A DNA stretch of 64,000 nt, from the NCBI RefSeq assembly GCF_000827125.1, contig NZ_CP010311.1:2811001-2875000 (forward strand). The letters are read 5' to 3'. The DNA is from Geoalkalibacter subterraneus (GTDB lineage: Bacteria > Desulfobacterota > Desulfuromonadia > Desulfuromonadales > Geoalkalibacteraceae). The stretch's first letter is position 1; each line of letters starts with the position of its first letter. Below the pieces are notes generated by a model. The model saw only the letters and a list, made by a program, of their open reading frames with translations, did not search any database and was not told where the DNA came from. Below, in pieces: positions 1 to 64,000 of this stretch. Position numbers and translations under genes: made by a program.

Positions 1-517
1 CGCGATTTTCATCCAGGGCGATCTTGCTTGGCTTTTCGAATACTTTGCTGCCAAAGTTAAAAAGAGGCTTATGATCCGGTGAGTAAACAAGAACATTTTT
101 AGTCTCAGCAACAATCACATAAATATTCCCACCGCTATCAACTGTTATTCCCATCGGCGCACCAGCAGTTGAAACTCCCAGTCTGAAGATCCGCCCTTTG
201 CCAAAATCGACGACATGGACTTGTTTTTTCCCAGAGTCAGAGACATACACCTTATCCTGGGAATCAGAGGCAATTCCAAAGGGGAAATCAAAAGCCAGCC
301 CCTGCTCGCCACCGACCATTGAAGCAATCAGCTTATCTCGGTCAGTTTTATGCAAGTCCCTTTCGGAATAATAAGTACCGATGTACTCCATTTTCGGCGT
401 CTGTGGCGGAGGAGGCCAAAGTACGCGTAAATCTCGATTCTTGGCTGAACAGCCCGTAAAAATTATGGCACACAAGCACAACAAGCCTATCCGGACAAAA
501 CAATTGTGATTTGACAT
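1..517 (-). CDS. beta-propeller (NHL-type) lipoprotein, partial at window edge
   Basis: The frame is open from an ATG at 517 to the window edge (172 codons, no stop), so the C-terminus lies outside. The N-terminus is a lipoprotein signal: a hydrophobic stretch ending in FTGC, so the protein is probably anchored in a membrane. It is followed by a WPPPPQTPKMEYIGTYY segment and then blade-like repeats (FGIASDSQDKVYVSDSG, GITVDSGGNIYVI) typical of NHL six-bladed propellers. The 'WPP...EYI' segment also occurs in the lipoprotein at 6851-7963, so the two are paralogues. It starts 19 bases after the octahaem cytochrome remnant, with AGAGGAT as ribosome site, so it was the next gene of that operon. 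A role as a scaffold or accessory for the neighbouring cytochromes is inferred from context. Confidence 0.8.
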   Translation of the reverse strand, partial: MSNHNCFVRIGLLCLCAIIFTGCSAKNRDLRVLWPPPPQTPKMEYIGTYYSERDLHKTDRDKLIASMVGGEQGLAFDFPFGIASDSQDKVYVSDSGKKQVHVVDFGKGRIFRLGVSTAGAPMGITVDSGGNIYVIVAETKNVLVYSPDHKPLFNFGSKVFEKPSKIALDENR

Positions 518-536
518 GGATCATCCTCTCGCAAAA

Positions 537-1067
537 TCACTTTGGGTGACATTCTCGGCACAATGCAAAACTACTCTTAACCTCCCGCACAAACAAATAC
601 TGCGCCTCCCCCCCATGAGGATCATGACAGCTCACGCAGGAAAATGTCTTACGCTCATCCAGCGGGTTGCGGGGCCCCTCAAGCGGATGGGCCTTGCCGC
701 CGACTCCGCGCACCACATGGGTGCCCTGATCCAAACCCTCATGGCAGGCCAGGCACACCGCATTGGGCTTGCCGTGCAGAAAACTGGGATGGCCTGAGGC
801 GTGGGGATCGTGGCAAACCGTACACAACCCCGCTCCCACCGGTCCGTGGGCGAAGTAGCGCGACTTGAAATCTTCCATTTTGTTCACGTGGCAGCCATTG
901 CACAGCTCGGCCTCTTCGGATTTAAGACGGTACTTGTTGGGCACACTGTCCGGGTCGTGACAGGTGCTGCAGGCCCAGACAGCGGCCGGGCCATGCACTG
1001 AGTCCTTATCCAGCATGCGCTTATGGCAGGTGCCGCAGGCATTTTCCTCCTGCGTGATCAACGTCAA
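537..1067 (-). pseudogene. octahaem cytochrome c, 3' part, separated by IS21 insertion
   Basis: This is the C-terminal portion of a periplasmic multihaem cytochrome with seven CXXCH sites (CGTCH, CSTCH, CNGCH, CTVCH, CLACH, CVSCH, CRECH), several in the CHDPH form common in Geobacter-type cytochromes. The first codons (ATG at 1067 down to about 1055) belong to the inserted IS21 element. Native coding begins at the target duplication (1049-1054). Joining the base before the duplication here (1048) to the other half at 3790 restores one frame of 1005 bp (334 residues) with eight haem sites. As it stands this fragment has no signal peptide, so even if translated it should not reach the periplasm for haem attachment. 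Confidence 0.85.
1049..1054. repeat. 6-bp target-site duplication, left copy (IS21 element)
   Basis: CCTGCG lies directly before the TG end of the IS21 element and is repeated at 3790-3795 directly after its CA end. Removing the element plus one copy restores the cytochrome frame (A-D-T-Q-E-E-N-A-C across the junction), which supports both the boundaries and a fairly recent insertion. Confidence 0.85.
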
Positions 1068-1102
1068 CTATTTTTCCGGGTCAGCGACAATTAAAATTCC
1101 CG
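1055..1102. repeat. IS21 left terminal repeats
   Basis: A TGATCA terminus is followed by two related 20-22 bp units. The second, beginning with AGCGACAATTAAAATTCCCG, is the inverted counterpart of the right-end units. These are the presumed IstA binding sites. Confidence 0.75.
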
Positions 1103-1166
1103 TTTCGTGAGAGCTGTTGACGACGGTGGCTGTTGGGACTTTTTGCCGCCGCCGCTTGCGGCTCTG

Positions 1167-1412
1167 CTAGATGTTTTGCTGCTGAAGCTCTCTGGCCTTT
1201 TTCTGGCTGTACCCGATGTCCGCTCTGGATACGTCATACAGGTAGACCGGGTGGTCGAAGCCCGACTTGATGAGCAACCCACCGTTACAGTCGGTGATCG
1301 CAGTGACGCAACCACTGCCGCAACGCAGAAACCGTGTCGTGTTCTCAGGTGTGAACTCCACCTCAAGCGTCTCCAGGCGGCCTTTCTGGGGGTTGTAGGC
1401 TAAGCATTTCAT
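1167..1412 (-). CDS. small passenger protein of the IS21 element, unknown function
   Basis: An 81-residue protein is encoded directly downstream of istB. Its ATG is 11 bases after the istB stop, and the istB TAG is part of the ribosome site (TAGGAG), so it looks translationally linked to istB. The sequence is soluble, with three cysteines in a short stretch (CGSGCVTAITDC) and no membrane segment. I do not recognise the family. Canonical IS21 elements carry only istA and istB, so this is extra cargo. The good ribosome site and coding-like composition argue for a real gene. Confidence 0.6.
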   Translation of the reverse strand: MKCLAYNPQKGRLETLEVEFTPENTTRFLRCGSGCVTAITDCNGGLLIKSGFDHPVYLYDVSRADIGYSQKKARELQQQNI

Positions 1413-1423
1413 GGGGTTTGCTC

Positions 1424-2209
1424 CTAAAGGGTCTCTTGGTGTGGCTCAGTCAGGGCCTGCGCCTTTTGTGATTGCTCCAAACGGTAGCTGGGCATATTGA
1501 GCTCCAGAATCACGCTGTGGTGAACGAGTCGGTCAATGGCCGCCGCTGTGGTCATGGGATCCTTGAAGATCTGCTCCCATTTTGAGAAGGGCAGATTGCT
1601 GGTGAGCATGATGCTGCTACGCTCATAGCGATCCGCCAGCAGGGTGAAGAGGACCTCCATCTCCTCGCGGCTTTGCTGCACGTACCCGATGTCGTCGATG
1701 ATCAGCGCCTCGTATTTTGCGTAGCGCTTGAGCACGCGGGCCAGCGTCAGATCCCTCTTGGCGATCAGAAGCTCCTGCACCAGCAGGTTACAGGGCATAA
1801 AGCGTATCTGCCGGCCCTGATAAATGAGCTCCTGGGCCACCGCGCACAGCAGATGGGTCTTGCCGCTGCCGGGATTGCCGAAGGCCAGGACGTTTTCCTT
1901 ATGATCGAGAAACGTCGCCTTGAGCAGCTGGGTCAGCTGTGTATCGACCTTACGAGGCAATCGCTTGCGGTCAAACGCCTTGAGGTTTTTCTCCAGCGGC
2001 AGTTTCGAGTCCTTGAGCAGGCGCGCGGTCCTGGCGTTACGGCGCTCTTCGCGCTCGCGCTCGGCCAGCTCCAGCAGGTAGCTCTCGTACTCCCAGTTGT
2101 CCCGGCGCGCTGCGATTGCGCTCTCCTGATAGCAGCGCCGGATGGTGGGCAGGTGCAGTTCGGTCAGGTGGCGGTGCAGGCGGGCTGCTTTCTCCTTCTC
2201 AGATTGCAT
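1424..2209 (-). CDS. istB: IS21-family helper ATPase IstB
   Basis: This 261-residue AAA+ ATPase is DnaC-like and helps the transposase choose and capture target DNA. The Walker A motif is GNPGSGKTH (around residue 111) and the Walker B motif is ALIIDDIGY (around residue 170). The N-terminal helical region (HLTELHLPTIRRCYQE) is the usual IstB N-terminus. The start overlaps the end of istA by 11 bases, the standard IS21 coupling. Length and motifs are complete, so it looks functional. Confidence 0.95.
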   Translation of the reverse strand: MQSEKEKAARLHRHLTELHLPTIRRCYQESAIAARRDNWEYESYLLELAEREREERRNARTARLLKDSKLPLEKNLKAFDRKRLPRKVDTQLTQLLKATFLDHKENVLAFGNPGSGKTHLLCAVAQELIYQGRQIRFMPCNLLVQELLIAKRDLTLARVLKRYAKYEALIIDDIGYVQQSREEMEVLFTLLADRYERSSIMLTSNLPFSKWEQIFKDPMTTAAAIDRLVHHSVILELNMPSYRLEQSQKAQALTEPHQETL

Positions 2210-3689
2210 GGGCCAGCTCCTGCTGCCCGGACAATAGGCGATCGTAGCTGAGAAGGTCGACTGCGGCGACTCCGATCTCGGTCACAGGCGAGGCAATCTG
2301 CTGTGCGTGCACCAACTCCTCCACGGCCTGTGCCGTGACGGGTTGATGCCCGCACAGCTCGTCCAGGGCCGCAGCAACCGCCACTTCGCTCTCTTTGGCC
2401 GCCAGCGCCAGTATCTTGAGGTACTCGCGAGCGGCCACTTGCTGGGTGTGGCGCTCTTTGAGCTCGTCATAGGCGAGCCGGAAACAGCTGCCGGGAAACA
2501 TCTCCTCGCGGTAGCGGTAATTCTCGAAGGCTCCAGGCTTTCGCTGCAGCTGATCGATGACGTGGCGGTAGTTGATAAGATGCCGGCACCTGCCGCGCAG
2601 GCGAGGCATCGAGTCCACGCGCTTCTGAGCGTAGAAAAGATCGAGATGGTCGGCAAAAAGCTCAACTTGTAGGCTCTCGCCGATCAGGCGGCTTTCGACG
2701 GAATAGGTGTTGTTGCTGACCCGGATGGTGCTTGCGCGACTGACCGTGACCTCAAGGCGCGTACAGCTCTCCAGCCGCCTTTGTGGCAGGTGGCGCAGTA
2801 TGCGTTGCTCCTCCAGAAAACGCTCGCGGCGACCGCGGTTGAGCTTGGTGAAGAGCTCGCGCAAAAAGCGCCGGTACTCCTCGATGCTCTCGAAGTCGAA
2901 GCTGCCGCGCAGAAGGAGGGCCTGGCGAACCGCCCTCTTCAAACGGTAGTTGCTCTGCTCCACGTCGCCGTTCTCGTTGGGGCTGGCGGCCTGCGTCTTG
3001 CGACCACTCAGGTTGTAATGCCTGAGCAGAGCCTGGTAGCGTTGGGTGAATTCTTCCTGGTGCAGGGCGTTGTGCACGGCCGCCGTCAGCCGGTCCGTCT
3101 GATGAGCCTGTGGCACGCCGCCGAGTTCCCACAACGCCGCCTGCAGCCCCTCGCTGAGGCTTTCGAAGCTCTCCGAGTAGCAGATGCTGCCGGTTTCCCA
3201 GTTGGAGTAGGTGAGCACGAAGTGATAGATGAGGTGGTCGAAGGGCTGTTTGGCGATGGTGATGCCGAGCTTGCCCATGTGCGTGTAATCGGACTGGGCC
3301 AGCTCGCCGGGGCGGTGCAGCTGAGGGAAGAACGTTTCCTTGGAGGGGCCTTCCAGGGCCCGCCACCGCTTCACGCGACGCTGCAGGGTGCGCAGCTGGC
3401 CGTCTGAGAAGACGCCGGGAAAGCGGCGCTGGAGATCCTCGAAGAGGGTCTTGGCCTCCAGCCCCGGATTATCGGCAAGCTTCTCACGAATGTCCTCCCA
3501 ATGGGCCTCAAAGGGGTCCGTTCTGGTTCGCCAGGTGTGCTCGACCTTGAGCTCGCTGGGTAGGTTGCCCGCCTTCACGTACTTGCGGGCGGTCTTTTCA
3601 TCCATGCCGGCCTTGGCAGCGGCAACGCAGCCTGTGGTTTGCGTTTTCATCAGCTTGAATAACCTCCTTACTTGTTGATCGGTGACCAT
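2199..3689 (-). CDS. istA: IS21-family transposase IstA
   Basis: This 496-residue DDE transposase carries out strand transfer of the element. The N-terminal helix-turn-helix (RRLFKLMKTQTTGCVAAAKAG, with DEKTARKYV) is followed by the RNase H-type core. The first acidic residue is in QSDYTHMG, a conserved 'TDRLTAAVH' stretch precedes the last part of the core, and the glutamate is in NGDVEQSNY. A Mu-transposase-like beta-barrel region follows. It lies about 50 bases inside the right terminal repeats. There is no frameshift or truncation. Confidence 0.94.
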   Translation of the reverse strand: MVTDQQVRRLFKLMKTQTTGCVAAAKAGMDEKTARKYVKAGNLPSELKVEHTWRTRTDPFEAHWEDIREKLADNPGLEAKTLFEDLQRRFPGVFSDGQLRTLQRRVKRWRALEGPSKETFFPQLHRPGELAQSDYTHMGKLGITIAKQPFDHLIYHFVLTYSNWETGSICYSESFESLSEGLQAALWELGGVPQAHQTDRLTAAVHNALHQEEFTQRYQALLRHYNLSGRKTQAASPNENGDVEQSNYRLKRAVRQALLLRGSFDFESIEEYRRFLRELFTKLNRGRRERFLEEQRILRHLPQRRLESCTRLEVTVSRASTIRVSNNTYSVESRLIGESLQVELFADHLDLFYAQKRVDSMPRLRGRCRHLINYRHVIDQLQRKPGAFENYRYREEMFPGSCFRLAYDELKERHTQQVAAREYLKILALAAKESEVAVAAALDELCGHQPVTAQAVEELVHAQQIASPVTEIGVAAVDLLSYDRLLSGQQELAHAI

Positions 3690-3740
3690 CCGCCATCCTT
3701 TCTTTAAAGATGGGCGGAAGCTTACAATCCCCTAAAAATT

Positions 3741-3789
3741 TCGGGAATTATAATTGTCGCCGGACGGGAGATTTAATTGTCGCTGATCA
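3741..3789. repeat. IS21 right terminal repeats
   Basis: Read on the minus strand, TGATCA is followed by two tandem units, AGCGACAATTAAATCTCCCG and CGGCGACAATTATAATTCCC. They match the inner unit of the left end in inverted orientation. Confidence 0.75.
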
Positions 3790-4282
3790 CCTGCGTATCC
3801 GCGGAAAGCCGCGTCGCAGCGGGGTTCATGTCGTGGCAGGGGGCGCACAAGGCTTCGCGCTCCGCGTTGTGCATGACGTAGGGTTCGTAGCCTTGCGGCG
3901 GATAGGAGGAGAGATCGGCCAGATAATAGATATTGGCAATCTCACGGGCGGCGCGGCGCGAACCACCCTCTCCCTTGAACCCGGCCACCACCACCTGGTT
4001 GCGCCCTGGGTCCCATTGGGGCAACAGGATGACAATATCGTCAAAGGTTTCGCGGTAAACCTCCGCGCTGATATCGATGAAATCGCTCTCCACGTTGTTG
4101 ACCGAAACAGTAATGCCGGTGATCTCTGGGTCGCCGGTCTTGACGATGAGATAGTTGGAGCGCGTCACATAGGTTTTGTCCGCTGGGTAGACGATTTCCA
4201 GCGCTGCCGCCGGGGTTGCGGCAAGCAGCAGGGTCAAAATGACCCATCTGAAGACAATATGAGCGCTTGATAATGTTTTCAT
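3773..4282 (-). pseudogene. octahaem cytochrome c, 5' part, truncated by IS21 insertion
   Basis: This is the N-terminal half of the interrupted cytochrome. It has a signal peptide (MKTLSSAHIVFRWVILTLLLAATPAAA), then about 110 residues of beta-rich Ig-like sequence (VYPADKTYVTRSNYLIVKTG through NQVVVAGF), then one haem site (CAPCH). Native coding ends at the target duplication (3790). The last codons before the TAA at 3773 come from the IS end. The product would be a secreted monohaem fragment of 169 residues instead of a 334-residue octahaem protein. Upstream lies a GC-rich palindrome, then the IS4-like element, then the propeller lipoprotein of the same operon. Confidence 0.87.
3790..3795. 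repeat. 6-bp target-site duplication, right copy (IS21 element)
   Basis: CCTGCG is identical to 1049-1054. Confidence 0.85.
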
Positions 4283-4319
4283 GCTTATTCCGTGCCTGTT
4301 TTTTGTGAGGGGTTCGTAA

Positions 4320-4404
4320 ACGCTCCCCCACCCCTGCCCTCCCCCGCTGGGGGAGGGAGTTTTTTTGCTGCTGTGGTTTTCAGGTTCGCCCCTCCCCCCA
4401 GCAG
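4320..4404. repeat. GC-rich REP-like palindrome pair, left part, split by IS4-like element
   Basis: CCCTCCCCCGCTGGGGGAGGG forms a perfect hairpin. After a spacer the second palindrome begins (CCCCTCCCCCCAGCAG) and is continued by GGGGGGGGAGG at 6808-6818 on the far side of the IS4-like element. The same pair occurs intact at 12228-12322 and in expanded form at 15310-15465. Confidence 0.7.
4396..4404. repeat. probable 9-bp target-site duplication of the IS4-like element
   Basis: CCCCAGCAG here recurs at 6800-6808. Removing 4405-6808 rebuilds an intact palindrome of the GC-rich repeat family. Nine bases is the usual duplication length for Tn5-like IS4 elements. The repeat-rich context makes a chance match possible. 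Confidence 0.55.
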
Positions 4405-6799
4405 CTCATCTTTACCCATAAGCAGGGTTAGATGAGACCGCAGGGGGAGGCGGTTGTGGACGTAAGACAAAGGCGATATACGCCTTGGTGATATCGTCAA
4501 GGCGCTGTAGGCCGCGCCATATGGTTTCGGTTCCGGGTTCGCCGTCCGATTTGCGGTTGAGAAAGCCGCCCAGAGTCGCGACCATGACGATTGCCTCTCG
4601 GAGTGTAGGTGGTGTGCCCGGGACCGCTGGCGTCTGATGAATGAAACCGACAAGGGCTTTCCATTCTGCATCCTCAAAGAAGACTGTGCAGGGCAGATCA
4701 GGGGTTTCCCGACCAAGCCAGGTGAGATGATGAATTCGCCACGCCACTACCATATCGATCGCCAGGCAGTTTTCCAGACGCCTGGCAGCGCCGAGTTGCC
4801 GATCCTTGATGCGGCAACCGCTCTTGAGGACGCGGTGGTAGATTTCAATGCCCCAGCGCTTGGCGTATCGGGCGAGGGCGGTCTGTGCCTCCTCGAAGGT
4901 GGTCACAGGCAATGTAGAGAGCAGCATCCAATCGAGCGGCTCGTCAACGCCGGCCGGCGCGTCAATCTCCTTGGCCTGGACGGCATGGATCGGGACATCG
5001 GGCAGGCGATATTTGCGGCGAGGCGCCTTGAGGGTGGCCGGGGCAAAGCGAATTTCGAGTCTGGCGAGCCGCGAGGGCCGGTCTTTTCGCGGCGGCACCA
5101 CCAGCTCGACGATGCCGGCCGGCTTGATGGCCTCCATGCAGGGCCACAGGCGCTGGATCTGCTCCTGATCGTCGGCGACGTTGCGGTTACGCGACTTCTC
5201 GGCGCGGATGAGCAGCTCAGCGCTTTTGCGGGTTTGGACATATTCGACAAACAGCTCGTGGATATCGGCCTCGCGGTCGGCCATCACGATGAGCTGGGTG
5301 CGAGGGCAGCGTGCCTGGACGGCGCAGACGTTGCGATAGCTCTTGAGCCATTTGAAACTCTCTTTTTCTTCGATGGCCTTGCTGTGGCGCTTGTGGCGTT
5401 TGCCCGTTTCGGTTTCGTCTCTGGCCCAGACCTGGACGTCGAGCAGGCCAAGCGGGGTGCCCTCCGGCGTAAACGCCATGGTGTCGTGCAGCAGAAGCCC
5501 GATGTTTTTATCCTCGGCCGTGTTGATGGGACCGAGGCCCGAGGTTGCGGGATGATGGGTGTAATTGAGGGTGCTGGTATCCTGCGCCACCAGAACGACC
5601 TCGTGGTTGTGCAGGCGCTGCTCGGTCGTCTCGAAATGGGGCATCAGAATGGCATCCATACTGACCTGGTCGTTGTCGAAGAAACGGTAGGCCGCCTTCG
5701 TGGCGGCCTTGGTGGCGCAGGCCTGGGGGATGTTGGCCGTGGGCATGGCGAAAAACGCTTCGCCCAGTTGCATCAGCCGCTCCACCAGGCGCTTATCACC
5801 CAACGCCGCGCCGCCGAACTCTTCCTCCATCCAGTCCGCCGGTTCGCGCGCTGGTGGCCTCTGACGAGTCGAAAGGGTCCCGTCCGGCAGCGAGCACAGG
5901 ATGGGCTTCCAGTCGTCGCAGAGGGGATAGAGATAGACGTCCTTGGTCGTGGTGCCGGCTCCCTGACGGCCCCGCCCGGTAGTGGCACCCACGTGCTGCC
6001 AGTTGGCGGCACGATAGCAGGTTCCGGAAAAGCGGCCTCGCTCGACAAAGGTTTCAAGCAAGACCGGGCGGTACGAATAGCGCTGCTGCCAGTCGTCGGC
6101 GAGCCGCTTGCAGCACTGGGCCAGAATGTGGGACGCCAGCCCCGGCACCTTGACCATCGGCGGTATCAGAAATCGGCTGTTGTTGACCACGAGTTGCAGG
6201 GTATGTTTGCGGGCCTCTTCGCTCCAGCCGATGAACTCGTCCCGGCAGCGCACCCGCCAGGCCGAGGCGCTGAAGCTCAGGCCCCCCAACCAGCCGAAGC
6301 GCTCACTCCAGACCAGATAACGGAGTTGGGCGCCGCAAAGCGGGCCGCTGCCCAGATAATGGTAGGAGTCGAACAGTGCACGCCAGATCCGGGAGTTTTT
6401 GCTGGAAGCGCTACGGATGGGTATCAGTTCCACCGGGCCAAGCTCCGCCAGGGAGCAATCCACAGGAAAAAGCGCAGGAAGCTCCGGAGGGTGGGCCCGG
6501 CGAGTATGGAATGCATACTCGCCGCAGTCCGGCAATGCAATCAGCTTGCGGCGGTGAAGCTCCACCAGCGCCTTGCGGCAAGTCACCTCCCTGAGCTTGC
6601 CGTTAGGGCTGCGCCAGTTCATCCATTCACAGATGCGCTGGGAGAGCCGGCGCCTGGAGATGCCGGGTTCCGCCTTAATGGTCTCGGTGATTTTCGCCAC
6701 GAGCTCTTCCGTAAATTCCAAATGGTGTATGGTAATCATGCCGCCCATGTTAAAGGCGGATGGGCCTTGTGTCCAGTAAAAAATGTGGGCATCCCCCAG
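4405..6799 (-). mobile_element. IS4/Tn5-like element with DruA-fused transposase
   Basis: This element is about 2.4 kb and is almost entirely one transposase gene. Its boundaries are inferred from the 9-bp direct repeat (4396-4404 and 6800-6808) and from restoration of the interrupted palindrome. Inverted repeats at these ends are weak: both begin CT and share a CCCA further in. The exact ends should therefore be treated as provisional. Confidence 0.65.
4412..6748 (-). CDS. IS4-family (Tn5-like) transposase fused to a DruA/DUF4338 domain
   Basis: A single 778-residue frame. Residues about 5-75 resemble the helical N-terminus of DruA proteins (SRRRLSQRICEWMNWRSPNG). Residues about 110-290 match DUF4338/DruA, with HYLG, LSFSASAW, FIGW, VVNNSRFLI, ASHIL and FSGTCYRAANWQHVG. 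Residues about 300-778 are a Tn5-type transposase: a DNA-binding region (EFGGAALGDKRLVERL), then the DDE core with D390 (AQDTSTL), D491 (MADREADI) and E634 in RWGIEIYHRVLKSG. All catalytic residues are present. DruA is known as a component of Druantia anti-phage systems. Its job in a transposase is not established to my knowledge. Confidence 0.9.
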   Translation of the reverse strand: MGGMITIHHLEFTEELVAKITETIKAEPGISRRRLSQRICEWMNWRSPNGKLREVTCRKALVELHRRKLIALPDCGEYAFHTRRAHPPELPALFPVDCSLAELGPVELIPIRSASSKNSRIWRALFDSYHYLGSGPLCGAQLRYLVWSERFGWLGGLSFSASAWRVRCRDEFIGWSEEARKHTLQLVVNNSRFLIPPMVKVPGLASHILAQCCKRLADDWQQRYSYRPVLLETFVERGRFSGTCYRAANWQHVGATTGRGRQGAGTTTKDVYLYPLCDDWKPILCSLPDGTLSTRQRPPAREPADWMEEEFGGAALGDKRLVERLMQLGEAFFAMPTANIPQACATKAATKAAYRFFDNDQVSMDAILMPHFETTEQRLHNHEVVLVAQDTSTLNYTHHPATSGLGPINTAEDKNIGLLLHDTMAFTPEGTPLGLLDVQVWARDETETGKRHKRHSKAIEEKESFKWLKSYRNVCAVQARCPRTQLIVMADREADIHELFVEYVQTRKSAELLIRAEKSRNRNVADDQEQIQRLWPCMEAIKPAGIVELVVPPRKDRPSRLARLEIRFAPATLKAPRRKYRLPDVPIHAVQAKEIDAPAGVDEPLDWMLLSTLPVTTFEEAQTALARYAKRWGIEIYHRVLKSGCRIKDRQLGAARRLENCLAIDMVVAWRIHHLTWLGRETPDLPCTVFFEDAEWKALVGFIHQTPAVPGTPPTLREAIVMVATLGGFLNRKSDGEPGTETIWRGLQRLDDITKAYIAFVLRPQPPPPAVSSNPAYG

Positions 6800-6850
6800 C
6801 CCCAGCAGGGGGGGGGAGGTTGGGAGGGGAGAGCGAGAAGCACCGGACGC

Positions 6851-7963
6851 TCAATCCCCAGGCACCACCGCCTGTCCCTTTTCAATGGGGTTTTCTTCAA
6901 GATACGCGTCATTCAGATATTGAAACTGATGCACCATGCGGTTAAGGCCATCGACGATGAAGATCCGGTCCCACCTGTCGGCATCAATCCCCCCGGGCAG
7001 CAAAAACCCGCCCGGGCGCACCCCACCGGCCGCAGACTGCTTGCCGCCGATGGTCAGCAGGTAGCGCCCTTCCAGATCGAAGATGACGAAACGGTGCGCG
7101 CGGGCGTCGGTGACGTAAACATGACCCGAGGCATCAACCCCTACCGCCTTGGGCACCTGGAACGAACCCAGGGCGGTGCCCCGCTCACCGAAAGCACGCA
7201 CGAAAGTACCATCGGGCTCGAGCACCTGAATGCGGGCGTTGAGCGAATCCACCACGTAAAGACGGCCATCCGGACCCAGGTCCACATCCAGCGGATAATT
7301 GAACTGCCCCGGGCCATTGCCCCGCCGCCCCCACCGCTCGATCAGCCGCCCGCGGCTGTCGAAAACCGCGATATCATGACGCTGGGTCTCCACCACGTAG
7401 ATCCGGTCCCCATCAGGTGTCACGGCGATTCCGGTGGGCGTTTCCAGCTCTCCCGCGCCGATCACGGTCATCAGCTGGTGATTGGCATCAAACACGAAGA
7501 TCTGCCGCTCGACCAGATCCCCGACATAGACGCGCCCCCAGTCATCGACCGCCACACCGTGCGGCATCTTGAATTCAAAAGAGTTGCCCTTTTCATCGCG
7601 CAGCAGATCGGTCTCGCCGGCTTCAAGATCAATCACATGCACACCGGGGAGCCCGGCATCGGTGACGTAGAACCGTCCGTCGGCGGCACTTGCCACATCC
7701 ACCGGTTTGTTGAACAGCGGGCGCGGCTTGTCTTTGCCCAGGATGGCATCGCGCACCCGGGTATCTTCGCCCCGCCGGGCATCGGCGGCTTTCTCGTAGA
7801 AAGCGATATATTCGATCTTGGCCTGCCGCGCACCGGGCGGCCAGAAGAAGCGCTCCGTCTCCTGAACCGGTTTGGCACAGCCGCTCAACAAACCGGCTGT
7901 CAAAATAATGGCCGCCAGGCTACCAGGAGAAACAAAAATTCGACACTTCTCTAATAGAGTCAT
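6851..7963 (-). CDS. NHL beta-propeller lipoprotein
   Basis: A 370-residue protein with lipoprotein signal (AAIILTAGLLSGC) and six NHL-like blades (FNKPVDVASAADGRFYVTDAG, MPHGVAVDDWGRVYVGD, ETPTGIAVTPDGDRIYVVE, FNYPLDVDLGPDGRLYVVD and two more). ATG at 7963 is preferred over the adjacent GTG at 7966. It follows the stop of the upstream multihaem cytochrome by a few bases, so the two are co-transcribed. Propellers of this kind accompany extracellular cytochrome genes in Geobacter. An assembly or scaffold role is inference. It is a paralogue of the partial gene at 1-517. Confidence 0.88.
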   Translation of the reverse strand: MTLLEKCRIFVSPGSLAAIILTAGLLSGCAKPVQETERFFWPPGARQAKIEYIAFYEKAADARRGEDTRVRDAILGKDKPRPLFNKPVDVASAADGRFYVTDAGLPGVHVIDLEAGETDLLRDEKGNSFEFKMPHGVAVDDWGRVYVGDLVERQIFVFDANHQLMTVIGAGELETPTGIAVTPDGDRIYVVETQRHDIAVFDSRGRLIERWGRRGNGPGQFNYPLDVDLGPDGRLYVVDSLNARIQVLEPDGTFVRAFGERGTALGSFQVPKAVGVDASGHVYVTDARAHRFVIFDLEGRYLLTIGGKQSAAGGVRPGGFLLPGGIDADRWDRIFIVDGLNRMVHQFQYLNDAYLEENPIEKGQAVVPGD

Positions 7964-7968
7964 CACGA

Positions 7969-9501
7969 TTACTCATACCGGACCGGTTTGAGCCGGTCAT
8001 AGGTTTTGGGCTTGTGACAGCCGACCACGCAGGTAGCGCCTGTGTCGTGCTGCGTGAAGCGGATCGGAATCTTCCAGGCGCCGAAGCCTGGGATGCGGCT
8101 CTGGATCAGCTTCGGCTGATCGGCCCCATGCACCCCGTGACAGCTTTTGCAGACGCGGCTTTTATCCGGGCGGTTGACGTGAAGGTAATGCAGATTGGCG
8201 TCGCCGTTGCGAAAGCCGGTCAATTCGGCGGTCCGGTCGTAGATAAAGGCCTCTGTGGTGTGACAGGCAAAACACAGGTCGTAGTTGCCTAACTCGAAAC
8301 CGGTGTAGAACTCTTCCGGATAATAGCTGTTGAGCAGCGGGCGGTAGGGCGAGGCGTGGGGATCATGGCAGACCCAGCACTCACCTGCCTCCACCGGCCC
8401 ATGGCCATAGGCGACGTTGCGGCCGATCTGGTCGTGGCAACTGACGCAGAAACGCTTCTCCGAGAGATGCAGCATCTTGTAGTTGCCCGTACCATGGGGA
8501 TCGTGACAGGCCGCGCAGCCGCCGTCGGTGATGGCGGCATGAGTGGTCGCGGGATCGGCCACCTCGGCGCCCACAGCGGTATGGCATTTTACGCACAGGG
8601 CACTGCCCTCTTCAGGCAGCATGGCAACACTGCGCCCGCCGTGCGGGTCGTGGCACTCGGTGCAGCCCTGTGTGACCACGGGGTGGACGTATTTCATCTC
8701 TTCCAGGGGCTGCTTATCCGCGTGACAGTAATAGCACAACTGGTTGCCTGTCGCCGGCAACTGGTATTGCGCCGGGCCGCCGTGCACATCGTGGCAGGCG
8801 CCGCAATCTTCAGCGACCGGCGTGTGGACATGGGCGGCTTCCTGCTTGCTGCTGTGGCACAGGTCGCATAGCCTGCTGCCACTCTCCGGCAGCAGATTGT
8901 CCTGAGGCGCGGCATGAGGCGCATGGCAGGCGGTGCAGTCATTATTCGCCACAGGCGTATGCAGAAAAGCACGGCCTTCGGTTTTTCCCCGATGACAGCG
9001 ATTGCACAGCTCACCTCCCGGAGCGATCAGCAGCGCATCACCGTAGCCGCTGTGAGACCGATGGCAGAGGGCGCAGTTGCCGGACGCCACCGGCGGATGG
9101 ACCACCTCGCCGGCCTCCAGTGGGTCGGCATGACAGAGACGGCAGAGGCTGCGCGCATCGGTGGGCAGCAGGTCGGGATAGTCGCTGGCATGGGGGTCAT
9201 GGCACGACGTGCAGCCAGCTTCGACCACCGGATGCACCGTATCTCCGCCCTGCAGCCGCGAGCGATGGCATTGAAGGCAGAGGGTATTTTCCTGCGCAGT
9301 CAACTCTCCATGGCTTTCTGAATCGTAAGCCTCATGACAGAACCGGCAGTTGCCGCCCGCTGCCGGCGGATGCACCACCGACCGACCCTCCACAGGGTCA
9401 GCATGGCACCCTGCGGAAAGGCAGCCCTGGTTCGCCATAACACCGGAGGCGAAGCCGAAAAGCAGCATCGAGATCAGACAGAAAAAAAACACCGGCTTCA
9501 T
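7969..9501 (-). CDS. periplasmic multihaem cytochrome c, about 19 haem sites
   Basis: A 510-residue protein with a Sec signal peptide (FFFCLISMLLFGFASGVMA). Seventeen canonical CXXCH motifs are visible from CRFCH to CKSCH, many in CHDPHA/G form, repeating about every 25-30 residues as in doubled-CXXCH proteins. Two further candidate sites are non-standard: CLSAGCH (CX4CH) at the mature N-terminus and CVVGCH (CX3CH) near the C-terminus. Such spacing is known for some multihaem proteins, so up to 19 haems are possible. It is the first gene of the left cytochrome operon, with a candidate promoter at 9581-9609. It probably relays electrons across the periplasm. Confidence 0.92.
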   Translation of the reverse strand: MKPVFFFCLISMLLFGFASGVMANQGCLSAGCHADPVEGRSVVHPPAAGGNCRFCHEAYDSESHGELTAQENTLCLQCHRSRLQGGDTVHPVVEAGCTSCHDPHASDYPDLLPTDARSLCRLCHADPLEAGEVVHPPVASGNCALCHRSHSGYGDALLIAPGGELCNRCHRGKTEGRAFLHTPVANNDCTACHAPHAAPQDNLLPESGSRLCDLCHSSKQEAAHVHTPVAEDCGACHDVHGGPAQYQLPATGNQLCYYCHADKQPLEEMKYVHPVVTQGCTECHDPHGGRSVAMLPEEGSALCVKCHTAVGAEVADPATTHAAITDGGCAACHDPHGTGNYKMLHLSEKRFCVSCHDQIGRNVAYGHGPVEAGECWVCHDPHASPYRPLLNSYYPEEFYTGFELGNYDLCFACHTTEAFIYDRTAELTGFRNGDANLHYLHVNRPDKSRVCKSCHGVHGADQPKLIQSRIPGFGAWKIPIRFTQHDTGATCVVGCHKPKTYDRLKPVRYE

Positions 9502-9580
9502 GCGCTATCAGGCCTTTTTTGTTCGAATGCACAAACCAAAAAGAATAACTCGCAACAATGAACCTTTTCTCACTTCAAGA

Positions 9581-9609
9581 TATTAAATATTTTATACGAG
9601 AAAAATCAA
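9581..9609 (-). promoter_or_regulatory. candidate sigma70 promoter of the left cytochrome operon
   Basis: On the minus strand, TTGATT (9604-9609) and TTAATA (9581-9586) are 17 bases apart in an AT-rich stretch, about 80 bases before the cytochrome start. Confidence 0.4.
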
Positions 9610-9677
9610 TACAAGATATGTGCCGGGGGTGGGGGTAAAACAATTTTCCACGGGGTGTGAGGCGAGAAGGAAACAGA

Positions 9678-9702
9678 AACGCCCGGTGCGGGACCGGGCG
9701 TT
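9678..9702 (-). terminator. hairpin terminator after the tetrahaem cytochrome
   Basis: A perfect 10-bp stem (AACGCCCGGT / ACCGGGCGTT) with a 5-base loop sits about 28 bases past the stop of the gene at 9731. On the minus strand it is followed by a short T-rich run. Confidence 0.75.
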
Positions 9703-9730
9703 CGGGGATCAGACTCTGAAATTACAGGGT

Positions 9731-10093
9731 TTACTGCTTGATATGGCAGGTGTGGCAGCTGGTGTCGAGACCTTCCTGCTTATGGCAGCCTTTGCACTGC
9801 ATGTGCAGGGCGTTGTTTTTGCGGGGGATACCCGGCTCACTACCGTCATGGCAATCTTCACAACGCTGGTAATCGCCGATATGGTGGCAAAGCTCACAAC
9901 TCTCCACCCATTCGATGTGCTGCCGATGGTCAAAATGAACATTGCCCAACCGTCCGTCAAAGATGAACTCTTCAGGTACCGCCAGGGCTTCTTCTACATT
10001 ACTTTGAGAGACTTCAACGGCAGAGCCCGGAGTCGCGACACCCATCATGGCCATGACGACAACCGCAAGCAGCCCTGAAATTAATTTTATCAT
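9731..10093 (-). CDS. small periplasmic tetrahaem cytochrome c (c3/c7-like)
   Basis: A 120-residue secreted protein. The signal peptide ends near VATPGSA. The mature part has VHFDHRQHIEWVESCELCHH, the usual F.H..H lead-in supplying axial histidines in class III cytochromes, and four haem sites: CELCH, CEDCH, CKGCH, CHTCH. Triheme PpcA-type proteins of Geobacter are shorter and have three sites, so this is closer to a tetrahaem c3. A strong ribosome site (TGGAGG) precedes the ATG. It has its own promoter (10123-10152) and terminator, so it is a separate unit from the 9501-start operon. Likely a periplasmic electron shuttle. Confidence 0.9.
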   Translation of the reverse strand: MIKLISGLLAVVVMAMMGVATPGSAVEVSQSNVEEALAVPEEFIFDGRLGNVHFDHRQHIEWVESCELCHHIGDYQRCEDCHDGSEPGIPRKNNALHMQCKGCHKQEGLDTSCHTCHIKQ

Positions 10094-10122
10094 CCGGCAC
10101 CTCCAGGCATTTTATTAGCAAT

Positions 10123-10152
10123 ACCTTAACTTTCATATCACCCGATTGTCAA
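10123..10152 (-). promoter_or_regulatory. candidate sigma70 promoter for the tetrahaem cytochrome
   Basis: A perfect TTGACA (10147-10152, minus strand) and TAAGGT (10123-10128) are 18 bases apart, about 30 bases before the start codon. Confidence 0.55.
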
Positions 10153-10214
10153 GCGCTAAGTTCCGATGCCATAACCTACCTGAATGATCAACAAGAATCA
10201 AGGGCATGCCACAC

Positions 10215-10739
10215 TCATTCTGCGAACCCATCTTTCTTCAACTTCTCCTGCAGCGCGTCGGATTTGGCCTCAACACCTGCGGCCATTTTAAAGCGCTGCT
10301 CCTGCAGGGCTTTTGCCACGCCGGCATTTTCCACAGACAGAATCTGCGCGGCAAAAATACCGGCGTTGCGTGCCCCCGCCTTGCCGATCGCCATGGTGGC
10401 GACGGGAATGCCGGCCGGCATCTGCACCATGGCCAGCAGTGCATCGAGGCCCCGCAGGGAGGTCGCGTCGATCGGCACCGCAATAACCGGCAGAGTGGTT
10501 TCCGCTGCGACCACGCCGGCGAGATGCGCGGCCGCGCCGGCACCGGCAATCAGAACTTTGATGCCGTTCCCGCGGGCGGCCCGCACATAGGCGGCGGTGC
10601 GCTCGGGGGTACGGTGGGCGCTGGACACCTTCATCTCGAAGGCAATCCCCAGCTCCTTGAGGGCCTTGCCCGTTTCCGCCATGACTTCATAGTCGTTGTC
10701 GCTGCCCATCAGAATACCGACCAACGGCTGCTTGCTCAT
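10215..10739 (-). CDS. purE: N5-carboxyaminoimidazole ribonucleotide mutase PurE
   Basis: This 174-residue cytoplasmic enzyme of purine synthesis converts N5-CAIR to CAIR. It has the class I PurE signature GILMGSDNDYEVM at the N-terminus, then SAHRTPERT and AGAGAAAHLAGVVA. Full family length. The ribosome site is AGGAG, 7 bases before ATG. It lies downstream of purD, with a palindromic intergenic repeat between them. No purK is present in the window. It is the last gene of a minus-strand purine group (purH, purD, purE). Confidence 0.96.
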   Translation of the reverse strand: MSKQPLVGILMGSDNDYEVMAETGKALKELGIAFEMKVSSAHRTPERTAAYVRAARGNGIKVLIAGAGAAAHLAGVVAAETTLPVIAVPIDATSLRGLDALLAMVQMPAGIPVATMAIGKAGARNAGIFAAQILSVENAGVAKALQEQRFKMAAGVEAKSDALQEKLKKDGFAE

Positions 10740-10787
10740 GTTTTTTCTCCTGGAAGTGAAAAATTATCAAAACCTAAAAAGCCTTTT

Positions 10788-10860
10788 CACCACAGAGGTC
10801 ACAGAGAACACGGAGAAAATCAAAAGACTAAACTCTGTGGGCTCTGTGATCTCGGTGGTT
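10788..10860. repeat. intergenic inverted repeat between purD and purE
   Basis: The arms CACCACAGAGGTCACAGAG (from 10788) and CTCTGTGATCTCGGTGGTT (to 10860) pair with few mismatches around a short AT-rich loop. It belongs to the common 'ACCACAGAG' type of dispersed intergenic repeat. It would fold into a long hairpin in the purD-purE transcript. Confidence 0.65.
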
Positions 10861-10877
10861 CAAAATCTTGAATCAGC

Positions 10878-12149
10878 TTACCTGTTAAGAGCTTTCTGAC
10901 CGATATCCCGGCGGTACTGCACACCCTGCCAGGAAATCTTTTCGACGCCCGCATAAGCTTTGTCAATCGCTTCTGCCACGGTACGGCCGAGACCGGTGAC
11001 GCCGAGGACGCGTCCGCCGCTGTTGACGATCCGCCCGTCCTTGAGGGCGGTGCCGGCGTGGAAGACCATCAGGTCCTCGATGGCGGCCGCTTCCTCCAGG
11101 CCGCTGATGGGAAAGTCTTTTTCATAGTCGGCGGGGTAGCCCCCCGAGGCCATGACCACGCACACCGCAGCCTTGTCGAGCCATTCGAGCCTGTCCTGCG
11201 TCAGCTGCCCGCGGGCGCAGGCCTGCATCACCGGCACGATGTCCGACTTGAGGCGCATCAACAGCGGCTGGGCTTCAGGGTCGCCGAAGCGGGCGTTGTA
11301 TTCCACCACGCGCGCCTTGCCGTCCGCGATCATCAGACCGACATACAGGATGCCGGCGTAGGGGCAGCCGTCCTTGGCCATGCCGTCGATTGTGGGGCGC
11401 ACAATAGTCTCTACGATCTGCTCATGGAGTTCGCCGGTCACCACCGGAGCCGGGGAATAGGCGCCCATCCCCCCCGTGTTGGGTCCCTGGTCGCCATCAA
11501 AGATGCGCTTGTGGTCCTGGCTGGAAGCCAGCGGCAGAATATTCCTGCCATCGGTAAAGGCGAAAAAGGAGGCTTCCTCGCCCTCCATGAACTCTTCGAT
11601 GACGACCTTGCTGCCCGCCTCGCCGAAAGCGCCAGCCACCATGATGTTGTCGACTGCGGCGACCGCCTCGTCCTCGCTCATGGCCACCACCACCCCCTTG
11701 CCGGCGGCAAGACCGTCGGCCTTGACCACGATCGGCGCGCCCTGCTCACGGATGTAGGCCACCGCCTGGTCGCGATCGCTGAAGGTGCGATAAGCGGCAG
11801 TGGGGATGTCGTAGCGCGCCATCAGCGCCTTGGAAAAATCCTTGCTACCTTCGAGCTGCGCGGCAGCCTGGTTGGGCCCGAAGATATCAAGCCCCGCCTC
11901 CTGAAAGCGATCCACGATCCCCAGAGTGAGAGGAGCTTCGGGACCGACCACGGTCAAATCAATGGCCTCGGCGCGAGCGAAATCGAGCAGCACGTCGATC
12001 TCATCGGCCTTGATGTCTACGCATTCAGCCAACTGCGCAATGCCGGGGTTGCCGGGAGCGCAGTAAATTTCTGTCACCAACGGCGACTGAGCGATCTTCC
12101 ACGCCAGCACGTGCTCACGACCACCACCGCCAACTACCAGAACTTTCAT
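10878..12149 (-). CDS. purD: phosphoribosylamine-glycine ligase PurD
   Basis: This 423-residue ATP-grasp ligase joins phosphoribosylamine and glycine to give GAR in purine synthesis. The N-terminal MKVLVVGGGGREHVLAWK, the grasp region (IVVKADGLAAGKGVVVA), the metal region (YNARFGDPE) and the full length are all present. The ribosome site AAAGGAG is well placed. It lies between purH and purE on the same strand. Confidence 0.97.
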   Translation of the reverse strand: MKVLVVGGGGREHVLAWKIAQSPLVTEIYCAPGNPGIAQLAECVDIKADEIDVLLDFARAEAIDLTVVGPEAPLTLGIVDRFQEAGLDIFGPNQAAAQLEGSKDFSKALMARYDIPTAAYRTFSDRDQAVAYIREQGAPIVVKADGLAAGKGVVVAMSEDEAVAAVDNIMVAGAFGEAGSKVVIEEFMEGEEASFFAFTDGRNILPLASSQDHKRIFDGDQGPNTGGMGAYSPAPVVTGELHEQIVETIVRPTIDGMAKDGCPYAGILYVGLMIADGKARVVEYNARFGDPEAQPLLMRLKSDIVPVMQACARGQLTQDRLEWLDKAAVCVVMASGGYPADYEKDFPISGLEEAAAIEDLMVFHAGTALKDGRIVNSGGRVLGVTGLGRTVAEAIDKAYAGVEKISWQGVQYRRDIGQKALNR

Positions 12150-12227
12150 CCAGACACTCCTTTAAAGCAAAAAACCTGAACCGGGAAGGATGCCACCAAG
12201 TCTCGAAGAAAACCTTTTTTAATGGGT

Positions 12228-12322
12228 CCCCTCCCCCAGCGGGGGAGGGTTAGGGTGGGGGAAGGTCAGAGCAGCTGCTCAAGCTCCCCCCTCCCAGCCT
12301 CCCCCCGCTGGGGGGAGGAGCA
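12228..12322. repeat. GC-rich REP-like palindrome pair
   Basis: Two palindromes, CTCCCCCAGCGGGGGAGGG and CCTCCCCCCGCTGGGGGGAGG, are separated by about 45 bases of GGGTGGGG-type sequence. The pair matches those near 4320 and 15310. It sits in the purH-purD gap. A fragment of a second repeat type (GCGTCTTAGCG, then TCTCCGTTAAAAAA) follows at about 12350-12402. Confidence 0.75.
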
Positions 12323-12403
12323 AATTCTCCGTAAGAAGGGTTTTAGGTCTTCTTTGCGTCTTAGCGTCTTAGCGGCTCCCCTCCCCGTCTCTCCGTTAAA
12401 AAA

Positions 12404-13969
12404 TCAATGCCGGAAATGACGCATGGAGGTGAACACCATCGCCATGCCGTGTTCGTCGGCGGCGGCGATGACTTCTTCGTCGCGGATGGAACCGCCCGGC
12501 TGGATCACGGCGGAGATTCCGACTTCGGCAGCGTTGTCGATGCCGTCGCGGAAGGGGAAGAAGGCATCGGAAGCCATCACCGACCCCTTGACATCCAGCC
12601 CGGCATGCTCGGCCTTGATGGCGGCGATGCGGGCCGAGTTGACCCGGCTCATCTGGCCGGCGCCGACGCCGATAGTCATGCCGTCCTTGCCGTAGACGAT
12701 GGCGTTGGACTTGACAAATTTAGAGACTCGCCAAGTGAAGAGCAGATCCTTCATCTCCTTGTCGGTGGGCTGGCGCTTGGTCACCACCTTCATCTCATCG
12801 ATCAGGGCCAGGTCGGCGTCCTGAACCAGCAGGCCGCCATTGACCCGCTTGAAATCGAGACGCGCCACGGGCTCTTCCTGCCACTGGCCGCAGGCCAGCA
12901 AGCGGACGTTCTTCTTGGCGGCGACCACTTCAGCGGCATCGTCGGCCACGTCGGGGGCGATGATCACCTCGACGAATTGCCGGTCGACAATGGCGCGGGC
13001 GGTTGCGGCGTCAAGGGTGCGGTTGAAAGCGATGATGCCGCCGAAGGCCGATTCGGGGTCGGTCTTGAAAGCGCGTTCGTAGGCATCGAGCAGGTTGTCA
13101 CCCAACGCCACGCCGCAAGGGTTGGCGTGCTTGACGATGACACAGGCCGGGCCCTCGCCGAACTGCTTGATGCATTCAAGCGCCGCGTCCGTGTCGGCAA
13201 TGTTGTTGTAGGACAGAGCCTTGCCCTGCAGCTGCCGCGCGGTGGCGATGGACGCCTCTTTGACGTCCTTCTCCACATAGAATGCGGCTTTTTGATGGGG
13301 GTTCTCTCCGTAACGCATCCCCTGCGCCTTGTGAAACTGAAAGCTGAGCGTGGGCGGGAAATCAGCCGACTCCTCATCGAGCTTGCGTCCGAGCCAGTTG
13401 GAGATGGCGCCGTCATAGGCCGCGGTGTGCTGGTAGACCTTGACTGCCAGCCGGAAATTGGTCTCACGCGACACGGCCCCGTTGGCTGACTTCATTTCAT
13501 CGAGCACTGCGGCAAAATCGCTGTTGTCGACAATCACCGTCACGTCGCGGTTGTTCTTGGCGGCGCTGCGCAGCATGGTGGGTCCGCCGATATCGATGTT
13601 CTCGATGGCGTCCTCAAGGCTGCAGCCGGGCTTGGCAACGGTGGCTTCGAAAGGATAGAGATTGACCACCACCATATCGATCGGCTCGATGCCGTGCTCC
13701 TTCATTTTAGCGACGTGCTCGGGGTTGTCGCGCATGCCGAGCAGTCCGCCGTGCACCTTGGGATGCAGGGTCTTGACCCGACCGTCGAGCATCTCGGGGA
13801 AGCCGGTGAAGTCGGAGACGTCCTTGACGGTCAAGCCGTTGTCGCGCAGCAGCTTTGCGGTGCCGCCGGTGGAGAGGATCTCGACACCGAATGCGGTGAG
13901 TTCACGGGCGAATTCCACGATGCCGGTCTTGTCGGACAGGCTGATGAGGGCACGTTTGATGGTGACCAT
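12404..13969 (-). CDS. purH: bifunctional AICAR formyltransferase/IMP cyclohydrolase PurH
   Basis: A 521-residue enzyme catalysing the last two steps to IMP. The N-terminal IMP cyclohydrolase (MGS-like) domain shows [22 protein letters not shown] and STGGTAKLL. The C-terminal AICAR transformylase domain has KHANPCGVA and the terminal [11 protein letters not shown], with MASDAFFPF. Length is normal. The ribosome site AAAGGA precedes ATG. Genes upstream on the same strand are the RACo-like ATPase and alr, separated from purH by a hairpin at 14023-14050. Confidence 0.97.
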
Positions 13970-14022
13970 AGAGCGATCCTTTCTCGTGCTGGAATATTGT
14001 TTACGTGATAGCTGAAAATAAA

Positions 14023-14050
14023 AAAAACCGACCCGAACGGCACGGTTTTT
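14023..14050 (-). terminator. hairpin terminator after the RACo-like gene
   Basis: AAAAACCG and CGGTTTTT pair across a 12-base loop, immediately after the stop codon of the gene at 14050. The A/T flanks could make it bidirectional. Confidence 0.6.
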
Positions 14051-15297
14051 CAGAAATTGAGCGCGGCGATGAAGGCCTTTTCGAAGGCGGGCGTCCCCGA
14101 GAGAGGATAGGGATGAAGGCTCGCAGCCAGCTTGCCGACCGCCTGTTCACCCTCCTCCATGATCAGAAAACGACGGACCCCGCGCAGGACGCCGTCGGCT
14201 TCGAAACGGACTTTTTCTACCATGTTTTCCGGCAACATGGCAACCTTTTTCAAGGTTTTGCGCTGCAGGGAAGTCCCGAAAGAACCGGTGAGAATGACGT
14301 CCCCGACATCCTCCTTGGCGACTCCCGCTTTCTGCAGCAGACAGGCGATGCCTGCCTTGACCGCCCCCTTGGCGAGTTGAAAGGCGCGGATGTCATCCTG
14401 AGTCAGGACCAGCTCGGTGTGCGCATCGCGGTAGAGCCGCAGGGCGCGCCCCGTGTCGTTTTCTGCAAGGTAGCGTGCGAGATTGGTTTCGATGGAGCCG
14501 GAAGCGGCCAGAGTCCCATCGGCGGCAATCAAGCCGGATTCGAGTCCGGCCGCCACTGCCGCCAGCAGACCGCTGCCGCACAGACCGCGCGGCAGCCCGC
14601 CTTCAACAACATGGAGCTGCAGCCGGTCGCCCACAACCTGCACATCATCGACCGCGCCCGCCTTCCAGGGCATGCCGCAGGCGATTTCGCCCCCCTCGAA
14701 AGCCGGGCCGGCCGCCACGGAAGTTACCCGCCACCGCCGCCCGTCAAATAGGGCGATCTCGGCATTGGTGCCGATATCGACAAACAGGGTGCCGGGCCGT
14801 ACGGACTCAGCACCAAAAAGAAAAGCCGCCAGGTCGCCGCCGACGTAGCCGGAGACCAGCGGGAAAACAAAAATGTCGCATGCAAGATTTATCGCCAACT
14901 GTGCAGCGGCAACGGTCTCTCCGCCGCGAAAGACGGGGCGATGAGGCGGAAAGATCAGTGAATCAACGGGCTGGCCGACAAGCAGATGAGTGATGCCGGG
15001 ATTGGCGGCAAGCGCCGCGCGCCCGATCTGTGCCCGCTGCACACCCGCATCCCGCAGCAGGGCGGCAATCAGCGACTCGACTCCGTCGGCCAGAGCTTGC
15101 TGCAACTCAGCGCCGCGACCCGCGCTTGCCAGTTCCAGGCGCGAAACAATATCCGCCGCCAGCTCGGCCTGGGGATTGGCGGTACGCTGCCGGGCGAGAA
15201 TGCACCCCCGGTCGTCACACAGCCACCCCGCAAGAGTGGTGGTGCCGAGATCAAGAGCGAGAGAATATGTAAGAGATTTATTCACAGTCGGCCTCAT
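14050..15297 (-). CDS. RACo-like ASKHA ATPase (DUF4445), lacking the ferredoxin domain
   Basis: A 415-residue protein of the acetate kinase/Hsp70/actin fold. The motifs are [14 protein letters not shown] (phosphate 1), [14 protein letters not shown] (phosphate 2), [14 protein letters not shown] and ILTGSFG. These match the C-terminal ATPase of reductive activators of corrinoid proteins (RACo/RamA). Those usually carry an N-terminal 2Fe-2S domain, but this protein starts directly at the ATPase fold. Reactivation of a corrinoid enzyme such as a methyltransferase is a plausible role, inferred from the family. It lies between alr and purH, which gives no functional clue. Confidence 0.8.
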
Positions 15298-15309
15298 GTC
15301 CCTTTAACT

Positions 15310-15465
15310 TCATACTCCCTCCCCCAGCGGGGGAGGGCTGGGGTGGGGGCAGGTTTTGAGCTGCGGCCCGAACTCCCCCCTCCCACCCTCCCCCCGCTGG
15401 GGGGAGGGGTAAAAGAACCTCCCTCTCCCAGCGGGAGAGGGCCGGGGTGAGGGTGGAGGGGAGGG
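15310..15465. repeat. GC-rich REP-like palindrome cluster (three hairpins)
   Basis: CCCTCCCCCAGCGGGGGAGGG, CCTCCCCCCGCTGGGGGGAGG and CCTCTCCCAGCGGGAGAGG lie in tandem in the alr-RACo gap. They are related to the pairs near 4320 and 12228. Confidence 0.75.
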
Positions 15466-15466
15466 G

Positions 15467-16588
15467 CTATTCTTTATACACCCGCGGCACGCGCTTACTG
15501 ACCTGACAGAAAACTTCGTAGTTGATGGTGCCGATGCGCTCCGCCCACTCTTCGGCACGGATACAGTCGTCACCGTCGCAGCCCAGCAAAGTCACGAGAG
15601 CGCCGACGCCAACCTCGGGCAGATCGGTCACATCAACCATGGTCCAGTCCATGCAGACGGTGCCGACCACGGGAGCGCGGCGGCCGCCGATCAAGACTTC
15701 TCCACAGCCGGTCAGGCGACGGTTGTAGCCGTCGGCATAGCCCACCGGCAGGGTCGCGATGCGGGTGGGCCGCTCCGTCACGAAGCGGTGACCATAGGAG
15801 ACACCGCGCCCGGCGGGCAGCGTCTTGATGGCCGCGACCACGGTGCGCCAGTGCATCACGGGCTGCAGATCAAGGTGGGCAAAATGCCCGGAAGGGTAGC
15901 CGCCGTAGAGAGTCACGCCGGGACGAACAAGGGTGCATTCGGGCATCAAGTCTGAATAGAGTGCAGCGCTGTTGTCGATGTGCACATGCCTGGGATGCAG
16001 GTCGTACTCATGCAGCGTGTCAAGAACCGCATGAAACCGCGCCATCTGCTCTTCGTTATGGGAAGAGGACGGATCGTCGGCCAGAGCGAGGTGAGACAGA
16101 ACACCTTTGAAATGCAGATGTTCCAGTTCGCGCAGCTGTTTCAGGACTTCGGGCAGATCCTCCGGCAGAAACCCGACCCGCCCCATCCCGGTGTCGATTT
16201 TGAGGTGACAGGAAATGGACCGTCCAGAGGCGCCGCCAGCAGCATTCAGACGCCGCGCGGCCTCCAGGTCGAAAATGCAGGGCGTCAGGTTCAGCGCAGC
16301 AAAGCTCTCCTCCTGACCGGGAAATACGCCGCCCAGCACAAGAATCGGGTCGTTCAAGCCGGCCTCACGCAACTCGCGCGCTTCCTCCAGCAAGGCCGTT
16401 CCAAACCAATGCACTCCCTGCCTGCGCAACGCGCGCGCAACCTGAGTTGCCCCGTGGCCATAGGCATCGGCCTTCACTACGGCCAGAATGCGCCCGGCGC
16501 CTCCAGCCCGCTCCGCCGCCAGCGCAAAGTTATGCCGCAGCGCATTCAGATCAATTTCTACATAAGTTGGACGTTCCACACAAATCAT
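15467..16588 (-). CDS. alr: alanine racemase
   Basis: This 373-residue PLP enzyme interconverts L- and D-alanine for peptidoglycan. The PLP lysine is in AVVKADAYGHG, the first residues are EIDLNALRHN, and the substrate-side tyrosine region (RGVSYGHRF) and CMDWTMVDVTD are present. The ATG at 16588 is preceded directly by the variant end of a heptamer array. The last unit, GTGAGGC, supplies the only Shine-Dalgarno-like GAGG, so the repeat forms the translation initiation region. A GTG three codons in is an alternative start. Confidence 0.95.
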   Translation of the reverse strand: MICVERPTYVEIDLNALRHNFALAAERAGGAGRILAVVKADAYGHGATQVARALRRQGVHWFGTALLEEARELREAGLNDPILVLGGVFPGQEESFAALNLTPCIFDLEAARRLNAAGGASGRSISCHLKIDTGMGRVGFLPEDLPEVLKQLRELEHLHFKGVLSHLALADDPSSSHNEEQMARFHAVLDTLHEYDLHPRHVHIDNSAALYSDLMPECTLVRPGVTLYGGYPSGHFAHLDLQPVMHWRTVVAAIKTLPAGRGVSYGHRFVTERPTRIATLPVGYADGYNRRLTGCGEVLIGGRRAPVVGTVCMDWTMVDVTDLPEVGVGALVTLLGCDGDDCIRAEEWAERIGTINYEVFCQVSKRVPRVYKE

Positions 16589-16592
16589 ACAG

Positions 16593-16725
16593 CCTCACGC
16601 CTCACGCCTCACGCATCACACATCACGCATCACGCATCACGCATCACGCATCACGCATCACGCATCACGCATCACGCATCACGCATCACGCATCACGCCT
16701 CACACATCACGCCTCACACATCACC
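16593..16725. repeat. heptanucleotide tandem array, 19 units
   Basis: Nineteen exact 7-bp units with consensus CATCACG run without interruption. The central run (about 16621-16697) is uniform. The edges carry variants (CCTCACG at the alr side, CCTCACA and CATCACC at the other). It fills the upstream region of alr. Neither strand looks coding: long plus-strand frames across it just repeat the same seven residues. Confidence 0.95.
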
Positions 16726-16791
16726 GAATCTGTTTAGCACGCCCCCGCCGACGTGTAAAGCGCCGGCCTCGCTCCCGAACACAATCGGTTC

Positions 16792-16820
16792 TTGACACTT
16801 CACCGGGAAATCTCTTAGCC
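16792..16820 (+). promoter_or_regulatory. candidate promoter upstream of the cooT-like gene
   Basis: A perfect TTGACA (16792-16797) is followed 17 bases later by a weak -10 (TTAGCC). The cooT-like start is 40 bases further on. Confidence 0.35.
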
Positions 16821-16859
16821 TTGATAGTACTTTACGAATCATTATGGGGAGGATTTGCC

Positions 16860-17048
16860 ATGTGCCTGGACTCCGGCGCCTTTTTTCTCGTTCAGGGTGA
16901 AGAACAACGAACCCTGGAACATGTTGCCTCGATACTGCCCGGCCATCAAGGGCTCAAGCTGATCGATGCTTCCGGCAATATCGAAAACGTGACAGGCCTT
17001 ATTGAAGAGATCGACCTGCTCAACCGCCGCATCGTCATGGCCGCCTGA
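16860..17048 (+). CDS. CooT-family small nickel-binding protein
   Basis: A 62-residue protein starting Met-Cys-Leu, the hallmark of the CooT family, in which Cys2 binds nickel. The rest is a small beta-barrel-like sequence ending IEEIDLLNRRIVMA, as in family members. The GGGGAGG ribosome site 8 bases before ATG 16860 decides the start over an upstream ATG. CooT was described with CO dehydrogenase maturation, but no such genes are nearby, so a general nickel role is as far as I can go. Confidence 0.75.
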   Translation: MCLDSGAFFLVQGEEQRTLEHVASILPGHQGLKLIDASGNIENVTGLIEEIDLLNRRIVMAA

Positions 17049-17191
17049 GATCTCCGGCGCGATCGCCACGACGCCGCTCCCTTTTCTCCCGCCGCCCGGC
17101 AACGACACGTCTTTTCCGCCTGACATGCCCGCCGCACACCAGCATCGGACATCGGCCCTGCCCGACGGCTCCGTTTTCCGAGGATAATTCC

Positions 17192-18613
17192 ATGATCGAA
17201 GGACTCTACCTGATTCTGGACACCGACGTGCCTGATCTTGAGCAGCGGCTCAAGGCTGCTTTGCGCGGCGGGACTCGCATTGTGCAGTACCGCGACAAAA
17301 ATCGCCCCCCTGAACAGCAGCGGCAACTCGCCATACAGCTGCGACAGCTGTGTCATGAAGCGGGTGCGCTGTTTATTATCAATGACCATCCGCAACTGGC
17401 GCTTGACTGTGAAGCCGATGGAGTTCATCTCGGACAGGGCGATCTGTCCGTGAACAAAGCAAGGCAGCTTCTCGGCCCCGAACGCTTGATCGGCATTTCG
17501 ACCCGCACGGTAGAAGAAGCCCTGAAAGCAGAGGCCCAGGGAGCGGACTACATAGGCCTGGGCAGCATGTACCCCACATCCAGCAAAGATGACGCGGTAC
17601 TGGTGGGCGTTGAACGACTCCATCTGGTACGAAAGGCGGTGCGCATCCCTCTTGTCGCCATTGGCGGCATCACCCGTGACCGCGCCGGTGAATTGATCGA
17701 TGCTGGAGCAGACTCCCTGGCCGTCATCTCCGCCGTGTTCCGTGCCGACGACCCTGCACTGGCAGCCCGGGAGTTTTCATTGCAGTTCAACCGTCGCAAG
17801 CCCTTCCCGCGCGGACGGGTGCTGAGCATCGCCGGCTCCGACTCCGGGGGCGGCGCCGGCATCCAGGCCGACCTCAAGACGACGACTCTGCTCGGCGGCT
17901 ACGGCGCCTGCGCCATCACGGCGCTGACCGCCCAGAACACCCTGGGGGTGCGCGGCATTCACCCGGCGCCGGCGGACTTTGTCGTCGAACAGATCTCCGC
18001 GGTTCTTGAAGACATCGGAGCGGACACCCTTAAAACCGGCATGCTTTTTTCCCCTGAAATCGTTTCGGCAGTGGCCGACGCCATTCGTCAATACACTCTT
18101 CCCGCCGTGGTCGACCCGGTTATGGTCGCCAAGGGAGGCGCCACCCTGCTTGAACAGGCGGCAGTGGAAGCGGTGCGTGAGCGGCTTCTGCCTGAAACCT
18201 ATCTGCTCACTCCCAATCTGCCCGAGGCCGAAACCCTGTGCGGACTGGCGGTGCGCAACGTGGACGAGATGGAACGCGCTGCGCAAAGACTGCACGAGAT
18301 GGGGGCGCGGCACGTCCTGGTCAAAGGCGGCCACCTCGAAGGTGAAGCCCTCGACGTTCTGCTGGCAGACGGCGAAATTCATCATCTGCGTGCGCCACGC
18401 ATCGACACCCGCAACACTCACGGCACAGGCTGCACCTATGCGGCTGCGATCGCGACTTTCCTTGCCCAGGGGCTTCCCCTGGGCGAAGCGGTAGGAGCGG
18501 GGAAAAAATTCATAACCCGCGCCATCGAGACCGCCATCCCCCTCGGCAGCGGCCACGGCCCCGTTAATCACTGGCAGGCCGCGTGGGATCGCCATCTGGA
18601 ACACCGCCCTTGA
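17192..18613 (+). CDS. thiED: fused thiamine phosphate synthase / HMP(-P) kinase (ThiE-ThiD)
   Basis: A 473-residue fusion. Residues 1-205 are ThiE: QYRDKN, FIINDHPQLALDCEADGVHLGQ, and the phosphate-binding VAIGGIT. Residues about 210-473 are ThiD: LSIAGSDSGGGAGIQADLKT, ALTAQNTLGV, and the C-terminal GTGCTYAAAIA. It phosphorylates HMP to HMP-PP and couples it to thiazole phosphate. It precedes thiC on the same strand by 165 bases. No TPP riboswitch was seen upstream of either gene. Confidence 0.95.
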   Translation: MIEGLYLILDTDVPDLEQRLKAALRGGTRIVQYRDKNRPPEQQRQLAIQLRQLCHEAGALFIINDHPQLALDCEADGVHLGQGDLSVNKARQLLGPERLIGISTRTVEEALKAEAQGADYIGLGSMYPTSSKDDAVLVGVERLHLVRKAVRIPLVAIGGITRDRAGELIDAGADSLAVISAVFRADDPALAAREFSLQFNRRKPFPRGRVLSIAGSDSGGGAGIQADLKTTTLLGGYGACAITALTAQNTLGVRGIHPAPADFVVEQISAVLEDIGADTLKTGMLFSPEIVSAVADAIRQYTLPAVVDPVMVAKGGATLLEQAAVEAVRERLLPETYLLTPNLPEAETLCGLAVRNVDEMERAAQRLHEMGARHVLVKGGHLEGEALDVLLADGEIHHLRAPRIDTRNTHGTGCTYAAAIATFLAQGLPLGEAVGAGKKFITRAIETAIPLGSGHGPVNHWQAAWDRHLEHRP

Positions 18614-18777
18614 TTTTTCCGCTTTCATGGATAATCCGGGTTAAGGTCATTTTTCCCGTGCTGTTTCGTTTACGGCGATCTATAATGTGGAGTTATCCTC
18701 GAATAGGGATAAGGCAGAACCACAGGAAATCTAGAAAACATTGAACGTCCGGCTTTTCAACTGAAGAGGCTTTTTAA

Positions 18778-20082
18778 ATGACTCAGCTCGAATCGGCCCG
18801 TAAGGGCATTGTAACCGACCTCATGCGCCAGGCTGCGGCAGCCGAAGGCATCGACCCCGAAATCCTGCGCCAGCGCATGGCCGAAGGCACCGCCATCATC
18901 TGCCACAACGTCAAACGCGAAAAAGGGCTGCCGCTGGCGGTGGGCAAAGGGATGCGCACCAAGGTCAACGCCAACATCGGCACCAGCAAAGACGACACCA
19001 GTATTGACAAGGAGCTTGAGAAAGCCCGCGTCGCCATGCGCGCCGGCGCCGACGCCATCATGGACCTCTCCACCGGCGGACCGGTGGATGAAATCCGTGC
19101 GGCGATCATTGCCGAAACCGACGTCTGCATCGGCAGCGTGCCTCTCTACCAGGCGGCGGTCGACACGGTGCTGAAAAAGAAAAAAGCGCTTGTCGACATG
19201 ACGGTGGATGATATCTTCGACGGCATCGCCAAGCATCTCGACGACGGTGTCGACTTCATCACGGTGCATTGCGGGGTCACCCGCAGCACGGTGGAACGTA
19301 TGCGCAACGAAGGGCGGGTGATGGACGTCGTCTCGCGCGGCGGCTCCTTTACCGTGGAATGGATGGCGCACAACAATGCGGAAAATCCGCTGTTCGAACA
19401 TTTTGACCGCCTGCTCGAGATCGTCAAACCCTACGACGCCACTCTGTCGCTTGGTGACGGATTTCGCCCCGGCTGCCTGGCCGATGCCACCGACCGCGCC
19501 CAGATCCACGAACTGATCCTGCTGGGCGAACTGACGCAGCGCGCCTGGGACGCAGGCGTACAGGTGATGATTGAAGGGCCGGGCCATGTGCCCCTCAACC
19601 AGATCGAAGCGAATATACAGCTGCAGAAAAGGCTCTGTCACGGCGCTCCCTTTTATGTACTCGGCCCGCTGGTGACCGACATTGCGCCGGGCTACGACCA
19701 TATCACCTGCGCCATCGGCGGCACCCTGGCCGCCGCCGCCGGAGCCGACTTCCTCTGCTACGTCACTCCGAGCGAGCACCTGCGCCTGCCGACGGTGGCG
19801 GACGTGCATGAAGGCGTCATGGCCAGCCGCATCGCCGCCCATGCCGCCGACGTGGTCAAGGGGGTCGGCGGCGCCATGGACAAGGATATCGCCATGGCCA
19901 AGGCGCGCAAGAATCTCGACTGGGAGGGGCAGTTCACCCTGGCGCTCGATCCCGAAAAAGCGCGTCGCCTGCGTGCCGAGTCCGGCGTGGATGAAGAGCA
20001 CGGCGCCTGCACCATGTGCGGCGAATTCTGTGCTTACAAGGTGATGAGCGACGGCAGCCGCAAACAGAACGTCGGCGGCTGA
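18778..20082 (+). CDS. thiC: phosphomethylpyrimidine synthase ThiC (short form)
   Basis: A 434-residue radical-SAM enzyme converting AIR to HMP phosphate. It shows TKVNANIG, DLSTGG, GDGFRPGC, EGPGHVP and a C-terminal cluster motif CTMCGEFC. This spacing is CX2CX3C, one residue shorter than the CX2CX4C of the longer E. coli/Bacillus type, and the N-terminal extension of the long type is also absent. It resembles the shorter ThiC of anaerobes and archaea. The ribosome site is AAGAGG. The gene ends before a strong hairpin (20115-20147). Confidence 0.95.
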   Translation: MTQLESARKGIVTDLMRQAAAAEGIDPEILRQRMAEGTAIICHNVKREKGLPLAVGKGMRTKVNANIGTSKDDTSIDKELEKARVAMRAGADAIMDLSTGGPVDEIRAAIIAETDVCIGSVPLYQAAVDTVLKKKKALVDMTVDDIFDGIAKHLDDGVDFITVHCGVTRSTVERMRNEGRVMDVVSRGGSFTVEWMAHNNAENPLFEHFDRLLEIVKPYDATLSLGDGFRPGCLADATDRAQIHELILLGELTQRAWDAGVQVMIEGPGHVPLNQIEANIQLQKRLCHGAPFYVLGPLVTDIAPGYDHITCAIGGTLAAAAGADFLCYVTPSEHLRLPTVADVHEGVMASRIAAHAADVVKGVGGAMDKDIAMAKARKNLDWEGQFTLALDPEKARRLRAESGVDEEHGACTMCGEFCAYKVMSDGSRKQNVGG

Positions 20083-20114
20083 TCATTCAACTGGGAGCAA
20101 CAGAACTTTTTTCC

Positions 20115-20147
20115 ATGCGCTGCCGACAGGCCCCGGCGGCAGCGCAT
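20115..20147 (+). terminator. hairpin terminator after thiC
   Basis: A perfect 11-bp stem (ATGCGCTGCCG / CGGCAGCGCAT) around an 11-base loop lies 33 bases after the thiC stop and is followed by a T-rich stretch. Confidence 0.75.
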
Positions 20148-20258
20148 CTTCATTTCCCGGCGCGGACTTTTCCTTGTCCGCTGTCTGCTTTTATGTTCTA
20201 ATACGCGCCGCTTGTTAACTAGCTGCCCATCCTCTTGATTCCAGGGAGGTTTCATCGC

Positions 20259-21056
20259 ATGGCCAAAAAAATACGCCGTCCGAGCCGGCGCCCCAAGCTG
20301 AAGCTGCGCGGCTTCAACAACCTGACCAAGACCCTGTCCTTCAACATCTACGATGTCTGCTACGCCCGCTCACCGCAGGCCCGCAAGGAATATCTCGAAT
20401 ATATCGACGAGGAGTACAACTCCAAGCGACTGGTCAAGATTCTGGGCGAGGTGTCCGACATCATCGGCGCCAATGTCCTCAACATTTCCAGCCAGGATTA
20501 CGATCCCATGGGCGCGAGCGTCACCGTGCTGATCGCCGAAGAGCCTGTAGACGCTCGCCCCGACCAGGTACTGGCGCACCTCGACAAAAGCCATCTGTGC
20601 ATCCACACCTACCCCGAGACCGATTCAAAAACGGGGATCTCGACCTTTCGCGTCGATGTGGACGTCTCCACCTGCGGTAAAATCAGCCCGCTCAAAGCTC
20701 TCAACCATCTGATCCGCTCCTTCGAGTCGGATATCGTGCTGATGGATTACAAGGTGCGCGGCTTCACCCGCGACGTACGTGGCAAAAAGCACTACATCGA
20801 CCATCGCATCCACTCCATTCAGCAGTATATCGACAAGAAGATTCTGGATATCTACAGCTGCGTTGATATCAATATTCACCAGGAGAACCTGTTTCACACA
20901 AAGATGCTGCTGCGCGACTTCAACCTGGAGAACTACCTTTTCGCTTCGGCCTATGCCGATTTCTCCGAGGATGAACGCGACCGCATCAAGGAAAGCCTGA
21001 AACGTGAGATGACAGAAATTTTCTATTCCAAGAACATTTACGGGGGCCCCCGGTGA
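20259..21056 (+). CDS. speD: S-adenosylmethionine decarboxylase SpeD (E. coli-type)
   Basis: This 265-residue proenzyme makes decarboxylated SAM for spermidine synthesis. The self-cleavage site is in [13 protein letters not shown], with Lys110-Ser111, the Ser becoming the pyruvoyl group. The length fits the large bacterial class (E. coli, about 264). ATG 20259 has an AGGGAGG ribosome site 9 bases before it, so the TTG upstream at 20235 is rejected. No speE is seen in the window. The ChaN-like gene follows after 28 bases. Confidence 0.93.
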
Positions 21057-21084
21057 TTCCAATGCGCCCCATGGAGAAAAGTTC

Positions 21085-22302
21085 ATGGCTGTTTTTTCTC
21101 GTCTTGCCCTGCTGCTGACACTCTTGATGAGCGCCTGCGCACCCGCATCAGAGCCACTGATCGGCGATCCTCAACGTCCCTACGCGCCGGCCCGCGAACC
21201 GCAGGTGGGCGACATCCTGCATCTGCCTACCGGCCATTTCGTCGAGGAACAGGAGATGCTCGACGTGCTGGCGGACGCCCGCATCGTCTATGTCGGCGAG
21301 AGCCATGACAACATGGCCTCGCACAGGCTGCAGCAGCGCATCATCGAACACCTGAGCAACCAACGCCCTGGACAGGTCGCCATCGGCATGGAGATGTTCA
21401 CCCCCGAGCAGCAGGAAGCCCTCGACCAGTGGGTGGCCGGAGAGCTTTCGGAAAAGGAATTTCTCAAGCAGTCCGACTGGTACGGCACCTGGCGCATGGA
21501 TTTCGACTTCTACAGTGACATCATGCAGCTGGCCCGCCAGCGCCGTATTCCTGTCATCGGACTCAACGCCCCGCGCGACCTTGTCCGCATGGTCGGGGGC
21601 ACCGAGATCGCAGATCTGGACGAGGAAACCCGCGCCCGCATTCCCGAGATGGATTTCGACGACCCCTACCAGAAAGCCCTGACCGAAGCGGTGCATGGCG
21701 GCCACGAACCCAACGGCAATGCCTTTGGGGGGTTTCTGCGGGTCCAGACGCTGTGGGACGAAAGCATGGCGGACAATATCGCCCGCTACCTGCAAAGCCC
21801 CCCCGGGAAGAACAAGCAGATGGTGGTGCTGGCGGGCGGCAACCACATCCGCTACGGCTTCGGCATTCCGCGCCGCGTCTTCCGCCGCCTGCCGACCAGC
21901 TACGCACTGGTCGGCAACCACGAACTGGAGATCCCGGAGGACAAGAAGGATCGCCTGATGGACGTGCGCATGCCGCGCTTTCCCATGCCGGCCTGGGACT
22001 TCGAGGTTTATACCCGGTATGAAGGTCTGAACAGCGAGAAGGTCATGCTCGGCGTGCGCCTTGATGACGAGGAGGGCGCGGTGCGTATCGCAGGAGTCAT
22101 GCCCGACTCGGTGGCCGGGCGCGCTGGGCTGAAGGAAGGCGACCTGATTCTGCAGATCGATGGCCAACCGGTTGAAGAAAACTTCGACCTGGTCTATGCC
22201 GTCAAACAGAAAAAACCAGGCGACACCGCGCAACTGGTTATCGAACGCGCCGGTGAACAACTCGAAATCGAGGCAATCTTCGAAACCCCTGCCTCTGAAT
22301 AA
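21085..22302 (+). CDS. ChaN-family haem-binding lipoprotein with C-terminal PDZ domain
   Basis: A 405-residue lipoprotein (signal ending LLMSAC). Residues about 50-290 match the ChaN/PF04187 domain: IVYVGESHDN, IGMEMFTPEQQ, and a late VLAGGNHIRYGFGIP. Members bind haem at the outer membrane. Residues about 310-400 form a PDZ domain (GVRLDDEEGAVRIAGVMPDSVAGRAGLKEGDLILQIDGQ). A haem-handling role would fit a cell making this many cytochromes, but that link is inference. It follows speD closely and ends before a bidirectional hairpin. Confidence 0.88.
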   Translation: MAVFSRLALLLTLLMSACAPASEPLIGDPQRPYAPAREPQVGDILHLPTGHFVEEQEMLDVLADARIVYVGESHDNMASHRLQQRIIEHLSNQRPGQVAIGMEMFTPEQQEALDQWVAGELSEKEFLKQSDWYGTWRMDFDFYSDIMQLARQRRIPVIGLNAPRDLVRMVGGTEIADLDEETRARIPEMDFDDPYQKALTEAVHGGHEPNGNAFGGFLRVQTLWDESMADNIARYLQSPPGKNKQMVVLAGGNHIRYGFGIPRRVFRRLPTSYALVGNHELEIPEDKKDRLMDVRMPRFPMPAWDFEVYTRYEGLNSEKVMLGVRLDDEEGAVRIAGVMPDSVAGRAGLKEGDLILQIDGQPVEENFDLVYAVKQKKPGDTAQLVIERAGEQLEIEAIFETPASE

Positions 22303-22361
22303 AAGTATCTGTTCGGCAGGGGGTGGGCACAGCTTCCCCCTTCCACCAAGCCGCTACGAAC

Positions 22362-22408
22362 AAATCAAAGCGGCGGTTCCCACACCAGGGAAACAGCCGC
22401 TTTGATTT
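22362..22408. terminator. bidirectional terminator between chaN-like gene and fba
   Basis: A perfect 13-bp stem (AAATCAAAGCGGC / GCCGCTTTGATTT) with a 21-base loop and a T run on the plus side lies between two convergent genes. Confidence 0.85.
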
Positions 22409-22457
22409 TTCTCTCCGCCTCTATCTTTCTCCGCGCCTCTCCGTTAAAGAGACGATA

Positions 22458-23438
22458 TCAAGCCCGTCCGGCACTCCCCAGCACCGTCTCATTCTTGTGC
22501 TTGATCAGCTTGATCAGCTCCTTGCGCGCCACCCCGAGATATTTGCGGGGGTCGAACTCCTCGGGGTGCTGGCTGAGATATTCACGTACCTTGGCGGTCA
22601 CAGCCAGGCGACCATCGGAGTCGATGTTGATCTTGCACACGGCACTGGCCGCCGCACGGCGCAGCTGCTCTTCCGGAACGCCGACCGCACCTTCCATCTT
22701 GCCGCCGTAATTGTTGATCAGCTGGACATACTCCTGCAGCACGCTCGAAGCGCCGTGCAGGACAATGGGAAAGCCGGGAATGCGGCGCTCGATCTCCTCG
22801 AGGATATCGAAGCGCAGGGGCGGAACTTCTTCACCTTCCTTCAGCTTGAACTTGTACGCGCCGTGACTGGTTCCGATGGAAATCGCCAGGGAATCGACGC
22901 CGGTCTTGGAGACAAAATCCTCGACCTCTTCGGGCTTGGTGTAAGTCGAAGTCTCCGCCTGAACCTCGTCCTCGATGCCGGCCAGCACACCCAGCTCCCC
23001 TTCGACGGTCACGTCGTGCTGATGGGCATATTCAACGACCTGGCGGGTCAGCTTGACGTTTTCCTCGTAAGGCAGATGCGAACCATCGATCATGACCGAA
23101 GAAAAACCGGAGTCCACACAGGACTTGCATAATTCGAACGAATCGCCATGATCGAGATGCAGAGCGATGGGAATGTTGCTGCCCATTTCGCGCGCCATGC
23201 GCACCGCGCCCAGGGCCATGTAGCGCAGCATGGTCTCATTGGCGTAGTCCCGGGCCCCCTTGCTGACCTGCACAATCACCGGCGAAGATGTTTCAGCACA
23301 TGCCGTAATGATCGCCTGCAGCTGCTCGAGGTTGTTAAAATTATATGCTGGAATTGCATAGCCTCCCCCCACGGCCTTTTTGAACATCTCGCGGGTGTTG
23401 GCCAGTCCGAGCTCTGTGTAGCTGACGGTGTCACTCAT
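22458..23438 (-). CDS. fba: class II fructose-bisphosphate aldolase
   Basis: A 326-residue zinc-dependent aldolase of glycolysis and gluconeogenesis. The substrate and metal region is IPIALHLDHGDSFELCK, followed by SVMIDGSHLPYEEN, GELGVLAG, AISIGTSHGAYKF and VLHGASS. Length is typical. AAGGAGG precedes the ATG. It is transcribed convergently with the ChaN-like gene and divergently from gap across a 421-base intergenic region holding a structured repeat. Confidence 0.96.
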   Translation of the reverse strand: MSDTVSYTELGLANTREMFKKAVGGGYAIPAYNFNNLEQLQAIITACAETSSPVIVQVSKGARDYANETMLRYMALGAVRMAREMGSNIPIALHLDHGDSFELCKSCVDSGFSSVMIDGSHLPYEENVKLTRQVVEYAHQHDVTVEGELGVLAGIEDEVQAETSTYTKPEEVEDFVSKTGVDSLAISIGTSHGAYKFKLKEGEEVPPLRFDILEEIERRIPGFPIVLHGASSVLQEYVQLINNYGGKMEGAVGVPEEQLRRAAASAVCKINIDSDGRLAVTAKVREYLSQHPEEFDPRKYLGVARKELIKLIKHKNETVLGSAGRA

Positions 23439-23859
23439 GAATGCGAACCTCCTTGTAGCAGTGAAAATAATAATGGCGCATGCCCCGGGGACAGGAACCT
23501 CTTAGAGGAAAAACGACGGTGAACTATTCGTCTCGCAGGATCGCATCTCCCATGTCAAGGGTGTTTGGCGCCAGGGAGGGCGCCAATCAAACGGCCAGGG
23601 ATGGCGAAAAGTGTCCCTTGTCATGGGAGATGCGATTCCACGCTGAACAGTTACAAACGGCGCAACCTCACGACACCATTTTAAATAACAGTACGGTGCG
23701 GTCAAGTCCAGCCGAAAAGCATCGCCAACACAAGGGGTTGAAAAAGCAGCCCTCATCGTCTACGATACGGAGCGATTTTTGCCCCGCCCCGCGTTGCATG
23801 AAGCCCCGGGCGCCGCACCATCATTTCATTCCCAACGAAAGAGAGCAGAGAAATCCGAC
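23439..23859. other. 421-base intergenic region between fba and gap
   Basis: It holds the two divergent upstream regions. The only clear structure is the long inverted repeat at 23542-23634. The rest has no convincing gene; the short frames here have no good ribosome site. Confidence 0.6.
23542..23634. repeat. structured intergenic repeat, copy 1
   Basis: Two 20-base arms (23542-23561 and 23615-23634) pair with one mismatch. Inside, TTGGCGCC and GGCGCCAA (23565-23586) form a second perfect hairpin. The right 38 bases (23597-23634) are 35/38 identical to 25969-26006. Confidence 0.8.
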
Positions 23860-25305
23860 ATGAGCAGCTCAAAGGAAGAACAGTATTTCAAGGACTGGAA
23901 GAGCCGCGAAGCCGTGGCCGAATCCATGCTGCCGGTGATCGGCCGGCTTTATCGCGATCACGGCGTGGTCACGACCGTTTATGGGCGCTCGCTGGTCAAT
24001 TGCTCGGTCATCGACATCCTCAAGGCCCATCGCTTCGCGCGCCAGATTCTGGAAAATGAAATTTCCGTTCGCGAAACCGCTCCTGTTCTCGAAGCCATGT
24101 CCAAGCTGGAACTGGCTTCCGCCCGGGTCGACATCGGCAAGCTCACGGTGCGCTACCAGACCCAGGGGATCGATACGGATATCGACACCTTCGTGCGTCA
24201 GGAACTCTCCCAGATCAATACCGGCAAAGCCGCCCTGTTGAGCGAACCGCGCGATATCGTGCTGTACGGCTTCGGCCGCATCGGTCGCCTGCTGGCCCGC
24301 ATCTTCATCGAGCAGACCGGCGGCGGCGACAAGCTGCGGCTGCGTGCCGCCGTGGTGCGCCGCGGCAGCAAAGACGATCTGATCAAGCGCGCCAGCCTGC
24401 TGCGGCGTGATTCGGTCCACGGCTTCTTCAAAGGCACCATCATGGTGGATGAAGAAGAGAACGCCATCATTGCCAACGGCAACATGATCAAGCTGATTTA
24501 TACCGACAACCCAGAAGATGTCGACTATACGCAATACGGCATCAAGGATGCCATCCTGATCGACAATACCGGCAAGTGGCGCGACCGCGAAGGGCTCTCC
24601 CGTCATCTGAAAGCCAAAGGGATTTCCCGTGTCGTGCTGACCGCGCCGGGCAAAGGCGATCTGCCCAACGTGGTCTACGGCGTCAACAACGAGCTGCTTC
24701 GTGACGAAGAGGAAATCATTACAGCGGCCAGTTGCACCACCAATGCCATCGTACCGGTTCTCAAAGCGGTGAGCGATCAGTTCGGCATCGCCCACGGACA
24801 TGTGGAAACCTGCCACAGCTACACCAACGACCAGAACCTGATCGACAATTACCACAATAAAAACCGTCGCGGCCGCGGCGCTCCCCTCAATATGGTCATC
24901 ACGGAAACAGGGGCTGCAAAGGCAGTGGCCAAGGCGCTGCCCGAACTCACCGGCAAGCTGACCGGCAACGCCATTCGCGTGCCGACGCCCAACGTTTCGA
25001 TGGCAATTCTCAACCTGACCCTGGAGAGGGAGACCACCGTAGAGGAGTTGAACCGCTACCTGCGCGACGTGTCTCTTGATTCGCCTTTGCAGAACCAGAT
25101 CGACTACACCAACTCGCCCGAGGTGGTCTCCAGCGACTTCGTCGGCTCTACCTATGCCGGCGTGGTGGACAGCCTCGCCACCATCGTCAACGGTGAGCGC
25201 TGCGTTCTCTACGTCTGGTACGACAATGAATACGGCTACAGCTGCCAGGTAGTACGGATGGTGGAACAGATGGCTGGACTCGAATTTTCCACCTATCCCA
25301 GGTAA
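23860..25305 (+). CDS. gap: glyceraldehyde-3-phosphate dehydrogenase, long form
   Basis: A 481-residue enzyme, about 140 longer than standard GAPDH because of a helical N-terminal extension (residues 1-125, containing DHGVVTTVYGRSLVN). The Rossmann motif is VLYGFGRIGRLLAR, the catalytic Cys292 is in AASCTTN, and the C-terminal WYDNEYGYSCQVVRM is intact. Long-form GAPDHs occur in many gamma- and delta-proteobacteria. The ATG at 23860 gives the usual MSSSKEEQYF-like start; an upstream ATG at 23779 is unlikely. The gene is followed by a strong terminator. Confidence 0.94.
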   Translation: MSSSKEEQYFKDWKSREAVAESMLPVIGRLYRDHGVVTTVYGRSLVNCSVIDILKAHRFARQILENEISVRETAPVLEAMSKLELASARVDIGKLTVRYQTQGIDTDIDTFVRQELSQINTGKAALLSEPRDIVLYGFGRIGRLLARIFIEQTGGGDKLRLRAAVVRRGSKDDLIKRASLLRRDSVHGFFKGTIMVDEEENAIIANGNMIKLIYTDNPEDVDYTQYGIKDAILIDNTGKWRDREGLSRHLKAKGISRVVLTAPGKGDLPNVVYGVNNELLRDEEEIITAASCTTNAIVPVLKAVSDQFGIAHGHVETCHSYTNDQNLIDNYHNKNRRGRGAPLNMVITETGAAKAVAKALPELTGKLTGNAIRVPTPNVSMAILNLTLERETTVEELNRYLRDVSLDSPLQNQIDYTNSPEVVSSDFVGSTYAGVVDSLATIVNGERCVLYVWYDNEYGYSCQVVRMVEQMAGLEFSTYPR

Positions 25306-25326
25306 AACGATTCCTCACCCCTCACC

Positions 25327-25369
25327 AAAAAAAGAGGCGGTCCACCCGAAGGTGAACCGCCTCTTTTTT
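25327..25369. terminator. terminator between gap and rpsU
   Basis: An A-run and GAGGCGGT pair with ACCGCCTC and a T-run around a short inner stem. The symmetric A/T flanks suit both convergent genes. Confidence 0.88.
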
Positions 25370-25389
25370 GATCAGCTGACAAGCAGGGA

Positions 25390-25587
25390 TCAGTCGTTGC
25401 GACGCATCACGCGCATCTTCTTGCGCAGGCGACGCTGTGCTTCCTTCTCCTTGCGCTTGCGCTTCACGCTCGGCTTTTCGTAAAATTTACGCTGCTTCAT
25501 TTCACGAAAAAGGCCTTCCTGCTGCAGCTTGCGCTTGAGCACCTTGATCGCCTTGTCGACGTTGTTGTCGAGAACCGTGATCTCCAC
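25390..25587 (-). CDS. rpsU: 30S ribosomal protein S21
   Basis: A 65-residue basic protein. [43 protein letters not shown] and the basic tail [12 protein letters not shown] are S21 signatures. I chose the GTG at 25587 because it gives the family's usual length and first residues. An in-frame ATG at 25611 would add eight atypical residues. Confidence 0.93.
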
Positions 25588-26108
25588 CGAATCACCCCGC
25601 TTTCCTTGCATTCTGGTGTCGGACGGCAGCGTTATTCACTTCACCATCCTTCGTAAAGTTTGAGGATACCCAGCATACCAACAGAATGCAACAAAAAATC
25701 CACAACCTTTCAACGCAGAGGCGGAGAGCAGGACAAAGAAAGATGGCGTCGCAAAAACTCACCAACTGCTGCGTTGCTGCAATTGCTCTCGCTGCTTCGA
25801 CGTACGTAAGTACGCCTCATTGCTCGACAATCGCGCGCCTTGCATTTGGCGCTTTTTGCTTAGCCATCGACATTGATGCTTTTTTACGAAAGCATCAAAG
25901 AAAGGCGCAGAAAAATCTATAGAGTCAAGGGTAAGGTAAGCATGGGGACACCCAGGATGCCTGGCAGCAGGGATGGCGAAAAGCGTCCCCTGTCATGGGA
26001 GTTGCGCCCCCACTCGGCACATCTACAAAAAGGATGAACTTTACCATGACGCCCATATCCTGTAGATTGAGTGGAGCATCCGAGTTGGACCAAGGAGAAA
26101 TATCACGC
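25588..26108. other. 521-base intergenic region with dispersed repeats
   Basis: From about 25735 to 25925 lies a repeat-like segment containing CGACGTACGTAAGTACGCCTC, a type of dispersed intergenic repeat seen in many proteobacteria. A 78-codon frame runs through it but looks like translated repeat. A fragment CAACGCAGAGGCGGAGAG precedes it (about 25709). The structured repeat copy 2 (25941-26006) follows. No gene is supported. Confidence 0.55.
25941..26006. repeat. structured intergenic repeat, copy 2
   Basis: CATGGGGAC (25941) and GTCCCCTGTCATGGG frame a stretch ending in the same 38-base motif as copy 1 (AGGGATGGCGAAAAG then GTCCC, TGTCATGGGAG, TGCG). It lies about 100 bases before the DUF815 gene. 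Confidence 0.7.
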
Positions 26109-27026
26109 ATGATGAATCTGCATTCAATCAATCTCGACTGGGATTTTCTGATCGAACGCATCGATCGGCTGATGGACCTGACGGAAGAATTCCTCACCCG
26201 CAAACTCTCTGACGACATCGAAGCCGATCCGCAGATGTTCCGAACAGCCGTCGCCTTCCGCTGGAACCATGATGGACAGCTCGAAGCCCTTGAGCATCCG
26301 GACGTGGTGCAGCGCGAGCAGTTGCTCGGCCTCGACGACCACCTCGAACGCCTGCACCGCAATACCCACCAGTTCGTGGCGGGACTGCCCGCCAACAACA
26401 TCCTGCTGTGGGGCGAGCGCGGCACCGGCAAGTCCTCCGCGGTCAAAAGCCTGCTGCCGGTTTTTGCCGAACAGGGGCTGCGCATGATCGAAGTCCACAA
26501 GGAAGAACTCTACCATCTGCCAGCCATCACGCGCCTGCTGCGAAGCCAGCCCTACCGCTTCATCCTGTTCTGCGACGACCTCTCCTTCGATGAGAACGAG
26601 CCCGGCTATCGTGAACTTAAAACCCTGCTGCAGGGAGGATTGGAGGCGCCGCCGCCCAATATGCTGATCTACGCCACCGCCAACCGCCGCCACCTGATGC
26701 CGGAACGCCTGGATAACAACGCCGATTCAGTCGAGATTCATCCGGAGGAGGCCGTGGCGGAAAAGCTCTCCCTCTCCGACCGCTTCGGCATAACGCTTGG
26801 TTTCTATCCCGTCGATCAGCCGCACTATCTCGACATCGTTCGTCACCTGGCCCGCGAGAGAGAGTTGAACATCAGCGATGAAGACCTCTCACAGGAAGCT
26901 CTCCGCTGGGCGCTGTCCCGCGGGTCACGCTCAGGGCGAGTCGCGCATCAGTTCGTCGACGACCTGACCGGCCGCCTCGGATTGGCGGCCTTGAGCCGGG
27001 CCCGAAAAGCAGACAACGATCAGTGA
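26109..27026 (+). CDS. DUF815-family AAA ATPase
   Basis: A 305-residue predicted ATPase. The Walker A motif is WGERGTGKSSAVKSLL, the Walker B-like segment is FILFCDDLSFDE, followed by sensor-like LIYATANRRHLMPER and the arginine-rich SLSDRFGITLGFY. The family is widespread with no firmly known role. The ribosome site GGAGAA lies 10 bases before the ATG at 26109; a second ATG follows directly. It may be co-transcribed with nothing downstream, as the cytochrome begins 144 bases later. Confidence 0.85.
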   Translation: MMNLHSINLDWDFLIERIDRLMDLTEEFLTRKLSDDIEADPQMFRTAVAFRWNHDGQLEALEHPDVVQREQLLGLDDHLERLHRNTHQFVAGLPANNILLWGERGTGKSSAVKSLLPVFAEQGLRMIEVHKEELYHLPAITRLLRSQPYRFILFCDDLSFDENEPGYRELKTLLQGGLEAPPPNMLIYATANRRHLMPERLDNNADSVEIHPEEAVAEKLSLSDRFGITLGFYPVDQPHYLDIVRHLARERELNISDEDLSQEALRWALSRGSRSGRVAHQFVDDLTGRLGLAALSRARKADNDQ

Positions 27027-27170
27027 TTGCATGACCACCCCCTTTTCCGGTAAATTATCCGCCGATTTAGCCGTGAACCGTAATGGAACCCCCTGTGCCT
27101 GCAGCAGCGGACTCTTTTCGACCTGTACACATTCACCCTTCGGTTCCGGCATGCATCAGGAGGACCTGAC

Positions 27171-27716
27171 ATGAAAAAATGGTATTCGGTCGCGCTCTGC
27201 GCGGTCATTCTGTTATCACCCTTCGACACCTCGGCAAAACGCATCGCCGATGAGGTGCTTATACCAGTAGCCGAAACCGGCTCCGTCCGCTTCAGCCATT
27301 ATCGCCACATCGAAGTGCTGGGCAATAACTGCGTCATCTGTCACAACGACATCTTTCACATTCAGCCCGAAAAAAATCCCACCTTTACCATGGCGGATAT
27401 GGCGGAGGGCAAAAGTTGCGGCGCCTGCCACAATGGCCGTGAAGCGTTCGGAGTGAGCGGCAATTGCAGCCCCTGCCACCCCACCCGGGATGTTTCCTTT
27501 GAAATCCCGGATTTTGAAGATGTCACATTCAGCCATGACGAACACACCTTCCTATACGGATGCGTTGAATGCCACCCCGATCTGTTCCTGCCCCAACCCG
27601 ACAATCCTGCGGTCAGCATGGAAAGCATGAAAAAAGGGGAATCCTGTGGGGCCTGCCATGATGATTCGACCGCATTCTCGGTAGCCGGCAACTGCGAGCA
27701 GTGCCATCATCAGTAA
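27171..27716 (+). CDS. hexahaem cytochrome made of two c7-type domains
   Basis: A 181-residue secreted protein. The signal peptide ends near DTSA. Two tandem modules each have an F.H..H segment (VRFSHYRHIEVLGNNC; VTFSHDEHTFLYGC) and three haem sites (CVICH, CGACH, CSPCH; CVECH, CGACH, CEQCH). Module two repeats MESMKKGESCGACHD against MADMAEGKSCGACHN of module one, so it arose by duplication of a triheme c7 unit. The ribosome site AGGAGG is strong. A periplasmic electron carrier is likely. It stands alone between non-cytochrome genes. Confidence 0.92.
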   Translation: MKKWYSVALCAVILLSPFDTSAKRIADEVLIPVAETGSVRFSHYRHIEVLGNNCVICHNDIFHIQPEKNPTFTMADMAEGKSCGACHNGREAFGVSGNCSPCHPTRDVSFEIPDFEDVTFSHDEHTFLYGCVECHPDLFLPQPDNPAVSMESMKKGESCGACHDDSTAFSVAGNCEQCHHQ

Positions 27717-27920
27717 ACCGGCGGAGCACCCGTTTCGTCGAACAGGCGCGCCGGGACCAGCTACAGGAGAACCCCCTTAGAGCTGCACATTGCCGCCCTC
27801 CTGATCCTGAATTCGCAGCACCTCCGTCTCTCAGTATCGCCGCTTGTCCTTTCACTGTGGTTGGTGTATAAACGGGCGAATCCATGGAATCCATCACAGG
27901 AACACGCTACCGGAGGAACG

Positions 27921-28691
27921 ATGACCGCCAGCCTTCATGAAAATGAGGTTCTCAAGGCCTGCCGCACCCTGTTCGGGCCCGATGTCTGGCTGGATCGTCA
28001 TTTTCTGGGGTATCTTCAGCCCGACGGTGTCAGGGCGGCCTATCGCCAGCGCGCAAAGGAGACCCACCCTGACCGTTTTCCAGGCGAACAGCGGATCCAG
28101 AAGCTGCAGGCCGAGCACTTTCATGCCGTGCATCACGCCTACGATCTGGTTCGCTCCTTTCTGGCCCAACGTGACCAGGCGGGCTTGAAATTCAGCACCA
28201 GCAGAACGTCGCACCAGAGGGAACAACCGCCTCCCCATGCTCACCCGCACCGCGAGAAGCCTGCGCACAGCGGCAGTGGGCCGATTCCGTCGCGCGCCTA
28301 TGAAATCGGCTCTTATCTCTACGCGGCCGGGGCCATCGGCTATCACGCGCTGATAGAAGCGCTGGTGTGGCAGCGCCGCCAACGCCCGCCCGTGGGAGAG
28401 ACCGCCCGCCGATGGGGCTGGCTCGACGAGCAGACCATCCGGCGCATCATGCTGCACCGCAGCAGGCACTGCCGCCGCTTCGGCGAAAAGGCTGTGGAGA
28501 TGGGGCTACTCACCCCCTTTCAAGTGCGCACCCTGCTGTTTCACCAGCGCAGCCGCCATCAGAAACTGGGGCAGTATTTCGTGCAGCAGGGCTATTTGAG
28601 CGCTGAAGAACTCGATGCCCTGGTGCAGCAGATGCACGGCCACAACGCTCGGGTTCACCTGCACGCCGGCCCGCGACGCAGCGCGTCCTGA
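27921..28691 (+). CDS. J-domain-like protein with C-terminal repeat region
   Basis: A 256-residue protein. Residues about 10-80 resemble a J domain: YRQRAKETHPDRFPG has the HPD motif that stimulates DnaK. A His/Pro-rich linker (PPPHAHPHREKP) follows. The C-terminal half has IGSYLYAAGAIGYHALIEALVWQRRQRPPVGE and a later LLTPFQVRTLLFHQRSR...LGQYFVQQGYLS, related two-helix units also seen in delta-proteobacterial regulators. The ribosome site CGGAGGAA fixes the ATG at 27921. The cellular role is unknown; a co-chaperone for a specific client is a reasonable guess. Confidence 0.75.
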   Translation: MTASLHENEVLKACRTLFGPDVWLDRHFLGYLQPDGVRAAYRQRAKETHPDRFPGEQRIQKLQAEHFHAVHHAYDLVRSFLAQRDQAGLKFSTSRTSHQREQPPPHAHPHREKPAHSGSGPIPSRAYEIGSYLYAAGAIGYHALIEALVWQRRQRPPVGETARRWGWLDEQTIRRIMLHRSRHCRRFGEKAVEMGLLTPFQVRTLLFHQRSRHQKLGQYFVQQGYLSAEELDALVQQMHGHNARVHLHAGPRRSAS

Positions 28692-28798
28692 CCTGACCCT
28701 GTTCTGGCGGGCCCCTTATTTACATCCACTCTCGGCCCATCCGCACTTATAACCACCCTGACATCTTTTATCCACCTGACTTCCGGAGGTTCTTCTTC

Positions 28799-29974
28799 AT
28801 GGGAATTACTGCCAACAGCGTCAATCTCGTGCAATACCAGGTACTGGAAATTCCTGAAACGGGCGACTCCGCCGAATGGGCGCGCCCGCTGCTTGAAGCA
28901 AATGCTTTTGCCTCCATCGACAACTCGACGGAGGAATCCGCCATTGGCTGGGCCACCATCGACGACCCGATGAATGCCGACTTCACCGACCCGCGCGATT
29001 TTTTCCGCTCGCCCTACCTGTGCTTCACCCTGCGCCAGGACCGGCGCCGCGTGCCGTCCGCCCTGCTGAGGCGTCGCCTGAAGGAGGCCGAGGCGGAGTT
29101 TCTCTCCTCGCACCCCACCCTGCTGCGAGTTCCCAAGCAGAAGCGCGAGGAACTGCGCGAGTCGGTGCACAACTCCCTGCTGGCCAGGACTCTGCCGACA
29201 CCTTCCACCTTCGATATCGCCTGGAACGTTGAACGGGGACTGCTGTTTTTCACCGGCACCTCCAGCCGCGCCATCGAAGCATTCGAGGGACTCTTCCGCC
29301 AGACGTTTCCCGAACTGCGGCTTGTGGCCCGCCACCCGTTCGCCCACGCCCGTTCGGTGGTCAATCCTGATCTACAGGACACCCTCGAAGACCTTAACCA
29401 GGCCGCCACAGATGCGGTTGTCGAAATGACCGAAGCCAACGCCTGGCTGGGCCAGGATTTTCTGTACTGGCTGCTGTACGCCACTGTCGAAGGCCGCGAC
29501 CGGTTCAAGGTCAACCAGGACGGCCCCGCGGTGCGCGATGAGCTTTTCACCGCCTTTCTCGACAACCGGCTGGTCCTGACGGGGCTTGGCGACCACGGCC
29601 CCCAGAAGATCACTGTAGCCGGCCCTCAGGAAAATTTTTCCGAAGTGCGCGCCGCCCTGGCTCGCGGCAAGGCCATCAGCGAAGCCACCATCCATTTCGA
29701 AAAAATGGAAAACGAATGGAAAACCAACCTGAAAAGCGAGCCGTTTTACTTCGGCTCCTTCAAGGGGCCTGCCGTGAAACTGGAAAAGGACGAAATCACC
29801 GACGAGAAAAGTGAGCACGAAGCCGTTTTTCTCGAGAAGATGCATGTACTGGAAGAAGGGATGCAGCTCTTCGACAGCCTGCTGGCCGCTTTTCTGCGGG
29901 AACGTCTGGCGGAGGACTGGTCTGCGCGTTCTGAAGAGATGAAAGCGCAGCTTCTATCGGAAACTTCAGTCTAA
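28799..29974 (+). CDS. rdgC: RdgC-like recombination-associated protein
   Basis: A 391-residue protein. The region from YLCFTLRQDRRRVPSALLRRR through LRESVHNSLLARTLPTPSTFDIAWNVERGLLFFTGTSSRAIEAF resembles the RdgC family, ring-shaped DNA-binding proteins that limit RecA loading in E. coli. It is about 90 residues longer than E. coli RdgC, with extra acidic C-terminal sequence. The ribosome site GGAGG is strong. The end overlaps the convergent aat gene by nine bases. The family call rests on pattern recognition. Confidence 0.7.
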   Translation: MGITANSVNLVQYQVLEIPETGDSAEWARPLLEANAFASIDNSTEESAIGWATIDDPMNADFTDPRDFFRSPYLCFTLRQDRRRVPSALLRRRLKEAEAEFLSSHPTLLRVPKQKREELRESVHNSLLARTLPTPSTFDIAWNVERGLLFFTGTSSRAIEAFEGLFRQTFPELRLVARHPFAHARSVVNPDLQDTLEDLNQAATDAVVEMTEANAWLGQDFLYWLLYATVEGRDRFKVNQDGPAVRDELFTAFLDNRLVLTGLGDHGPQKITVAGPQENFSEVRAALARGKAISEATIHFEKMENEWKTNLKSEPFYFGSFKGPAVKLEKDEITDEKSEHEAVFLEKMHVLEEGMQLFDSLLAAFLRERLAEDWSARSEEMKAQLLSETSV

Positions 29975-30658
29975 CCGAAAGGGGCCGGGATCGGGGTGGG
30001 TGGATGGCATGACGCCGCCGCGGCGCAGACGCTGAAGGAATTCGTCCCTTGGAATGCCCTGTGCCCCCAGAGAGCGCAGATGATCGTTGGGCATCTGGCA
30101 GTCAAGCAGCTCGAATTCAAGGTGTCGCAGCCGCCGGACCAGTTCCGCCAGAGCCACTTTGGAGGCATTGGAGGCGCGGTGGAACATGGATTCGCCGAAA
30201 AAGCAACGGCCCAGAGAGACGCCGTAAAGGCCGCCCACCAGGTCATCCGCCCGCCAGACCTCCACCGAGTGGGCAAAACCCATGTCATGCAGCTGCACAT
30301 AGCTGTCACGCAGCTGGGGCGTGATCCATGTCCCCTCGCCGCTCTGCAGGCGCAGATCCGCGCAGGCGTCGATCACCCCGGCAAAGTTCCGGTCGAAGGT
30401 CACCTCAAAGGAGCCACGGCGCAGCACTCTGGCAAGACTGCGCGAGACGTGAAGGCGGTCGAGTTCGAGAATAAAACGCGGATCGGGAGACCACCACAGG
30501 ATCGGGTCCCCCTCATTGAACCAGGGGAAAATGCCCATCGAGTAGGCCAGCAGAAGCCGCTGCGGCGAGAGATCGCCGCCCACGGCCAGCAGGCCGTTGT
30601 CATCGGCCATCTGTGGCGGCGGAAAAACCGGCTCGGGAATCAGCTGATAGATCGGCAC
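29966..30658 (-). CDS. aat: leucyl/phenylalanyl-tRNA-protein transferase
   Basis: This 230-residue enzyme adds Leu or Phe to N-terminal Lys/Arg of proteins, creating N-degrons. It shows FPPPQMADDNGLLAVGGDLSPQRLLLAYSMGIFPW, WWSPDPR, GEGTWIT, AHSVEVW and GGLYGVSLGRCFFGESMFH, all typical. The GTG start at 30658 gives MPIYQLIPEP. It lies directly downstream of clpA and clpS, the unfoldase and adaptor that degrade its products, so the three form an N-end-rule module. Confidence 0.95.
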   Translation of the reverse strand: MPIYQLIPEPVFPPPQMADDNGLLAVGGDLSPQRLLLAYSMGIFPWFNEGDPILWWSPDPRFILELDRLHVSRSLARVLRRGSFEVTFDRNFAGVIDACADLRLQSGEGTWITPQLRDSYVQLHDMGFAHSVEVWRADDLVGGLYGVSLGRCFFGESMFHRASNASKVALAELVRRLRHLEFELLDCQMPNDHLRSLGAQGIPRDEFLQRLRRGGVMPSTHPDPGPFRLD

Positions 30659-30732
30659 GGAGAAACCGGGGAAAGAGGTCAGGCAGACCCGGAAGTGTTT
30701 CGCTGCGATCGCGAGACACTTCCGGGCACGAC

Positions 30733-32976
<2,244 letters not shown>

Positions 32977-33001
32977 GGCTCCACCCATAGATTAGCGAGG
33001 C

Positions 33002-33334
33002 TCAGGCCTCCTCCATGCTGCATTTGAGGGGGTGCCCCTCTTCCTTGGCCAACGCATGAACCTTCATGACCTTGGTCTCGGCGATCTCGTGCGGGAACAC
33101 GCCACAGACCCCTGCCCCCTTGTAATGAATATTGAGCATGATGCGATGGGCTTCCGCGGGGCTCTTGCGAAAAACCGTCTCCAGTGTGCGCACCACGAAC
33201 TCCATGGTCGTGTAATCATCGTTGTGCATGATCACCTTGTATAACGATGGATGTTTGACCTTGCTGCGGCTTTCGGATGCTACCCCCGCCTGATCTCCAG
33301 GAGACTTTCTTGGCACGACGCGACCGACCTCCAT
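33002..33334 (-). CDS. clpS: ClpA adaptor protein ClpS
   Basis: This 110-residue adaptor binds N-degron residues and feeds substrates to ClpA. The conserved core is YKVIMHNDDYTTMEFVV, then AHRIMLNIHYKGAGVCGVF and ETKVMKVHALAKEEGHPLKC. The disordered basic N-terminus is as expected. It is immediately upstream of clpA on the same strand. Confidence 0.96.
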   Translation of the reverse strand: MEVGRVVPRKSPGDQAGVASESRSKVKHPSLYKVIMHNDDYTTMEFVVRTLETVFRKSPAEAHRIMLNIHYKGAGVCGVFPHEIAETKVMKVHALAKEEGHPLKCSMEEA

Positions 33335-33371
33335 CTTTATGACTCAACGGCAATGAACATATATAATTTAG

Positions 33372-33680
33372 CATAGGTACGAGCAATTATCCAAGGGTGT
33401 TGAGGCCGGAAAACTGCAGGTGAGCGAGCAGCGCTATCGCGACCTCTACATCAACACACCGGGCATACTGCACAGCATCGACAAGGATCTGCGGTTGGTT
33501 GAGGTCAGCAACCACTGGCTTGAAAGGATGGGCTACCAACGCAAAGAGGTTCTCGGCCGCCCTTTCACCGACTTTATGACGGCCAACTCCCGCCGCACCG
33601 CTCTTGAAGAGATTATCCCGCGATTTCTCGCCACCGGTTCCGTACGCGACGTGCCTTATCTCTGCCTGTATGAACCCTGA
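33372..33680 (+). pseudogene. PAS-domain remnant of a sensory protein
   Basis: The open frame from 33372 reads as an internal linker (YEQLSKGVEAGKLQVSEQRYRDLY) followed by most of a PAS domain (NTPGILHSIDKDLRLVEVSNHWLERMGY...EVLGRPFTDFM). It stops at VRDVPYLCLYEP, where a PAS domain would normally continue. No good start or ribosome site is present and no output domain follows. It therefore looks like an internal fragment of a lost histidine kinase or cyclase. A GTG at 33420 could start an 86-residue protein. Confidence 0.6.
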
Positions 33681-33711
33681 CAGTTTTGCAGACCGCCATT
33701 TCTTCCCCCGG

Positions 33712-33740
33712 TTGACAGAGTGACGCGCCTGACATATACC
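33712..33740 (+). promoter_or_regulatory. sigma70-type promoter for the OmpA-like lipoprotein
   Basis: A perfect TTGACA (33712-33717) lies 17 bases before TATACC (33735-33740), about 88 bases before the start codon. Confidence 0.65.
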
Positions 33741-33827
33741 TGAATCGGCAACAGATTTTCTGCTATGTGTCGGCACCCATATCCGACGGCTGGTGTCATC
33801 ATCATTCTTTAATCCGGGAGGATCAAC

Positions 33828-35321
33828 ATGTCCATAAAAACCCGCTTAGCATATTTTGTCGGCCTGAGCCTGCTGACCCTTCTCCTTAATGGCTGCGGCG
33901 GAGCCTCCGGCCTCCAGGTTGAACCTATCTCCCTGAGCGAAAACCCCAGCGAGCAGATTGAAAGCCTTGAAACCGAGGTGACCACCGCCCGCGTCAAAGA
34001 ACTCCACATCCTGGCTCCCGAATCGATGGCAGCGGCGAAGGAGGCTCTTGACGCGGCACAGGAGGGTCTTCGCGAAGACAAGGGCGTTGAGACCATCCTG
34101 CAGAAGGTCGCCCTGGGGCGCGCCCATCTCGAGAAGGCCCGCGAGCAGGCGGTACTTGCCCAGACTGTCCTGGCCAAACCCCTCGAAGCCCGGCGCAAAG
34201 CGCTGGAAGCGGGGGCGGTACAGATCGGCAGCGATTATCTTGCCGCCGAAAACCGTCTCGTCGAATTGGCACGGGCGCTGGAAAATGAACGACTGGACTG
34301 GGCCGCTAAACATGCGCCGGGGGCCGCCCGACAATTCAGTGATCTGGAACTGCGCGCCATTAAAAATACAGCCCTGGGCGAAGCTCGGCGCATTCTGGCA
34401 CAGGCAGAGAAAAAAGGCGCCGGAAACATGGTTCCGGCCAGTTTCGCACGTGCTCGCGGGATCCTGCAGGAAACCGACGACTATATCACCAACAATCGCT
34501 ACCAGAACGACATCATTGAGGACAAGGCCCGGAACACCCTGTTTGAAGCCCGGCGCACAGCCATTCTGCTGGAGTACAGCCGTCGCTTCAAAGAGATGAC
34601 GCCTGAACAGATCGCGCTCTTTGTAGAAGAGCTGCTGCGGACGCCGACCCTTCGCCTGGCCGGTGAACCTGAACTGCGCGACCGCCCCTTCGAGGCACAG
34701 GCCGAAACACTGGCCCGGACCATCACTGAGCTGCAGGCAGGACAGCAGGCGCAGAAAAGCCAGATCGAGGCGGCCAGGCAGCAGATTGCATCTCTGGAGG
34801 GAATCACCGAACAGGAGAAAGCCGCCAAGGAACTCTATATCTGGGAGCAGAAAGCGACCAAGGAAAAGCTGGAACGCGAGCGGAGGTTCCAGCAGATTTT
34901 CGATGAAATTCAGGAGATGTTTGCGCCGGAGGAGGCGGAGGTTTACAAGCAGGGCAATCACCTGGTGATTCGCCTGCGTGGAATCCGTTTCCCGGTGGGG
35001 AAAGCCGTTATCGCACCCAACAACTACCCACTGCTGGGCAAGGTCCGCCGCGCCATCCGCACCTTCAACGAGCCGGCGGTCACCATTGAAGGACATACCG
35101 ACAGCACAGGAAGCGATGCGGCCAATGCCTCTCTGTCCCAGGCACGGGCAGATGCCGTCCGCCAATATTTCATTGCGAATGAAATCCTGCCCCCCGATCG
35201 AATCATTGCAGTCGGTTACGGCTCACGCCGTCCGCTTGCCCCCAACACCACCACTGAGGGGCGAGCCATCAACCGCCGCATCGATGTAATTATTACCCCG
35301 CAGTCGCAGAGTTCTTTATGA
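33828..35321 (+). CDS. OmpA-family lipoprotein with long coiled-coil region
   Basis: A 497-residue lipoprotein (signal ending LLLNGC). Residues about 45-340 are helical and charged, with DUF4398-like ESMAAAKEALDAAQEGL and later long coiled-coil (ITELQAGQQAQKSQIEAARQQIASLEG). Residues about 385-490 are an OmpA/MotB peptidoglycan-binding domain: IRFPVGKAVIAPNNYPLL, TIEGHTDSTGSDAANASLSQARADAVRQYF and the NRRIDVII end. It probably tethers the outer membrane to peptidoglycan. GGGAGG precedes the ATG. It stands alone with its own promoter. Confidence 0.92.
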   Translation: MSIKTRLAYFVGLSLLTLLLNGCGGASGLQVEPISLSENPSEQIESLETEVTTARVKELHILAPESMAAAKEALDAAQEGLREDKGVETILQKVALGRAHLEKAREQAVLAQTVLAKPLEARRKALEAGAVQIGSDYLAAENRLVELARALENERLDWAAKHAPGAARQFSDLELRAIKNTALGEARRILAQAEKKGAGNMVPASFARARGILQETDDYITNNRYQNDIIEDKARNTLFEARRTAILLEYSRRFKEMTPEQIALFVEELLRTPTLRLAGEPELRDRPFEAQAETLARTITELQAGQQAQKSQIEAARQQIASLEGITEQEKAAKELYIWEQKATKEKLERERRFQQIFDEIQEMFAPEEAEVYKQGNHLVIRLRGIRFPVGKAVIAPNNYPLLGKVRRAIRTFNEPAVTIEGHTDSTGSDAANASLSQARADAVRQYFIANEILPPDRIIAVGYGSRRPLAPNTTTEGRAINRRIDVIITPQSQSSL

Positions 35322-35427
35322 AAGATTGGACAATAGAAACGCACAAAAAAATGCGCGCCGGCCAGGAGGGATATCCGACGCGCGAAGGGAACGAGAGGTG
35401 AGTAAGAGTCTCTGCCATCTCGCAGTT

Positions 35428-35452
35428 AAATATTACCATGGTGGTAATATTT
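35428..35452. terminator. AT-rich hairpin at the end of the YkgJ-like gene
   Basis: AAATATTACCA and TGGTAATATTT form a perfect 11-bp stem with a 3-base loop, overlapping the stop codon of the minus-strand gene and 107 bases past the plus-strand OmpA-like gene. It lacks a GC-rich stem, so termination is uncertain. Confidence 0.45.
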
Positions 35453-36122
35453 AAGCAAGACCAGGGGATATTTTCTCGATTCCGCTCGACTCGCACAACA
35501 GAGCGGATGCCGCGCATGAAAGTCTGGAGCTGCGCGCATCATGTCCCAGGGCCTGCAGGGCGTCGCCCAATCCCTGAAAAGCCGCTTCATAAATCTTTCT
35601 CTGCACCAGGTTCATGACGACCGGTTTTTCTTCTCCGAAAACGGGGGCCGCCAGGGCTTCGCGGCAGGCATACGCATCGGTCGAAGTAATCGCCCGGCAC
35701 ATCAGCGGGCGCTGCGGCCAGATGGAACAGTTTTCCCGTTCATCGAGAAAACCACATGAACGGCGCACAAAAAGCCGCTCCTCTTCATCGAGCCAGCGCA
35801 CTTCGCGGGCAAGCTGCAGCAATCTCCCCTCCAGTTCGCGGCGCGCCTGCCCCGAAAAATTCTGCCGGACATAATGAGCTATACCAACCACCTCGGGTTC
35901 GAGCACTGCCACATTGACCATGCAGCAGGTTCCGCACCCCGGCCCGCATGCAATCGACAGACTTTCTTTTCCCTCCTGCCACTGCCGCAGAGTTTTCTCG
36001 CAATGTTCATAAACGGCACCCAGCAGGGCAACGACCGCGGGACTCTCCTCTGAACCGGCCCCTGTCATTCCGGCATGGGCCAGGTCACGGCATTGCTGTC
36101 GGAAAGTGTCAAAATCAAACAT
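35451..36122 (-). CDS. YkgJ-family cysteine-cluster protein
   Basis: A 223-residue cytoplasmic protein with the family motif ACGPGCGTCCMVNVAV (CX3CX2CC), followed by RRSCGFLDERENCSIWPQRPLMCRAITS and a further YACREAL. The cysteines are thought to bind a metal, zinc or an Fe-S cluster. The family is common in anaerobes and its function is not settled. GAGGAGG precedes the ATG. It is oriented with the tmcAL/sfsA/serB genes but separated from them by 96 bases. Confidence 0.82.
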   Translation of the reverse strand: MFDFDTFRQQCRDLAHAGMTGAGSEESPAVVALLGAVYEHCEKTLRQWQEGKESLSIACGPGCGTCCMVNVAVLEPEVVGIAHYVRQNFSGQARRELEGRLLQLAREVRWLDEEERLFVRRSCGFLDERENCSIWPQRPLMCRAITSTDAYACREALAAPVFGEEKPVVMNLVQRKIYEAAFQGLGDALQALGHDARSSRLSCAASALLCESSGIEKISPGLA

Positions 36123-36218
36123 CGCTCCTCCTCTCCCCCGCTCAACCGCATTTCAGTTTTAAAACAATGTTTACTTGAAAACACGGGAAGTGCAACAGAA
36201 AGGGAGGGGCAAGAGCCT

Positions 36219-37475
36219 TCAGGGAAGCATGCAGGGTGACTGAAAATAGTCGCGTCCGCGCGGGCCGCCGGGCCATTTTTCCTGCAGAAGCGTATAATAA
36301 CGGGTGGCCCGCACCTGCAGATCGAGCTGCTGCAGAGCTGTTCTGGACAGAAAAGATTCCCGACCGTAGCGCCGTTTGAGCTGGGCATGCACGCGGGAGA
36401 AATTCTGAATCAAGGGCAGTTGCAGGTCTTTGCGGCAGTGGGCGAGATACTTCCTACCGCGTGCACTCGCCCCGAGCAGTGTGATGAAAAGGGGGCCTGT
36501 TGCCAGGGACTCCTCCATCCACTTGCGCTCAACCCCGAGGAGGACGTGGCTGAGCATCCGCGTAACGCGGGTGCGGGTGAAATGCCGTGATTTGACCGCT
36601 GCAACCAACTCGTCGTAGTCGCTGCTCGCCTCCACAGCTGCGGCAAGACGGTGTTCGATACCGTCTTCCACCAGGTAAAACGGCTTCACGGCCTGCGCCC
36701 CCTGCAGAATCCGCCCGAGAAGCAGGGTCAGAAGGCGCTCCCGGTCGGGAGTCGCGCCCCTGGCAAGAGCATCGAACAGGGGAGCATGTGCCGCTTGCGG
36801 AAGAAAGGCCGCAACATCCTGCCCTTGCCGCAGTCGATGGCGGATCGCCGTCGCGCTGGCGATATCATGCGCGCCCGGTTCAAGATCATGGAATCCGCCA
36901 CCGATACGGGGAACGGTATAAGCCTGAACGGCGCTACCGGATTCCTTGAGGGCGCGGAGATATTCGATCCCTAGGATATTGTTGGGATGTGACAGAACCT
37001 CAGCAACATTTTCTTGAAAACCCGCCTGCCGCACCGAAGCCGCACGGGCCCGGGGGTAATTTTCCCCCAGACCCAGGCGGCGGCGAATATCTTTCTCCAG
37101 CCCCTGCCTGTCCCGCTCCAGCGCGGCTTCGGCCTGCATCAGCAGCGCCAGATCCCCGGCCTCACTGCCGAAGCATAGAGCCTGCATGGAGTTGCCGAAG
37201 CTGTTCAGCACAGAAACCGCCCCGCGGGCGAAATGAGGCGCGCTGTTGCAGGCCCAGGGAAAGGGCAATTCCACCACCAGGTCGACTCCGGCGCGCAACG
37301 CCGTCTCGGCCCGCACCCATTTATCCACCAGCGCCGGCTCGCCGCGCTGTAGGAAATGGCCGCTCATCACCGCCACCGAAACCTGGGCGCCGGTCAGGCG
37401 CAGGCTCTCGCGCAGGTGATGTTCATGCCCGCGGTGAAAGGGGTTGTATTCGGTGATCAGGCCGACGGCACGCAT
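36219..37475 (-). CDS. tmcAL: tRNA(Met) cytidine acetate ligase-like nucleotidyltransferase
   Basis: A 418-residue protein with the HxGH nucleotidyltransferase motif in MRAVGLITEYNPFHRGHEHHL, then VAVMSGHFLQRGEPALVDKWVRAE, LPFPWACNSAPHFA and the ILGIEYLRAL segment, as in TmcAL (YlbM). TmcAL acetylates C34 of elongator tRNA-Met using acetate and ATP. The ATG at 37475 is chosen because the conserved N-terminus begins there. AAGGAG precedes it and an upstream in-frame ATG would run into sfsA. It is in a row with sfsA and serB. Confidence 0.88.
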   Translation of the reverse strand: MRAVGLITEYNPFHRGHEHHLRESLRLTGAQVSVAVMSGHFLQRGEPALVDKWVRAETALRAGVDLVVELPFPWACNSAPHFARGAVSVLNSFGNSMQALCFGSEAGDLALLMQAEAALERDRQGLEKDIRRRLGLGENYPRARAASVRQAGFQENVAEVLSHPNNILGIEYLRALKESGSAVQAYTVPRIGGGFHDLEPGAHDIASATAIRHRLRQGQDVAAFLPQAAHAPLFDALARGATPDRERLLTLLLGRILQGAQAVKPFYLVEDGIEHRLAAAVEASSDYDELVAAVKSRHFTRTRVTRMLSHVLLGVERKWMEESLATGPLFITLLGASARGRKYLAHCRKDLQLPLIQNFSRVHAQLKRRYGRESFLSRTALQQLDLQVRATRYYTLLQEKWPGGPRGRDYFQSPCMLP

Positions 37476-37501
37476 GAAAAGATCGGGCGCTCCTTCTGGC
37501 G

Positions 37502-38194
37502 TTACATCAGAACAGGCAGAGAATAATCGACACAGACTTCTTCGGGGGTGGTCCGGGTTTTCCATGCCATGATTTCAATCCCGGCGTCCGCCGCCTCGCG
37601 CAGCAGACGGCCGTATTCAGGGTCGATATCGTCGGCGGGGGTAAAGGCTTCGGCCGCGGCGCGCTGTACGACGAAAAAGATGATCCCCCGCAATCCCTCG
37701 GTAACGGCAGACATCAGCTCTCGCAGGTGCTTCTGGCCGCGCACCGTGACCGCATCGGGGAAGCAGGCGGTGCGCTGGTCATGCATCAGGGTGACGTTTT
37801 TGACTTCCAGCAGAATCCGCGTCTCAGCGCGCTCCAGGAAAAAATCGATACGGCTGGCGCCGTAACGGTACTCCGGACGAATCCGGCAGCCCTCAAGCCC
37901 GGGAATGAGACCGGCACCCAGCGCTTCCCCCACCACCTGGTTGGCGCGGTGTGTATGGGTATCGACCCAGGAACCGTCCACCTCGACCAGTTCCAGCGTA
38001 TAGCGCAGCTTGCGGCGCGGGTTGTCATTGCGGGAGAGCAGGACGTGGTGTCCCGGCACGGCGCATTGCCGCATGCTGCCCGTGTTGGGGGTGTGCGCAG
38101 TGACCAGGGATCCGTCATCAAGCTCAACCTCGGCGAAAAAACGCTGATAGCGCCGTTTCAGGACGCCTGCCACCAGAGGCTGCGGCAACTTCAC
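37502..38194 (-). CDS. sfsA: SfsA family nuclease-like protein
   Basis: A 230-residue protein with KRRYQRFFAEVELDDG, the TPNTGSM motif, LLSRNDNPRRKLRYTLELV and RIDFFLE...EVKNVTLMHD with FPDAVTVRGQKHL. These are conserved SfsA features: an OB-like N-domain and a PD-(D/E)XK-like nuclease core. The E. coli protein was named for sugar fermentation stimulation and binds DNA. Its role here is unknown. The start overlaps the serB stop by four bases (ATGA), so the genes are coupled. Confidence 0.94.
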   Translation of the reverse strand: MKLPQPLVAGVLKRRYQRFFAEVELDDGSLVTAHTPNTGSMRQCAVPGHHVLLSRNDNPRRKLRYTLELVEVDGSWVDTHTHRANQVVGEALGAGLIPGLEGCRIRPEYRYGASRIDFFLERAETRILLEVKNVTLMHDQRTACFPDAVTVRGQKHLRELMSAVTEGLRGIIFFVVQRAAAEAFTPADDIDPEYGRLLREAADAGIEIMAWKTRTTPEEVCVDYSLPVLM

Positions 38195-39390
38195 TGGTCA
38201 AGCTCCGCCATCTCCCACTCGGAGAGCCCCAGCAGATAGAGGATTGAATCGAGACTCTGTTGATTGATATGGGTGTCGGCCTGCTCCCGCACCCGTGCCT
38301 TCGCATTGAACGCGATTCCGAGTCCCGCACGCCCCAGCATGGGCAGGTCGTTGGCACCGTCGCCGATGGCGATCACCTGGTCGAGGGCGATCCCTTCGCG
38401 GCGGGCAATCTCTTCCAGCAGCTCGGCCTTACGCGCGCCGTCGACCACCGGACCGTCGAGGCGACCCGTCACCTGGCCGTCGGCGATCTGCAGTCCGTTG
38501 GCAAAAGCATAATCAAGGCCGAGGTCTTCTTTGAGGCGGTTGGTGAAAAAGTTGAACCCGCCGGAGATAACCGCGGTCTTGAAGCCGAGACGCTTGAGGA
38601 TGCGCACCAGTGTTCTGGCCCCGGGAGTAAAAGGAATATTCTGGTAGACCTGCTCGAGCGCTTCGGCGGAAAGTCCCGCCAGCAGGGCAACCCGCTGGCG
38701 CAGCGCTTCGTTGAAATCGATCTCGCCGTTCATGGCCTGGTCGGTAATGCGGGCGACCTCGTCGCCGACCCCGGCAATGCGGGCCAGCTCGTCGATCACC
38801 TCGATCTGGATCAGGGTCGAATCCATATCCATCACCACCAGCCGCTTGGCGCGCCGGTGCAGGCTCTCCTTCTGCACCGCGACGTCAACCCCCAACGTCG
38901 CCCCGGCATGCAGGAGCTGGCGGTTGATCGCCTTGACGTCGAAGGCCTCGGGGACGGTCACCAGAAATTCCACACAGCGCAGCTGCCCCTGGGTGAGCTT
39001 GGAGATGCGCTCGATGTTGACCTGGTGCTCCGCCAGAATCGCGGAAACCCGGGCCAGGGCGGCGGCATTAACTTCGCCCCCCATGATGGTGAGCACATAA
39101 GCGTTGCGGTTGCTGCGGCGGCGGTAATCCTGCTCGTCGATGACCTGAAAGTCCAGATCGAGTCCCCACTCTTTGGCCAGGAACAGAAGATCCTTGATGA
39201 GGGGCTTCTGGTCGCTGTCGCCGGTGGTGAAGTCGATGATGACCGACAGCGAAAGCAGGGTATGGGTGACGGTCTGCTCGATGTCGCGGATCCGCGCGCC
39301 GGCGGCGGCAATATGGCCGGTCATGGCGGCGATAATGCCCGGCCGGTCGGGGCCGGTCATGGTGACGAGAATCATGGGTTGGGTGCTCAT
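38191..39390 (-). CDS. serB: phosphoserine phosphatase with N-terminal ACT domains
   Basis: This 399-residue enzyme performs the last step of serine synthesis. Residues about 1-180 form two ACT-like modules (MILVTMTGPDRPGIIAAMTGHIA; AYVLTIMGGEVNAAALARVSAIL), likely for amino-acid sensing. Residues about 185-399 are a HAD phosphatase: VVMDMDSTLIQIEVIDELA (nucleophile Asp), TAVISGGFNFFT and AIGDGANDLPML. AAGGAT precedes the ATG. It is divergent from livH. Confidence 0.95.
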   Translation of the reverse strand: MSTQPMILVTMTGPDRPGIIAAMTGHIAAAGARIRDIEQTVTHTLLSLSVIIDFTTGDSDQKPLIKDLLFLAKEWGLDLDFQVIDEQDYRRRSNRNAYVLTIMGGEVNAAALARVSAILAEHQVNIERISKLTQGQLRCVEFLVTVPEAFDVKAINRQLLHAGATLGVDVAVQKESLHRRAKRLVVMDMDSTLIQIEVIDELARIAGVGDEVARITDQAMNGEIDFNEALRQRVALLAGLSAEALEQVYQNIPFTPGARTLVRILKRLGFKTAVISGGFNFFTNRLKEDLGLDYAFANGLQIADGQVTGRLDGPVVDGARKAELLEEIARREGIALDQVIAIGDGANDLPMLGRAGLGIAFNAKARVREQADTHINQQSLDSILYLLGLSEWEMAELDQ

Positions 39391-39552
39391 ACTGATCCAT
39401 CCTTGGCTGAAATGCGGCGATTTTAACCCCGCCGGAATATCCTGACAAGCATCTCAGGGCAGAAAGGACAAATAATTCCCGGCTGCGTCTCGGACTTGAC
39501 CTGAGCGTCGAGCTGCAATAATCTGGCACCTTCGCCCGCTGCAGGGCACCCA

Positions 39553-40443
39553 ATGACCCGAATTCGAGGCTCTGATCCCTTGTCGTCGTCTGATTTACTG
39601 CAATTTCTGTTTGCCGGCCTCACCAGCGGCACGATTTACGCGCTGGTCGCCCTGGGATTCTGCGTGGTGCACAATACCATGGGGATCGTCAATTTCGTGC
39701 AGGTCGATTTCGTCTCGCTGGGCGGACTGCTCATGTTCAGCGCCCTGTTCACCTTCAACCTGCCCATGGGGGCTGCGCTGGTGGTAGCGGTGGCAGCAAC
39801 GGCGCTGGTGGCCGTTATCGTGGAGCGCATCGGGCTTCGCCCGGCCCGGTCAAACGATCCACTGATCCTGATTTTCCTGACCATCGGCCTCTCCATCATC
39901 CTGCGCGGCATCATGGCGCTGATCTGGGGCAAAAACCGTATGGCGCTGCCGGGACTGGGCGCTGATGAGCCGCTGCAGATCGGGGGCGCGGCGCTCATGC
40001 CGCAGACGCTATGGATTCTGGGGCTGACGCTGGTGGCGATCCTCATCCTGGCCTGGTTTTTCCGCTGCACCGGGTTGGGGCTGGCCATGCGGGCCGTCTC
40101 GTCCAACCCCACCGCCGCCGCAGTGGTCGGTCTGCATATCGGGCGGGTGCGGGCAGCCAGTTTCGCCCTGGCCGGGGCTCTTGGAGGGTTGGCGGGCATT
40201 CTGGTCACCCCCATCACCACACTGAGCTATGATGTGGGCATCCTGCTGGGGCTCAAAGGTTTTGCCGCCGCCATCTTAGGCGGCTTCGGCTCGTTCCCGG
40301 GCGCCATCATCGGCGGCCTGTTGCTGGGGCTGCTGGAATCGCTCACCGCCGGCTACTTCTCCAGCGCCTACAAAGACGTGGTCGCGTTCGTCGTCCTGCT
40401 GCTGGTGCTGTTCGTACGGCCGCAGGGGTTGCTGGCGAAGTGA
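39553..40443 (+). CDS. livH: branched-chain/aryl-acid ABC transporter permease (LivH-type)
   Basis: A 296-residue inner-membrane protein with about eight hydrophobic segments. The N-terminal LTSGTIYALVALGFCVVHNTMGIVNFVQVDF and the cytoplasmic loop AMRAVSSNPTAAAVVGLHIGRVR are LivH hallmarks. ATG 39553 has a weak ribosome site. A TTG nine codons in, after GAGG, would give MSSSDLLQF and may be the true start. It is the first gene of the liv-ior group. A long inverted repeat separates it from iorA. Confidence 0.92.
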   Translation: MTRIRGSDPLSSSDLLQFLFAGLTSGTIYALVALGFCVVHNTMGIVNFVQVDFVSLGGLLMFSALFTFNLPMGAALVVAVAATALVAVIVERIGLRPARSNDPLILIFLTIGLSIILRGIMALIWGKNRMALPGLGADEPLQIGGAALMPQTLWILGLTLVAILILAWFFRCTGLGLAMRAVSSNPTAAAVVGLHIGRVRAASFALAGALGGLAGILVTPITTLSYDVGILLGLKGFAAAILGGFGSFPGAIIGGLLLGLLESLTAGYFSSAYKDVVAFVVLLLVLFVRPQGLLAK

Positions 40444-40451
40444 GGTTTTTT

Positions 40452-40668
40452 ATTGCCACTAAGGCGCTAAGACTCTAAGAAAGTCAAAATCTTTAACGCA
40501 GAGACGCTGAGGAGGAGAGAACGCAGAGTGCCTAAATCTGAAAAATTCTTGTTTTATATCAAATCAAAAGAATCAGAATTTTTTTGGCTTTTCTCTGCGT
40601 ACTCACTGTTCTCTGCGCCTTTGCGTTAAAAAAATTTTCTTTGTGTCTTCGAGTCTTGGTGGCTTAAT
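40452..40668. repeat. large imperfect inverted repeat (about 217 bp) between livH and iorA
   Basis: The left arm, TTGCCACTAAGGCGCTAAGAC...TTTAACGCAGAGACGCTGAGG...ACGCAGAG, is mirrored by the right arm, CTCTGCG...CTCTGCGCCTTTGCGTTAAA...GTGTCTTCGAGTCTTGGTGG. The centre is AT-rich. Fragments of the same family occur at about 12350-12402, 22411-22450 and 25700. It fills nearly the whole 247-base gap, so the livH and iorA transcripts are either separated or joined through a very long hairpin. Confidence 0.8.
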
Positions 40669-40690
40669 CCCTGAGACATCAGAGGTCTGA

Positions 40691-42520
40691 ATGAAAGATC
40701 ACGCTGAAATCGAGCTTCTTATGGGCAACGAGGCGATCGGCCGTGCCCTGATCGAGGCCGGCTGCCAAATTGCGGCGGCCTACCCCGGCACTCCCTCCAC
40801 CGAAATTTTGCAGGCGGTGGCCGACCGGCGGGAGGAGGCGCTGGAGCCTCTGCATATCGAATGGTCGGTCAACGAGAAGATCGCCTTTGAAATAGCCCTT
40901 GCCGCCGCCTATACCGGCAAGAGATCCGCCGTGGTCATGAAACAGGTGGGGCTCAACGTCGCCGCCGACCCGTTCATGCGCACCGCCTACCTCGGCGTCA
41001 AAGGGGGGATGGTCACCATCGTTGCCGATGATCCAGGACCTCACAGTTCGCAGAACGAGCAGGACACCCGGCTGTTCTGCCTGCAGGGGCGGGTGCCGGT
41101 GCTCGATCCGGCCTCTCCCGCAGAGGCCGCGCAGATGGTGGAGACGGCCTACGCGCTGTCGGAGAAGTTCGAGATCAACGTGGTGCTTCGCCCCACCACC
41201 CGCATCTGCCATTCCCGCCAGAATGTTGCGCTCCATCCGCCGAAACGATTGGAGAGACAGGCCCGTTTTGAAAAAGATCCGAGCCGCTGGGCGGCTACAC
41301 CCGCCTTTCTTCCGGCTCTGCACCGCAAGCTGAACCACACCCTTGAACAGGTCGCCGCAGAACCCGATCTGCAACCGCAACTCACCCCTGGCGACGGCAG
41401 CCATCCCCGCACCGCGCTGGTGGCGTCCGGGATTGTCTACGGCCACCTGGTCGATTTGCTGGATGACCTGGGCCTTGGCGGGAGCATCGATCTCTACCAG
41501 GTGCTGATGCCCTACCCCCTTTCCAGCCAATTCCGCGAGCAGTTGCGCCGCGACTACGATCGTATCCTGGTGCTGGAGGAGACCTATCCCGTCATTGAAT
41601 TACAGCTCGCCCATCCCGGAGCACGGGGCAAACAGGACGGCACCCTGCCCCGCGAAGGGGAGTTGACGCCGGATGTCGTCGAGCAGGCGCTGTGCGCTTT
41701 TCTCGATCGGCCCTTTTCACCGGAAACACCGCCCGAACGACGCGGCCAACGCCCCTCGCTCTGCCCTGGCTGCCCGCACCGCGCCTCCTTCGCCGCGATC
41801 AAGCGCGCCTTCCCGCGCGGCCTGTTTCCGTCGGACATCGGCTGCTACACCCTGGGGATGAACCTCGGCGCGGTGGACACGGTGCACTGCATGGGGGCCT
41901 GCATCAGCCAGGGAGCCGGCTTCTACCAGTCTTATGCCCAGGACGGCGATTTCCCAACCGTGGTGGTCACCATCGGCGATTCGACCTTCTTCCACTCGGG
42001 AATCCCCGCGCTGATCAACGCCGTTATCCAGAAAGCGCGCATCATCGTGATGATCCTCGACAACGCGACCACCGCCATGACCGGCGGCCAGCCGGTGCCG
42101 CACCTGGGCCTCACCGCCTCGGGCGATGCAACCCGCGCCATCGGCATCGAGCCGCTGGTGCGCGCCGCCGGGGTCGACTTTCTTGAAGTCTGCGACCCCT
42201 ATGACCAGCAGCGCCTGGAACGGCTGCTCAAGGAGGCCGACCGTCATATTCGCGGTCCTGAACCGGGAGTGGCGGTGATCATCTCCCGCCACGGCTGCAT
42301 GATGGATTCAGCGGTACTCTCGGGACAGGAGAAGTATCAGGTCACCGTCACCGAGGACTGCACCGGCTGCAAACGCTGCATCCAGGCGTTTGAATGCCCG
42401 GCCATCGAAATGGATGAAAGCGGCGCGCGGGCACGGATCAACACCGACCGCTGCGTCGGCTGCGGCACCTGCATCCCGTCCTGCCCTTTCAATGCCATCG
42501 TCAAGGAGAAGCTCTCATGA
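40691..42520 (+). CDS. iorA: indolepyruvate:ferredoxin oxidoreductase, alpha subunit
   Basis: This 609-residue subunit oxidises aryl pyruvates to aryl-acetyl-CoA and passes electrons to ferredoxin. The pyrimidine-binding N-domain shows GCQIAAAYPGTPSTEI. The TPP domain has CPGCPHRASFAAIK, GCYTLGM, VVVTIGDSTFFHSGIPALINAV and LDNATTAMTGGQP. Two 4Fe-4S motifs close the protein: CTGCKRCIQAFECP and CVGCGTCIPSCP. The ribosome site is AGAGG. The iorB start overlaps its stop (ATGA). Complete length. Confidence 0.96.
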   Translation: MKDHAEIELLMGNEAIGRALIEAGCQIAAAYPGTPSTEILQAVADRREEALEPLHIEWSVNEKIAFEIALAAAYTGKRSAVVMKQVGLNVAADPFMRTAYLGVKGGMVTIVADDPGPHSSQNEQDTRLFCLQGRVPVLDPASPAEAAQMVETAYALSEKFEINVVLRPTTRICHSRQNVALHPPKRLERQARFEKDPSRWAATPAFLPALHRKLNHTLEQVAAEPDLQPQLTPGDGSHPRTALVASGIVYGHLVDLLDDLGLGGSIDLYQVLMPYPLSSQFREQLRRDYDRILVLEETYPVIELQLAHPGARGKQDGTLPREGELTPDVVEQALCAFLDRPFSPETPPERRGQRPSLCPGCPHRASFAAIKRAFPRGLFPSDIGCYTLGMNLGAVDTVHCMGACISQGAGFYQSYAQDGDFPTVVVTIGDSTFFHSGIPALINAVIQKARIIVMILDNATTAMTGGQPVPHLGLTASGDATRAIGIEPLVRAAGVDFLEVCDPYDQQRLERLLKEADRHIRGPEPGVAVIISRHGCMMDSAVLSGQEKYQVTVTEDCTGCKRCIQAFECPAIEMDESGARARINTDRCVGCGTCIPSCPFNAIVKEKLS

Positions 42521-43017
42521 AACAGCAGATCATCGTCAGCGGCATCGGCGGGCAGGGCGTGCTGTTTCTCACCCGGGTCATCGCCCAGGCGGCGGTGGAT
42601 CAGGGCCTGCCCGTGCTCACTGCTGAAACGCACGGCATGGCCCAGCGCGGCGGCACCGTGCTGTCCACCATCAAGGTCGGCTCTTACCACAGTCCGCTGA
42701 TCCGCACCGGCCAGGCCGATGTGGGGCTGCTGCTGTGGGAGGACAACCTGGCGGTGCACCGCTCGCTGCTCAAGCCCGAAGGGCACCTGCTGATCAATGC
42801 AGACGAAGAGGGAGAGGGAGCGCGCATCGATGCCAGCGGACTGGCTCGAGAGATGGGCAACCCCGTATTGTCGAACCTGATCCTGCTGGGGCTTGCGGTT
42901 CGCAGGCAGGCTCTTTTCTGCGATGCCGTCCAGTGCGAGAAGGCGGTTCGCACCCTGGCGCCCGAGCGTTTCCTCGACCAGAACCTGGCCGCTTTCCGAC
43001 GCGGACTCGAAGATTGA
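42517..43017 (+). CDS. iorB: indolepyruvate:ferredoxin oxidoreductase, beta subunit
   Basis: This 166-residue gamma-domain partner of IorA shows QIIVSGIGGQGVLFLTRVIAQAA, ETHGMAQRGGTV and a VLSNLILLG helix. It is translationally coupled to iorA (4-base overlap) and 12 bases before livM. Members are often about 190 residues, so this one is slightly short at the C-terminus. Confidence 0.93.
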   Translation: MKQQIIVSGIGGQGVLFLTRVIAQAAVDQGLPVLTAETHGMAQRGGTVLSTIKVGSYHSPLIRTGQADVGLLLWEDNLAVHRSLLKPEGHLLINADEEGEGARIDASGLAREMGNPVLSNLILLGLAVRRQALFCDAVQCEKAVRTLAPERFLDQNLAAFRRGLED

Positions 43018-43029
43018 CGTTGAGACACG

Positions 43030-44040
43030 ATGAGCACGAAGGATAAAATCCTCTACTTTCTGATTCTGCACCGCACCGGCCTGGCAGTCACCGCCTTTGC
43101 CGCCTTCGTGCTGCTGTTCCCCCTATACCAGGACAACCCCTACACCCTGGGGCTGACCAACCTGATCGCGCTCAACACCATCGTCGTGCTCGGCCTCAAC
43201 CTGTTTATCGGCTACGCCGGCCAGATCTCACTGGGGCATGCCGCCTTTTTCGGTCTGGGGGCCTACGGTTCGGCCCTGCTGACGGTGGAGGGGGGAATCT
43301 CCCCCTGGGGCGCTCTGCTGTTGACGGCCCTGGCGGTGGCAGCCATCGCATGGCTGGTCGGCCGCCCTATCCTGCGCCTGCATGGCCACTATCTGGCCAT
43401 GGCCACCCTGGGTTTGAACCTGGTGGTTTATACGATTCTGGTGCAGGCCGACAAGCTGACCGGCGGACCCAGCGGCTTTGCCGGCATCCCCCCACTGGCG
43501 CTGGGCGGCTGGGCCTTTGACGACGAAATCCGCTTTCACTACCTGGTGTGGGGAACGGCCCTTGCGTGCCTGCTGATCAGCCTGAACCTGGTGCGCAGCG
43601 GCGTCGGCCGTGGGCTGGCGGCGCTGGCGGCGGACGAGCAGGCCGCCCAGTCGCTGGGGATCGACACTGCCCGCGCCAAGGTCAGGATCTTTGTACTGTC
43701 GGCTGTACTGGCCTCGCTGGGCGGCAGTCTTTTTGCCCACTGCTACCGCTTTGTCAGCCCCGACTCTTTCGGCATCTTCGTCTCGGTCGATTTCGTCATC
43801 ATGGTGGTGATCGGTGGCCTGGGCTCAGTGTGGGGGACGCTGCTGGGGGCGTCCGTTGTCACCATGCTGCCGGAATGGATCGAAGTCTTCGACACCTATA
43901 AGGACATCATCTACGGCCTGATCCTTGTGGTGATTCTTATGTTTCTGCCGCGAGGGCTGGTCAGCGGGCTGATCGATCTGGCCCGCAACCGCTTTGTACT
44001 CTGGGTTCGGAAAAATGCTGCGTCTCGAACGGATCAGTAA
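43030..44040 (+). CDS. livM: branched-chain/aryl-acid ABC transporter permease (LivM-type)
   Basis: A 336-residue membrane protein. It has NLFIGYAGQISLGHAAFFGLGAYGSALL and LAMATLGLNLVVYTIL, and the cytoplasmic loop GVGRGLAALAADEQAAQSLGIDTARAKVRIFVLSA is typical of LivM. It pairs with LivH although iorAB lies between them. Its 3' end overlaps the livG start by 26 bases. Confidence 0.94.
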   Translation: MSTKDKILYFLILHRTGLAVTAFAAFVLLFPLYQDNPYTLGLTNLIALNTIVVLGLNLFIGYAGQISLGHAAFFGLGAYGSALLTVEGGISPWGALLLTALAVAAIAWLVGRPILRLHGHYLAMATLGLNLVVYTILVQADKLTGGPSGFAGIPPLALGGWAFDDEIRFHYLVWGTALACLLISLNLVRSGVGRGLAALAADEQAAQSLGIDTARAKVRIFVLSAVLASLGGSLFAHCYRFVSPDSFGIFVSVDFVIMVVIGGLGSVWGTLLGASVVTMLPEWIEVFDTYKDIIYGLILVVILMFLPRGLVSGLIDLARNRFVLWVRKNAASRTDQ

Positions 44041-44779
44041 AAATTTCGGCGGACTGCCCGCCCTGCAGGAGGTCAGCTGCGAGATCGCCGGAGGCAGCGT
44101 CACGGCGCTGATCGGCCCCAACGGCGCCGGCAAAAGCACCCTGATCAACTGCATCAGCGGCATCCTGGCACCGGATCAGGGGGCGATCCGTTTTTCCGGC
44201 CAGGACATCGCCGGACGCCCGGCCCATGAGATCGCCCGCCTCGGCATCGGGCGCACCTTTCAGAACCTGAAGGTCTTTCCGCGCATGACGGTTCTGGAGA
44301 ACGTCCTGTGCGGACTGACGCTGGAGGCAGGAAAGTCCTGGATCAGCGCCATGCTGCGCCTGCCGAGCCTGCGTCATCGCGAAAGGCATCTGCGCCTGCA
44401 GGCTCTGGAGGCACTGGACCGCTTCGGGCTGGCGGACAAGGCGGGCTGGCCAGCCCAGGCCCTGGCCTACGGCGACCGAAAGCGGCTGGAGCTGGCCCGC
44501 GCTTTCGTCGGCGACCCCCTGCTGGTCCTGCTCGACGAGCCGGTGGCCGGCCTCAACGCCGAGGAGACCGCACAGATCGGGCTGGAGATTCAGAAGCTGC
44601 GCAGCGAGGGGGATACCCTGCTGCTGGTCGAGCACGACATGGATCTGGTGATGAGCGTCGCAGACCAGGTGGTGGTGCTCGACGGCGGGCGCTGCATCGC
44701 GCAGGGGACTCCGCAGGAGGTGCAACGCAACCCGCTGGTGCTGGAAGCCTATCTCGGCAGCATGGAACCGACCGCCTGA
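44015..44779 (+). CDS. livG: ABC transporter ATP-binding protein (LivG-type)
   Basis: A 254-residue ATPase with Walker [19 protein letters not shown], the LivG-specific [21 protein letters not shown], a signature region reading [16 protein letters not shown], Walker [14 protein letters not shown] and the H-loop [12 protein letters not shown]. The signature is YGDRK instead of the usual YGXQR, as often in LivG. The ATG at 44015 (MLRLERI) lies inside livM. Confidence 0.94.
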
Positions 44780-44825
44780 AGGAGTCCGCCAGAGTGAAGC
44801 AGAGAACTGCAGCGAGGATGATCCC

Positions 44826-46916
44826 ATGCTGACCATTGAAAATCTCAGCGCTCATTACGGAACCGCCCAGGCGCTGTTCGACCTGTCTCTGACCGTTGAA
44901 CAGGGATCGACCGCCGCGCTGGTGGGGGCTAACGGAGCGGGCAAAAGCACGCTCCTGAAATGCGTGATGGGACTGCTCAAACCCAGCGCCGGGCGCATCC
45001 TGTTCGATGGCAGGGATATCACCGGGCTCTCCCCGGCACAGCGGGTCCGGCAGGGGCTGGTGCTGTCGCCGGAAGGACGCGAAGTATTCCCGCACCTGCC
45101 GGTGCATGAGAATCTGACTCTCGGCGCGATGCCGCTGAAACTGTCGAAAAAAGAGACCGCTGCGCGCATGCAGGAGGTCTTTGCCCGCTTTCCCCGCCTG
45201 GAACAGCGCCGGGGACAGCTGGCGGGCACCCTCTCCGGCGGCGAGCAGCAGATGCTGGCCATGGGACGCGCCCTGATGGCAGGGCCGCGCCTGCTGCTGC
45301 TCGACGAACCGAGCCTGGGGCTTGCGCCGCGCATCACCGATGAGATTTTCGCCATCATCCACCAGTTGGCGCGCGCCGGCACCACCATTCTTTTGGTGGA
45401 GCAGAACGCCGCGCGGGCGCTCTCCGCGTCCGATTCAGCCTACCTTCTCGCCAACGGCCGCATCGTGGAACGGGGGGAGAGCCGCCGACTGCTCAACGAT
45501 CCGAAGCTGCGCACCGCCTTTCTGGGCGCCGCATCCGACAACAAGCCGGGGCACAGCCGCCTGGGGGCGGCCGGCCTGACCAATATCCGTCTGGAGAAAC
45601 CCGACATGAGTCATCCTGATTTTATGCCTGCCTTTTCCACCGTCGACGAACTTGAGGCCCATCGTCTTAAAGGCCTGCAGTGGACCCTGCGCCACGCCTA
45701 TGAAGGGTCGAGCTTCTACCGGGAAAGGTTCGAGCAGGCCGGCATCACTCCCGATGAGATTAAAACTTTTGCCGACCTGCCGCGCCTGCCTTTTACCAGT
45801 GCCGACGACCTGCGCGACGGCTATCCCTTCCCCCTGCGGGCGGTGCCCTTCGAGCAGATCGTTCGCATCCACGCCAGCTCCGGCACCACCGGCAAACGCA
45901 AGGTGCTGTGCTACACGCAGAAAGACGTTGAAGACTGGGCCCATTTCTTCGCCCGCTGCTACCAGATGGCCGGCGTCACTCCCCTCGACCGGGTGCAGAT
46001 CGCCGTCGGCTACGGCGTGTGGACCGCCGGCGTCGGATTCCAAGCGGGGTGCGAGAAGATCGGCGCCATGGCGGTGCCGGTGGGCCCTGGCAACATCGAC
46101 CTGCAGATTCAGTTCCTGCTCGATTTCCAGTCGACCGTGTTCTGTTCCACTGCGTCCATGGCACTGCTGATGGCCGAGGAGATTCACCGGCGCGGCATCG
46201 CGGACAAGATCGCCGTGCGCCGCATCATCTACGGTTCCGAGCGCTCCAGCCGCTCCATGCGCAAAAAGATCTCGGAGCTGTTCGGTGGCGCGGAGCTGTT
46301 CGACATCACCGGCCTCACCGAACTCTACGGACCGGGAACCGGCATCGAGTGCTCCGACCACGACTGCATCCACTACTGGTCCGATTACTATCACCTCGAG
46401 ATCATCGACCCGCAAACCCTGCAGCCGCTGCCCGACGGCGAATGGGGCGAGATGGTGGTCACTTCCCTGTGCAAGGAAGGCGCACCGCTGATCCGCTACC
46501 GCACCCGCGACATCACCCGCATTATCCCCGGCACCTGCACCTGCGGCTCCCCACTGCCGCGTCACTCGCGCATCCGTGGCCGCTCCGACGACACCATCAA
46601 GTTCCGCGGCGTCAACATCTACCCGTCCAGCATCGACACCATCCTCTCCAGTGTGCCGGGGCTCGGATCCGAGTACCAGATTCACCTGACCCGCGAGCCC
46701 GATTCGGGGCGCGACCACATGCGGCTGGTCATCGAACGCGCTCAGGGAGTACCCGCTGCACGGGATGCGGAGCTGCTCCACGAGGTCGGCCACCAGATCA
46801 AAAAGCAGCTGCTGGTCACCGCTGAGCTGGAACTGACCGATTACGGCGCCCTGCCGCGCTCGGAGCGCAAAAGCCAGCGGGTTTTCGATACGCGCCTCAA
46901 GGATGAGATCGTGTAA
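44826..46916 (+). CDS. fused LivF-type ABC ATPase and phenylacetate-CoA ligase
   Basis: One uninterrupted 696-residue frame. Residues 1-234 are a complete LivF ATPase: LVGANGAGKST (32-42), LVLSPEGREVFPHLPVHENL, signature LSGGEQQMLA, Walker B LLLLDEPSLGLAP. A linker of about 25 residues follows. Residues 261-696 are a complete phenylacetate-CoA ligase (PaaK type): STVDELEAHRLKGLQWTLRHAY, AMP motif IHASSGTTGKRKV (348-360), GYGVWTAGVGFQ, LTELYGPGTGIEC, and the C-terminal KFRGVNIYPSSI. The ligase start has its own GGAG at 45594 and ATG at 45606, so it might also be made separately. It would couple uptake to activation of phenylacetate-like acids. Confidence 0.92.
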   Translation: MLTIENLSAHYGTAQALFDLSLTVEQGSTAALVGANGAGKSTLLKCVMGLLKPSAGRILFDGRDITGLSPAQRVRQGLVLSPEGREVFPHLPVHENLTLGAMPLKLSKKETAARMQEVFARFPRLEQRRGQLAGTLSGGEQQMLAMGRALMAGPRLLLLDEPSLGLAPRITDEIFAIIHQLARAGTTILLVEQNAARALSASDSAYLLANGRIVERGESRRLLNDPKLRTAFLGAASDNKPGHSRLGAAGLTNIRLEKPDMSHPDFMPAFSTVDELEAHRLKGLQWTLRHAYEGSSFYRERFEQAGITPDEIKTFADLPRLPFTSADDLRDGYPFPLRAVPFEQIVRIHASSGTTGKRKVLCYTQKDVEDWAHFFARCYQMAGVTPLDRVQIAVGYGVWTAGVGFQAGCEKIGAMAVPVGPGNIDLQIQFLLDFQSTVFCSTASMALLMAEEIHRRGIADKIAVRRIIYGSERSSRSMRKKISELFGGAELFDITGLTELYGPGTGIECSDHDCIHYWSDYYHLEIIDPQTLQPLPDGEWGEMVVTSLCKEGAPLIRYRTRDITRIIPGTCTCGSPLPRHSRIRGRSDDTIKFRGVNIYPSSIDTILSSVPGLGSEYQIHLTREPDSGRDHMRLVIERAQGVPAARDAELLHEVGHQIKKQLLVTAELELTDYGALPRSERKSQRVFDTRLKDEIV

Positions 46917-47110
46917 AATACCGAGTAACTTCGGGCATTGCGGCGCGCCAGAAAAGATAGACTCTCAACCAGGGATGTGATATTAATTAGACGTTTTCCT
47001 CGGTGAACACCATGGTTTGCCGGGAATTTTCCAGGGAGTCAGGCCGTTTCAGGCATTTTTCCGGGGGACGATCCGCGACACAGTGGCGGGCCGTCGTGTC
47101 TTTCCGTGCC

Positions 47111-48571
47111 ATGATGTCAAGAAGTGTTTTCATGTATTTTCGGCGGGCCCTCCATGTGCCGGCTCTTTTTGTGTGCGCTCTGCTCGGGGGTGTTCTCTGC
47201 CCCCCTTTGGCCGGAGAAGCATCCGCCGCTGTTCAGGCACCCAAAACCCGCGCCGTCAAAATTATCGACCGCGACGAATTGAACCAGCCCCTGCGGTTTC
47301 CTTCCGGACTGACCTACGACAGCGCCAGTGATGAGATCCTGATCACCAGCCCCCAGAAAAACAAATTGACCATTACCACCAGCGATTATTTCCCCTACAT
47401 CGCCCTTGGTTCGGGCCGCGGACTGCGCTCCGTCGGCAAAAGCTTCACCCGCAACGGCCTGATTTATGTCTGCATCGGGCACGGCGGGCCGGATCAGCGT
47501 GCCCACATTGCCGTCTTCGACGGCGCCCTGTTGCCGGTTGAACAATTCTACTTCCCCGATTTCCCCGATTTTTCTCCCATGGATGTGGCGGTCAGCGAAA
47601 ACGGTCGCCTGTACGTGGTCGGCACCGGCGTTTCGGGAGTGCTCGTTCTGGATTCGAAGGGTCGCTACCTGCATACCCTCTCGCCGCGCGAGGAAGTCCA
47701 GGGCAAAACCGATGAGGTCTTCATCCATGCCGTCGATATCGGCAGCGACGGGCGGCTTTATTTTGTCAGCGAAGGGAAAGGGCGCGTCTACGTTTATGAC
47801 GCTGAGGAAGAATTTCTGTTCAAATTCGGCGAAAAGGGGGGGGAGCCGGGCAAACTGTCGCGCCCTCGCGCCCTCGCTGTAGACGATGCCCGCCGCCGGA
47901 TCTTTCTGGTCGATTACCAGCGCCATACAGTGCCGGTTTTTTCCATTGACGGGCAGTACCTTTACGAACTGGGCGGACTGGGAACAAGCCGCGGATGGTT
48001 CCACTACCCCATGGATGTGGAAATGGACGGCCAGGAACGGTTGCTCGTCGCCGATGCCTTCAATCACCGGGTGCAGGTCATTGAATTTATCGACCAACCG
48101 CGGCAGGACTCGATAGGGGCTGGAAAAAGTGTCGACGCGGAATTCCCGCTCGAGCAGGCTCCCGCACCCAGGACCCTGACCATCGACCGTATCGAAACCT
48201 CACTGCCGGAAGGTGCGGTCGGCGATTACCTGGTGCTGGCCCTGCTTTCGCCCGACAGGGAGACTGCTGAAGTCGTTGCCGAGAATCTGCGCAGAATAGA
48301 ACTTCCGGCTTTCGTCCGCAGTGTGGAGCGTGCGCGGCGCGGCACCTGGCACCAGGTTTTTACAGGGCCCTACGAGACTCCCCTGCAGGCCTACAACACA
48401 GCAGAAAACCTCAGGACCAAAGAGGGCCTGCCGGCGATCGTCAAAACCCTGGGGAGACGTACCGAATTCATGCTCCCCTCTCAAGCGGTGACAACTTCGC
48501 CCGGCGACACAAAGGAAACAGGGAAGTCCGAAACGCCGGAGTCGCAACCCCAAGAGAATATGCAACCCTGA
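47111..48571 (+). CDS. secreted NHL propeller protein with C-terminal SPOR-like domain
   Basis: About 486 residues. A signal peptide (FRRALHVPALFVCALLGGVL) is followed by NHL-type blades (RFPSGLTYDSASDEILITS, SPMDVAVSENGRLYVVGTG, IHAVDIGSDGRLYFVSEG, RPRALAVDDARRRIFLVD, HYPMDVEMDGQERLLVAD). Residues about 385-450 (VGDYLVLALLSPDRETAEVVAENLRR...RRGTWHQVFTGPYET...AYNTAENLR) look like a SPOR/septal peptidoglycan-binding domain. Start choice is uncertain: 47111 or 47132 both begin a signal peptide and no strong ribosome site is seen; a GTG at 47003 is less likely. First gene of the large cytochrome cluster. Confidence 0.82.
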   Translation: MMSRSVFMYFRRALHVPALFVCALLGGVLCPPLAGEASAAVQAPKTRAVKIIDRDELNQPLRFPSGLTYDSASDEILITSPQKNKLTITTSDYFPYIALGSGRGLRSVGKSFTRNGLIYVCIGHGGPDQRAHIAVFDGALLPVEQFYFPDFPDFSPMDVAVSENGRLYVVGTGVSGVLVLDSKGRYLHTLSPREEVQGKTDEVFIHAVDIGSDGRLYFVSEGKGRVYVYDAEEEFLFKFGEKGGEPGKLSRPRALAVDDARRRIFLVDYQRHTVPVFSIDGQYLYELGGLGTSRGWFHYPMDVEMDGQERLLVADAFNHRVQVIEFIDQPRQDSIGAGKSVDAEFPLEQAPAPRTLTIDRIETSLPEGAVGDYLVLALLSPDRETAEVVAENLRRIELPAFVRSVERARRGTWHQVFTGPYETPLQAYNTAENLRTKEGLPAIVKTLGRRTEFMLPSQAVTTSPGDTKETGKSETPESQPQENMQP

Positions 48572-48597
48572 GCCGCCGGTTGCCGAGGATAAGACTC

Positions 48598-49407
48598 ATG
48601 CCGATTTCAGTCATGACAAGATTGGGGCGGATCGCCTTTTTCAGCCTCCTGCTTGCCTTTTCAATGGGCTTTCCGGCCGGTATGGCTGGAGGTCAGGACA
48701 CGCCCCGTCTTCAGCCTCAGGATTGCAGCAAGTGCCACCAGGAACAGAGCCTCGCCATCAAAACAGAGGGCAAACGTCATCGCAGCAGCATCTCCTGCAT
48801 TGACTGCCACAAGGAGCATCTACCGGACGGAACGGACACCATCGCCACCTGCGACCGTTGCCACCCCCCTACCCGGATGAAACATTTTACCGTGGTCGGC
48901 TGCCGGGAATGCCACCCGCCGCACACCCCACAGCAGATCGACTACAGCGATCTGCCCCGGGCGACGCCGGCCTGCGTCTCCTGTCATTATCAGGCAGCGG
49001 CCACCATGCGCGACTTTCCCAGCGACCATGCGGTTCTCGACTGCAAGTCCTGTCATGCCCGGCATGGCGAGCACGACGAATGCCTGACCTGTCATGACCC
49101 GCACCAGGAGGGGGAGACCAATGCATACTGCCGGCGCTGCCATACTCCCCACAAGCCGCTGCAGATTACCTACGGCTCCGACATGTCTTCGGGCACGTGC
49201 ATTTCATGCCATGAGGAGCAGGGGGAGCAGCTGGACAATACGCCGACCAAGCATCAATTGCTGTCCTGTACCTACTGTCATCGTAATCAGCACGGTTTTA
49301 TACCACCCTGCACCTCGTGCCACGCGCAGCCTCATGACGAAAGCATTCACAGCCGGTTCGAGGGCTGCAATGACTGCCACGGCGGTGCGCACAACCTGAT
49401 GAAATAA
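48598..49407 (+). CDS. 12-haem periplasmic cytochrome c
   Basis: A 269-residue secreted protein. The signal peptide ends near GMAGG. Twelve CXXCH sites run from CSKCH to CNDCH with 15-25 residue spacing. That is about one haem per 21 residues, which is very dense. ATG 48598 has a GAGGAT site and is preferred over an upstream TTG. It lies between the propeller-SPOR gene and the outer-membrane barrel gene, the position expected for the periplasmic or pore-inserted cytochrome of a porin-cytochrome conduit (inference). Confidence 0.94.
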   Translation: MPISVMTRLGRIAFFSLLLAFSMGFPAGMAGGQDTPRLQPQDCSKCHQEQSLAIKTEGKRHRSSISCIDCHKEHLPDGTDTIATCDRCHPPTRMKHFTVVGCRECHPPHTPQQIDYSDLPRATPACVSCHYQAAATMRDFPSDHAVLDCKSCHARHGEHDECLTCHDPHQEGETNAYCRRCHTPHKPLQITYGSDMSSGTCISCHEEQGEQLDNTPTKHQLLSCTYCHRNQHGFIPPCTSCHAQPHDESIHSRFEGCNDCHGGAHNLMK

Positions 49408-49484
49408 TTAAAGCAAATTTTACTCTCAAGTTTTTACCGACTGATTTCCATCCTTAACATTGAAGCAAAGCGGATCCGCTCACC

Positions 49485-51587
49485 ATGAAAAATCAGCACC
49501 GGATCACCTCCGACAAAATGCTTGCATCATCAGCTCGGGCGCTGATCGTCCTGATGCTGATCGTGTACGCAACGCCCGTTGCGGCCGGGGATCCGCTGAG
49601 CTTTATCGGCAACTGGAATTATCGTAAAAGCGGAGGAGATACAGGCGACAGTTCTCTTTTCAACCATACATATACGCTGATCTATTCCAAAGAACTCTCC
49701 GATGCCATGGCCTTCTCCGCTTCAGTTCGCTACAATGAAAACATTCCCTCCGGGGATCTGGAGAAGACCGATTCCATCAACCCCACTCTGTCCCTCGATA
49801 CCCGCAATGATTTCTTCTCTCTCAATCTCAATGCCTCCCGAACCGAACTGAATCGCGAAGACAACCCTTCGCGAACGGATCAATCATGGAGCGCCAACTT
49901 TCAGACCCAGGTCGAGCAATGGCCAAGCCTGAGACTCTACTACAATCAGAACAGCAGCTACGATGACGGCTCGCCCCGACGCCAGGATGTCGATTCCGAT
50001 GTTTTCGGAGCAACGATCGAATACACCATCGCCCATTTCGACCTGCTCTACGATTTTCGTCGCTCCGAAAGCCAGGATCATGTCAACCGCAGCGATACAG
50101 AAACCACCGACCACACAGCCCAGGTCGGCTATTCCAACGCGTTTTTCGGCAACCGGGTCAGCGTGGCCGCGTCCCAACAATATCAGAGCTTCAAAACCAG
50201 CACTGAAACCCGGGTCGGCGTGGGGGGCCGCTTTTTTGTGCCGGCTTTTCTTTTCGGCGGCTTCTCCAGCGAGGACGACACCCCGGCAACGGGCACACCT
50301 GCAAACAACCCGGCCCTGATCGACGGAGACACAGACGCCTCCGCCGGCATCGACATCACCGGCACGACGATCAAACAGAACATGGCTGTGCAGATAAATC
50401 TGCAGCCAATCGACCGGGTGCGCATATACCTTGACCGCATGATCGACACTGCGACCCAGAACCGGTTGCAGTGGAGCATCTATCAAAGCTCGGACCTGAC
50501 CAACTGGACACAAATCACCAACATCCTGCCCGTCTTTTATGACGAGGAAAACGGTCGCACCCTGGTAGTTCTCGACCTTGTCGATGCCGCCGAATCCCGT
50601 TACATCAAAGTCGTGAGCGATACAACGCTGCCGTCCACGATCTCGGTTTTTGTCACTGAAATGGAAGCCGGCACAGTACGTATCGCAACTTCCGACCGCT
50701 TCAGCATCAATCAGCGCACCATCAATCTGCAGTCCCAGTTCAGCACGACGGTGCGCATTACGGATTCCTGGCAGGTCAGCTACAACCTGCGCCGCAACGA
50801 AAACCGTCCCGACAACGGCCTTGACACGGTACAGTTCAATCACACCCTGAGCACGCGCTACAACCCGAGCGAGCTTCTGACCCTGAGCCTGGGCATCTCC
50901 GAGAATATCGACTGGACCGACAGCGACGAAGACCGCCGCAGCCGCTCCTACTTCATCTCGGTCGGCTCCCAGCCTCTGCCGACACTGAACTATACACTGG
51001 GCTACACGCGCACGGAAACCCGCAGCGATGAGCATGGCGATATCGACGGCGACTCCTTCAGCGCCCTGGTCAATGCCACTATCTTCCCGGATTTGACCAG
51101 CAGTCTCTCGGCCAACTGGAGTCAAAGGGAAGACATTACCGACGGCAGAACGAACACGGTCTATGGATTCAACCTCGATGCCACGGCCCGGTTGAGCCCA
51201 CGGCTCGATCTCAATATCGACCTGGGGTATACCAAATCCACCTCTGAAGGCGAACTCATCGATGACGAAACCACAACCGGCACCCGTTACGGCTTTAACC
51301 TCGGCTACCGCCCATCGGATATTCTGCTGTTCAATGGTGGATTCCATCGTCAGGTCGAGGAGAACACCTCGGTGGTCAATGCCTCTTTTACCGGCCTCTG
51401 GACACGCAAACTGCAGACCATTTTCGGGCTGACCTACTCCATGGGAGATGAAGACAGCCGACAGTACACTGGAACAATCAGCTGGCTGGTCAGCCGCAGA
51501 ATTTCGACGCAGATCAATGGGAGTTATCTGGATGCAGATTCCGGCGACAGCTGGAGCATCCTTTCGAGCCTGCATCTAACGCTTTGA
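49485..51587 (+). CDS. outer-membrane beta-barrel protein of a cytochrome conduit (putative)
   Basis: A 700-residue secreted protein. The signal peptide ends VYATPVAAG. The mature part is alternating amphipathic strands rich in Tyr, Thr, Asn, Asp and Ser (YTLIYSKELSDAMAFSASVRYNE, FSLNLNASRTELNRE, NYTLGYTRTETRSDEHGD), and the last strand ends SILSSLHLTL with a C-terminal hydrophobic residue, as outer-membrane barrels do. Around residues 270-400 a non-barrel insertion resembles a small discoidin-like beta domain (VRIYLDRMIDTATQNRLQWSIYQSSDLTNWTQI). It is flanked by multihaem cytochromes, so a pore that encloses a cytochrome is the best guess. No sequence family was recognised. Confidence 0.8.
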   Translation: MKNQHRITSDKMLASSARALIVLMLIVYATPVAAGDPLSFIGNWNYRKSGGDTGDSSLFNHTYTLIYSKELSDAMAFSASVRYNENIPSGDLEKTDSINPTLSLDTRNDFFSLNLNASRTELNREDNPSRTDQSWSANFQTQVEQWPSLRLYYNQNSSYDDGSPRRQDVDSDVFGATIEYTIAHFDLLYDFRRSESQDHVNRSDTETTDHTAQVGYSNAFFGNRVSVAASQQYQSFKTSTETRVGVGGRFFVPAFLFGGFSSEDDTPATGTPANNPALIDGDTDASAGIDITGTTIKQNMAVQINLQPIDRVRIYLDRMIDTATQNRLQWSIYQSSDLTNWTQITNILPVFYDEENGRTLVVLDLVDAAESRYIKVVSDTTLPSTISVFVTEMEAGTVRIATSDRFSINQRTINLQSQFSTTVRITDSWQVSYNLRRNENRPDNGLDTVQFNHTLSTRYNPSELLTLSLGISENIDWTDSDEDRRSRSYFISVGSQPLPTLNYTLGYTRTETRSDEHGDIDGDSFSALVNATIFPDLTSSLSANWSQREDITDGRTNTVYGFNLDATARLSPRLDLNIDLGYTKSTSEGELIDDETTTGTRYGFNLGYRPSDILLFNGGFHRQVEENTSVVNASFTGLWTRKLQTIFGLTYSMGDEDSRQYTGTISWLVSRRISTQINGSYLDADSGDSWSILSSLHLTL

Positions 51588-51671
51588 CAGGCGGGGCCTT
51601 TGTCCCGATAATGATATCCGGCATTCGGACGGGCGCCCCTGCCCGTCCCAGATTGAAGGAAGGTGATCAAC

Positions 51672-52241
51672 GTGCAAAGATATGTTTTCGTCAGCATTCT
51701 GGCGCTGCTGTTTTTTGCCGCAGGGTGTTCCTCACCTCGGCATTTCGCTGCGGAAAGCCTTGAACTTGACTATGTGAAGAGAATCGTGGTTCTTCCTTTT
51801 GAAAACAACACCGAGACCAAATTCGCCGGTCAGCGCTTTCGCGACATTGTCACGACCGAAATTCTCAGTGCCGGCCTCTTCGATGTGGTGGAGCGTGGCG
51901 AATCGCAACGCTTTCTGCGGGAAGAGGTTGTCAGCAAAGAGCAGGAAATAATCGATCAGGCGACCGCTTTGCGCCTCGGGCAGGAGCTTAATGTTGAAGC
52001 CTACCTGGCGGGAGCAGTCAACGACTTCTCCGAGCGGCAGAACGGCAGCTACAATTACCCGGTCGTCGCCGCGACTTTGCGCCTGGTCGACGTCAAGACC
52101 GGGCAGATTATCTGGCAGGCCGGCGACAGCGAGAGCGGTTACCGCACCTTTGACCGGCTGTTCGGATTTGCCGCCCCGGACATCAACCAGGTCGGGTATC
52201 GTCTTGCAAGGCGCCTGCTCTCGACAATCAAGGGGCGTTAA
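51672..52241 (+). CDS. CsgG/TolB-N-like small lipoprotein
   Basis: A 189-residue lipoprotein (FVSILALLFFAAGC). The core KRIVVLPFENNTETKFAGQRFRDIVTTEIL...GLFDVVERGE, then LGQELNVEAYLAGAVNDF and AATLRLVDVKTGQIIWQ, matches the fold family that includes CsgG, FlgO/LpoB and TolB N-domains. It lacks the extra region CsgG uses to form its channel. The GTG at 51672 follows AAGGAAGG at good distance; a GTG three codons upstream overlaps the ribosome site. It is an outer-membrane periplasmic accessory, 13 bases before the next gene. Confidence 0.8.
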   Translation: MQRYVFVSILALLFFAAGCSSPRHFAAESLELDYVKRIVVLPFENNTETKFAGQRFRDIVTTEILSAGLFDVVERGESQRFLREEVVSKEQEIIDQATALRLGQELNVEAYLAGAVNDFSERQNGSYNYPVVAATLRLVDVKTGQIIWQAGDSESGYRTFDRLFGFAAPDINQVGYRLARRLLSTIKGR

Positions 52242-52254
52242 GGAGTTGGCACGA

Positions 52255-53745
52255 ATGAACCGCCTGTGTCGGGCGACATTGCTTTTGGCCCTGGCAATAC
52301 TGTTGCAGATTGCGGGGCCCGGATCGGCCCTGGCCCAGAAAACCGTTCTGCTCCCGGTCGCGGATCTCAGCCGTGGCGAAAACGGCCTGCACCTCGGGTT
52401 GACCAGAACGGTCATGAGCGCCCTGGAGCGTATCGGCCTTGAAGTCGCGCCTATGGGAGACGTCCTGCGGTTTATGTCGGACAACAAAGTCCGCAGTTAT
52501 CACTACCTCGACTCCTTTCTGATACAGAAGATCGGGCGTGATCTCAACGCTCAGCTGGTCCTGATGGGGACCGTCACCGAAACCGCCGGCCGCACGCCTG
52601 CCATCGGGCTGAGCTTCACCGCATACGAGACGGCACGCGGCGCCCCCATCTGGGGTGAAACCGCTGCCACCAGCATACGTGAGCAGGCCGGTGTGCTCGG
52701 CCTGGGGGAACCCGCCGGCGTTGAAGACCTGGCAAATCCCCTTATCGATCAGATCCTCGGTGAATTCCATAAAAACGTCTACGGGGGATTCATTCCGGAA
52801 GTTCGCGAATACCAGCTGGTCGGCATGCAGGTCACCCCGGCTTATGTGCAGGGGGGCAGCCGCATCGAAGCCCGCTTGAAAATACGATTTCTCGGTTCAC
52901 ACCCGAAGCTTATCGGGGCGCGCAGCGCCGCCGGGCAGACCTACCTGCTGCATGACAAAAAGACCAATACCTGGCAGGGCAGTTGGGCAGCTCCCAAGGA
53001 AGAAGGCAGCTATCCCATCGACATCACTCTCGAATGGGAGCCAGACACGGACGTAGAAACCCTGCAGGAAGTCGCGCGCTACGTGGTGATCAACGAACCA
53101 CCGGGGCTGACCCTGGAAATCAAGAAAGGGCAGCGCATCGGAACGGACCTCGCCTTCAACAACCATCTCCTCATCCTGCCGCGCCTTGGCAAGGTCAGCC
53201 CACTGGCGCGCTGGGGACTTGAAATCCTGACCGAAGACGGCATACGCGTGGTCCAGGAGGAGCATGAGGGCGACATCCCGGAAAGACTGATCTGGGAGGG
53301 CAAGGGAAGCGACGGGTTCAAGCTGGCCAACGGCGCGTACGATATCGTTTTCCATGTTTATGACCTGGCCGGCAATCACAGCGAAGCCTCACGGCGGGTC
53401 GTGTTTCAGTCCGCCCCTCCCAAAATCAGGGCGGAAGTCCAGGTCATTGAGAGTGAAGGGCGGCTTGAGCTCCGCACTGATGGCGCATTCACCTATCCAC
53501 TGGTCAACTGGTCTGCGGAAATAAAATCGATGACCGGGACAACGCTGCTGCAGGAAAGTGGCGATGACCTGCCGGCGACCCTCAAATTTAAACCTGTCGA
53601 GGGGGAGGAAAATGCCTTTCTGACTCTGACCGGCGAGGATCAACTTGGAAACCGTCTGCGCATCGCCCGACAAAAATTGCCCCTGGTCGAAGGCGAAGCC
53701 GAGATTGAGGAGCAGGAAGCCAAGTCCTGGGTTCAGGATTTCTGA
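52255..53745 (+). CDS. periplasmic TolB-N/CsgG-like protein with FlgD-like Ig domain
   Basis: A 496-residue secreted protein with a signal peptide ending near SALA. Residues about 28-130 (KTVLLPVADLSRGENGLHLGLTRTVMSALERIGLEV...LNAQLVLMGTVTETA) are a second copy of the CsgG/TolB-N-like fold. The middle and C-terminal parts are beta-rich. RLIWEGKGSDGFKLANGAYDIVFHVYDLAGN is the FlgD Ig-like element seen in cell-surface and type IX-associated proteins. The stop overlaps the next ATG by one base. The partner is not identifiable from sequence. It may organise the barrel or the secreted filament. Confidence 0.72.
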   Translation: MNRLCRATLLLALAILLQIAGPGSALAQKTVLLPVADLSRGENGLHLGLTRTVMSALERIGLEVAPMGDVLRFMSDNKVRSYHYLDSFLIQKIGRDLNAQLVLMGTVTETAGRTPAIGLSFTAYETARGAPIWGETAATSIREQAGVLGLGEPAGVEDLANPLIDQILGEFHKNVYGGFIPEVREYQLVGMQVTPAYVQGGSRIEARLKIRFLGSHPKLIGARSAAGQTYLLHDKKTNTWQGSWAAPKEEGSYPIDITLEWEPDTDVETLQEVARYVVINEPPGLTLEIKKGQRIGTDLAFNNHLLILPRLGKVSPLARWGLEILTEDGIRVVQEEHEGDIPERLIWEGKGSDGFKLANGAYDIVFHVYDLAGNHSEASRRVVFQSAPPKIRAEVQVIESEGRLELRTDGAFTYPLVNWSAEIKSMTGTTLLQESGDDLPATLKFKPVEGEENAFLTLTGEDQLGNRLRIARQKLPLVEGEAEIEEQEAKSWVQDF

Positions 53746-54344
53746 TGAATATGTCATGGTTATTTAAATTCACCGCCCTGCTGATCCTGTCATCGCTCTG
53801 CGGGTGCGCCGGACAACGCATGCCACAGACCCGCATGTCGGCAATGGCGGAAACCGATATCTGCCGCATCGCCATCATGCCTTTCGAAAACCGCACGCGA
53901 GACGACCGGGCAGCGACCATGGCATACCGGGTATTAATGGCTGAACTGATCGGGAGCGGGCAACTCGAGGTTGAACCGGAAGGCGATGTCGGCCTGTTTC
54001 GACTGCGCCACCGCCTATTTCCCGGTGAGAGGCTTCTTCCCGACCAGTATGCAGACCTTGCGCGGCAGATGAAGGTCGATGCCATTGTGCGGGGGCGCAT
54101 CACCGATATCGGTTACGACAGCAGCAGAGGGGAGCGGGACATCCCCTATATTGCACTTCAGCTTGATCTTTTTGATGTCCGACGGGGACACCCCGTTCTG
54201 AATACCATCCATCGGCGCTACGGCGATGAGTACCGCAAGATGATGCATTTCGGCGTCATTACGACAACAACGGGCCTGATGGCCCGCATGTCGCAGGAAA
54301 TTATCGCTGACTGGTCAGAAAAAGGAGTAGGCAATTGCCCATGA
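53745..54344 (+). CDS. CsgG-like small lipoprotein, second copy
   Basis: A 199-residue lipoprotein (LLILSSLCGC). CRIAIMPFENRTRDDRAATMAYRVLMAELIGSGQLEVEPEGDV, then ADLARQMKVDAIVRGRITDIGYD and IALQLDLFDVRRG, gives the same fold as the gene at 51672, with low identity. It overlaps both neighbours (TGATG at its start, ATGA at its end), so the group 51672-55969 is one translationally coupled block. Confidence 0.78.
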   Translation: MNMSWLFKFTALLILSSLCGCAGQRMPQTRMSAMAETDICRIAIMPFENRTRDDRAATMAYRVLMAELIGSGQLEVEPEGDVGLFRLRHRLFPGERLLPDQYADLARQMKVDAIVRGRITDIGYDSSRGERDIPYIALQLDLFDVRRGHPVLNTIHRRYGDEYRKMMHFGVITTTTGLMARMSQEIIADWSEKGVGNCP

Positions 54345-55969
54345 GAACACATCACGCATTTTTCCGAATCATCATCACAACCCTCCTCGTCCTGGGCCTG
54401 AGCTCCCCCCTGCATGCGTTCTGGGGAAACAGCGATGTCCTCGTCACGGTCAATGACACTGAATATTCTCCGGCGGACTTCCGGAACTGGTGGCGCGAAT
54501 GGCGCGAACCCGGCATGAATATCCCCGAAACCCCCGATCCTTACATCGACTGGCTTCTGCTTTCTTCCGAGGCCAAAGCCATGCAGCTCGACGAAAACGC
54601 GAGCTATCTCAAAAAACTCGATGTTTTCCTCAAGGTTCGCTCTCTGATGCAGCTTAAAGCCGAGGAGATCGACGCCAACAAGGAAATTCCACCGCGCGAC
54701 GTTCTCTGGGAGAGCTACCGGGAAGAATATACGCCTATTTTCGATCTGGCCATGATTGCAGTGCCCGAACAGGAGCAGGCGCAGGTAGTCCGCCGGTTTC
54801 TTGATGAAGGCGTTGCCTTCCTTGATGCGGCTGAAGCTGCAGGCCTGGAAAATGTTGCGGAGGAACTTGAACATACCGGCCCCATGCGCTTCACCCGCAT
54901 CCCCGATCCGCTGCGTGAAGCGATCATGCCCCTTGGGGAGGGCGATATCGCAGGACCGGTATTTTTCGGCCATTCCTATTACTTTATCGAGGTACTGGAG
55001 CGCAACGAGGGTTCCGATGCCGATTTCGAAACCTTGAAACAGGCTCTGATCCGCCAGGAGCAGAAAAAGCAGGAGGCTCGGCTGACCCAGGCGTTGCTTG
55101 AACGCCTGATGGACAAATATCAGGTTCAAGTCGATGAAGAAGCCATCGCCGCCATCGATCCTGAAGGAGTTTCCGGCGAAGACGCGGAACATACCGTCAT
55201 CAGGATTGCTGACATCAAAATCCCGGCATCGGTGGTCTATGAGGCGGTGCAGAAAGCACAGAAAACACGCGGCCAAGCGCGCCATGATCCCGAAAGTTTT
55301 GCCGAGTCCAAAAAAAGGGTCGTCCAGGACATTCTCAGTCAGACGCTGACCAATATGGAAGCACTGGACCGGCATTACGAAGAGGTGCCGCCGTTAAAGC
55401 AGACCTTCGAATTTTACCAGGGGCACCGTCTTATCAAGGAGCTTGAGGCGGAGATCATCAAACCGCGCGCCGAAGTAACAGACGAGAACGTCAAAGCTTA
55501 CTACGACGAAAACCCGGGGCTTTTTTCCCGTGAGGGATTTGTGGAAATGGCGATGGTGCGCACCAATGAAGCCCAACTGGCGGAGCGCATCACCCGGGAG
55601 CTTAAAACAGGAGCAGATTTCTTCTCTGTCATGGAGCCTGTCTCCCCGGCCGGAGTGCGAATCGAAAAACGCCCCGCCGCTCACCTGCCTGATGCCATCA
55701 AGGCCGAACTGGAAAAGCTCTCTCCTGGCCAGGTTGGCATCGTTGAAGATGGCGACGAAACCGTCTTTATCAAGCTGGTGCGGCGCGAAGATCAGGACCG
55801 GATTCCTTTTGATGCAGTACGTGACCGCATCCGCACGCAGCTCGAGGAAGAACGCTTTGAGTCGGTCCGCAACGAGATGATTCAGCAACTGCGGGCGCTC
55901 AGCGATATTGAGATCAATCAAAGCGCATGGAAGAAACTGAGAAAAACCCTTGTTGAAGAAGAGGTTTGA
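54341..55969 (+). CDS. periplasmic PpiC/SurA-like peptidyl-prolyl isomerase
   Basis: A 542-residue secreted protein (signal LLVLGLSSPLHA). An N-terminal helical region is followed by a parvulin-like segment (PIFDLAMIAVPEQEQAQVVRRFLDEG...IMPLGEGDIAGPVFFGHSYYFIEVLERNE). A second parvulin-like segment lies at residues about 390-490 (GFVEMAMVRTNEAQLAERITRELKTGADF...LSPGQVGIVEDGDETVFIKLVRRE). It probably assists folding of the barrel or the cytochromes. PPIase genes also accompany omcS/omcE-type loci in Geobacter (recalled from the literature). ATG 54341 overlaps the previous stop; a TTG at 54335 has better spacing to GGAG. Confidence 0.85.
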   Translation: MRTHHAFFRIIITTLLVLGLSSPLHAFWGNSDVLVTVNDTEYSPADFRNWWREWREPGMNIPETPDPYIDWLLLSSEAKAMQLDENASYLKKLDVFLKVRSLMQLKAEEIDANKEIPPRDVLWESYREEYTPIFDLAMIAVPEQEQAQVVRRFLDEGVAFLDAAEAAGLENVAEELEHTGPMRFTRIPDPLREAIMPLGEGDIAGPVFFGHSYYFIEVLERNEGSDADFETLKQALIRQEQKKQEARLTQALLERLMDKYQVQVDEEAIAAIDPEGVSGEDAEHTVIRIADIKIPASVVYEAVQKAQKTRGQARHDPESFAESKKRVVQDILSQTLTNMEALDRHYEEVPPLKQTFEFYQGHRLIKELEAEIIKPRAEVTDENVKAYYDENPGLFSREGFVEMAMVRTNEAQLAERITRELKTGADFFSVMEPVSPAGVRIEKRPAAHLPDAIKAELEKLSPGQVGIVEDGDETVFIKLVRREDQDRIPFDAVRDRIRTQLEEERFESVRNEMIQQLRALSDIEINQSAWKKLRKTLVEEEV

Positions 55970-55970
55970 C

Positions 55971-57938
55971 ATGAGTCCAGAGCGCAAGCCCATGTGGCGA
56001 TGGCTTATGATCCCGGCAGCATTGGCAGGCATGTTCATGATGTTCGCCTGCACCTCGCCTGGAACCGGTTCCCGTGAGGGCAAAACCTGTTTGGACTGCC
56101 ACGAGCAATACCGCGACCAGTACAACCAGGGAGTGGTTCATCAACCGGTGGCGCGAGGCGACTGCGCCGGCTGTCACCGTCGACATGGATTGATCGGCGG
56201 TGCATTTCTTCATGTCGAAGGAGCCAAGATGTGTTTCCGCTGCCATCAGGAGTTCGCCCAGGACCTGGGGCGTGCCAGATCTCTGCACCCTCCTGTTGAG
56301 CAGGGCAATTGTCAGCAGTGTCACGAGCACCATAACGGTCCCCATGCCGACCTGCTGAAAACACCCGAGAAGGATCTGTGCTTTACCTGCCATGACGCAG
56401 CGCTCTTCACCCGTGCTTTCGTCCACAAGCCGATGGAAGACAGCTGCCGCACCTGCCACAGCACGCACGGCGCCCCCGCCGCCGCTCTACTTCAGGAAGA
56501 AGAGCAGACCCTCTGCGCAAGATGCCACAGCGTCAGCGATCGCGGTTTCAAACAGACCCATGCCGATTATCCGGTTGTCGATACCTGCTCCGACTGTCAT
56601 GCGGTCCATTCCGCGGACAACGCCGCGCTTCTCAAAAGCCACACCCATCAACCCATGGCGGGGCGAAACTGCGAAAGCTGCCACAATTCGCCCAACGCAT
56701 CCTCTGCGTTTGCCTTGGAGAAGCGCGACAGCGCCCTGTGCTACCAATGCCATCAGGACCGCCGTTCGGCTTTTTCCTCTGCGGAAGCACATGCGCCGGT
56801 GGCCGAAGGGAAATGTGAGAGCTGTCACACGCCCCACGCCTCCGAACAAGTTGGCCTGATTCGCACGTCGCCTGACCAGCTCTGTTTTGAGTGCCACCAG
56901 TTCACCCGCTTTGGGCCACAGCCCCCGGACCAGGAGATTCCGGCCGGAGGAAGCACCCATGCCCCGGCGCGCGATGGTGACTGCCTGAGCTGCCATGTGC
57001 CGCACATTGCCGAAGCAGGACGCAGCGCCCTGCTGAACAGCGCCCCGGATTCACTCTGTTTTGAGTGCCACCGGGAGCAGACCGCAAACAAGCGGGTTGC
57101 CCACCAGCCGGCGCGCGACGGCGACTGTCACTACTGTCATACTCCCCACGAAAGCAATGGCCCGGGCCTGCTGGCAAAGCCGCAACGCCATCTGTGCGCC
57201 GAATGCCATGCATCCGTCGAAGAAACACTTGGGCTTCCAAGCCTTCACCGACCCTTTGTTTCAGGCGACTGTTCGTCCTGTCACGACCCTCACGGGGCAA
57301 ACCTCAAGAACCTTCTCCGTGGGCGCGGGGCGGACTCCTGCGCCGAATGTCACGGAACCATCGAGACCGAGCGCAGGCTTGCCAACCGGCATCAGCCGTT
57401 CACCGAAGGACGCTGCGATTTGTGCCATCTGCCCCACGGCAGCAACGAGGCCTTTCTGCTTGCCGGCAGCGCCAGTGAGCTGTGCATCGACTGCCACAGG
57501 GACTATCGCGTTAAGCCCGACACCCCCGAGGCCCATGCAAACTGCACGGTCTGTCATCATGCCCACGGCAATGGGGAACCCAGCTTCCAGCTTCGCGAGC
57601 AACCCGATCTCTGCCTCACCTGCCACGAAGTGAACCGCTACTGGAGCGACGGCGTCGGACACGCACCCGCGGTCAATGGTGAATGCAACCGGTGTCACGA
57701 CCCTCATGCCCCACAGAATAGCCCGGCCGGTAAGCGCAATATCTCACTGTGCGCCCAATGCCACGACACTTCGGAGAGTGCCCTGTCGGGATCGCACCGG
57801 GGGATCAAACCCGGCCCCGGGAGCTGCCTGAACTGCCATGACCCGCACGGAGGCCCCGATGCCTCCCTGACGCTTCCAGTCAAGCATGCGCCGTTTTCAG
57901 AAGGCAACTGCACACCCTGCCACCCGGGAGGGCTTTAA
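55971..57938 (+). CDS. 26-haem cytochrome c lipoprotein
   Basis: A 655-residue lipoprotein (AALAGMFMMFAC). I count 26 CXXCH sites from CLDCH to CTPCH, alternating between CHDPH/CHTPH-type sites preceded by HAP/HQP...GDC and plain sites (LCFECH, LCAECH). This gives a repeat of about 45-50 residues with two haems each, the doubled-CXXCH architecture. The lipid anchor suggests outer-membrane attachment. The start is two bases after the isomerase stop. It is likely the long electron wire of the conduit. Confidence 0.94.
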   Translation: MSPERKPMWRWLMIPAALAGMFMMFACTSPGTGSREGKTCLDCHEQYRDQYNQGVVHQPVARGDCAGCHRRHGLIGGAFLHVEGAKMCFRCHQEFAQDLGRARSLHPPVEQGNCQQCHEHHNGPHADLLKTPEKDLCFTCHDAALFTRAFVHKPMEDSCRTCHSTHGAPAAALLQEEEQTLCARCHSVSDRGFKQTHADYPVVDTCSDCHAVHSADNAALLKSHTHQPMAGRNCESCHNSPNASSAFALEKRDSALCYQCHQDRRSAFSSAEAHAPVAEGKCESCHTPHASEQVGLIRTSPDQLCFECHQFTRFGPQPPDQEIPAGGSTHAPARDGDCLSCHVPHIAEAGRSALLNSAPDSLCFECHREQTANKRVAHQPARDGDCHYCHTPHESNGPGLLAKPQRHLCAECHASVEETLGLPSLHRPFVSGDCSSCHDPHGANLKNLLRGRGADSCAECHGTIETERRLANRHQPFTEGRCDLCHLPHGSNEAFLLAGSASELCIDCHRDYRVKPDTPEAHANCTVCHHAHGNGEPSFQLREQPDLCLTCHEVNRYWSDGVGHAPAVNGECNRCHDPHAPQNSPAGKRNISLCAQCHDTSESALSGSHRGIKPGPGSCLNCHDPHGGPDASLTLPVKHAPFSEGNCTPCHPGGL

Positions 57939-57941
57939 ACG

Positions 57942-59123
57942 ATGAAAAACATCAGGTTTTCCATTCATACCGGATTGTTCGTCCTGCTGCTGGTGGTTGT
58001 CTCCACTCCGGCTGTTGCACAAAACTGTTTTAACTGCCACGACAGAAGCGCCTTCACAGACAAATTCGTCCACTCCCCGGTACGCGAGGGAGATTGCAGC
58101 CTGTGCCACAACCCCCATGTCGCGCGCCACGAAGGCCTTCTGCACCAGGCCGAAGCGCAGCTGTGTCAGCAGTGCCACCAGGATCAGCAACGGCAGATGG
58201 CTGAGAACGCCTACCTGCATCCGCCCGTACGGCAAGGACGCTGCAGCCAGTGCCATGATCCCCATGCCGCTCCCAACGCAGCGCTGCTGCCGCAGCAAGG
58301 CAGCGCGCTGTGCTTCAGCTGCCATGATGAGATGCAGCGGGATTTCAAGTTCAGCCATCAACCCTTCCGGCAGGGGCAGTGCTCGACCTGCCATGCATCC
58401 CACGGTGCCGAGGACACGCGCCTGTTGAAAAAGGACGGAACTCAACTATGCCTCGACTGCCATCGCACCGGTTCCGCCTGGAGTCGGAAACACCTCGGCC
58501 GCAAGGCAGCAGAGATGGACTGCCTGTCCTGCCATCACCCGCATGGCAGCGATTCACGCCTGATGCAGCGGGCGGTTCAACACGAACCCTTCTCGCAAAA
58601 GCAGTGCTCAAACTGCCATGACCGCGACACGCAAAGCAGCGACGTCTGCCTCGGCTGTCACCAGGACACTCTGCCGTCATTCAATCACATTCACAGCCAT
58701 CTCGGCATCGCCGGTGCTGGAAACGCCTGCACGACCTGTCATAACCCTCACACCGGCGACCGTCAGGGGCTTCTCCCGGCCAATGTCGGCAACGTCTGTC
58801 GGGATTGCCACAGCGCAACCTTTGACACGCGCGACCGAATGCTGCACAAGCATCCAGGCTGGAACAACTGCACCGACTGCCACGACCTCCACGGCGCCGA
58901 CAATCCCGGCATGCTCAAAAACGAAGGCAACGCATGCGCCGACTGCCACAAGCGCCACGCGGCCTTCTCGCATCCGATGGGTGACAAGGCACCCGACCCG
59001 CGTGACGGCCGCCCTATGACCTGCGAAACCTGCCATGACGCCAACACGGGGACCATGTACCAGCACTTCCTGCGGGGCAGCGGCGAACGCGGCCTGTGCA
59101 TCCAGTGCCACCAGGATTATTAA
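57942..59123 (+). CDS. 16-haem cytochrome c
   Basis: A 393-residue secreted protein (signal ends VVSTPAVAQ). Sixteen CXXCH sites run from CFNCH to CIQCH in the same alternating doubled pattern as the preceding 26-haem protein, to which it is clearly related. It lacks a lipobox, so it is soluble or periplasmic, or peripheral. It starts three bases after the previous stop. Confidence 0.94.
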   Translation: MKNIRFSIHTGLFVLLLVVVSTPAVAQNCFNCHDRSAFTDKFVHSPVREGDCSLCHNPHVARHEGLLHQAEAQLCQQCHQDQQRQMAENAYLHPPVRQGRCSQCHDPHAAPNAALLPQQGSALCFSCHDEMQRDFKFSHQPFRQGQCSTCHASHGAEDTRLLKKDGTQLCLDCHRTGSAWSRKHLGRKAAEMDCLSCHHPHGSDSRLMQRAVQHEPFSQKQCSNCHDRDTQSSDVCLGCHQDTLPSFNHIHSHLGIAGAGNACTTCHNPHTGDRQGLLPANVGNVCRDCHSATFDTRDRMLHKHPGWNNCTDCHDLHGADNPGMLKNEGNACADCHKRHAAFSHPMGDKAPDPRDGRPMTCETCHDANTGTMYQHFLRGSGERGLCIQCHQDY

Positions 59124-59152
59124 AAATGTACCCGGTTGAGGGAGAAGAATCG

Positions 59153-60040
59153 ATGAAACACCTCAAGCACTTCTTGTTTATGATCACCGCTGGCCTGCTG
59201 AGCCTCGCACTCGCGGGACCTGCCATCGCAGAAGGTCCCTGGAAGTTCTCGCAACAGCTTCCGGCCCGCGACGCAGGCATTGTTCTTGAGCGCCCCATGG
59301 CCGTCACAATCGATGAGCAGACTCGTCGCTACTATGTGGTCGATGCAGGGCGCTCGCAACTGGTCTCCTTCAATCAGGACGGAACCCTTCATGCCGCCTT
59401 CAATGCAGGCGGCCGCCTCGATCGGCCCATCGCCATGGCGCGCAGCCGCAACGGCACACTCTGGGTCGTCAACCGCGGCACCAACGAACTGCTTCACATC
59501 AACGTCGCCCGACAGGAAGTCAACGGTTATTCCATCAACTATCCGGATGGAACCCCGGCTTTTCCTGCCGGTGTTGCCGTTGATGAAAAAGACCGCCTCT
59601 TCATTCTTGACGGCAAGAGAGGCGCCGTCCTCCTGATGGACGACAACCTCAAGATTTCACGGCAATTTGCCGGAGAAAACAATTTCCAGGGATTTAACGA
59701 TTTTGTTCTGAAGCCTGACGGTCTTTGGGCGCTGGAGGCAAGTGCCCGCAAGGTTTACCATTTTTCCATGGATGGCACCCTTGTTAAGGTGATACAATTA
59801 TCGGGATTGGAGTTTCCGGTGGCACTGGAGTTGGACGCCGGAGGGCAGATATACGTTCTGGACCGCCGCACAGGAGTCATCACCGCATTCGGTCGCGACG
59901 GTGCGAAAAGGTTTGACTTTCTCGGGAAAGGCAAACGCCACGGACAGGTCTGGAACGGCACGGATCTGCTGTTTGACTGGTCGGGGCGTCTTTGCGTCGC
60001 AGATGAAGGCAGCGGTCAGATTGAAATACTGACCCGTTGA
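59153..60040 (+). CDS. secreted NHL beta-propeller protein
   Basis: A 295-residue protein. The signal peptide ends ALAGPAIAEG. Blades include RPMAVTIDEQTRRYYVVDAG, RPIAMARSRNGTLWVVNRG, FPAGVAVDEKDRLFILDGK, FNDFVLKPDGLWALEAS, FPVALELDAGGQIYVLDR and LLFDWSGRLCVADEG: six, a complete propeller. GGGAGAAG precedes the ATG at 59153. Its position directly before the OmcS-like gene suggests a dedicated chaperone or adhesin for the filament subunit (inference). Confidence 0.88.
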   Translation: MKHLKHFLFMITAGLLSLALAGPAIAEGPWKFSQQLPARDAGIVLERPMAVTIDEQTRRYYVVDAGRSQLVSFNQDGTLHAAFNAGGRLDRPIAMARSRNGTLWVVNRGTNELLHINVARQEVNGYSINYPDGTPAFPAGVAVDEKDRLFILDGKRGAVLLMDDNLKISRQFAGENNFQGFNDFVLKPDGLWALEASARKVYHFSMDGTLVKVIQLSGLEFPVALELDAGGQIYVLDRRTGVITAFGRDGAKRFDFLGKGKRHGQVWNGTDLLFDWSGRLCVADEGSGQIEILTR

Positions 60041-60062
60041 CAGATCTTCGAATGGTACCGCG

Positions 60063-61187
60063 ATGGACAGGACCACCGAAATGAAACCTGAATTGATAGG
60101 ATCCAGTCGGGACCTCCCTTTTTCGAGAGGTCCCAAGACCTGCAATTTTCTCCTGCTTCTTTTTCTGCTTTCCCTTGTTTCGGCACCCGGGATGGTCTGG
60201 TCTGCCGTTCGCGGACATTGCTCTTCCTGCCATACGATGCATCACAGCCAGGACGGAAGGGCCTTGAGTCAATGGGGAGAGGAGGGGCCGTACCAGGCCC
60301 TGCTGACCACCGATTGCGCGGGCTGCCACATGGGCGTCAACAGCGGCGGGGAGACTCCGTTCGTCATCTCTGCGACCGAACCCTCTTACCAAATGACAGG
60401 AACCGAAGCGGGCACCAACACCCTGGCAGGCGGAAATTTCTTCTGGGTAGCCAGCACCGGCATGGATTCACGCGGCCACAATGTCGAGGGGTTGACCGCC
60501 CCGGACAGTTCCCTCCCTTCGCCCCCGGGATTCGACGGATCCCAGGCAGCCGCCGATGGAAGCATACCGGCCGGCGGAAGCTGGCCCAACGGCCGCCAGG
60601 TAGGCTGTGCGGGGACATACGGCTGCCACGGCACCCACAGCGAAACTCATCCGGTTGCCGCTGTCAAGGGAGGGCACCATCAGGGGCGTGGAGGAGCAAT
60701 CACCTCCCCCGGGTCTGAACCTGCCGGGGGGTATCGCATGCTGGTGGGCATCGCCGGCTACGAAGACCCGCTGTGGGAATATAGTGTCGATGCCGGCAGC
60801 CACAACCAGTACAAGGGTGCAGATGGAACCCGGGACGATTCTACCATAAGCTCCCTCTGCATTCGCTGCCACGGCAAGTTTCATGACCAGGGAAGTATCG
60901 GCAGATGGATCCGCCATCCGGTTGACTATGACATGGCCAACTCGGCCGCCGACTCCGAAGTCCGGGGCTACGGCGGCGACACCAACCAGTATCAACCCGC
61001 GGTCCCCGTGGCCAGCTTCGATGTTTCCCGCCCCTTGAGCCAGGTCAGCATGCAAGGCGGGGAAGCCATCGTAACCTGCCTGAGCTGCCATCGGGCCCAT
61101 GGTTCTCCCTACGACAAGATGATGCGCTTTAATTATGCAGGCTCCCTCGGAGACGGTTGCATCGTGTGTCACACCTCAAAGGACTGA
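60063..61187 (+). CDS. OmcS-like hexahaem-site extracellular cytochrome
   Basis: A 374-residue secreted protein. Hydrophobic signal at about 27-48, cleavage near WSA. The architecture follows OmcS: CSSCHTMHHS (site 1, C53), CAGCH (C85), GGNFFWV then GHN, a third site, GGYRMLVGIAGYE, LCIRCH (C266), RHPVDYD, CLSCHRAHGSPYDKMMRFN (C339) and terminal CIVCHTSKD (C366). In OmcS site 3 is a normal CXXCHDPHG. Here it is C182-AGTYG-CH, a CX5CH spacing, followed by GTH. OmcS polymerises into conductive filaments, so this is the candidate filament subunit. ATG 60081 is an alternative start. Confidence 0.85.
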   Translation: MDRTTEMKPELIGSSRDLPFSRGPKTCNFLLLLFLLSLVSAPGMVWSAVRGHCSSCHTMHHSQDGRALSQWGEEGPYQALLTTDCAGCHMGVNSGGETPFVISATEPSYQMTGTEAGTNTLAGGNFFWVASTGMDSRGHNVEGLTAPDSSLPSPPGFDGSQAAADGSIPAGGSWPNGRQVGCAGTYGCHGTHSETHPVAAVKGGHHQGRGGAITSPGSEPAGGYRMLVGIAGYEDPLWEYSVDAGSHNQYKGADGTRDDSTISSLCIRCHGKFHDQGSIGRWIRHPVDYDMANSAADSEVRGYGGDTNQYQPAVPVASFDVSRPLSQVSMQGGEAIVTCLSCHRAHGSPYDKMMRFNYAGSLGDGCIVCHTSKD

Positions 61188-61221
61188 GCGGCCGGTTCCT
61201 GAACTGCAACGAGGAATGTCC

Positions 61222-62610
61222 ATGATCGTTTTTAAAATAGACCGACATTTTTTACGGCGGGTTGCGGCACAAGCCCTCGCCCTTCTGTTCCTGGCCTCCG
61301 CTGGATATGCCGGACCCTATCGGGAGTCAGCCCACGGCGACGGGGATGAAGGCGTTCACCGCCTGGTCCCCGGGGTCTCCTCTCCCGGACCCTATATAAC
61401 CGGCAACTGCGCCCATTGCCATGAACAGCACGCGAGCATGGGAGGTCAGGAGCCTGTTCCCCAAAACGGCGGGCCCTCCCCGTTCGCACTTTTCGCACCG
61501 CCATTCGATTCCGCGCGGCGCTTTGCACCTTACCAGATGGAAGATGTTTTCTGCTTTTACTGCCACAGCGGCGCGTCATCGCTGCAACGCTCTGCCTCCC
61601 TGATGGAAAACTACGATTACAGCCGCAACTTCGGAGGGCTGACCGGCGGCCCCAACAACGTCCTTGAGGCATTCAATCAGCCTCTTGCCGGCCTGTCCGC
61701 CTCCTACCACAATCTGTACGATATCTGGAATCATTCCCAGAGATTCAACTTCTTCAAGTCCAACTCCACGCCCTGCAGCGCCTGTCACAATGCACACCGC
61801 GCCCGGCAGAATCGCGAACACCCTCAAAATCCTGATTTTACCGCCATTTCTCTCCCCACCGACCACGAAAGCCTGTGGGGAGATGATGCGGGCGAAACCA
61901 TGGCAGCCTATAACGGTGAATACGAACATCCGCTTTATGCCGGACCCTCAGGCGGCCGTGAACCCGCTGGTGTCGGCGCCGCTCTTGCCAACGGCTCGCA
62001 GGTGCCGGACTATAATCGTTTCTGCCTCGACTGCCACGCCGAACAGGTCTACAGCTCGACGTTATCCCGCCAGATCCCCCGCATCGACTGGACCACCACC
62101 GGCGGGGATACATATTCAGCCGGCGACAAGCATGGTCGCAACTCTTACACCAACGAAATTCTGGTTCAGGCCCCTTTTGATTCGGCTATGGGGCAGAATC
62201 GCGGTTTCGTTCTTTCCTGCCTCGACTGTCATGAACCCCACGGCGCCCCCAATGCCTATCTGATCCGCCGCGGTGTCAACGGTTCTGCACTGATGGGCCA
62301 GGTAACGGGAAGAGCGGCAGACAACAGTATGGGATATCTCTGCCGGCAATGCCACAAGGATGATGACGCACAATATGGCGGAGCTGTAAACAGTTGGCGT
62401 TTTGTACACCACGACTCACAGGAAGCACCCTATACGGCCTGGCAATGCGCGACCTGTCATCCGATGGGGGGCGGGACGGGAACGCAACCGCCGATCGGCT
62501 GCGGATACTGCCATGGCCACGGCATGACCATCGACAAGTCCACGCCGGGCACACTACCCAGTGGACAAACCATCCCCGCCCCCAACGGGGGAGCACGCAA
62601 GACTTTCTAG
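61222..62610 (+). CDS. 8-haem secreted cytochrome c
   Basis: A 462-residue protein with signal peptide ending SAGYAG and eight haem sites: CAHCH, CFYCH, CSACH, CLDCH, CLDCH, CRQCH, CATCH, CGYCH. Haem density is low, with long loops rich in Tyr, Asn and Gly, as in extracellular Geobacter cytochromes. The first site GNCAHCHEQHASMGG and SCLDCHEPHGAPNAYLIRRG echo filament-type proteins. ATG 61222 is 7 bases after GAGG. It lies 34 bases after the OmcS-like gene. It may be a second surface subunit or a terminal reductase. Confidence 0.9.
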   Translation: MIVFKIDRHFLRRVAAQALALLFLASAGYAGPYRESAHGDGDEGVHRLVPGVSSPGPYITGNCAHCHEQHASMGGQEPVPQNGGPSPFALFAPPFDSARRFAPYQMEDVFCFYCHSGASSLQRSASLMENYDYSRNFGGLTGGPNNVLEAFNQPLAGLSASYHNLYDIWNHSQRFNFFKSNSTPCSACHNAHRARQNREHPQNPDFTAISLPTDHESLWGDDAGETMAAYNGEYEHPLYAGPSGGREPAGVGAALANGSQVPDYNRFCLDCHAEQVYSSTLSRQIPRIDWTTTGGDTYSAGDKHGRNSYTNEILVQAPFDSAMGQNRGFVLSCLDCHEPHGAPNAYLIRRGVNGSALMGQVTGRAADNSMGYLCRQCHKDDDAQYGGAVNSWRFVHHDSQEAPYTAWQCATCHPMGGGTGTQPPIGCGYCHGHGMTIDKSTPGTLPSGQTIPAPNGGARKTF

Positions 62611-62619
62611 GACCGGCGT

Positions 62620-64000
62620 ATGTATCTACCTCGTATACTTTTTGTACTTTGGGCCATTTTTACTCTCACCGGCTGTCTTGCGTCTTCTCCCGGGCGCAGT
62701 GCTGCGCCCTCGCCCGACCAGGCACTGACAACGACATACCTCTCTCATTCCGGGCCCTCAACGGTCGACACATCCTTCGTTCTCGACGACTTTGCGCTTC
62801 AATCGGAAGGAGAGTGGGTCCAACTGGGCATTGAATCAGTGACCGTCGATTCCAAACATCACCGCGCCCCTCAGCGCGCCCTTGGGCTTGCATCGCTGCC
62901 GCCAGCAGATTACGCAAAGATCCGTTTTCGTCTATCCCGCCTTAAGGTCGGCAGGTCTGTCATCCCCCCCTCGGAGGATTACAGAATCGTTGAACTGACA
63001 TTGTCCGAGCCGCTTAGACTGGAAGCCACCGACAGTAAGTGCCTTTTTCTCGACTGGTATCTTGCCGTAGATGAAAACGGCGGCGCCATGACGCCTGTTT
63101 TCAAGGCCTGGGGACAGGGGCAAACTCTGGGTGGGGATCTTCTTTTTGCAGCCTGTGACCAGATCAACACCATTTACGTCATACGCTCCGATATCAACGA
63201 GGTGGTTGCATCTTTCGGCATTCCTGGACCACTGGGAGAAATCGCCGTGGCTTCCGACAAGCGGCGCCTGCATGTCCTCAGCACCGGGGAGAGAAGCATT
63301 TTTACCTTCGATGCCCTCAATCTCCACTTGATCGATCGCATTCCTTTATCCCGCACGATGGAGCCTCGGCATCTGGTTCTTTCCGAAGACGCACGCTACG
63401 CATTCGTATCCGACGCCGCGACAGGCCAGGTTCTCAAGATTGATCTTGCCAGCGGCCATGTCGCACAACAGATTCGGATCGGTCACCGCCCGGAACGGAT
63501 CGCCTACGGATCCGGTTCTCCCGCACGCATTGCCGTGGTTGCACCCCGATCCCAGCAGGTTTTCATTCTTGACGCCAACTCCCTTCGCACCCGTATCATC
63601 GTTTCGGTCGGCATGAATCCAACCAGCGCCCTTTTCTTTGCCGGCGATCTTTATGTCGCAGAACAGGCTTCCCAGACCGTTTCCATCTACGAAGAAGCCA
63701 GCGGACGGCAACAGTCCTCCATCAATGTCGGCTTTCAGCCGGACTACCTGCTGGCCCTCTCGGACCGCAAGGTCCTGGTCAGCAATGCCGGCGAGCAGAG
63801 TCTCTCCGTGCTTGTCCCCGATCAGGCCACATCTTTTCGAACCATCCGCGCCGGGAGCAACCCGACCACTCTCGCAAAATCAGAGACCCGCCAACTGCTT
63901 TATGTCGCCAACCGCAGTAAAAACCGTATCACCGTCATTGATCTGGCCTCAGAAAAAATTGAACAAGAGATTGAACTGGGGGGCATGCCTTTTTCCCTCG
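62620..64000 (+). CDS. YVTN-type beta-propeller lipoprotein, partial at window edge
   Basis: Open from ATG 62620 to the window end (460 codons, no stop). The lipoprotein signal ends FTLTGC. Residues about 20-190 are a non-repeating beta-rich region (VDTSFVLDDFALQSEGEWVQLGIESVTV). From about residue 195 there are YVTN-like blades (LGEIAVASDKRRLHVLSTGE, EPRHLVLSEDARYAFVSDAATGQVLKIDLASG, PTTLAKSETRQLLYVANRSKNRITVIDLAS). It is ten bases after the previous stop, so the operon continues beyond the window. Confidence 0.85.
   Translation, partial: MYLPRILFVLWAIFTLTGCLASSPGRSAAPSPDQALTTTYLSHSGPSTVDTSFVLDDFALQSEGEWVQLGIESVTVDSKHHRAPQRALGLASLPPADYAKIRFRLSRLKVGRSVIPPSEDYRIVELTLSEPLRLEATDSKCLFLDWYLAVDENGGAMTPVFKAWGQGQTLGGDLLFAACDQINTIYVIRSDINEVVASFGIPGPLGEIAVASDKRRLHVLSTGERSIFTFDALNLHLIDRIPLSRTMEPRHLVLSEDARYAFVSDAATGQVLKIDLASGHVAQQIRIGHRPERIAYGSGSPARIAVVAPRSQQVFILDANSLRTRIIVSVGMNPTSALFFAGDLYVAEQASQTVSIYEEASGRQQSSINVGFQPDYLLALSDRKVLVSNAGEQSLSVLVPDQATSFRTIRAGSNPTTLAKSETRQLLYVANRSKNRITVIDLASEKIEQEIELGGMPFSL

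Follow-up and report, generated by a model that had tools for sequence, protein, structure and literature searches.

Thirteen tightly packed plus-strand genes, here called A to N, were found at positions 47111-64000 of the window, the whole stretch of 64,000 nucleotides of Geoalkalibacter subterraneus DNA that was analysed. With the gene starts as used here, the genes are separated by gaps of 3-77 bases or overlap by 1-53 bases, confirming the compact run of 13 genes in the original prediction. Our recount also agreed with its 67 CXXCH sites (B 12, H 26, I 16, K 5, M 8) and one additional CX5CH, which sits in K. The genes are as follows:

47111..48571, plus strand: A, NHL propeller protein with a weak C-terminal SPOR match (Pfam)
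48580..49407, plus strand: B, 12-haem cytochrome, MtrA/DmsE-like, with a signal peptide-like start (12 CXXCH, DmsE, PDB profile)
49485..51587, plus strand: C, predicted 700-aa outer-membrane beta-barrel, OscE-like by position (AlphaFold2, hhalign)
51663..52241, plus strand: D, PelC/LpoB-like lipoprotein, OscF-like (Pfam LpoB and CsgG, hhalign, PelC in the PDB)
52255..53745, plus strand: E, N-domain corresponding to the first half of OscG, with a FlgD_ig-like C-terminal extension (hhalign, FlgD_ig)
53745..54344, plus strand: F, lipoprotein corresponding to the second half of OscG (hhalign, PDB matches)
54335..55969, plus strand: G, parvulin-type prolyl isomerase, OscH-like (Rotamase_2, hhalign)
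55950..57938, plus strand: H, 26-haem cytochrome, OscI-like (CXXCH count, BLAST)
57942..59123, plus strand: I, 16-haem cytochrome, OscJ-like (CXXCH count, BLAST)
59096..60040, plus strand: J, NHL propeller, likely start near 59153 (Pfam NHL)
60063..61187, plus strand: K, OmcS-like cytochrome with 6 predicted haems, candidate filament subunit (phmmer, profile, ligand pattern)
61135..62610, plus strand: M, 8-haem cytochrome, start may be 61216 (8 CXXCH)
62620..64014 (end outside the window), plus strand: N, YncE-like propeller lipoprotein, OscD-like (YNCE, hhalign)

The start of E was corrected to near 52255, after the end of D at 52241, from the first ATG of its reading frame at 51991. The locus runs past the window, with three further OmcS-like genes at window-equivalent positions 64398, 66106 and 67319, beyond them a 5-CXXCH protein at 68456 and, as the last of the downstream genes, a small protein without Pfam match at 69869. 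The locus had been described as looking like a complete system; its reading as filament plus conduit is already published for such a cassette (PMC10553843), but the window cuts the locus and all parts are known here from sequence or prediction, so that completeness cannot be claimed.

The same genome was found to hold a second, Geobacter-type osc cassette elsewhere, and the core of the window locus matches it gene for gene, with C, D, E, F, G and N mapping onto the canonical (Geobacter-type) cassette by profile comparison and H and I by BLAST. Genes for a 26-haem protein, a 16-haem protein, an isomerase and a propeller lie side by side, and a barrel, an OscF-type protein, a YVTN propeller and an OscG-type protein split over two genes are also present; beyond oscC, oscI and oscJ, the osc letters were assigned partly by gene counting. 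The arrangement had previously been called unrecognised. This was not upheld, since the lipoprotein trio, the 26-haem protein and the propellers all belong to the usual gene set of a known cassette, and the same order occurs in other genomes and has been published, both as the SEEP-SRB1 operon (PMC5539420) and as osc (PMC12977616, PMC13194489).

According to the available passages of the latter two papers, the osc cassette of Geobacter (about GSU2504-GSU2493) shares with the window OmcS-like cytochromes, a YVTN propeller, a barrel, LpoB/PelC-like proteins, an isomerase, 26-haem and 16-haem proteins and a further propeller; our one-to-one comparison used canonical cassettes with an order fitting GSU2504-2493, not G. 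sulfurreducens itself. In contrast to osc, OscG in the window is divided between E, which carries an Ig-like extension, and F; propeller N comes after K, A and the 12-haem B come before the barrel, K has a CX5CH at haem 3, and H falls on the other side of the 26-haem tree (support 100/100). The core of the SEEP-SRB1 / Desulfuromonadales operon (26-haem, 16-haem, isomerase, propeller; PMC5539420) is the same four genes as in the window. The window type fits the clade of Desulfuromonas and Desulfurivibrio alkaliphilus in that paper, as two loci, L174 and L175, fell on the window-type side of a tree of 36 rows from which near-duplicate rows of six loci had been removed. The word "barrel" does not appear in the main text of that paper, and the lipoprotein trio is unnamed in its passages. 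The cassette of oetABI with OmcX, OmcS-like and Apc2a genes (PMC10553843), reported also in Desulfuromonadales, likewise brings together a porin, periplasmic and outer cytochromes and OmcS-like genes. By its description it probably belongs to the same family, in which case K may correspond to OmcX or Apc2a and OetA and OetB to cytochromes of the window. Its expression "in omcB mutant on Fe(III) oxide" fits PMC10599522 on GSU2495. Based on these comparisons, we consider it probable that the window holds an osc-family nanowire cassette with a filament-export mechanism, belonging to the sub-type assigned by PMC5539420 to Desulfuromonas and Desulfurivibrio.

The order C to J recurred in the related loci of the same order as far as the contigs reach, with L036 as the sole locus lacking C; of the 29 further genomes of the class in which E has a long match, this comparison covered 27 (all but G089 and G116). 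Genes before C were counted over 23 loci, because the stretches of L029 and L156 start downstream of C, that of L033 starts within it, and in L036 D has no C next to it. In 20 of these 23 loci the 12-haem gene lay directly upstream of C. Outside the class, 13 stretches from 12 of the 31 genomes with long matches were compared, and all kept the order C to J with small gaps. The neighbour of C was OmcS-like in nine of these stretches (on the other strand in three) and a 12-haem gene in two, ruling out the 12-haem gene beside the barrel as a universal feature.

The outer-membrane barrel proposed for the 700-residue protein C was borne out by its AlphaFold2 model (pLDDT 87.1, pTM 0.61), with about 29 long strands by manual count and an insert near 249-380, and by its structural matches in the PDB, which are barrels. 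The Pfam match to OMP_b-brl was just short of the cut-off, and C aligned with the canonical-cassette barrel at hhalign E 9.1e-50. Among the best 50 structural matches listed, MtrB (chain B of the Mtr complex 6r2q) gave the longest alignment (455 residues, Z 16.2), and PirA exceeded it with the top Z (19.5 over 343 residues); a sequence search of C against MtrB gave no match. PelB was not supported as a special match of C (Z 14.0 over 244 residues).

For the lipoproteins, D matched LpoB (1.9e-12) and CsgG (2.4e-7) in Pfam and the canonical OscF position at hhalign E 2.3e-34; the best PDB match of its profile was PelC (E 3.1e-6), and CsgG in the PDB reached only E 0.49 over 24 profile positions. 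E aligned with OscG columns 12-191 (hhalign E 2.5e-18) and F with columns 212-373 (E 2.7e-19), and FlgD_ig was present in 10 of 14 E homologues. F showed a weak TolB_N match in Pfam, and the PDB matches of its profile were led by 5t11 and 5t10, followed by PelC 9h80 (E 2.3e-5 to 1.3e-4); CsgG was absent from the PDB matches listed for the E and F profiles. As judged by profile alignment, D-E-F is an OscF-like protein plus an OscG split over two genes. The trio had earlier been described as CsgG-like, but D and F fit PelC/LpoB better, which also weakened the idea of a CsgG-type channel built by the trio. The PelB-PelC exopolysaccharide exporter (9h80) resembles the locus in combining a barrel with lipoproteins and in its PelC, matched by the D and F profiles, but it has a different cargo and its PelB shows no special likeness to C.

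B, with a signal peptide-like start at the ATG at 48598, matched the DmsE family at 6.8e-8, under the cut-off of that family. The best PDB match of its family profile was chain A of the Mtr complex 6r2q (E 4.9e-9), a match that may rest on the many CXXCH of B. H and I were 33% (E 1.4e-115) and 35% (E 3.8e-64) identical in BLAST to the 26-haem protein of the canonical cassette in this genome and the canonical 16-haem protein, respectively, and both showed doubled CXXCH family matches in Pfam. H had been proposed as a 26-haem lipoprotein; its 26 CXXCH stand, but the lipid anchor is uncertain here, as its signal end MMFAC falls outside a loose lipid-anchor pattern that matched 14 of 26 H rows of relatives (including one fragment and one duplicate). 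M gave no PDB sequence match at E 1 and was found in part of the related loci only. The three proposed beta-propellers were recovered as NHL in A (7e-10) and J (1.1e-12) and as YNCE in N (1.2e-11), the latter matching the canonical OscD position at hhalign E 8.5e-36; of the propeller-SPOR description of A, the SPOR part (0.0012) stayed below the cut-off. In most of the order's related loci, the A gene is the immediate upstream neighbour of the 12-haem gene, and wherever the stretch of a related locus extends far enough, the 16-haem gene is followed by a propeller (J or canonical type). G was confirmed as the parvulin isomerase (Rotamase_2 1.2e-19; hhalign E 5.1e-30 to the canonical isomerase).

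The OmcS-like protein was also recovered, K matching OmcS (6ef8) at phmmer E 1.5e-9 as a single sequence and at 1.6e-17 as a profile. Instead of the six CXXCH of a strict OmcS, K has five CXXCH and one CX5CH; the CX5CH aligns with OmcS haem 3 and was present in 23/23 K homologues and 6/6 Q sequences. K may thus work like OmcS without being OmcS in the strict sense. An OmcS match at E 1e-20 was missing in 23 of the 30 class genomes having the long E gene, so that evidence from OmcS transfers to K only by homology. In the OmcS filament, one axial ligand of haem 505 is a histidine crossing from the neighbouring subunit (PMC6584659). The ligand alignment comprised 88 sequences, leaving out those with fewer than 5 CXXCH, with 8 CXXCH or shorter than 300 aa; all 23 K homologues retained 11 of the 12 haem-cysteine columns, together with OmcS histidines 16, 110, 257 and 335. 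The crossing ligand is presumably His16, a position conserved in 23/23 K and 38/45 canonical rows. By this alignment, K keeps most of the OmcS haem-ligand pattern. Its fold prediction gave a low-confidence model (pLDDT 34.5). A search of the literature for "CX5CH" with "cytochrome" found no papers; the CX5CH was dropped as a first sighting, because haem sites of the form CXnCH (n = 2 to 5) are already included in the counts of PMC12545173.

In D. alkaliphilus, DA_402, DA_756 and DA_765 are reported as OmcS-like proteins, by CX2-5CH counting, that form a sister clade of OmcS and are up on ferrihydrite (PMC12545173). Both published DA_402 primers matched exactly the OmcS-like gene directly upstream of C in L174, and the genome holding this locus is almost certainly D. 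alkaliphilus. DA_402 is thus placed by its primers beside the barrel of a window-type cassette, before C, whereas K of the window lies after J. In L175, two OmcS-like genes flank a run of exactly eight genes (C to J). This is the spacing expected from the numbers 756 and 765, and DA_756 and DA_765 fit this second cassette by gene count.

The most likely function of the cassette is to build OmcS-like filaments, export them and connect them electrically at the cell surface, and filament building by the copy in the window is likely. Family roles are partly published, with OscH in folding, OscE/F/G in secretion and OscD in morphology (PMC13194489, citing Shen 2025), and the steps in the window are our extension. 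K, and probably the downstream OmcS-like proteins, would pass into the periplasm, acquire their haems and fold with the aid of isomerase G. They would then cross the outer membrane through barrel C, which may sit on D and the two-gene OscG (E, F); as PelC-like lipoproteins, D, E and F could form a guiding ring. K would polymerise head to tail as OmcS does, with a histidine of one subunit binding a haem in its neighbour. Propellers N, J and A may cap or stabilise the filament, and the 12-, 26- and 16-haem proteins would pass electrons to or from it.

A conduit without export, as in the oetABI model (PMC10553843), is possible and in our opinion somewhat unlikely. B would sit in C as MtrA in MtrB, with the 26- and 16-haem proteins on either side, D-F would only place the barrel, and K would be a soluble or surface cytochrome that forms no filament. 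The best PDB match of B and, among the best 50 listed, the longest alignment of C are chains of the same Mtr complex, and the 12-haem gene lies immediately 5' of C in most loci of the order (20/23). However, outside the class this place is mostly taken by OmcS-like genes (9/13 against 2/13), MtrB is neither top by Z nor a sequence match of C, the B match may stem from its many CXXCH, and the secretion role given to OscE, F and G speaks for export. That the block merely joins two or more unrelated units is very improbable. A promoter-like site (score 11/12) lies between C and D at 51584-51612, although the region has 4 such sites where chance alone would give 5.0; the presence and position of M and N differ between loci, but the genes C to J follow each other in the same sequence from this taxonomic order to other classes, and the genes lie 3-77 bases apart or overlap.

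The cassette could also take up electrons from a partner or an electrode instead of serving Fe(III) reduction, as PMC10553843 proposed for the bacterial partners of methane-oxidising archaea; we regard this as unlikely, because DA_402, placed in a window-type cassette, and DA_756 and DA_765, which fit the second, are up on ferrihydrite. For four species, including Desulfuromonas acetoxidans, PMC5539420 reported no expression of the operon cytochromes under metal respiration and added that this process donates and does not accept electrons, which speaks for uptake. According to PMC13194489, neither anode growth nor Fe(III) oxide reduction depends on OmcS wires. The lack of expression and this statement both count against explaining the locus as a filament cassette.

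Export and electrical charging of cytochrome nanowires have been described as an open question (PMC12307469), for which the PelC-like ring and the MtrA/MtrB-like pair are concrete candidate parts. The split of OscG, the PelC-like ring and this pair were not found in print in a limited search, slight for PelC, of one open-access library that does not include Shen 2025. The SEEP-SRB1 operon, the published osc cassette and the iron-oxide genes of D. alkaliphilus, probably with oet, are joined here in one cassette family, and OscG is recognised as a two-domain protein that is split in the window sub-type. It is conceivable, and in our judgement rather improbable, that barrel C on a PelC-like D/E-F ring first exports K and afterwards keeps the base of the filament against the MtrA-like B, so that the gate becomes the electrical contact, and that the genome runs Geobacter-type and Desulfuromonas-type machines in parallel for two filaments. 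Genes for 12-haem proteins were also found near some canonical loci (L084, L090), so that B is not unique to the window-type cassette.

The locus is a real, conserved cassette of the Desulfuromonas-type branch of an already known family, the osc cassettes, whose canonical version is of Geobacter type. The original prediction of a filament-and-conduit system was reasonable, but it has already been published for this cassette family and is not new, and the arrangement described there as unrecognised turned out to be of a known kind. Its open reading frames and motif counts were reproduced (CXXCH 12, 26, 16, 5 and 8, in total 67, with one CX5CH in the OmcS-like protein). The window occupies bases 2,811,001-2,875,000 of contig 1 of the 3.72 Mb genome, and the 13 genes of the locus follow each other closely, separated by 3-77 bases or overlapping by 1-53. 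Beyond the window edge follow three OmcS-like genes with 7, 7 and 5 CXXCH motifs, the CX5CH recurring in the third, then a five-CXXCH protein with a fibronectin-like middle, a small protein for which a Pfam search gave no match and, farther on, genes that by eye resemble amino-acid transport and glutamate synthase. The two seven-CXXCH genes (L006 4700-6500 and 6400-7850) are 84% identical in DNA over 1333 alignment columns and look like a tandem duplication. The pair of five-haem and small protein terminates window-type and some canonical cassettes within the window's own taxonomic order (L006 8956-10932; L089 5295-6896; L092 3103-4260).

A search with OmcS (PDB 6ef8 residues 7-348) gave matches at E 1e-20 in 51 of 277 genomes, one of them the window's own, at 1.585-1.600 Mb. 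This region encodes a propeller, two six-CXXCH OmcS-like proteins, a YVTN propeller, a barrel, an LpoB-like protein, a 408-residue protein and an isomerase (read across two stretches), and continues with a 26-haem protein, a 16-haem protein and a propeller. It is a complete Geobacter-type osc cassette (G000:C1 ~1,583,270-1,599,040; L083 7270-18001, L084 3-5042), after which come a six-haem gene on the minus strand and one of 12 haems. The order is common to G155, G144, G010, G037 and G186, with variation at the OmcS end, and it fits GSU2504-GSU2493. There, GSU2501, GSU2495 and GSU2494 are oscC, oscI and oscJ (PMC13194489), and GSU2500-2493 is an eight-gene block tied to OmcS maturation and secretion (PMC12977616).

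Profile-profile comparison of window-type with canonical-type alignments
Barrel C against the canonical barrel: E 9.1e-50
Lipoprotein-type D against the OscF position: E 2.3e-34
Lipoprotein-type E, residues 9-175, against OscG columns 12-191: E 2.5e-18
Lipoprotein-type F against OscG columns 212-373: E 2.7e-19
YncE-like propeller N against the YVTN propeller: E 8.5e-36
Isomerase G against the isomerase: E 5.1e-30

As E corresponds to the first part of OscG and F to the second, the canonical type has OscG as a single two-domain protein, which the window type divides between two genes. The roles of the Osc proteins reportedly go back to Shen 2025 and are second-hand here. D and F are also related to each other (E 7.4e-26 by profile comparison). 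A FlgD_ig-like part was found in 10 of 14 E homologues, and would have been either gained by E or lost by OscG. When a tree was built from the 26-haem protein, one branch (support 100/100) separated the 23 rows of window type from the 5 canonical ones. When 13 rows from outside the class were added, 11 joined the window-type side and 2 the canonical side, with an SH-aLRT of 98 by a quick method and some long branches.

With the 496-residue E as query, 17 of 58 genomes were matched at E 0.001, own genome counted and two only marginal, and a 14-row E alignment matched 64 of the 277 genomes of the class. By our reading the match was both long and strong in 30 of these (E no worse than 2.5e-65), which all belong to the window's own order; in the remaining 34 the match was limited to about the first 184 of 501 positions. 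The E alignment matched 63 genomes in a phylum sample of 395, and by our count 34 were strong (E 5.8e-56 or better), namely 3 from the own order and 31 from outside the class. The search also covered five further genomes from the window's family, and none of them gave an E match. An OmcS match was also present in seven of the 30 long-E genomes (G000, G010, G023, G030, G037, G045, G112), and draft genomes may hide more. OscG-type matches in G021, G023, G037, G051 and G052 lay in open frames of 971-1455 codons, and all other N-domain matches of the class search in frames below 500 codons.

Apart from the window's own genome, 29 genomes of the class had a long E match, and the neighbourhoods of 27 were fetched. 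As far as contigs extend, the recurrent order was propeller A, 12-haem B, (a second 12-haem), C, D, E, F, G, 26-haem H, 16-haem I, propeller J, OmcS-like, (8-haem M), N. In the 23 class loci where the gene immediately upstream of C is visible, 20 have a 12-haem-type gene there and 3 an OmcS-like one (L034, L037, L165), and L036 had D without an adjoining C. Outside the class (13 stretches, 12 genomes) the block C-D-E-(F)-G-26-haem-16-haem-propeller was kept, except that L179 showed no F and L186 had other genes between E and G. There, C's neighbour was OmcS-like in 9 of 13 stretches (on the opposite strand in three of these) and of 12-haem type in 2, and a CX5CH-pattern OmcS-like gene occurred in 11. 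Propeller A (47111-48571) has a SPOR-like tail (E 0.0012), which may be absent from shorter homologues of 329-374 aa.

The OmcS-like protein K matched OmcS at E 1.5e-9 as a single sequence. An 11-row K profile reached E 1.6e-17 and in addition matched two cytochrome c-552 chains (E 0.008). We aligned 88 sequences (6ef8, 45 canonical, 23 K, one of them the window's, 6 from the third OmcS-like gene beyond the window and 13 from the other two); the last haem falls past the OmcS fragment aligned. Eleven of 12 canonical haem-cysteine columns were common to the K rows. Where the canonical rows have CXXCHxxH for haem 3, K has CX5CHxxH, as though lengthened by three residues; its leading Cys and the shifted Cys-His occurred in 23/23 K and 6/6 third-gene rows, and the last His in 22/23 and 5/6. 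His16 of OmcS, which we take to be the ligand reaching the neighbouring molecule, was conserved in 23/23 K and 38/45 canonical rows. Histidines 110, 257 and 335 were present in every K and canonical row. One axial ligand of OmcS is supplied by a neighbouring molecule, according to PMC6584659. Structure prediction of K gave no usable fold model (pLDDT 34.5).

The 700-residue protein C, a proposed barrel, was indeed modelled as one (12 rows; pLDDT 87.1, pTM 0.61), with by our count ~29 long strands and an insert near 249-380, and its PDB matches are barrels. Among the 50 matches shown, MtrB (6r2q_B) had the best TM-scores (0.41/0.44) and the longest alignment (455 residues, Z 16.2), but by Z PirA came first, with 19.5 across 343 residues. 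The C profile gave no good match to PDB sequences, the best being YeCBM32 at E 0.57, within the insert. The B profile matched 6r2q chain A (E 4.9e-9), whose printed name is odd; we take chains A and B to be MtrA and MtrB. The D and F profiles matched PelC (9h80) and chains 5t0z, 5t10 and 5t11, presumably PelC homologues; E matched 5t11 at only E 0.0013. Against CsgG, D reached no better than E 0.49, across 24 profile positions. PelC forms a ring. Since D and F match PelC, and D barely matches CsgG, we prefer an export picture in which a PelC-like ring would lie beneath the barrel.

In D. alkaliphilus, PMC12545173 reports that DA_402, an OmcS-like protein with seven CX2-5CH motifs that was modelled as a filament, was >100-fold up during growth on sulfide and ferrihydrite, and that DA_756 and DA_765 were likewise up. 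Both published DA_402 primers matched L174 exactly and spanned 84 bases, in agreement with the primer names; the forward primer was present in 1 of 186 loci. The matched gene encodes 431 residues with 6 CXXCH and a CX5CH, immediately upstream of barrel C. In a second cassette of that genome (L175), two OmcS-like genes flank a set of exactly eight, C to J, which agrees with the numbering 756 and 765, and PMC5539420 describes two operon copies for D. alkaliphilus. The primer match, the gene spacing and the two copies identify this genome (G465), almost certainly, as D. alkaliphilus, and the iron-oxide-induced genes thus belong to cassettes of the window type. Counting against the filament reading, PMC5539420 reports for four species that metal respiration was not accompanied by expression of the operon's cytochromes, and PMC13194489 that OmcS wires are dispensable for growth on anodes and Fe(III) oxide.

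Additionally, a further multihaem and propeller group lies on the minus strand at 537-10093 (CXXCH 7, 17 and 4; a ScyF-like propeller). IS21 genes (1424-3689) lie between its members, as does an IS4 transposase (within 4412-6748). At 27171-27716 the window encodes a protein with six CXXCH in which the nanowire_3heme domain (triheme c7-type) occurs twice (E 2.1e-50).
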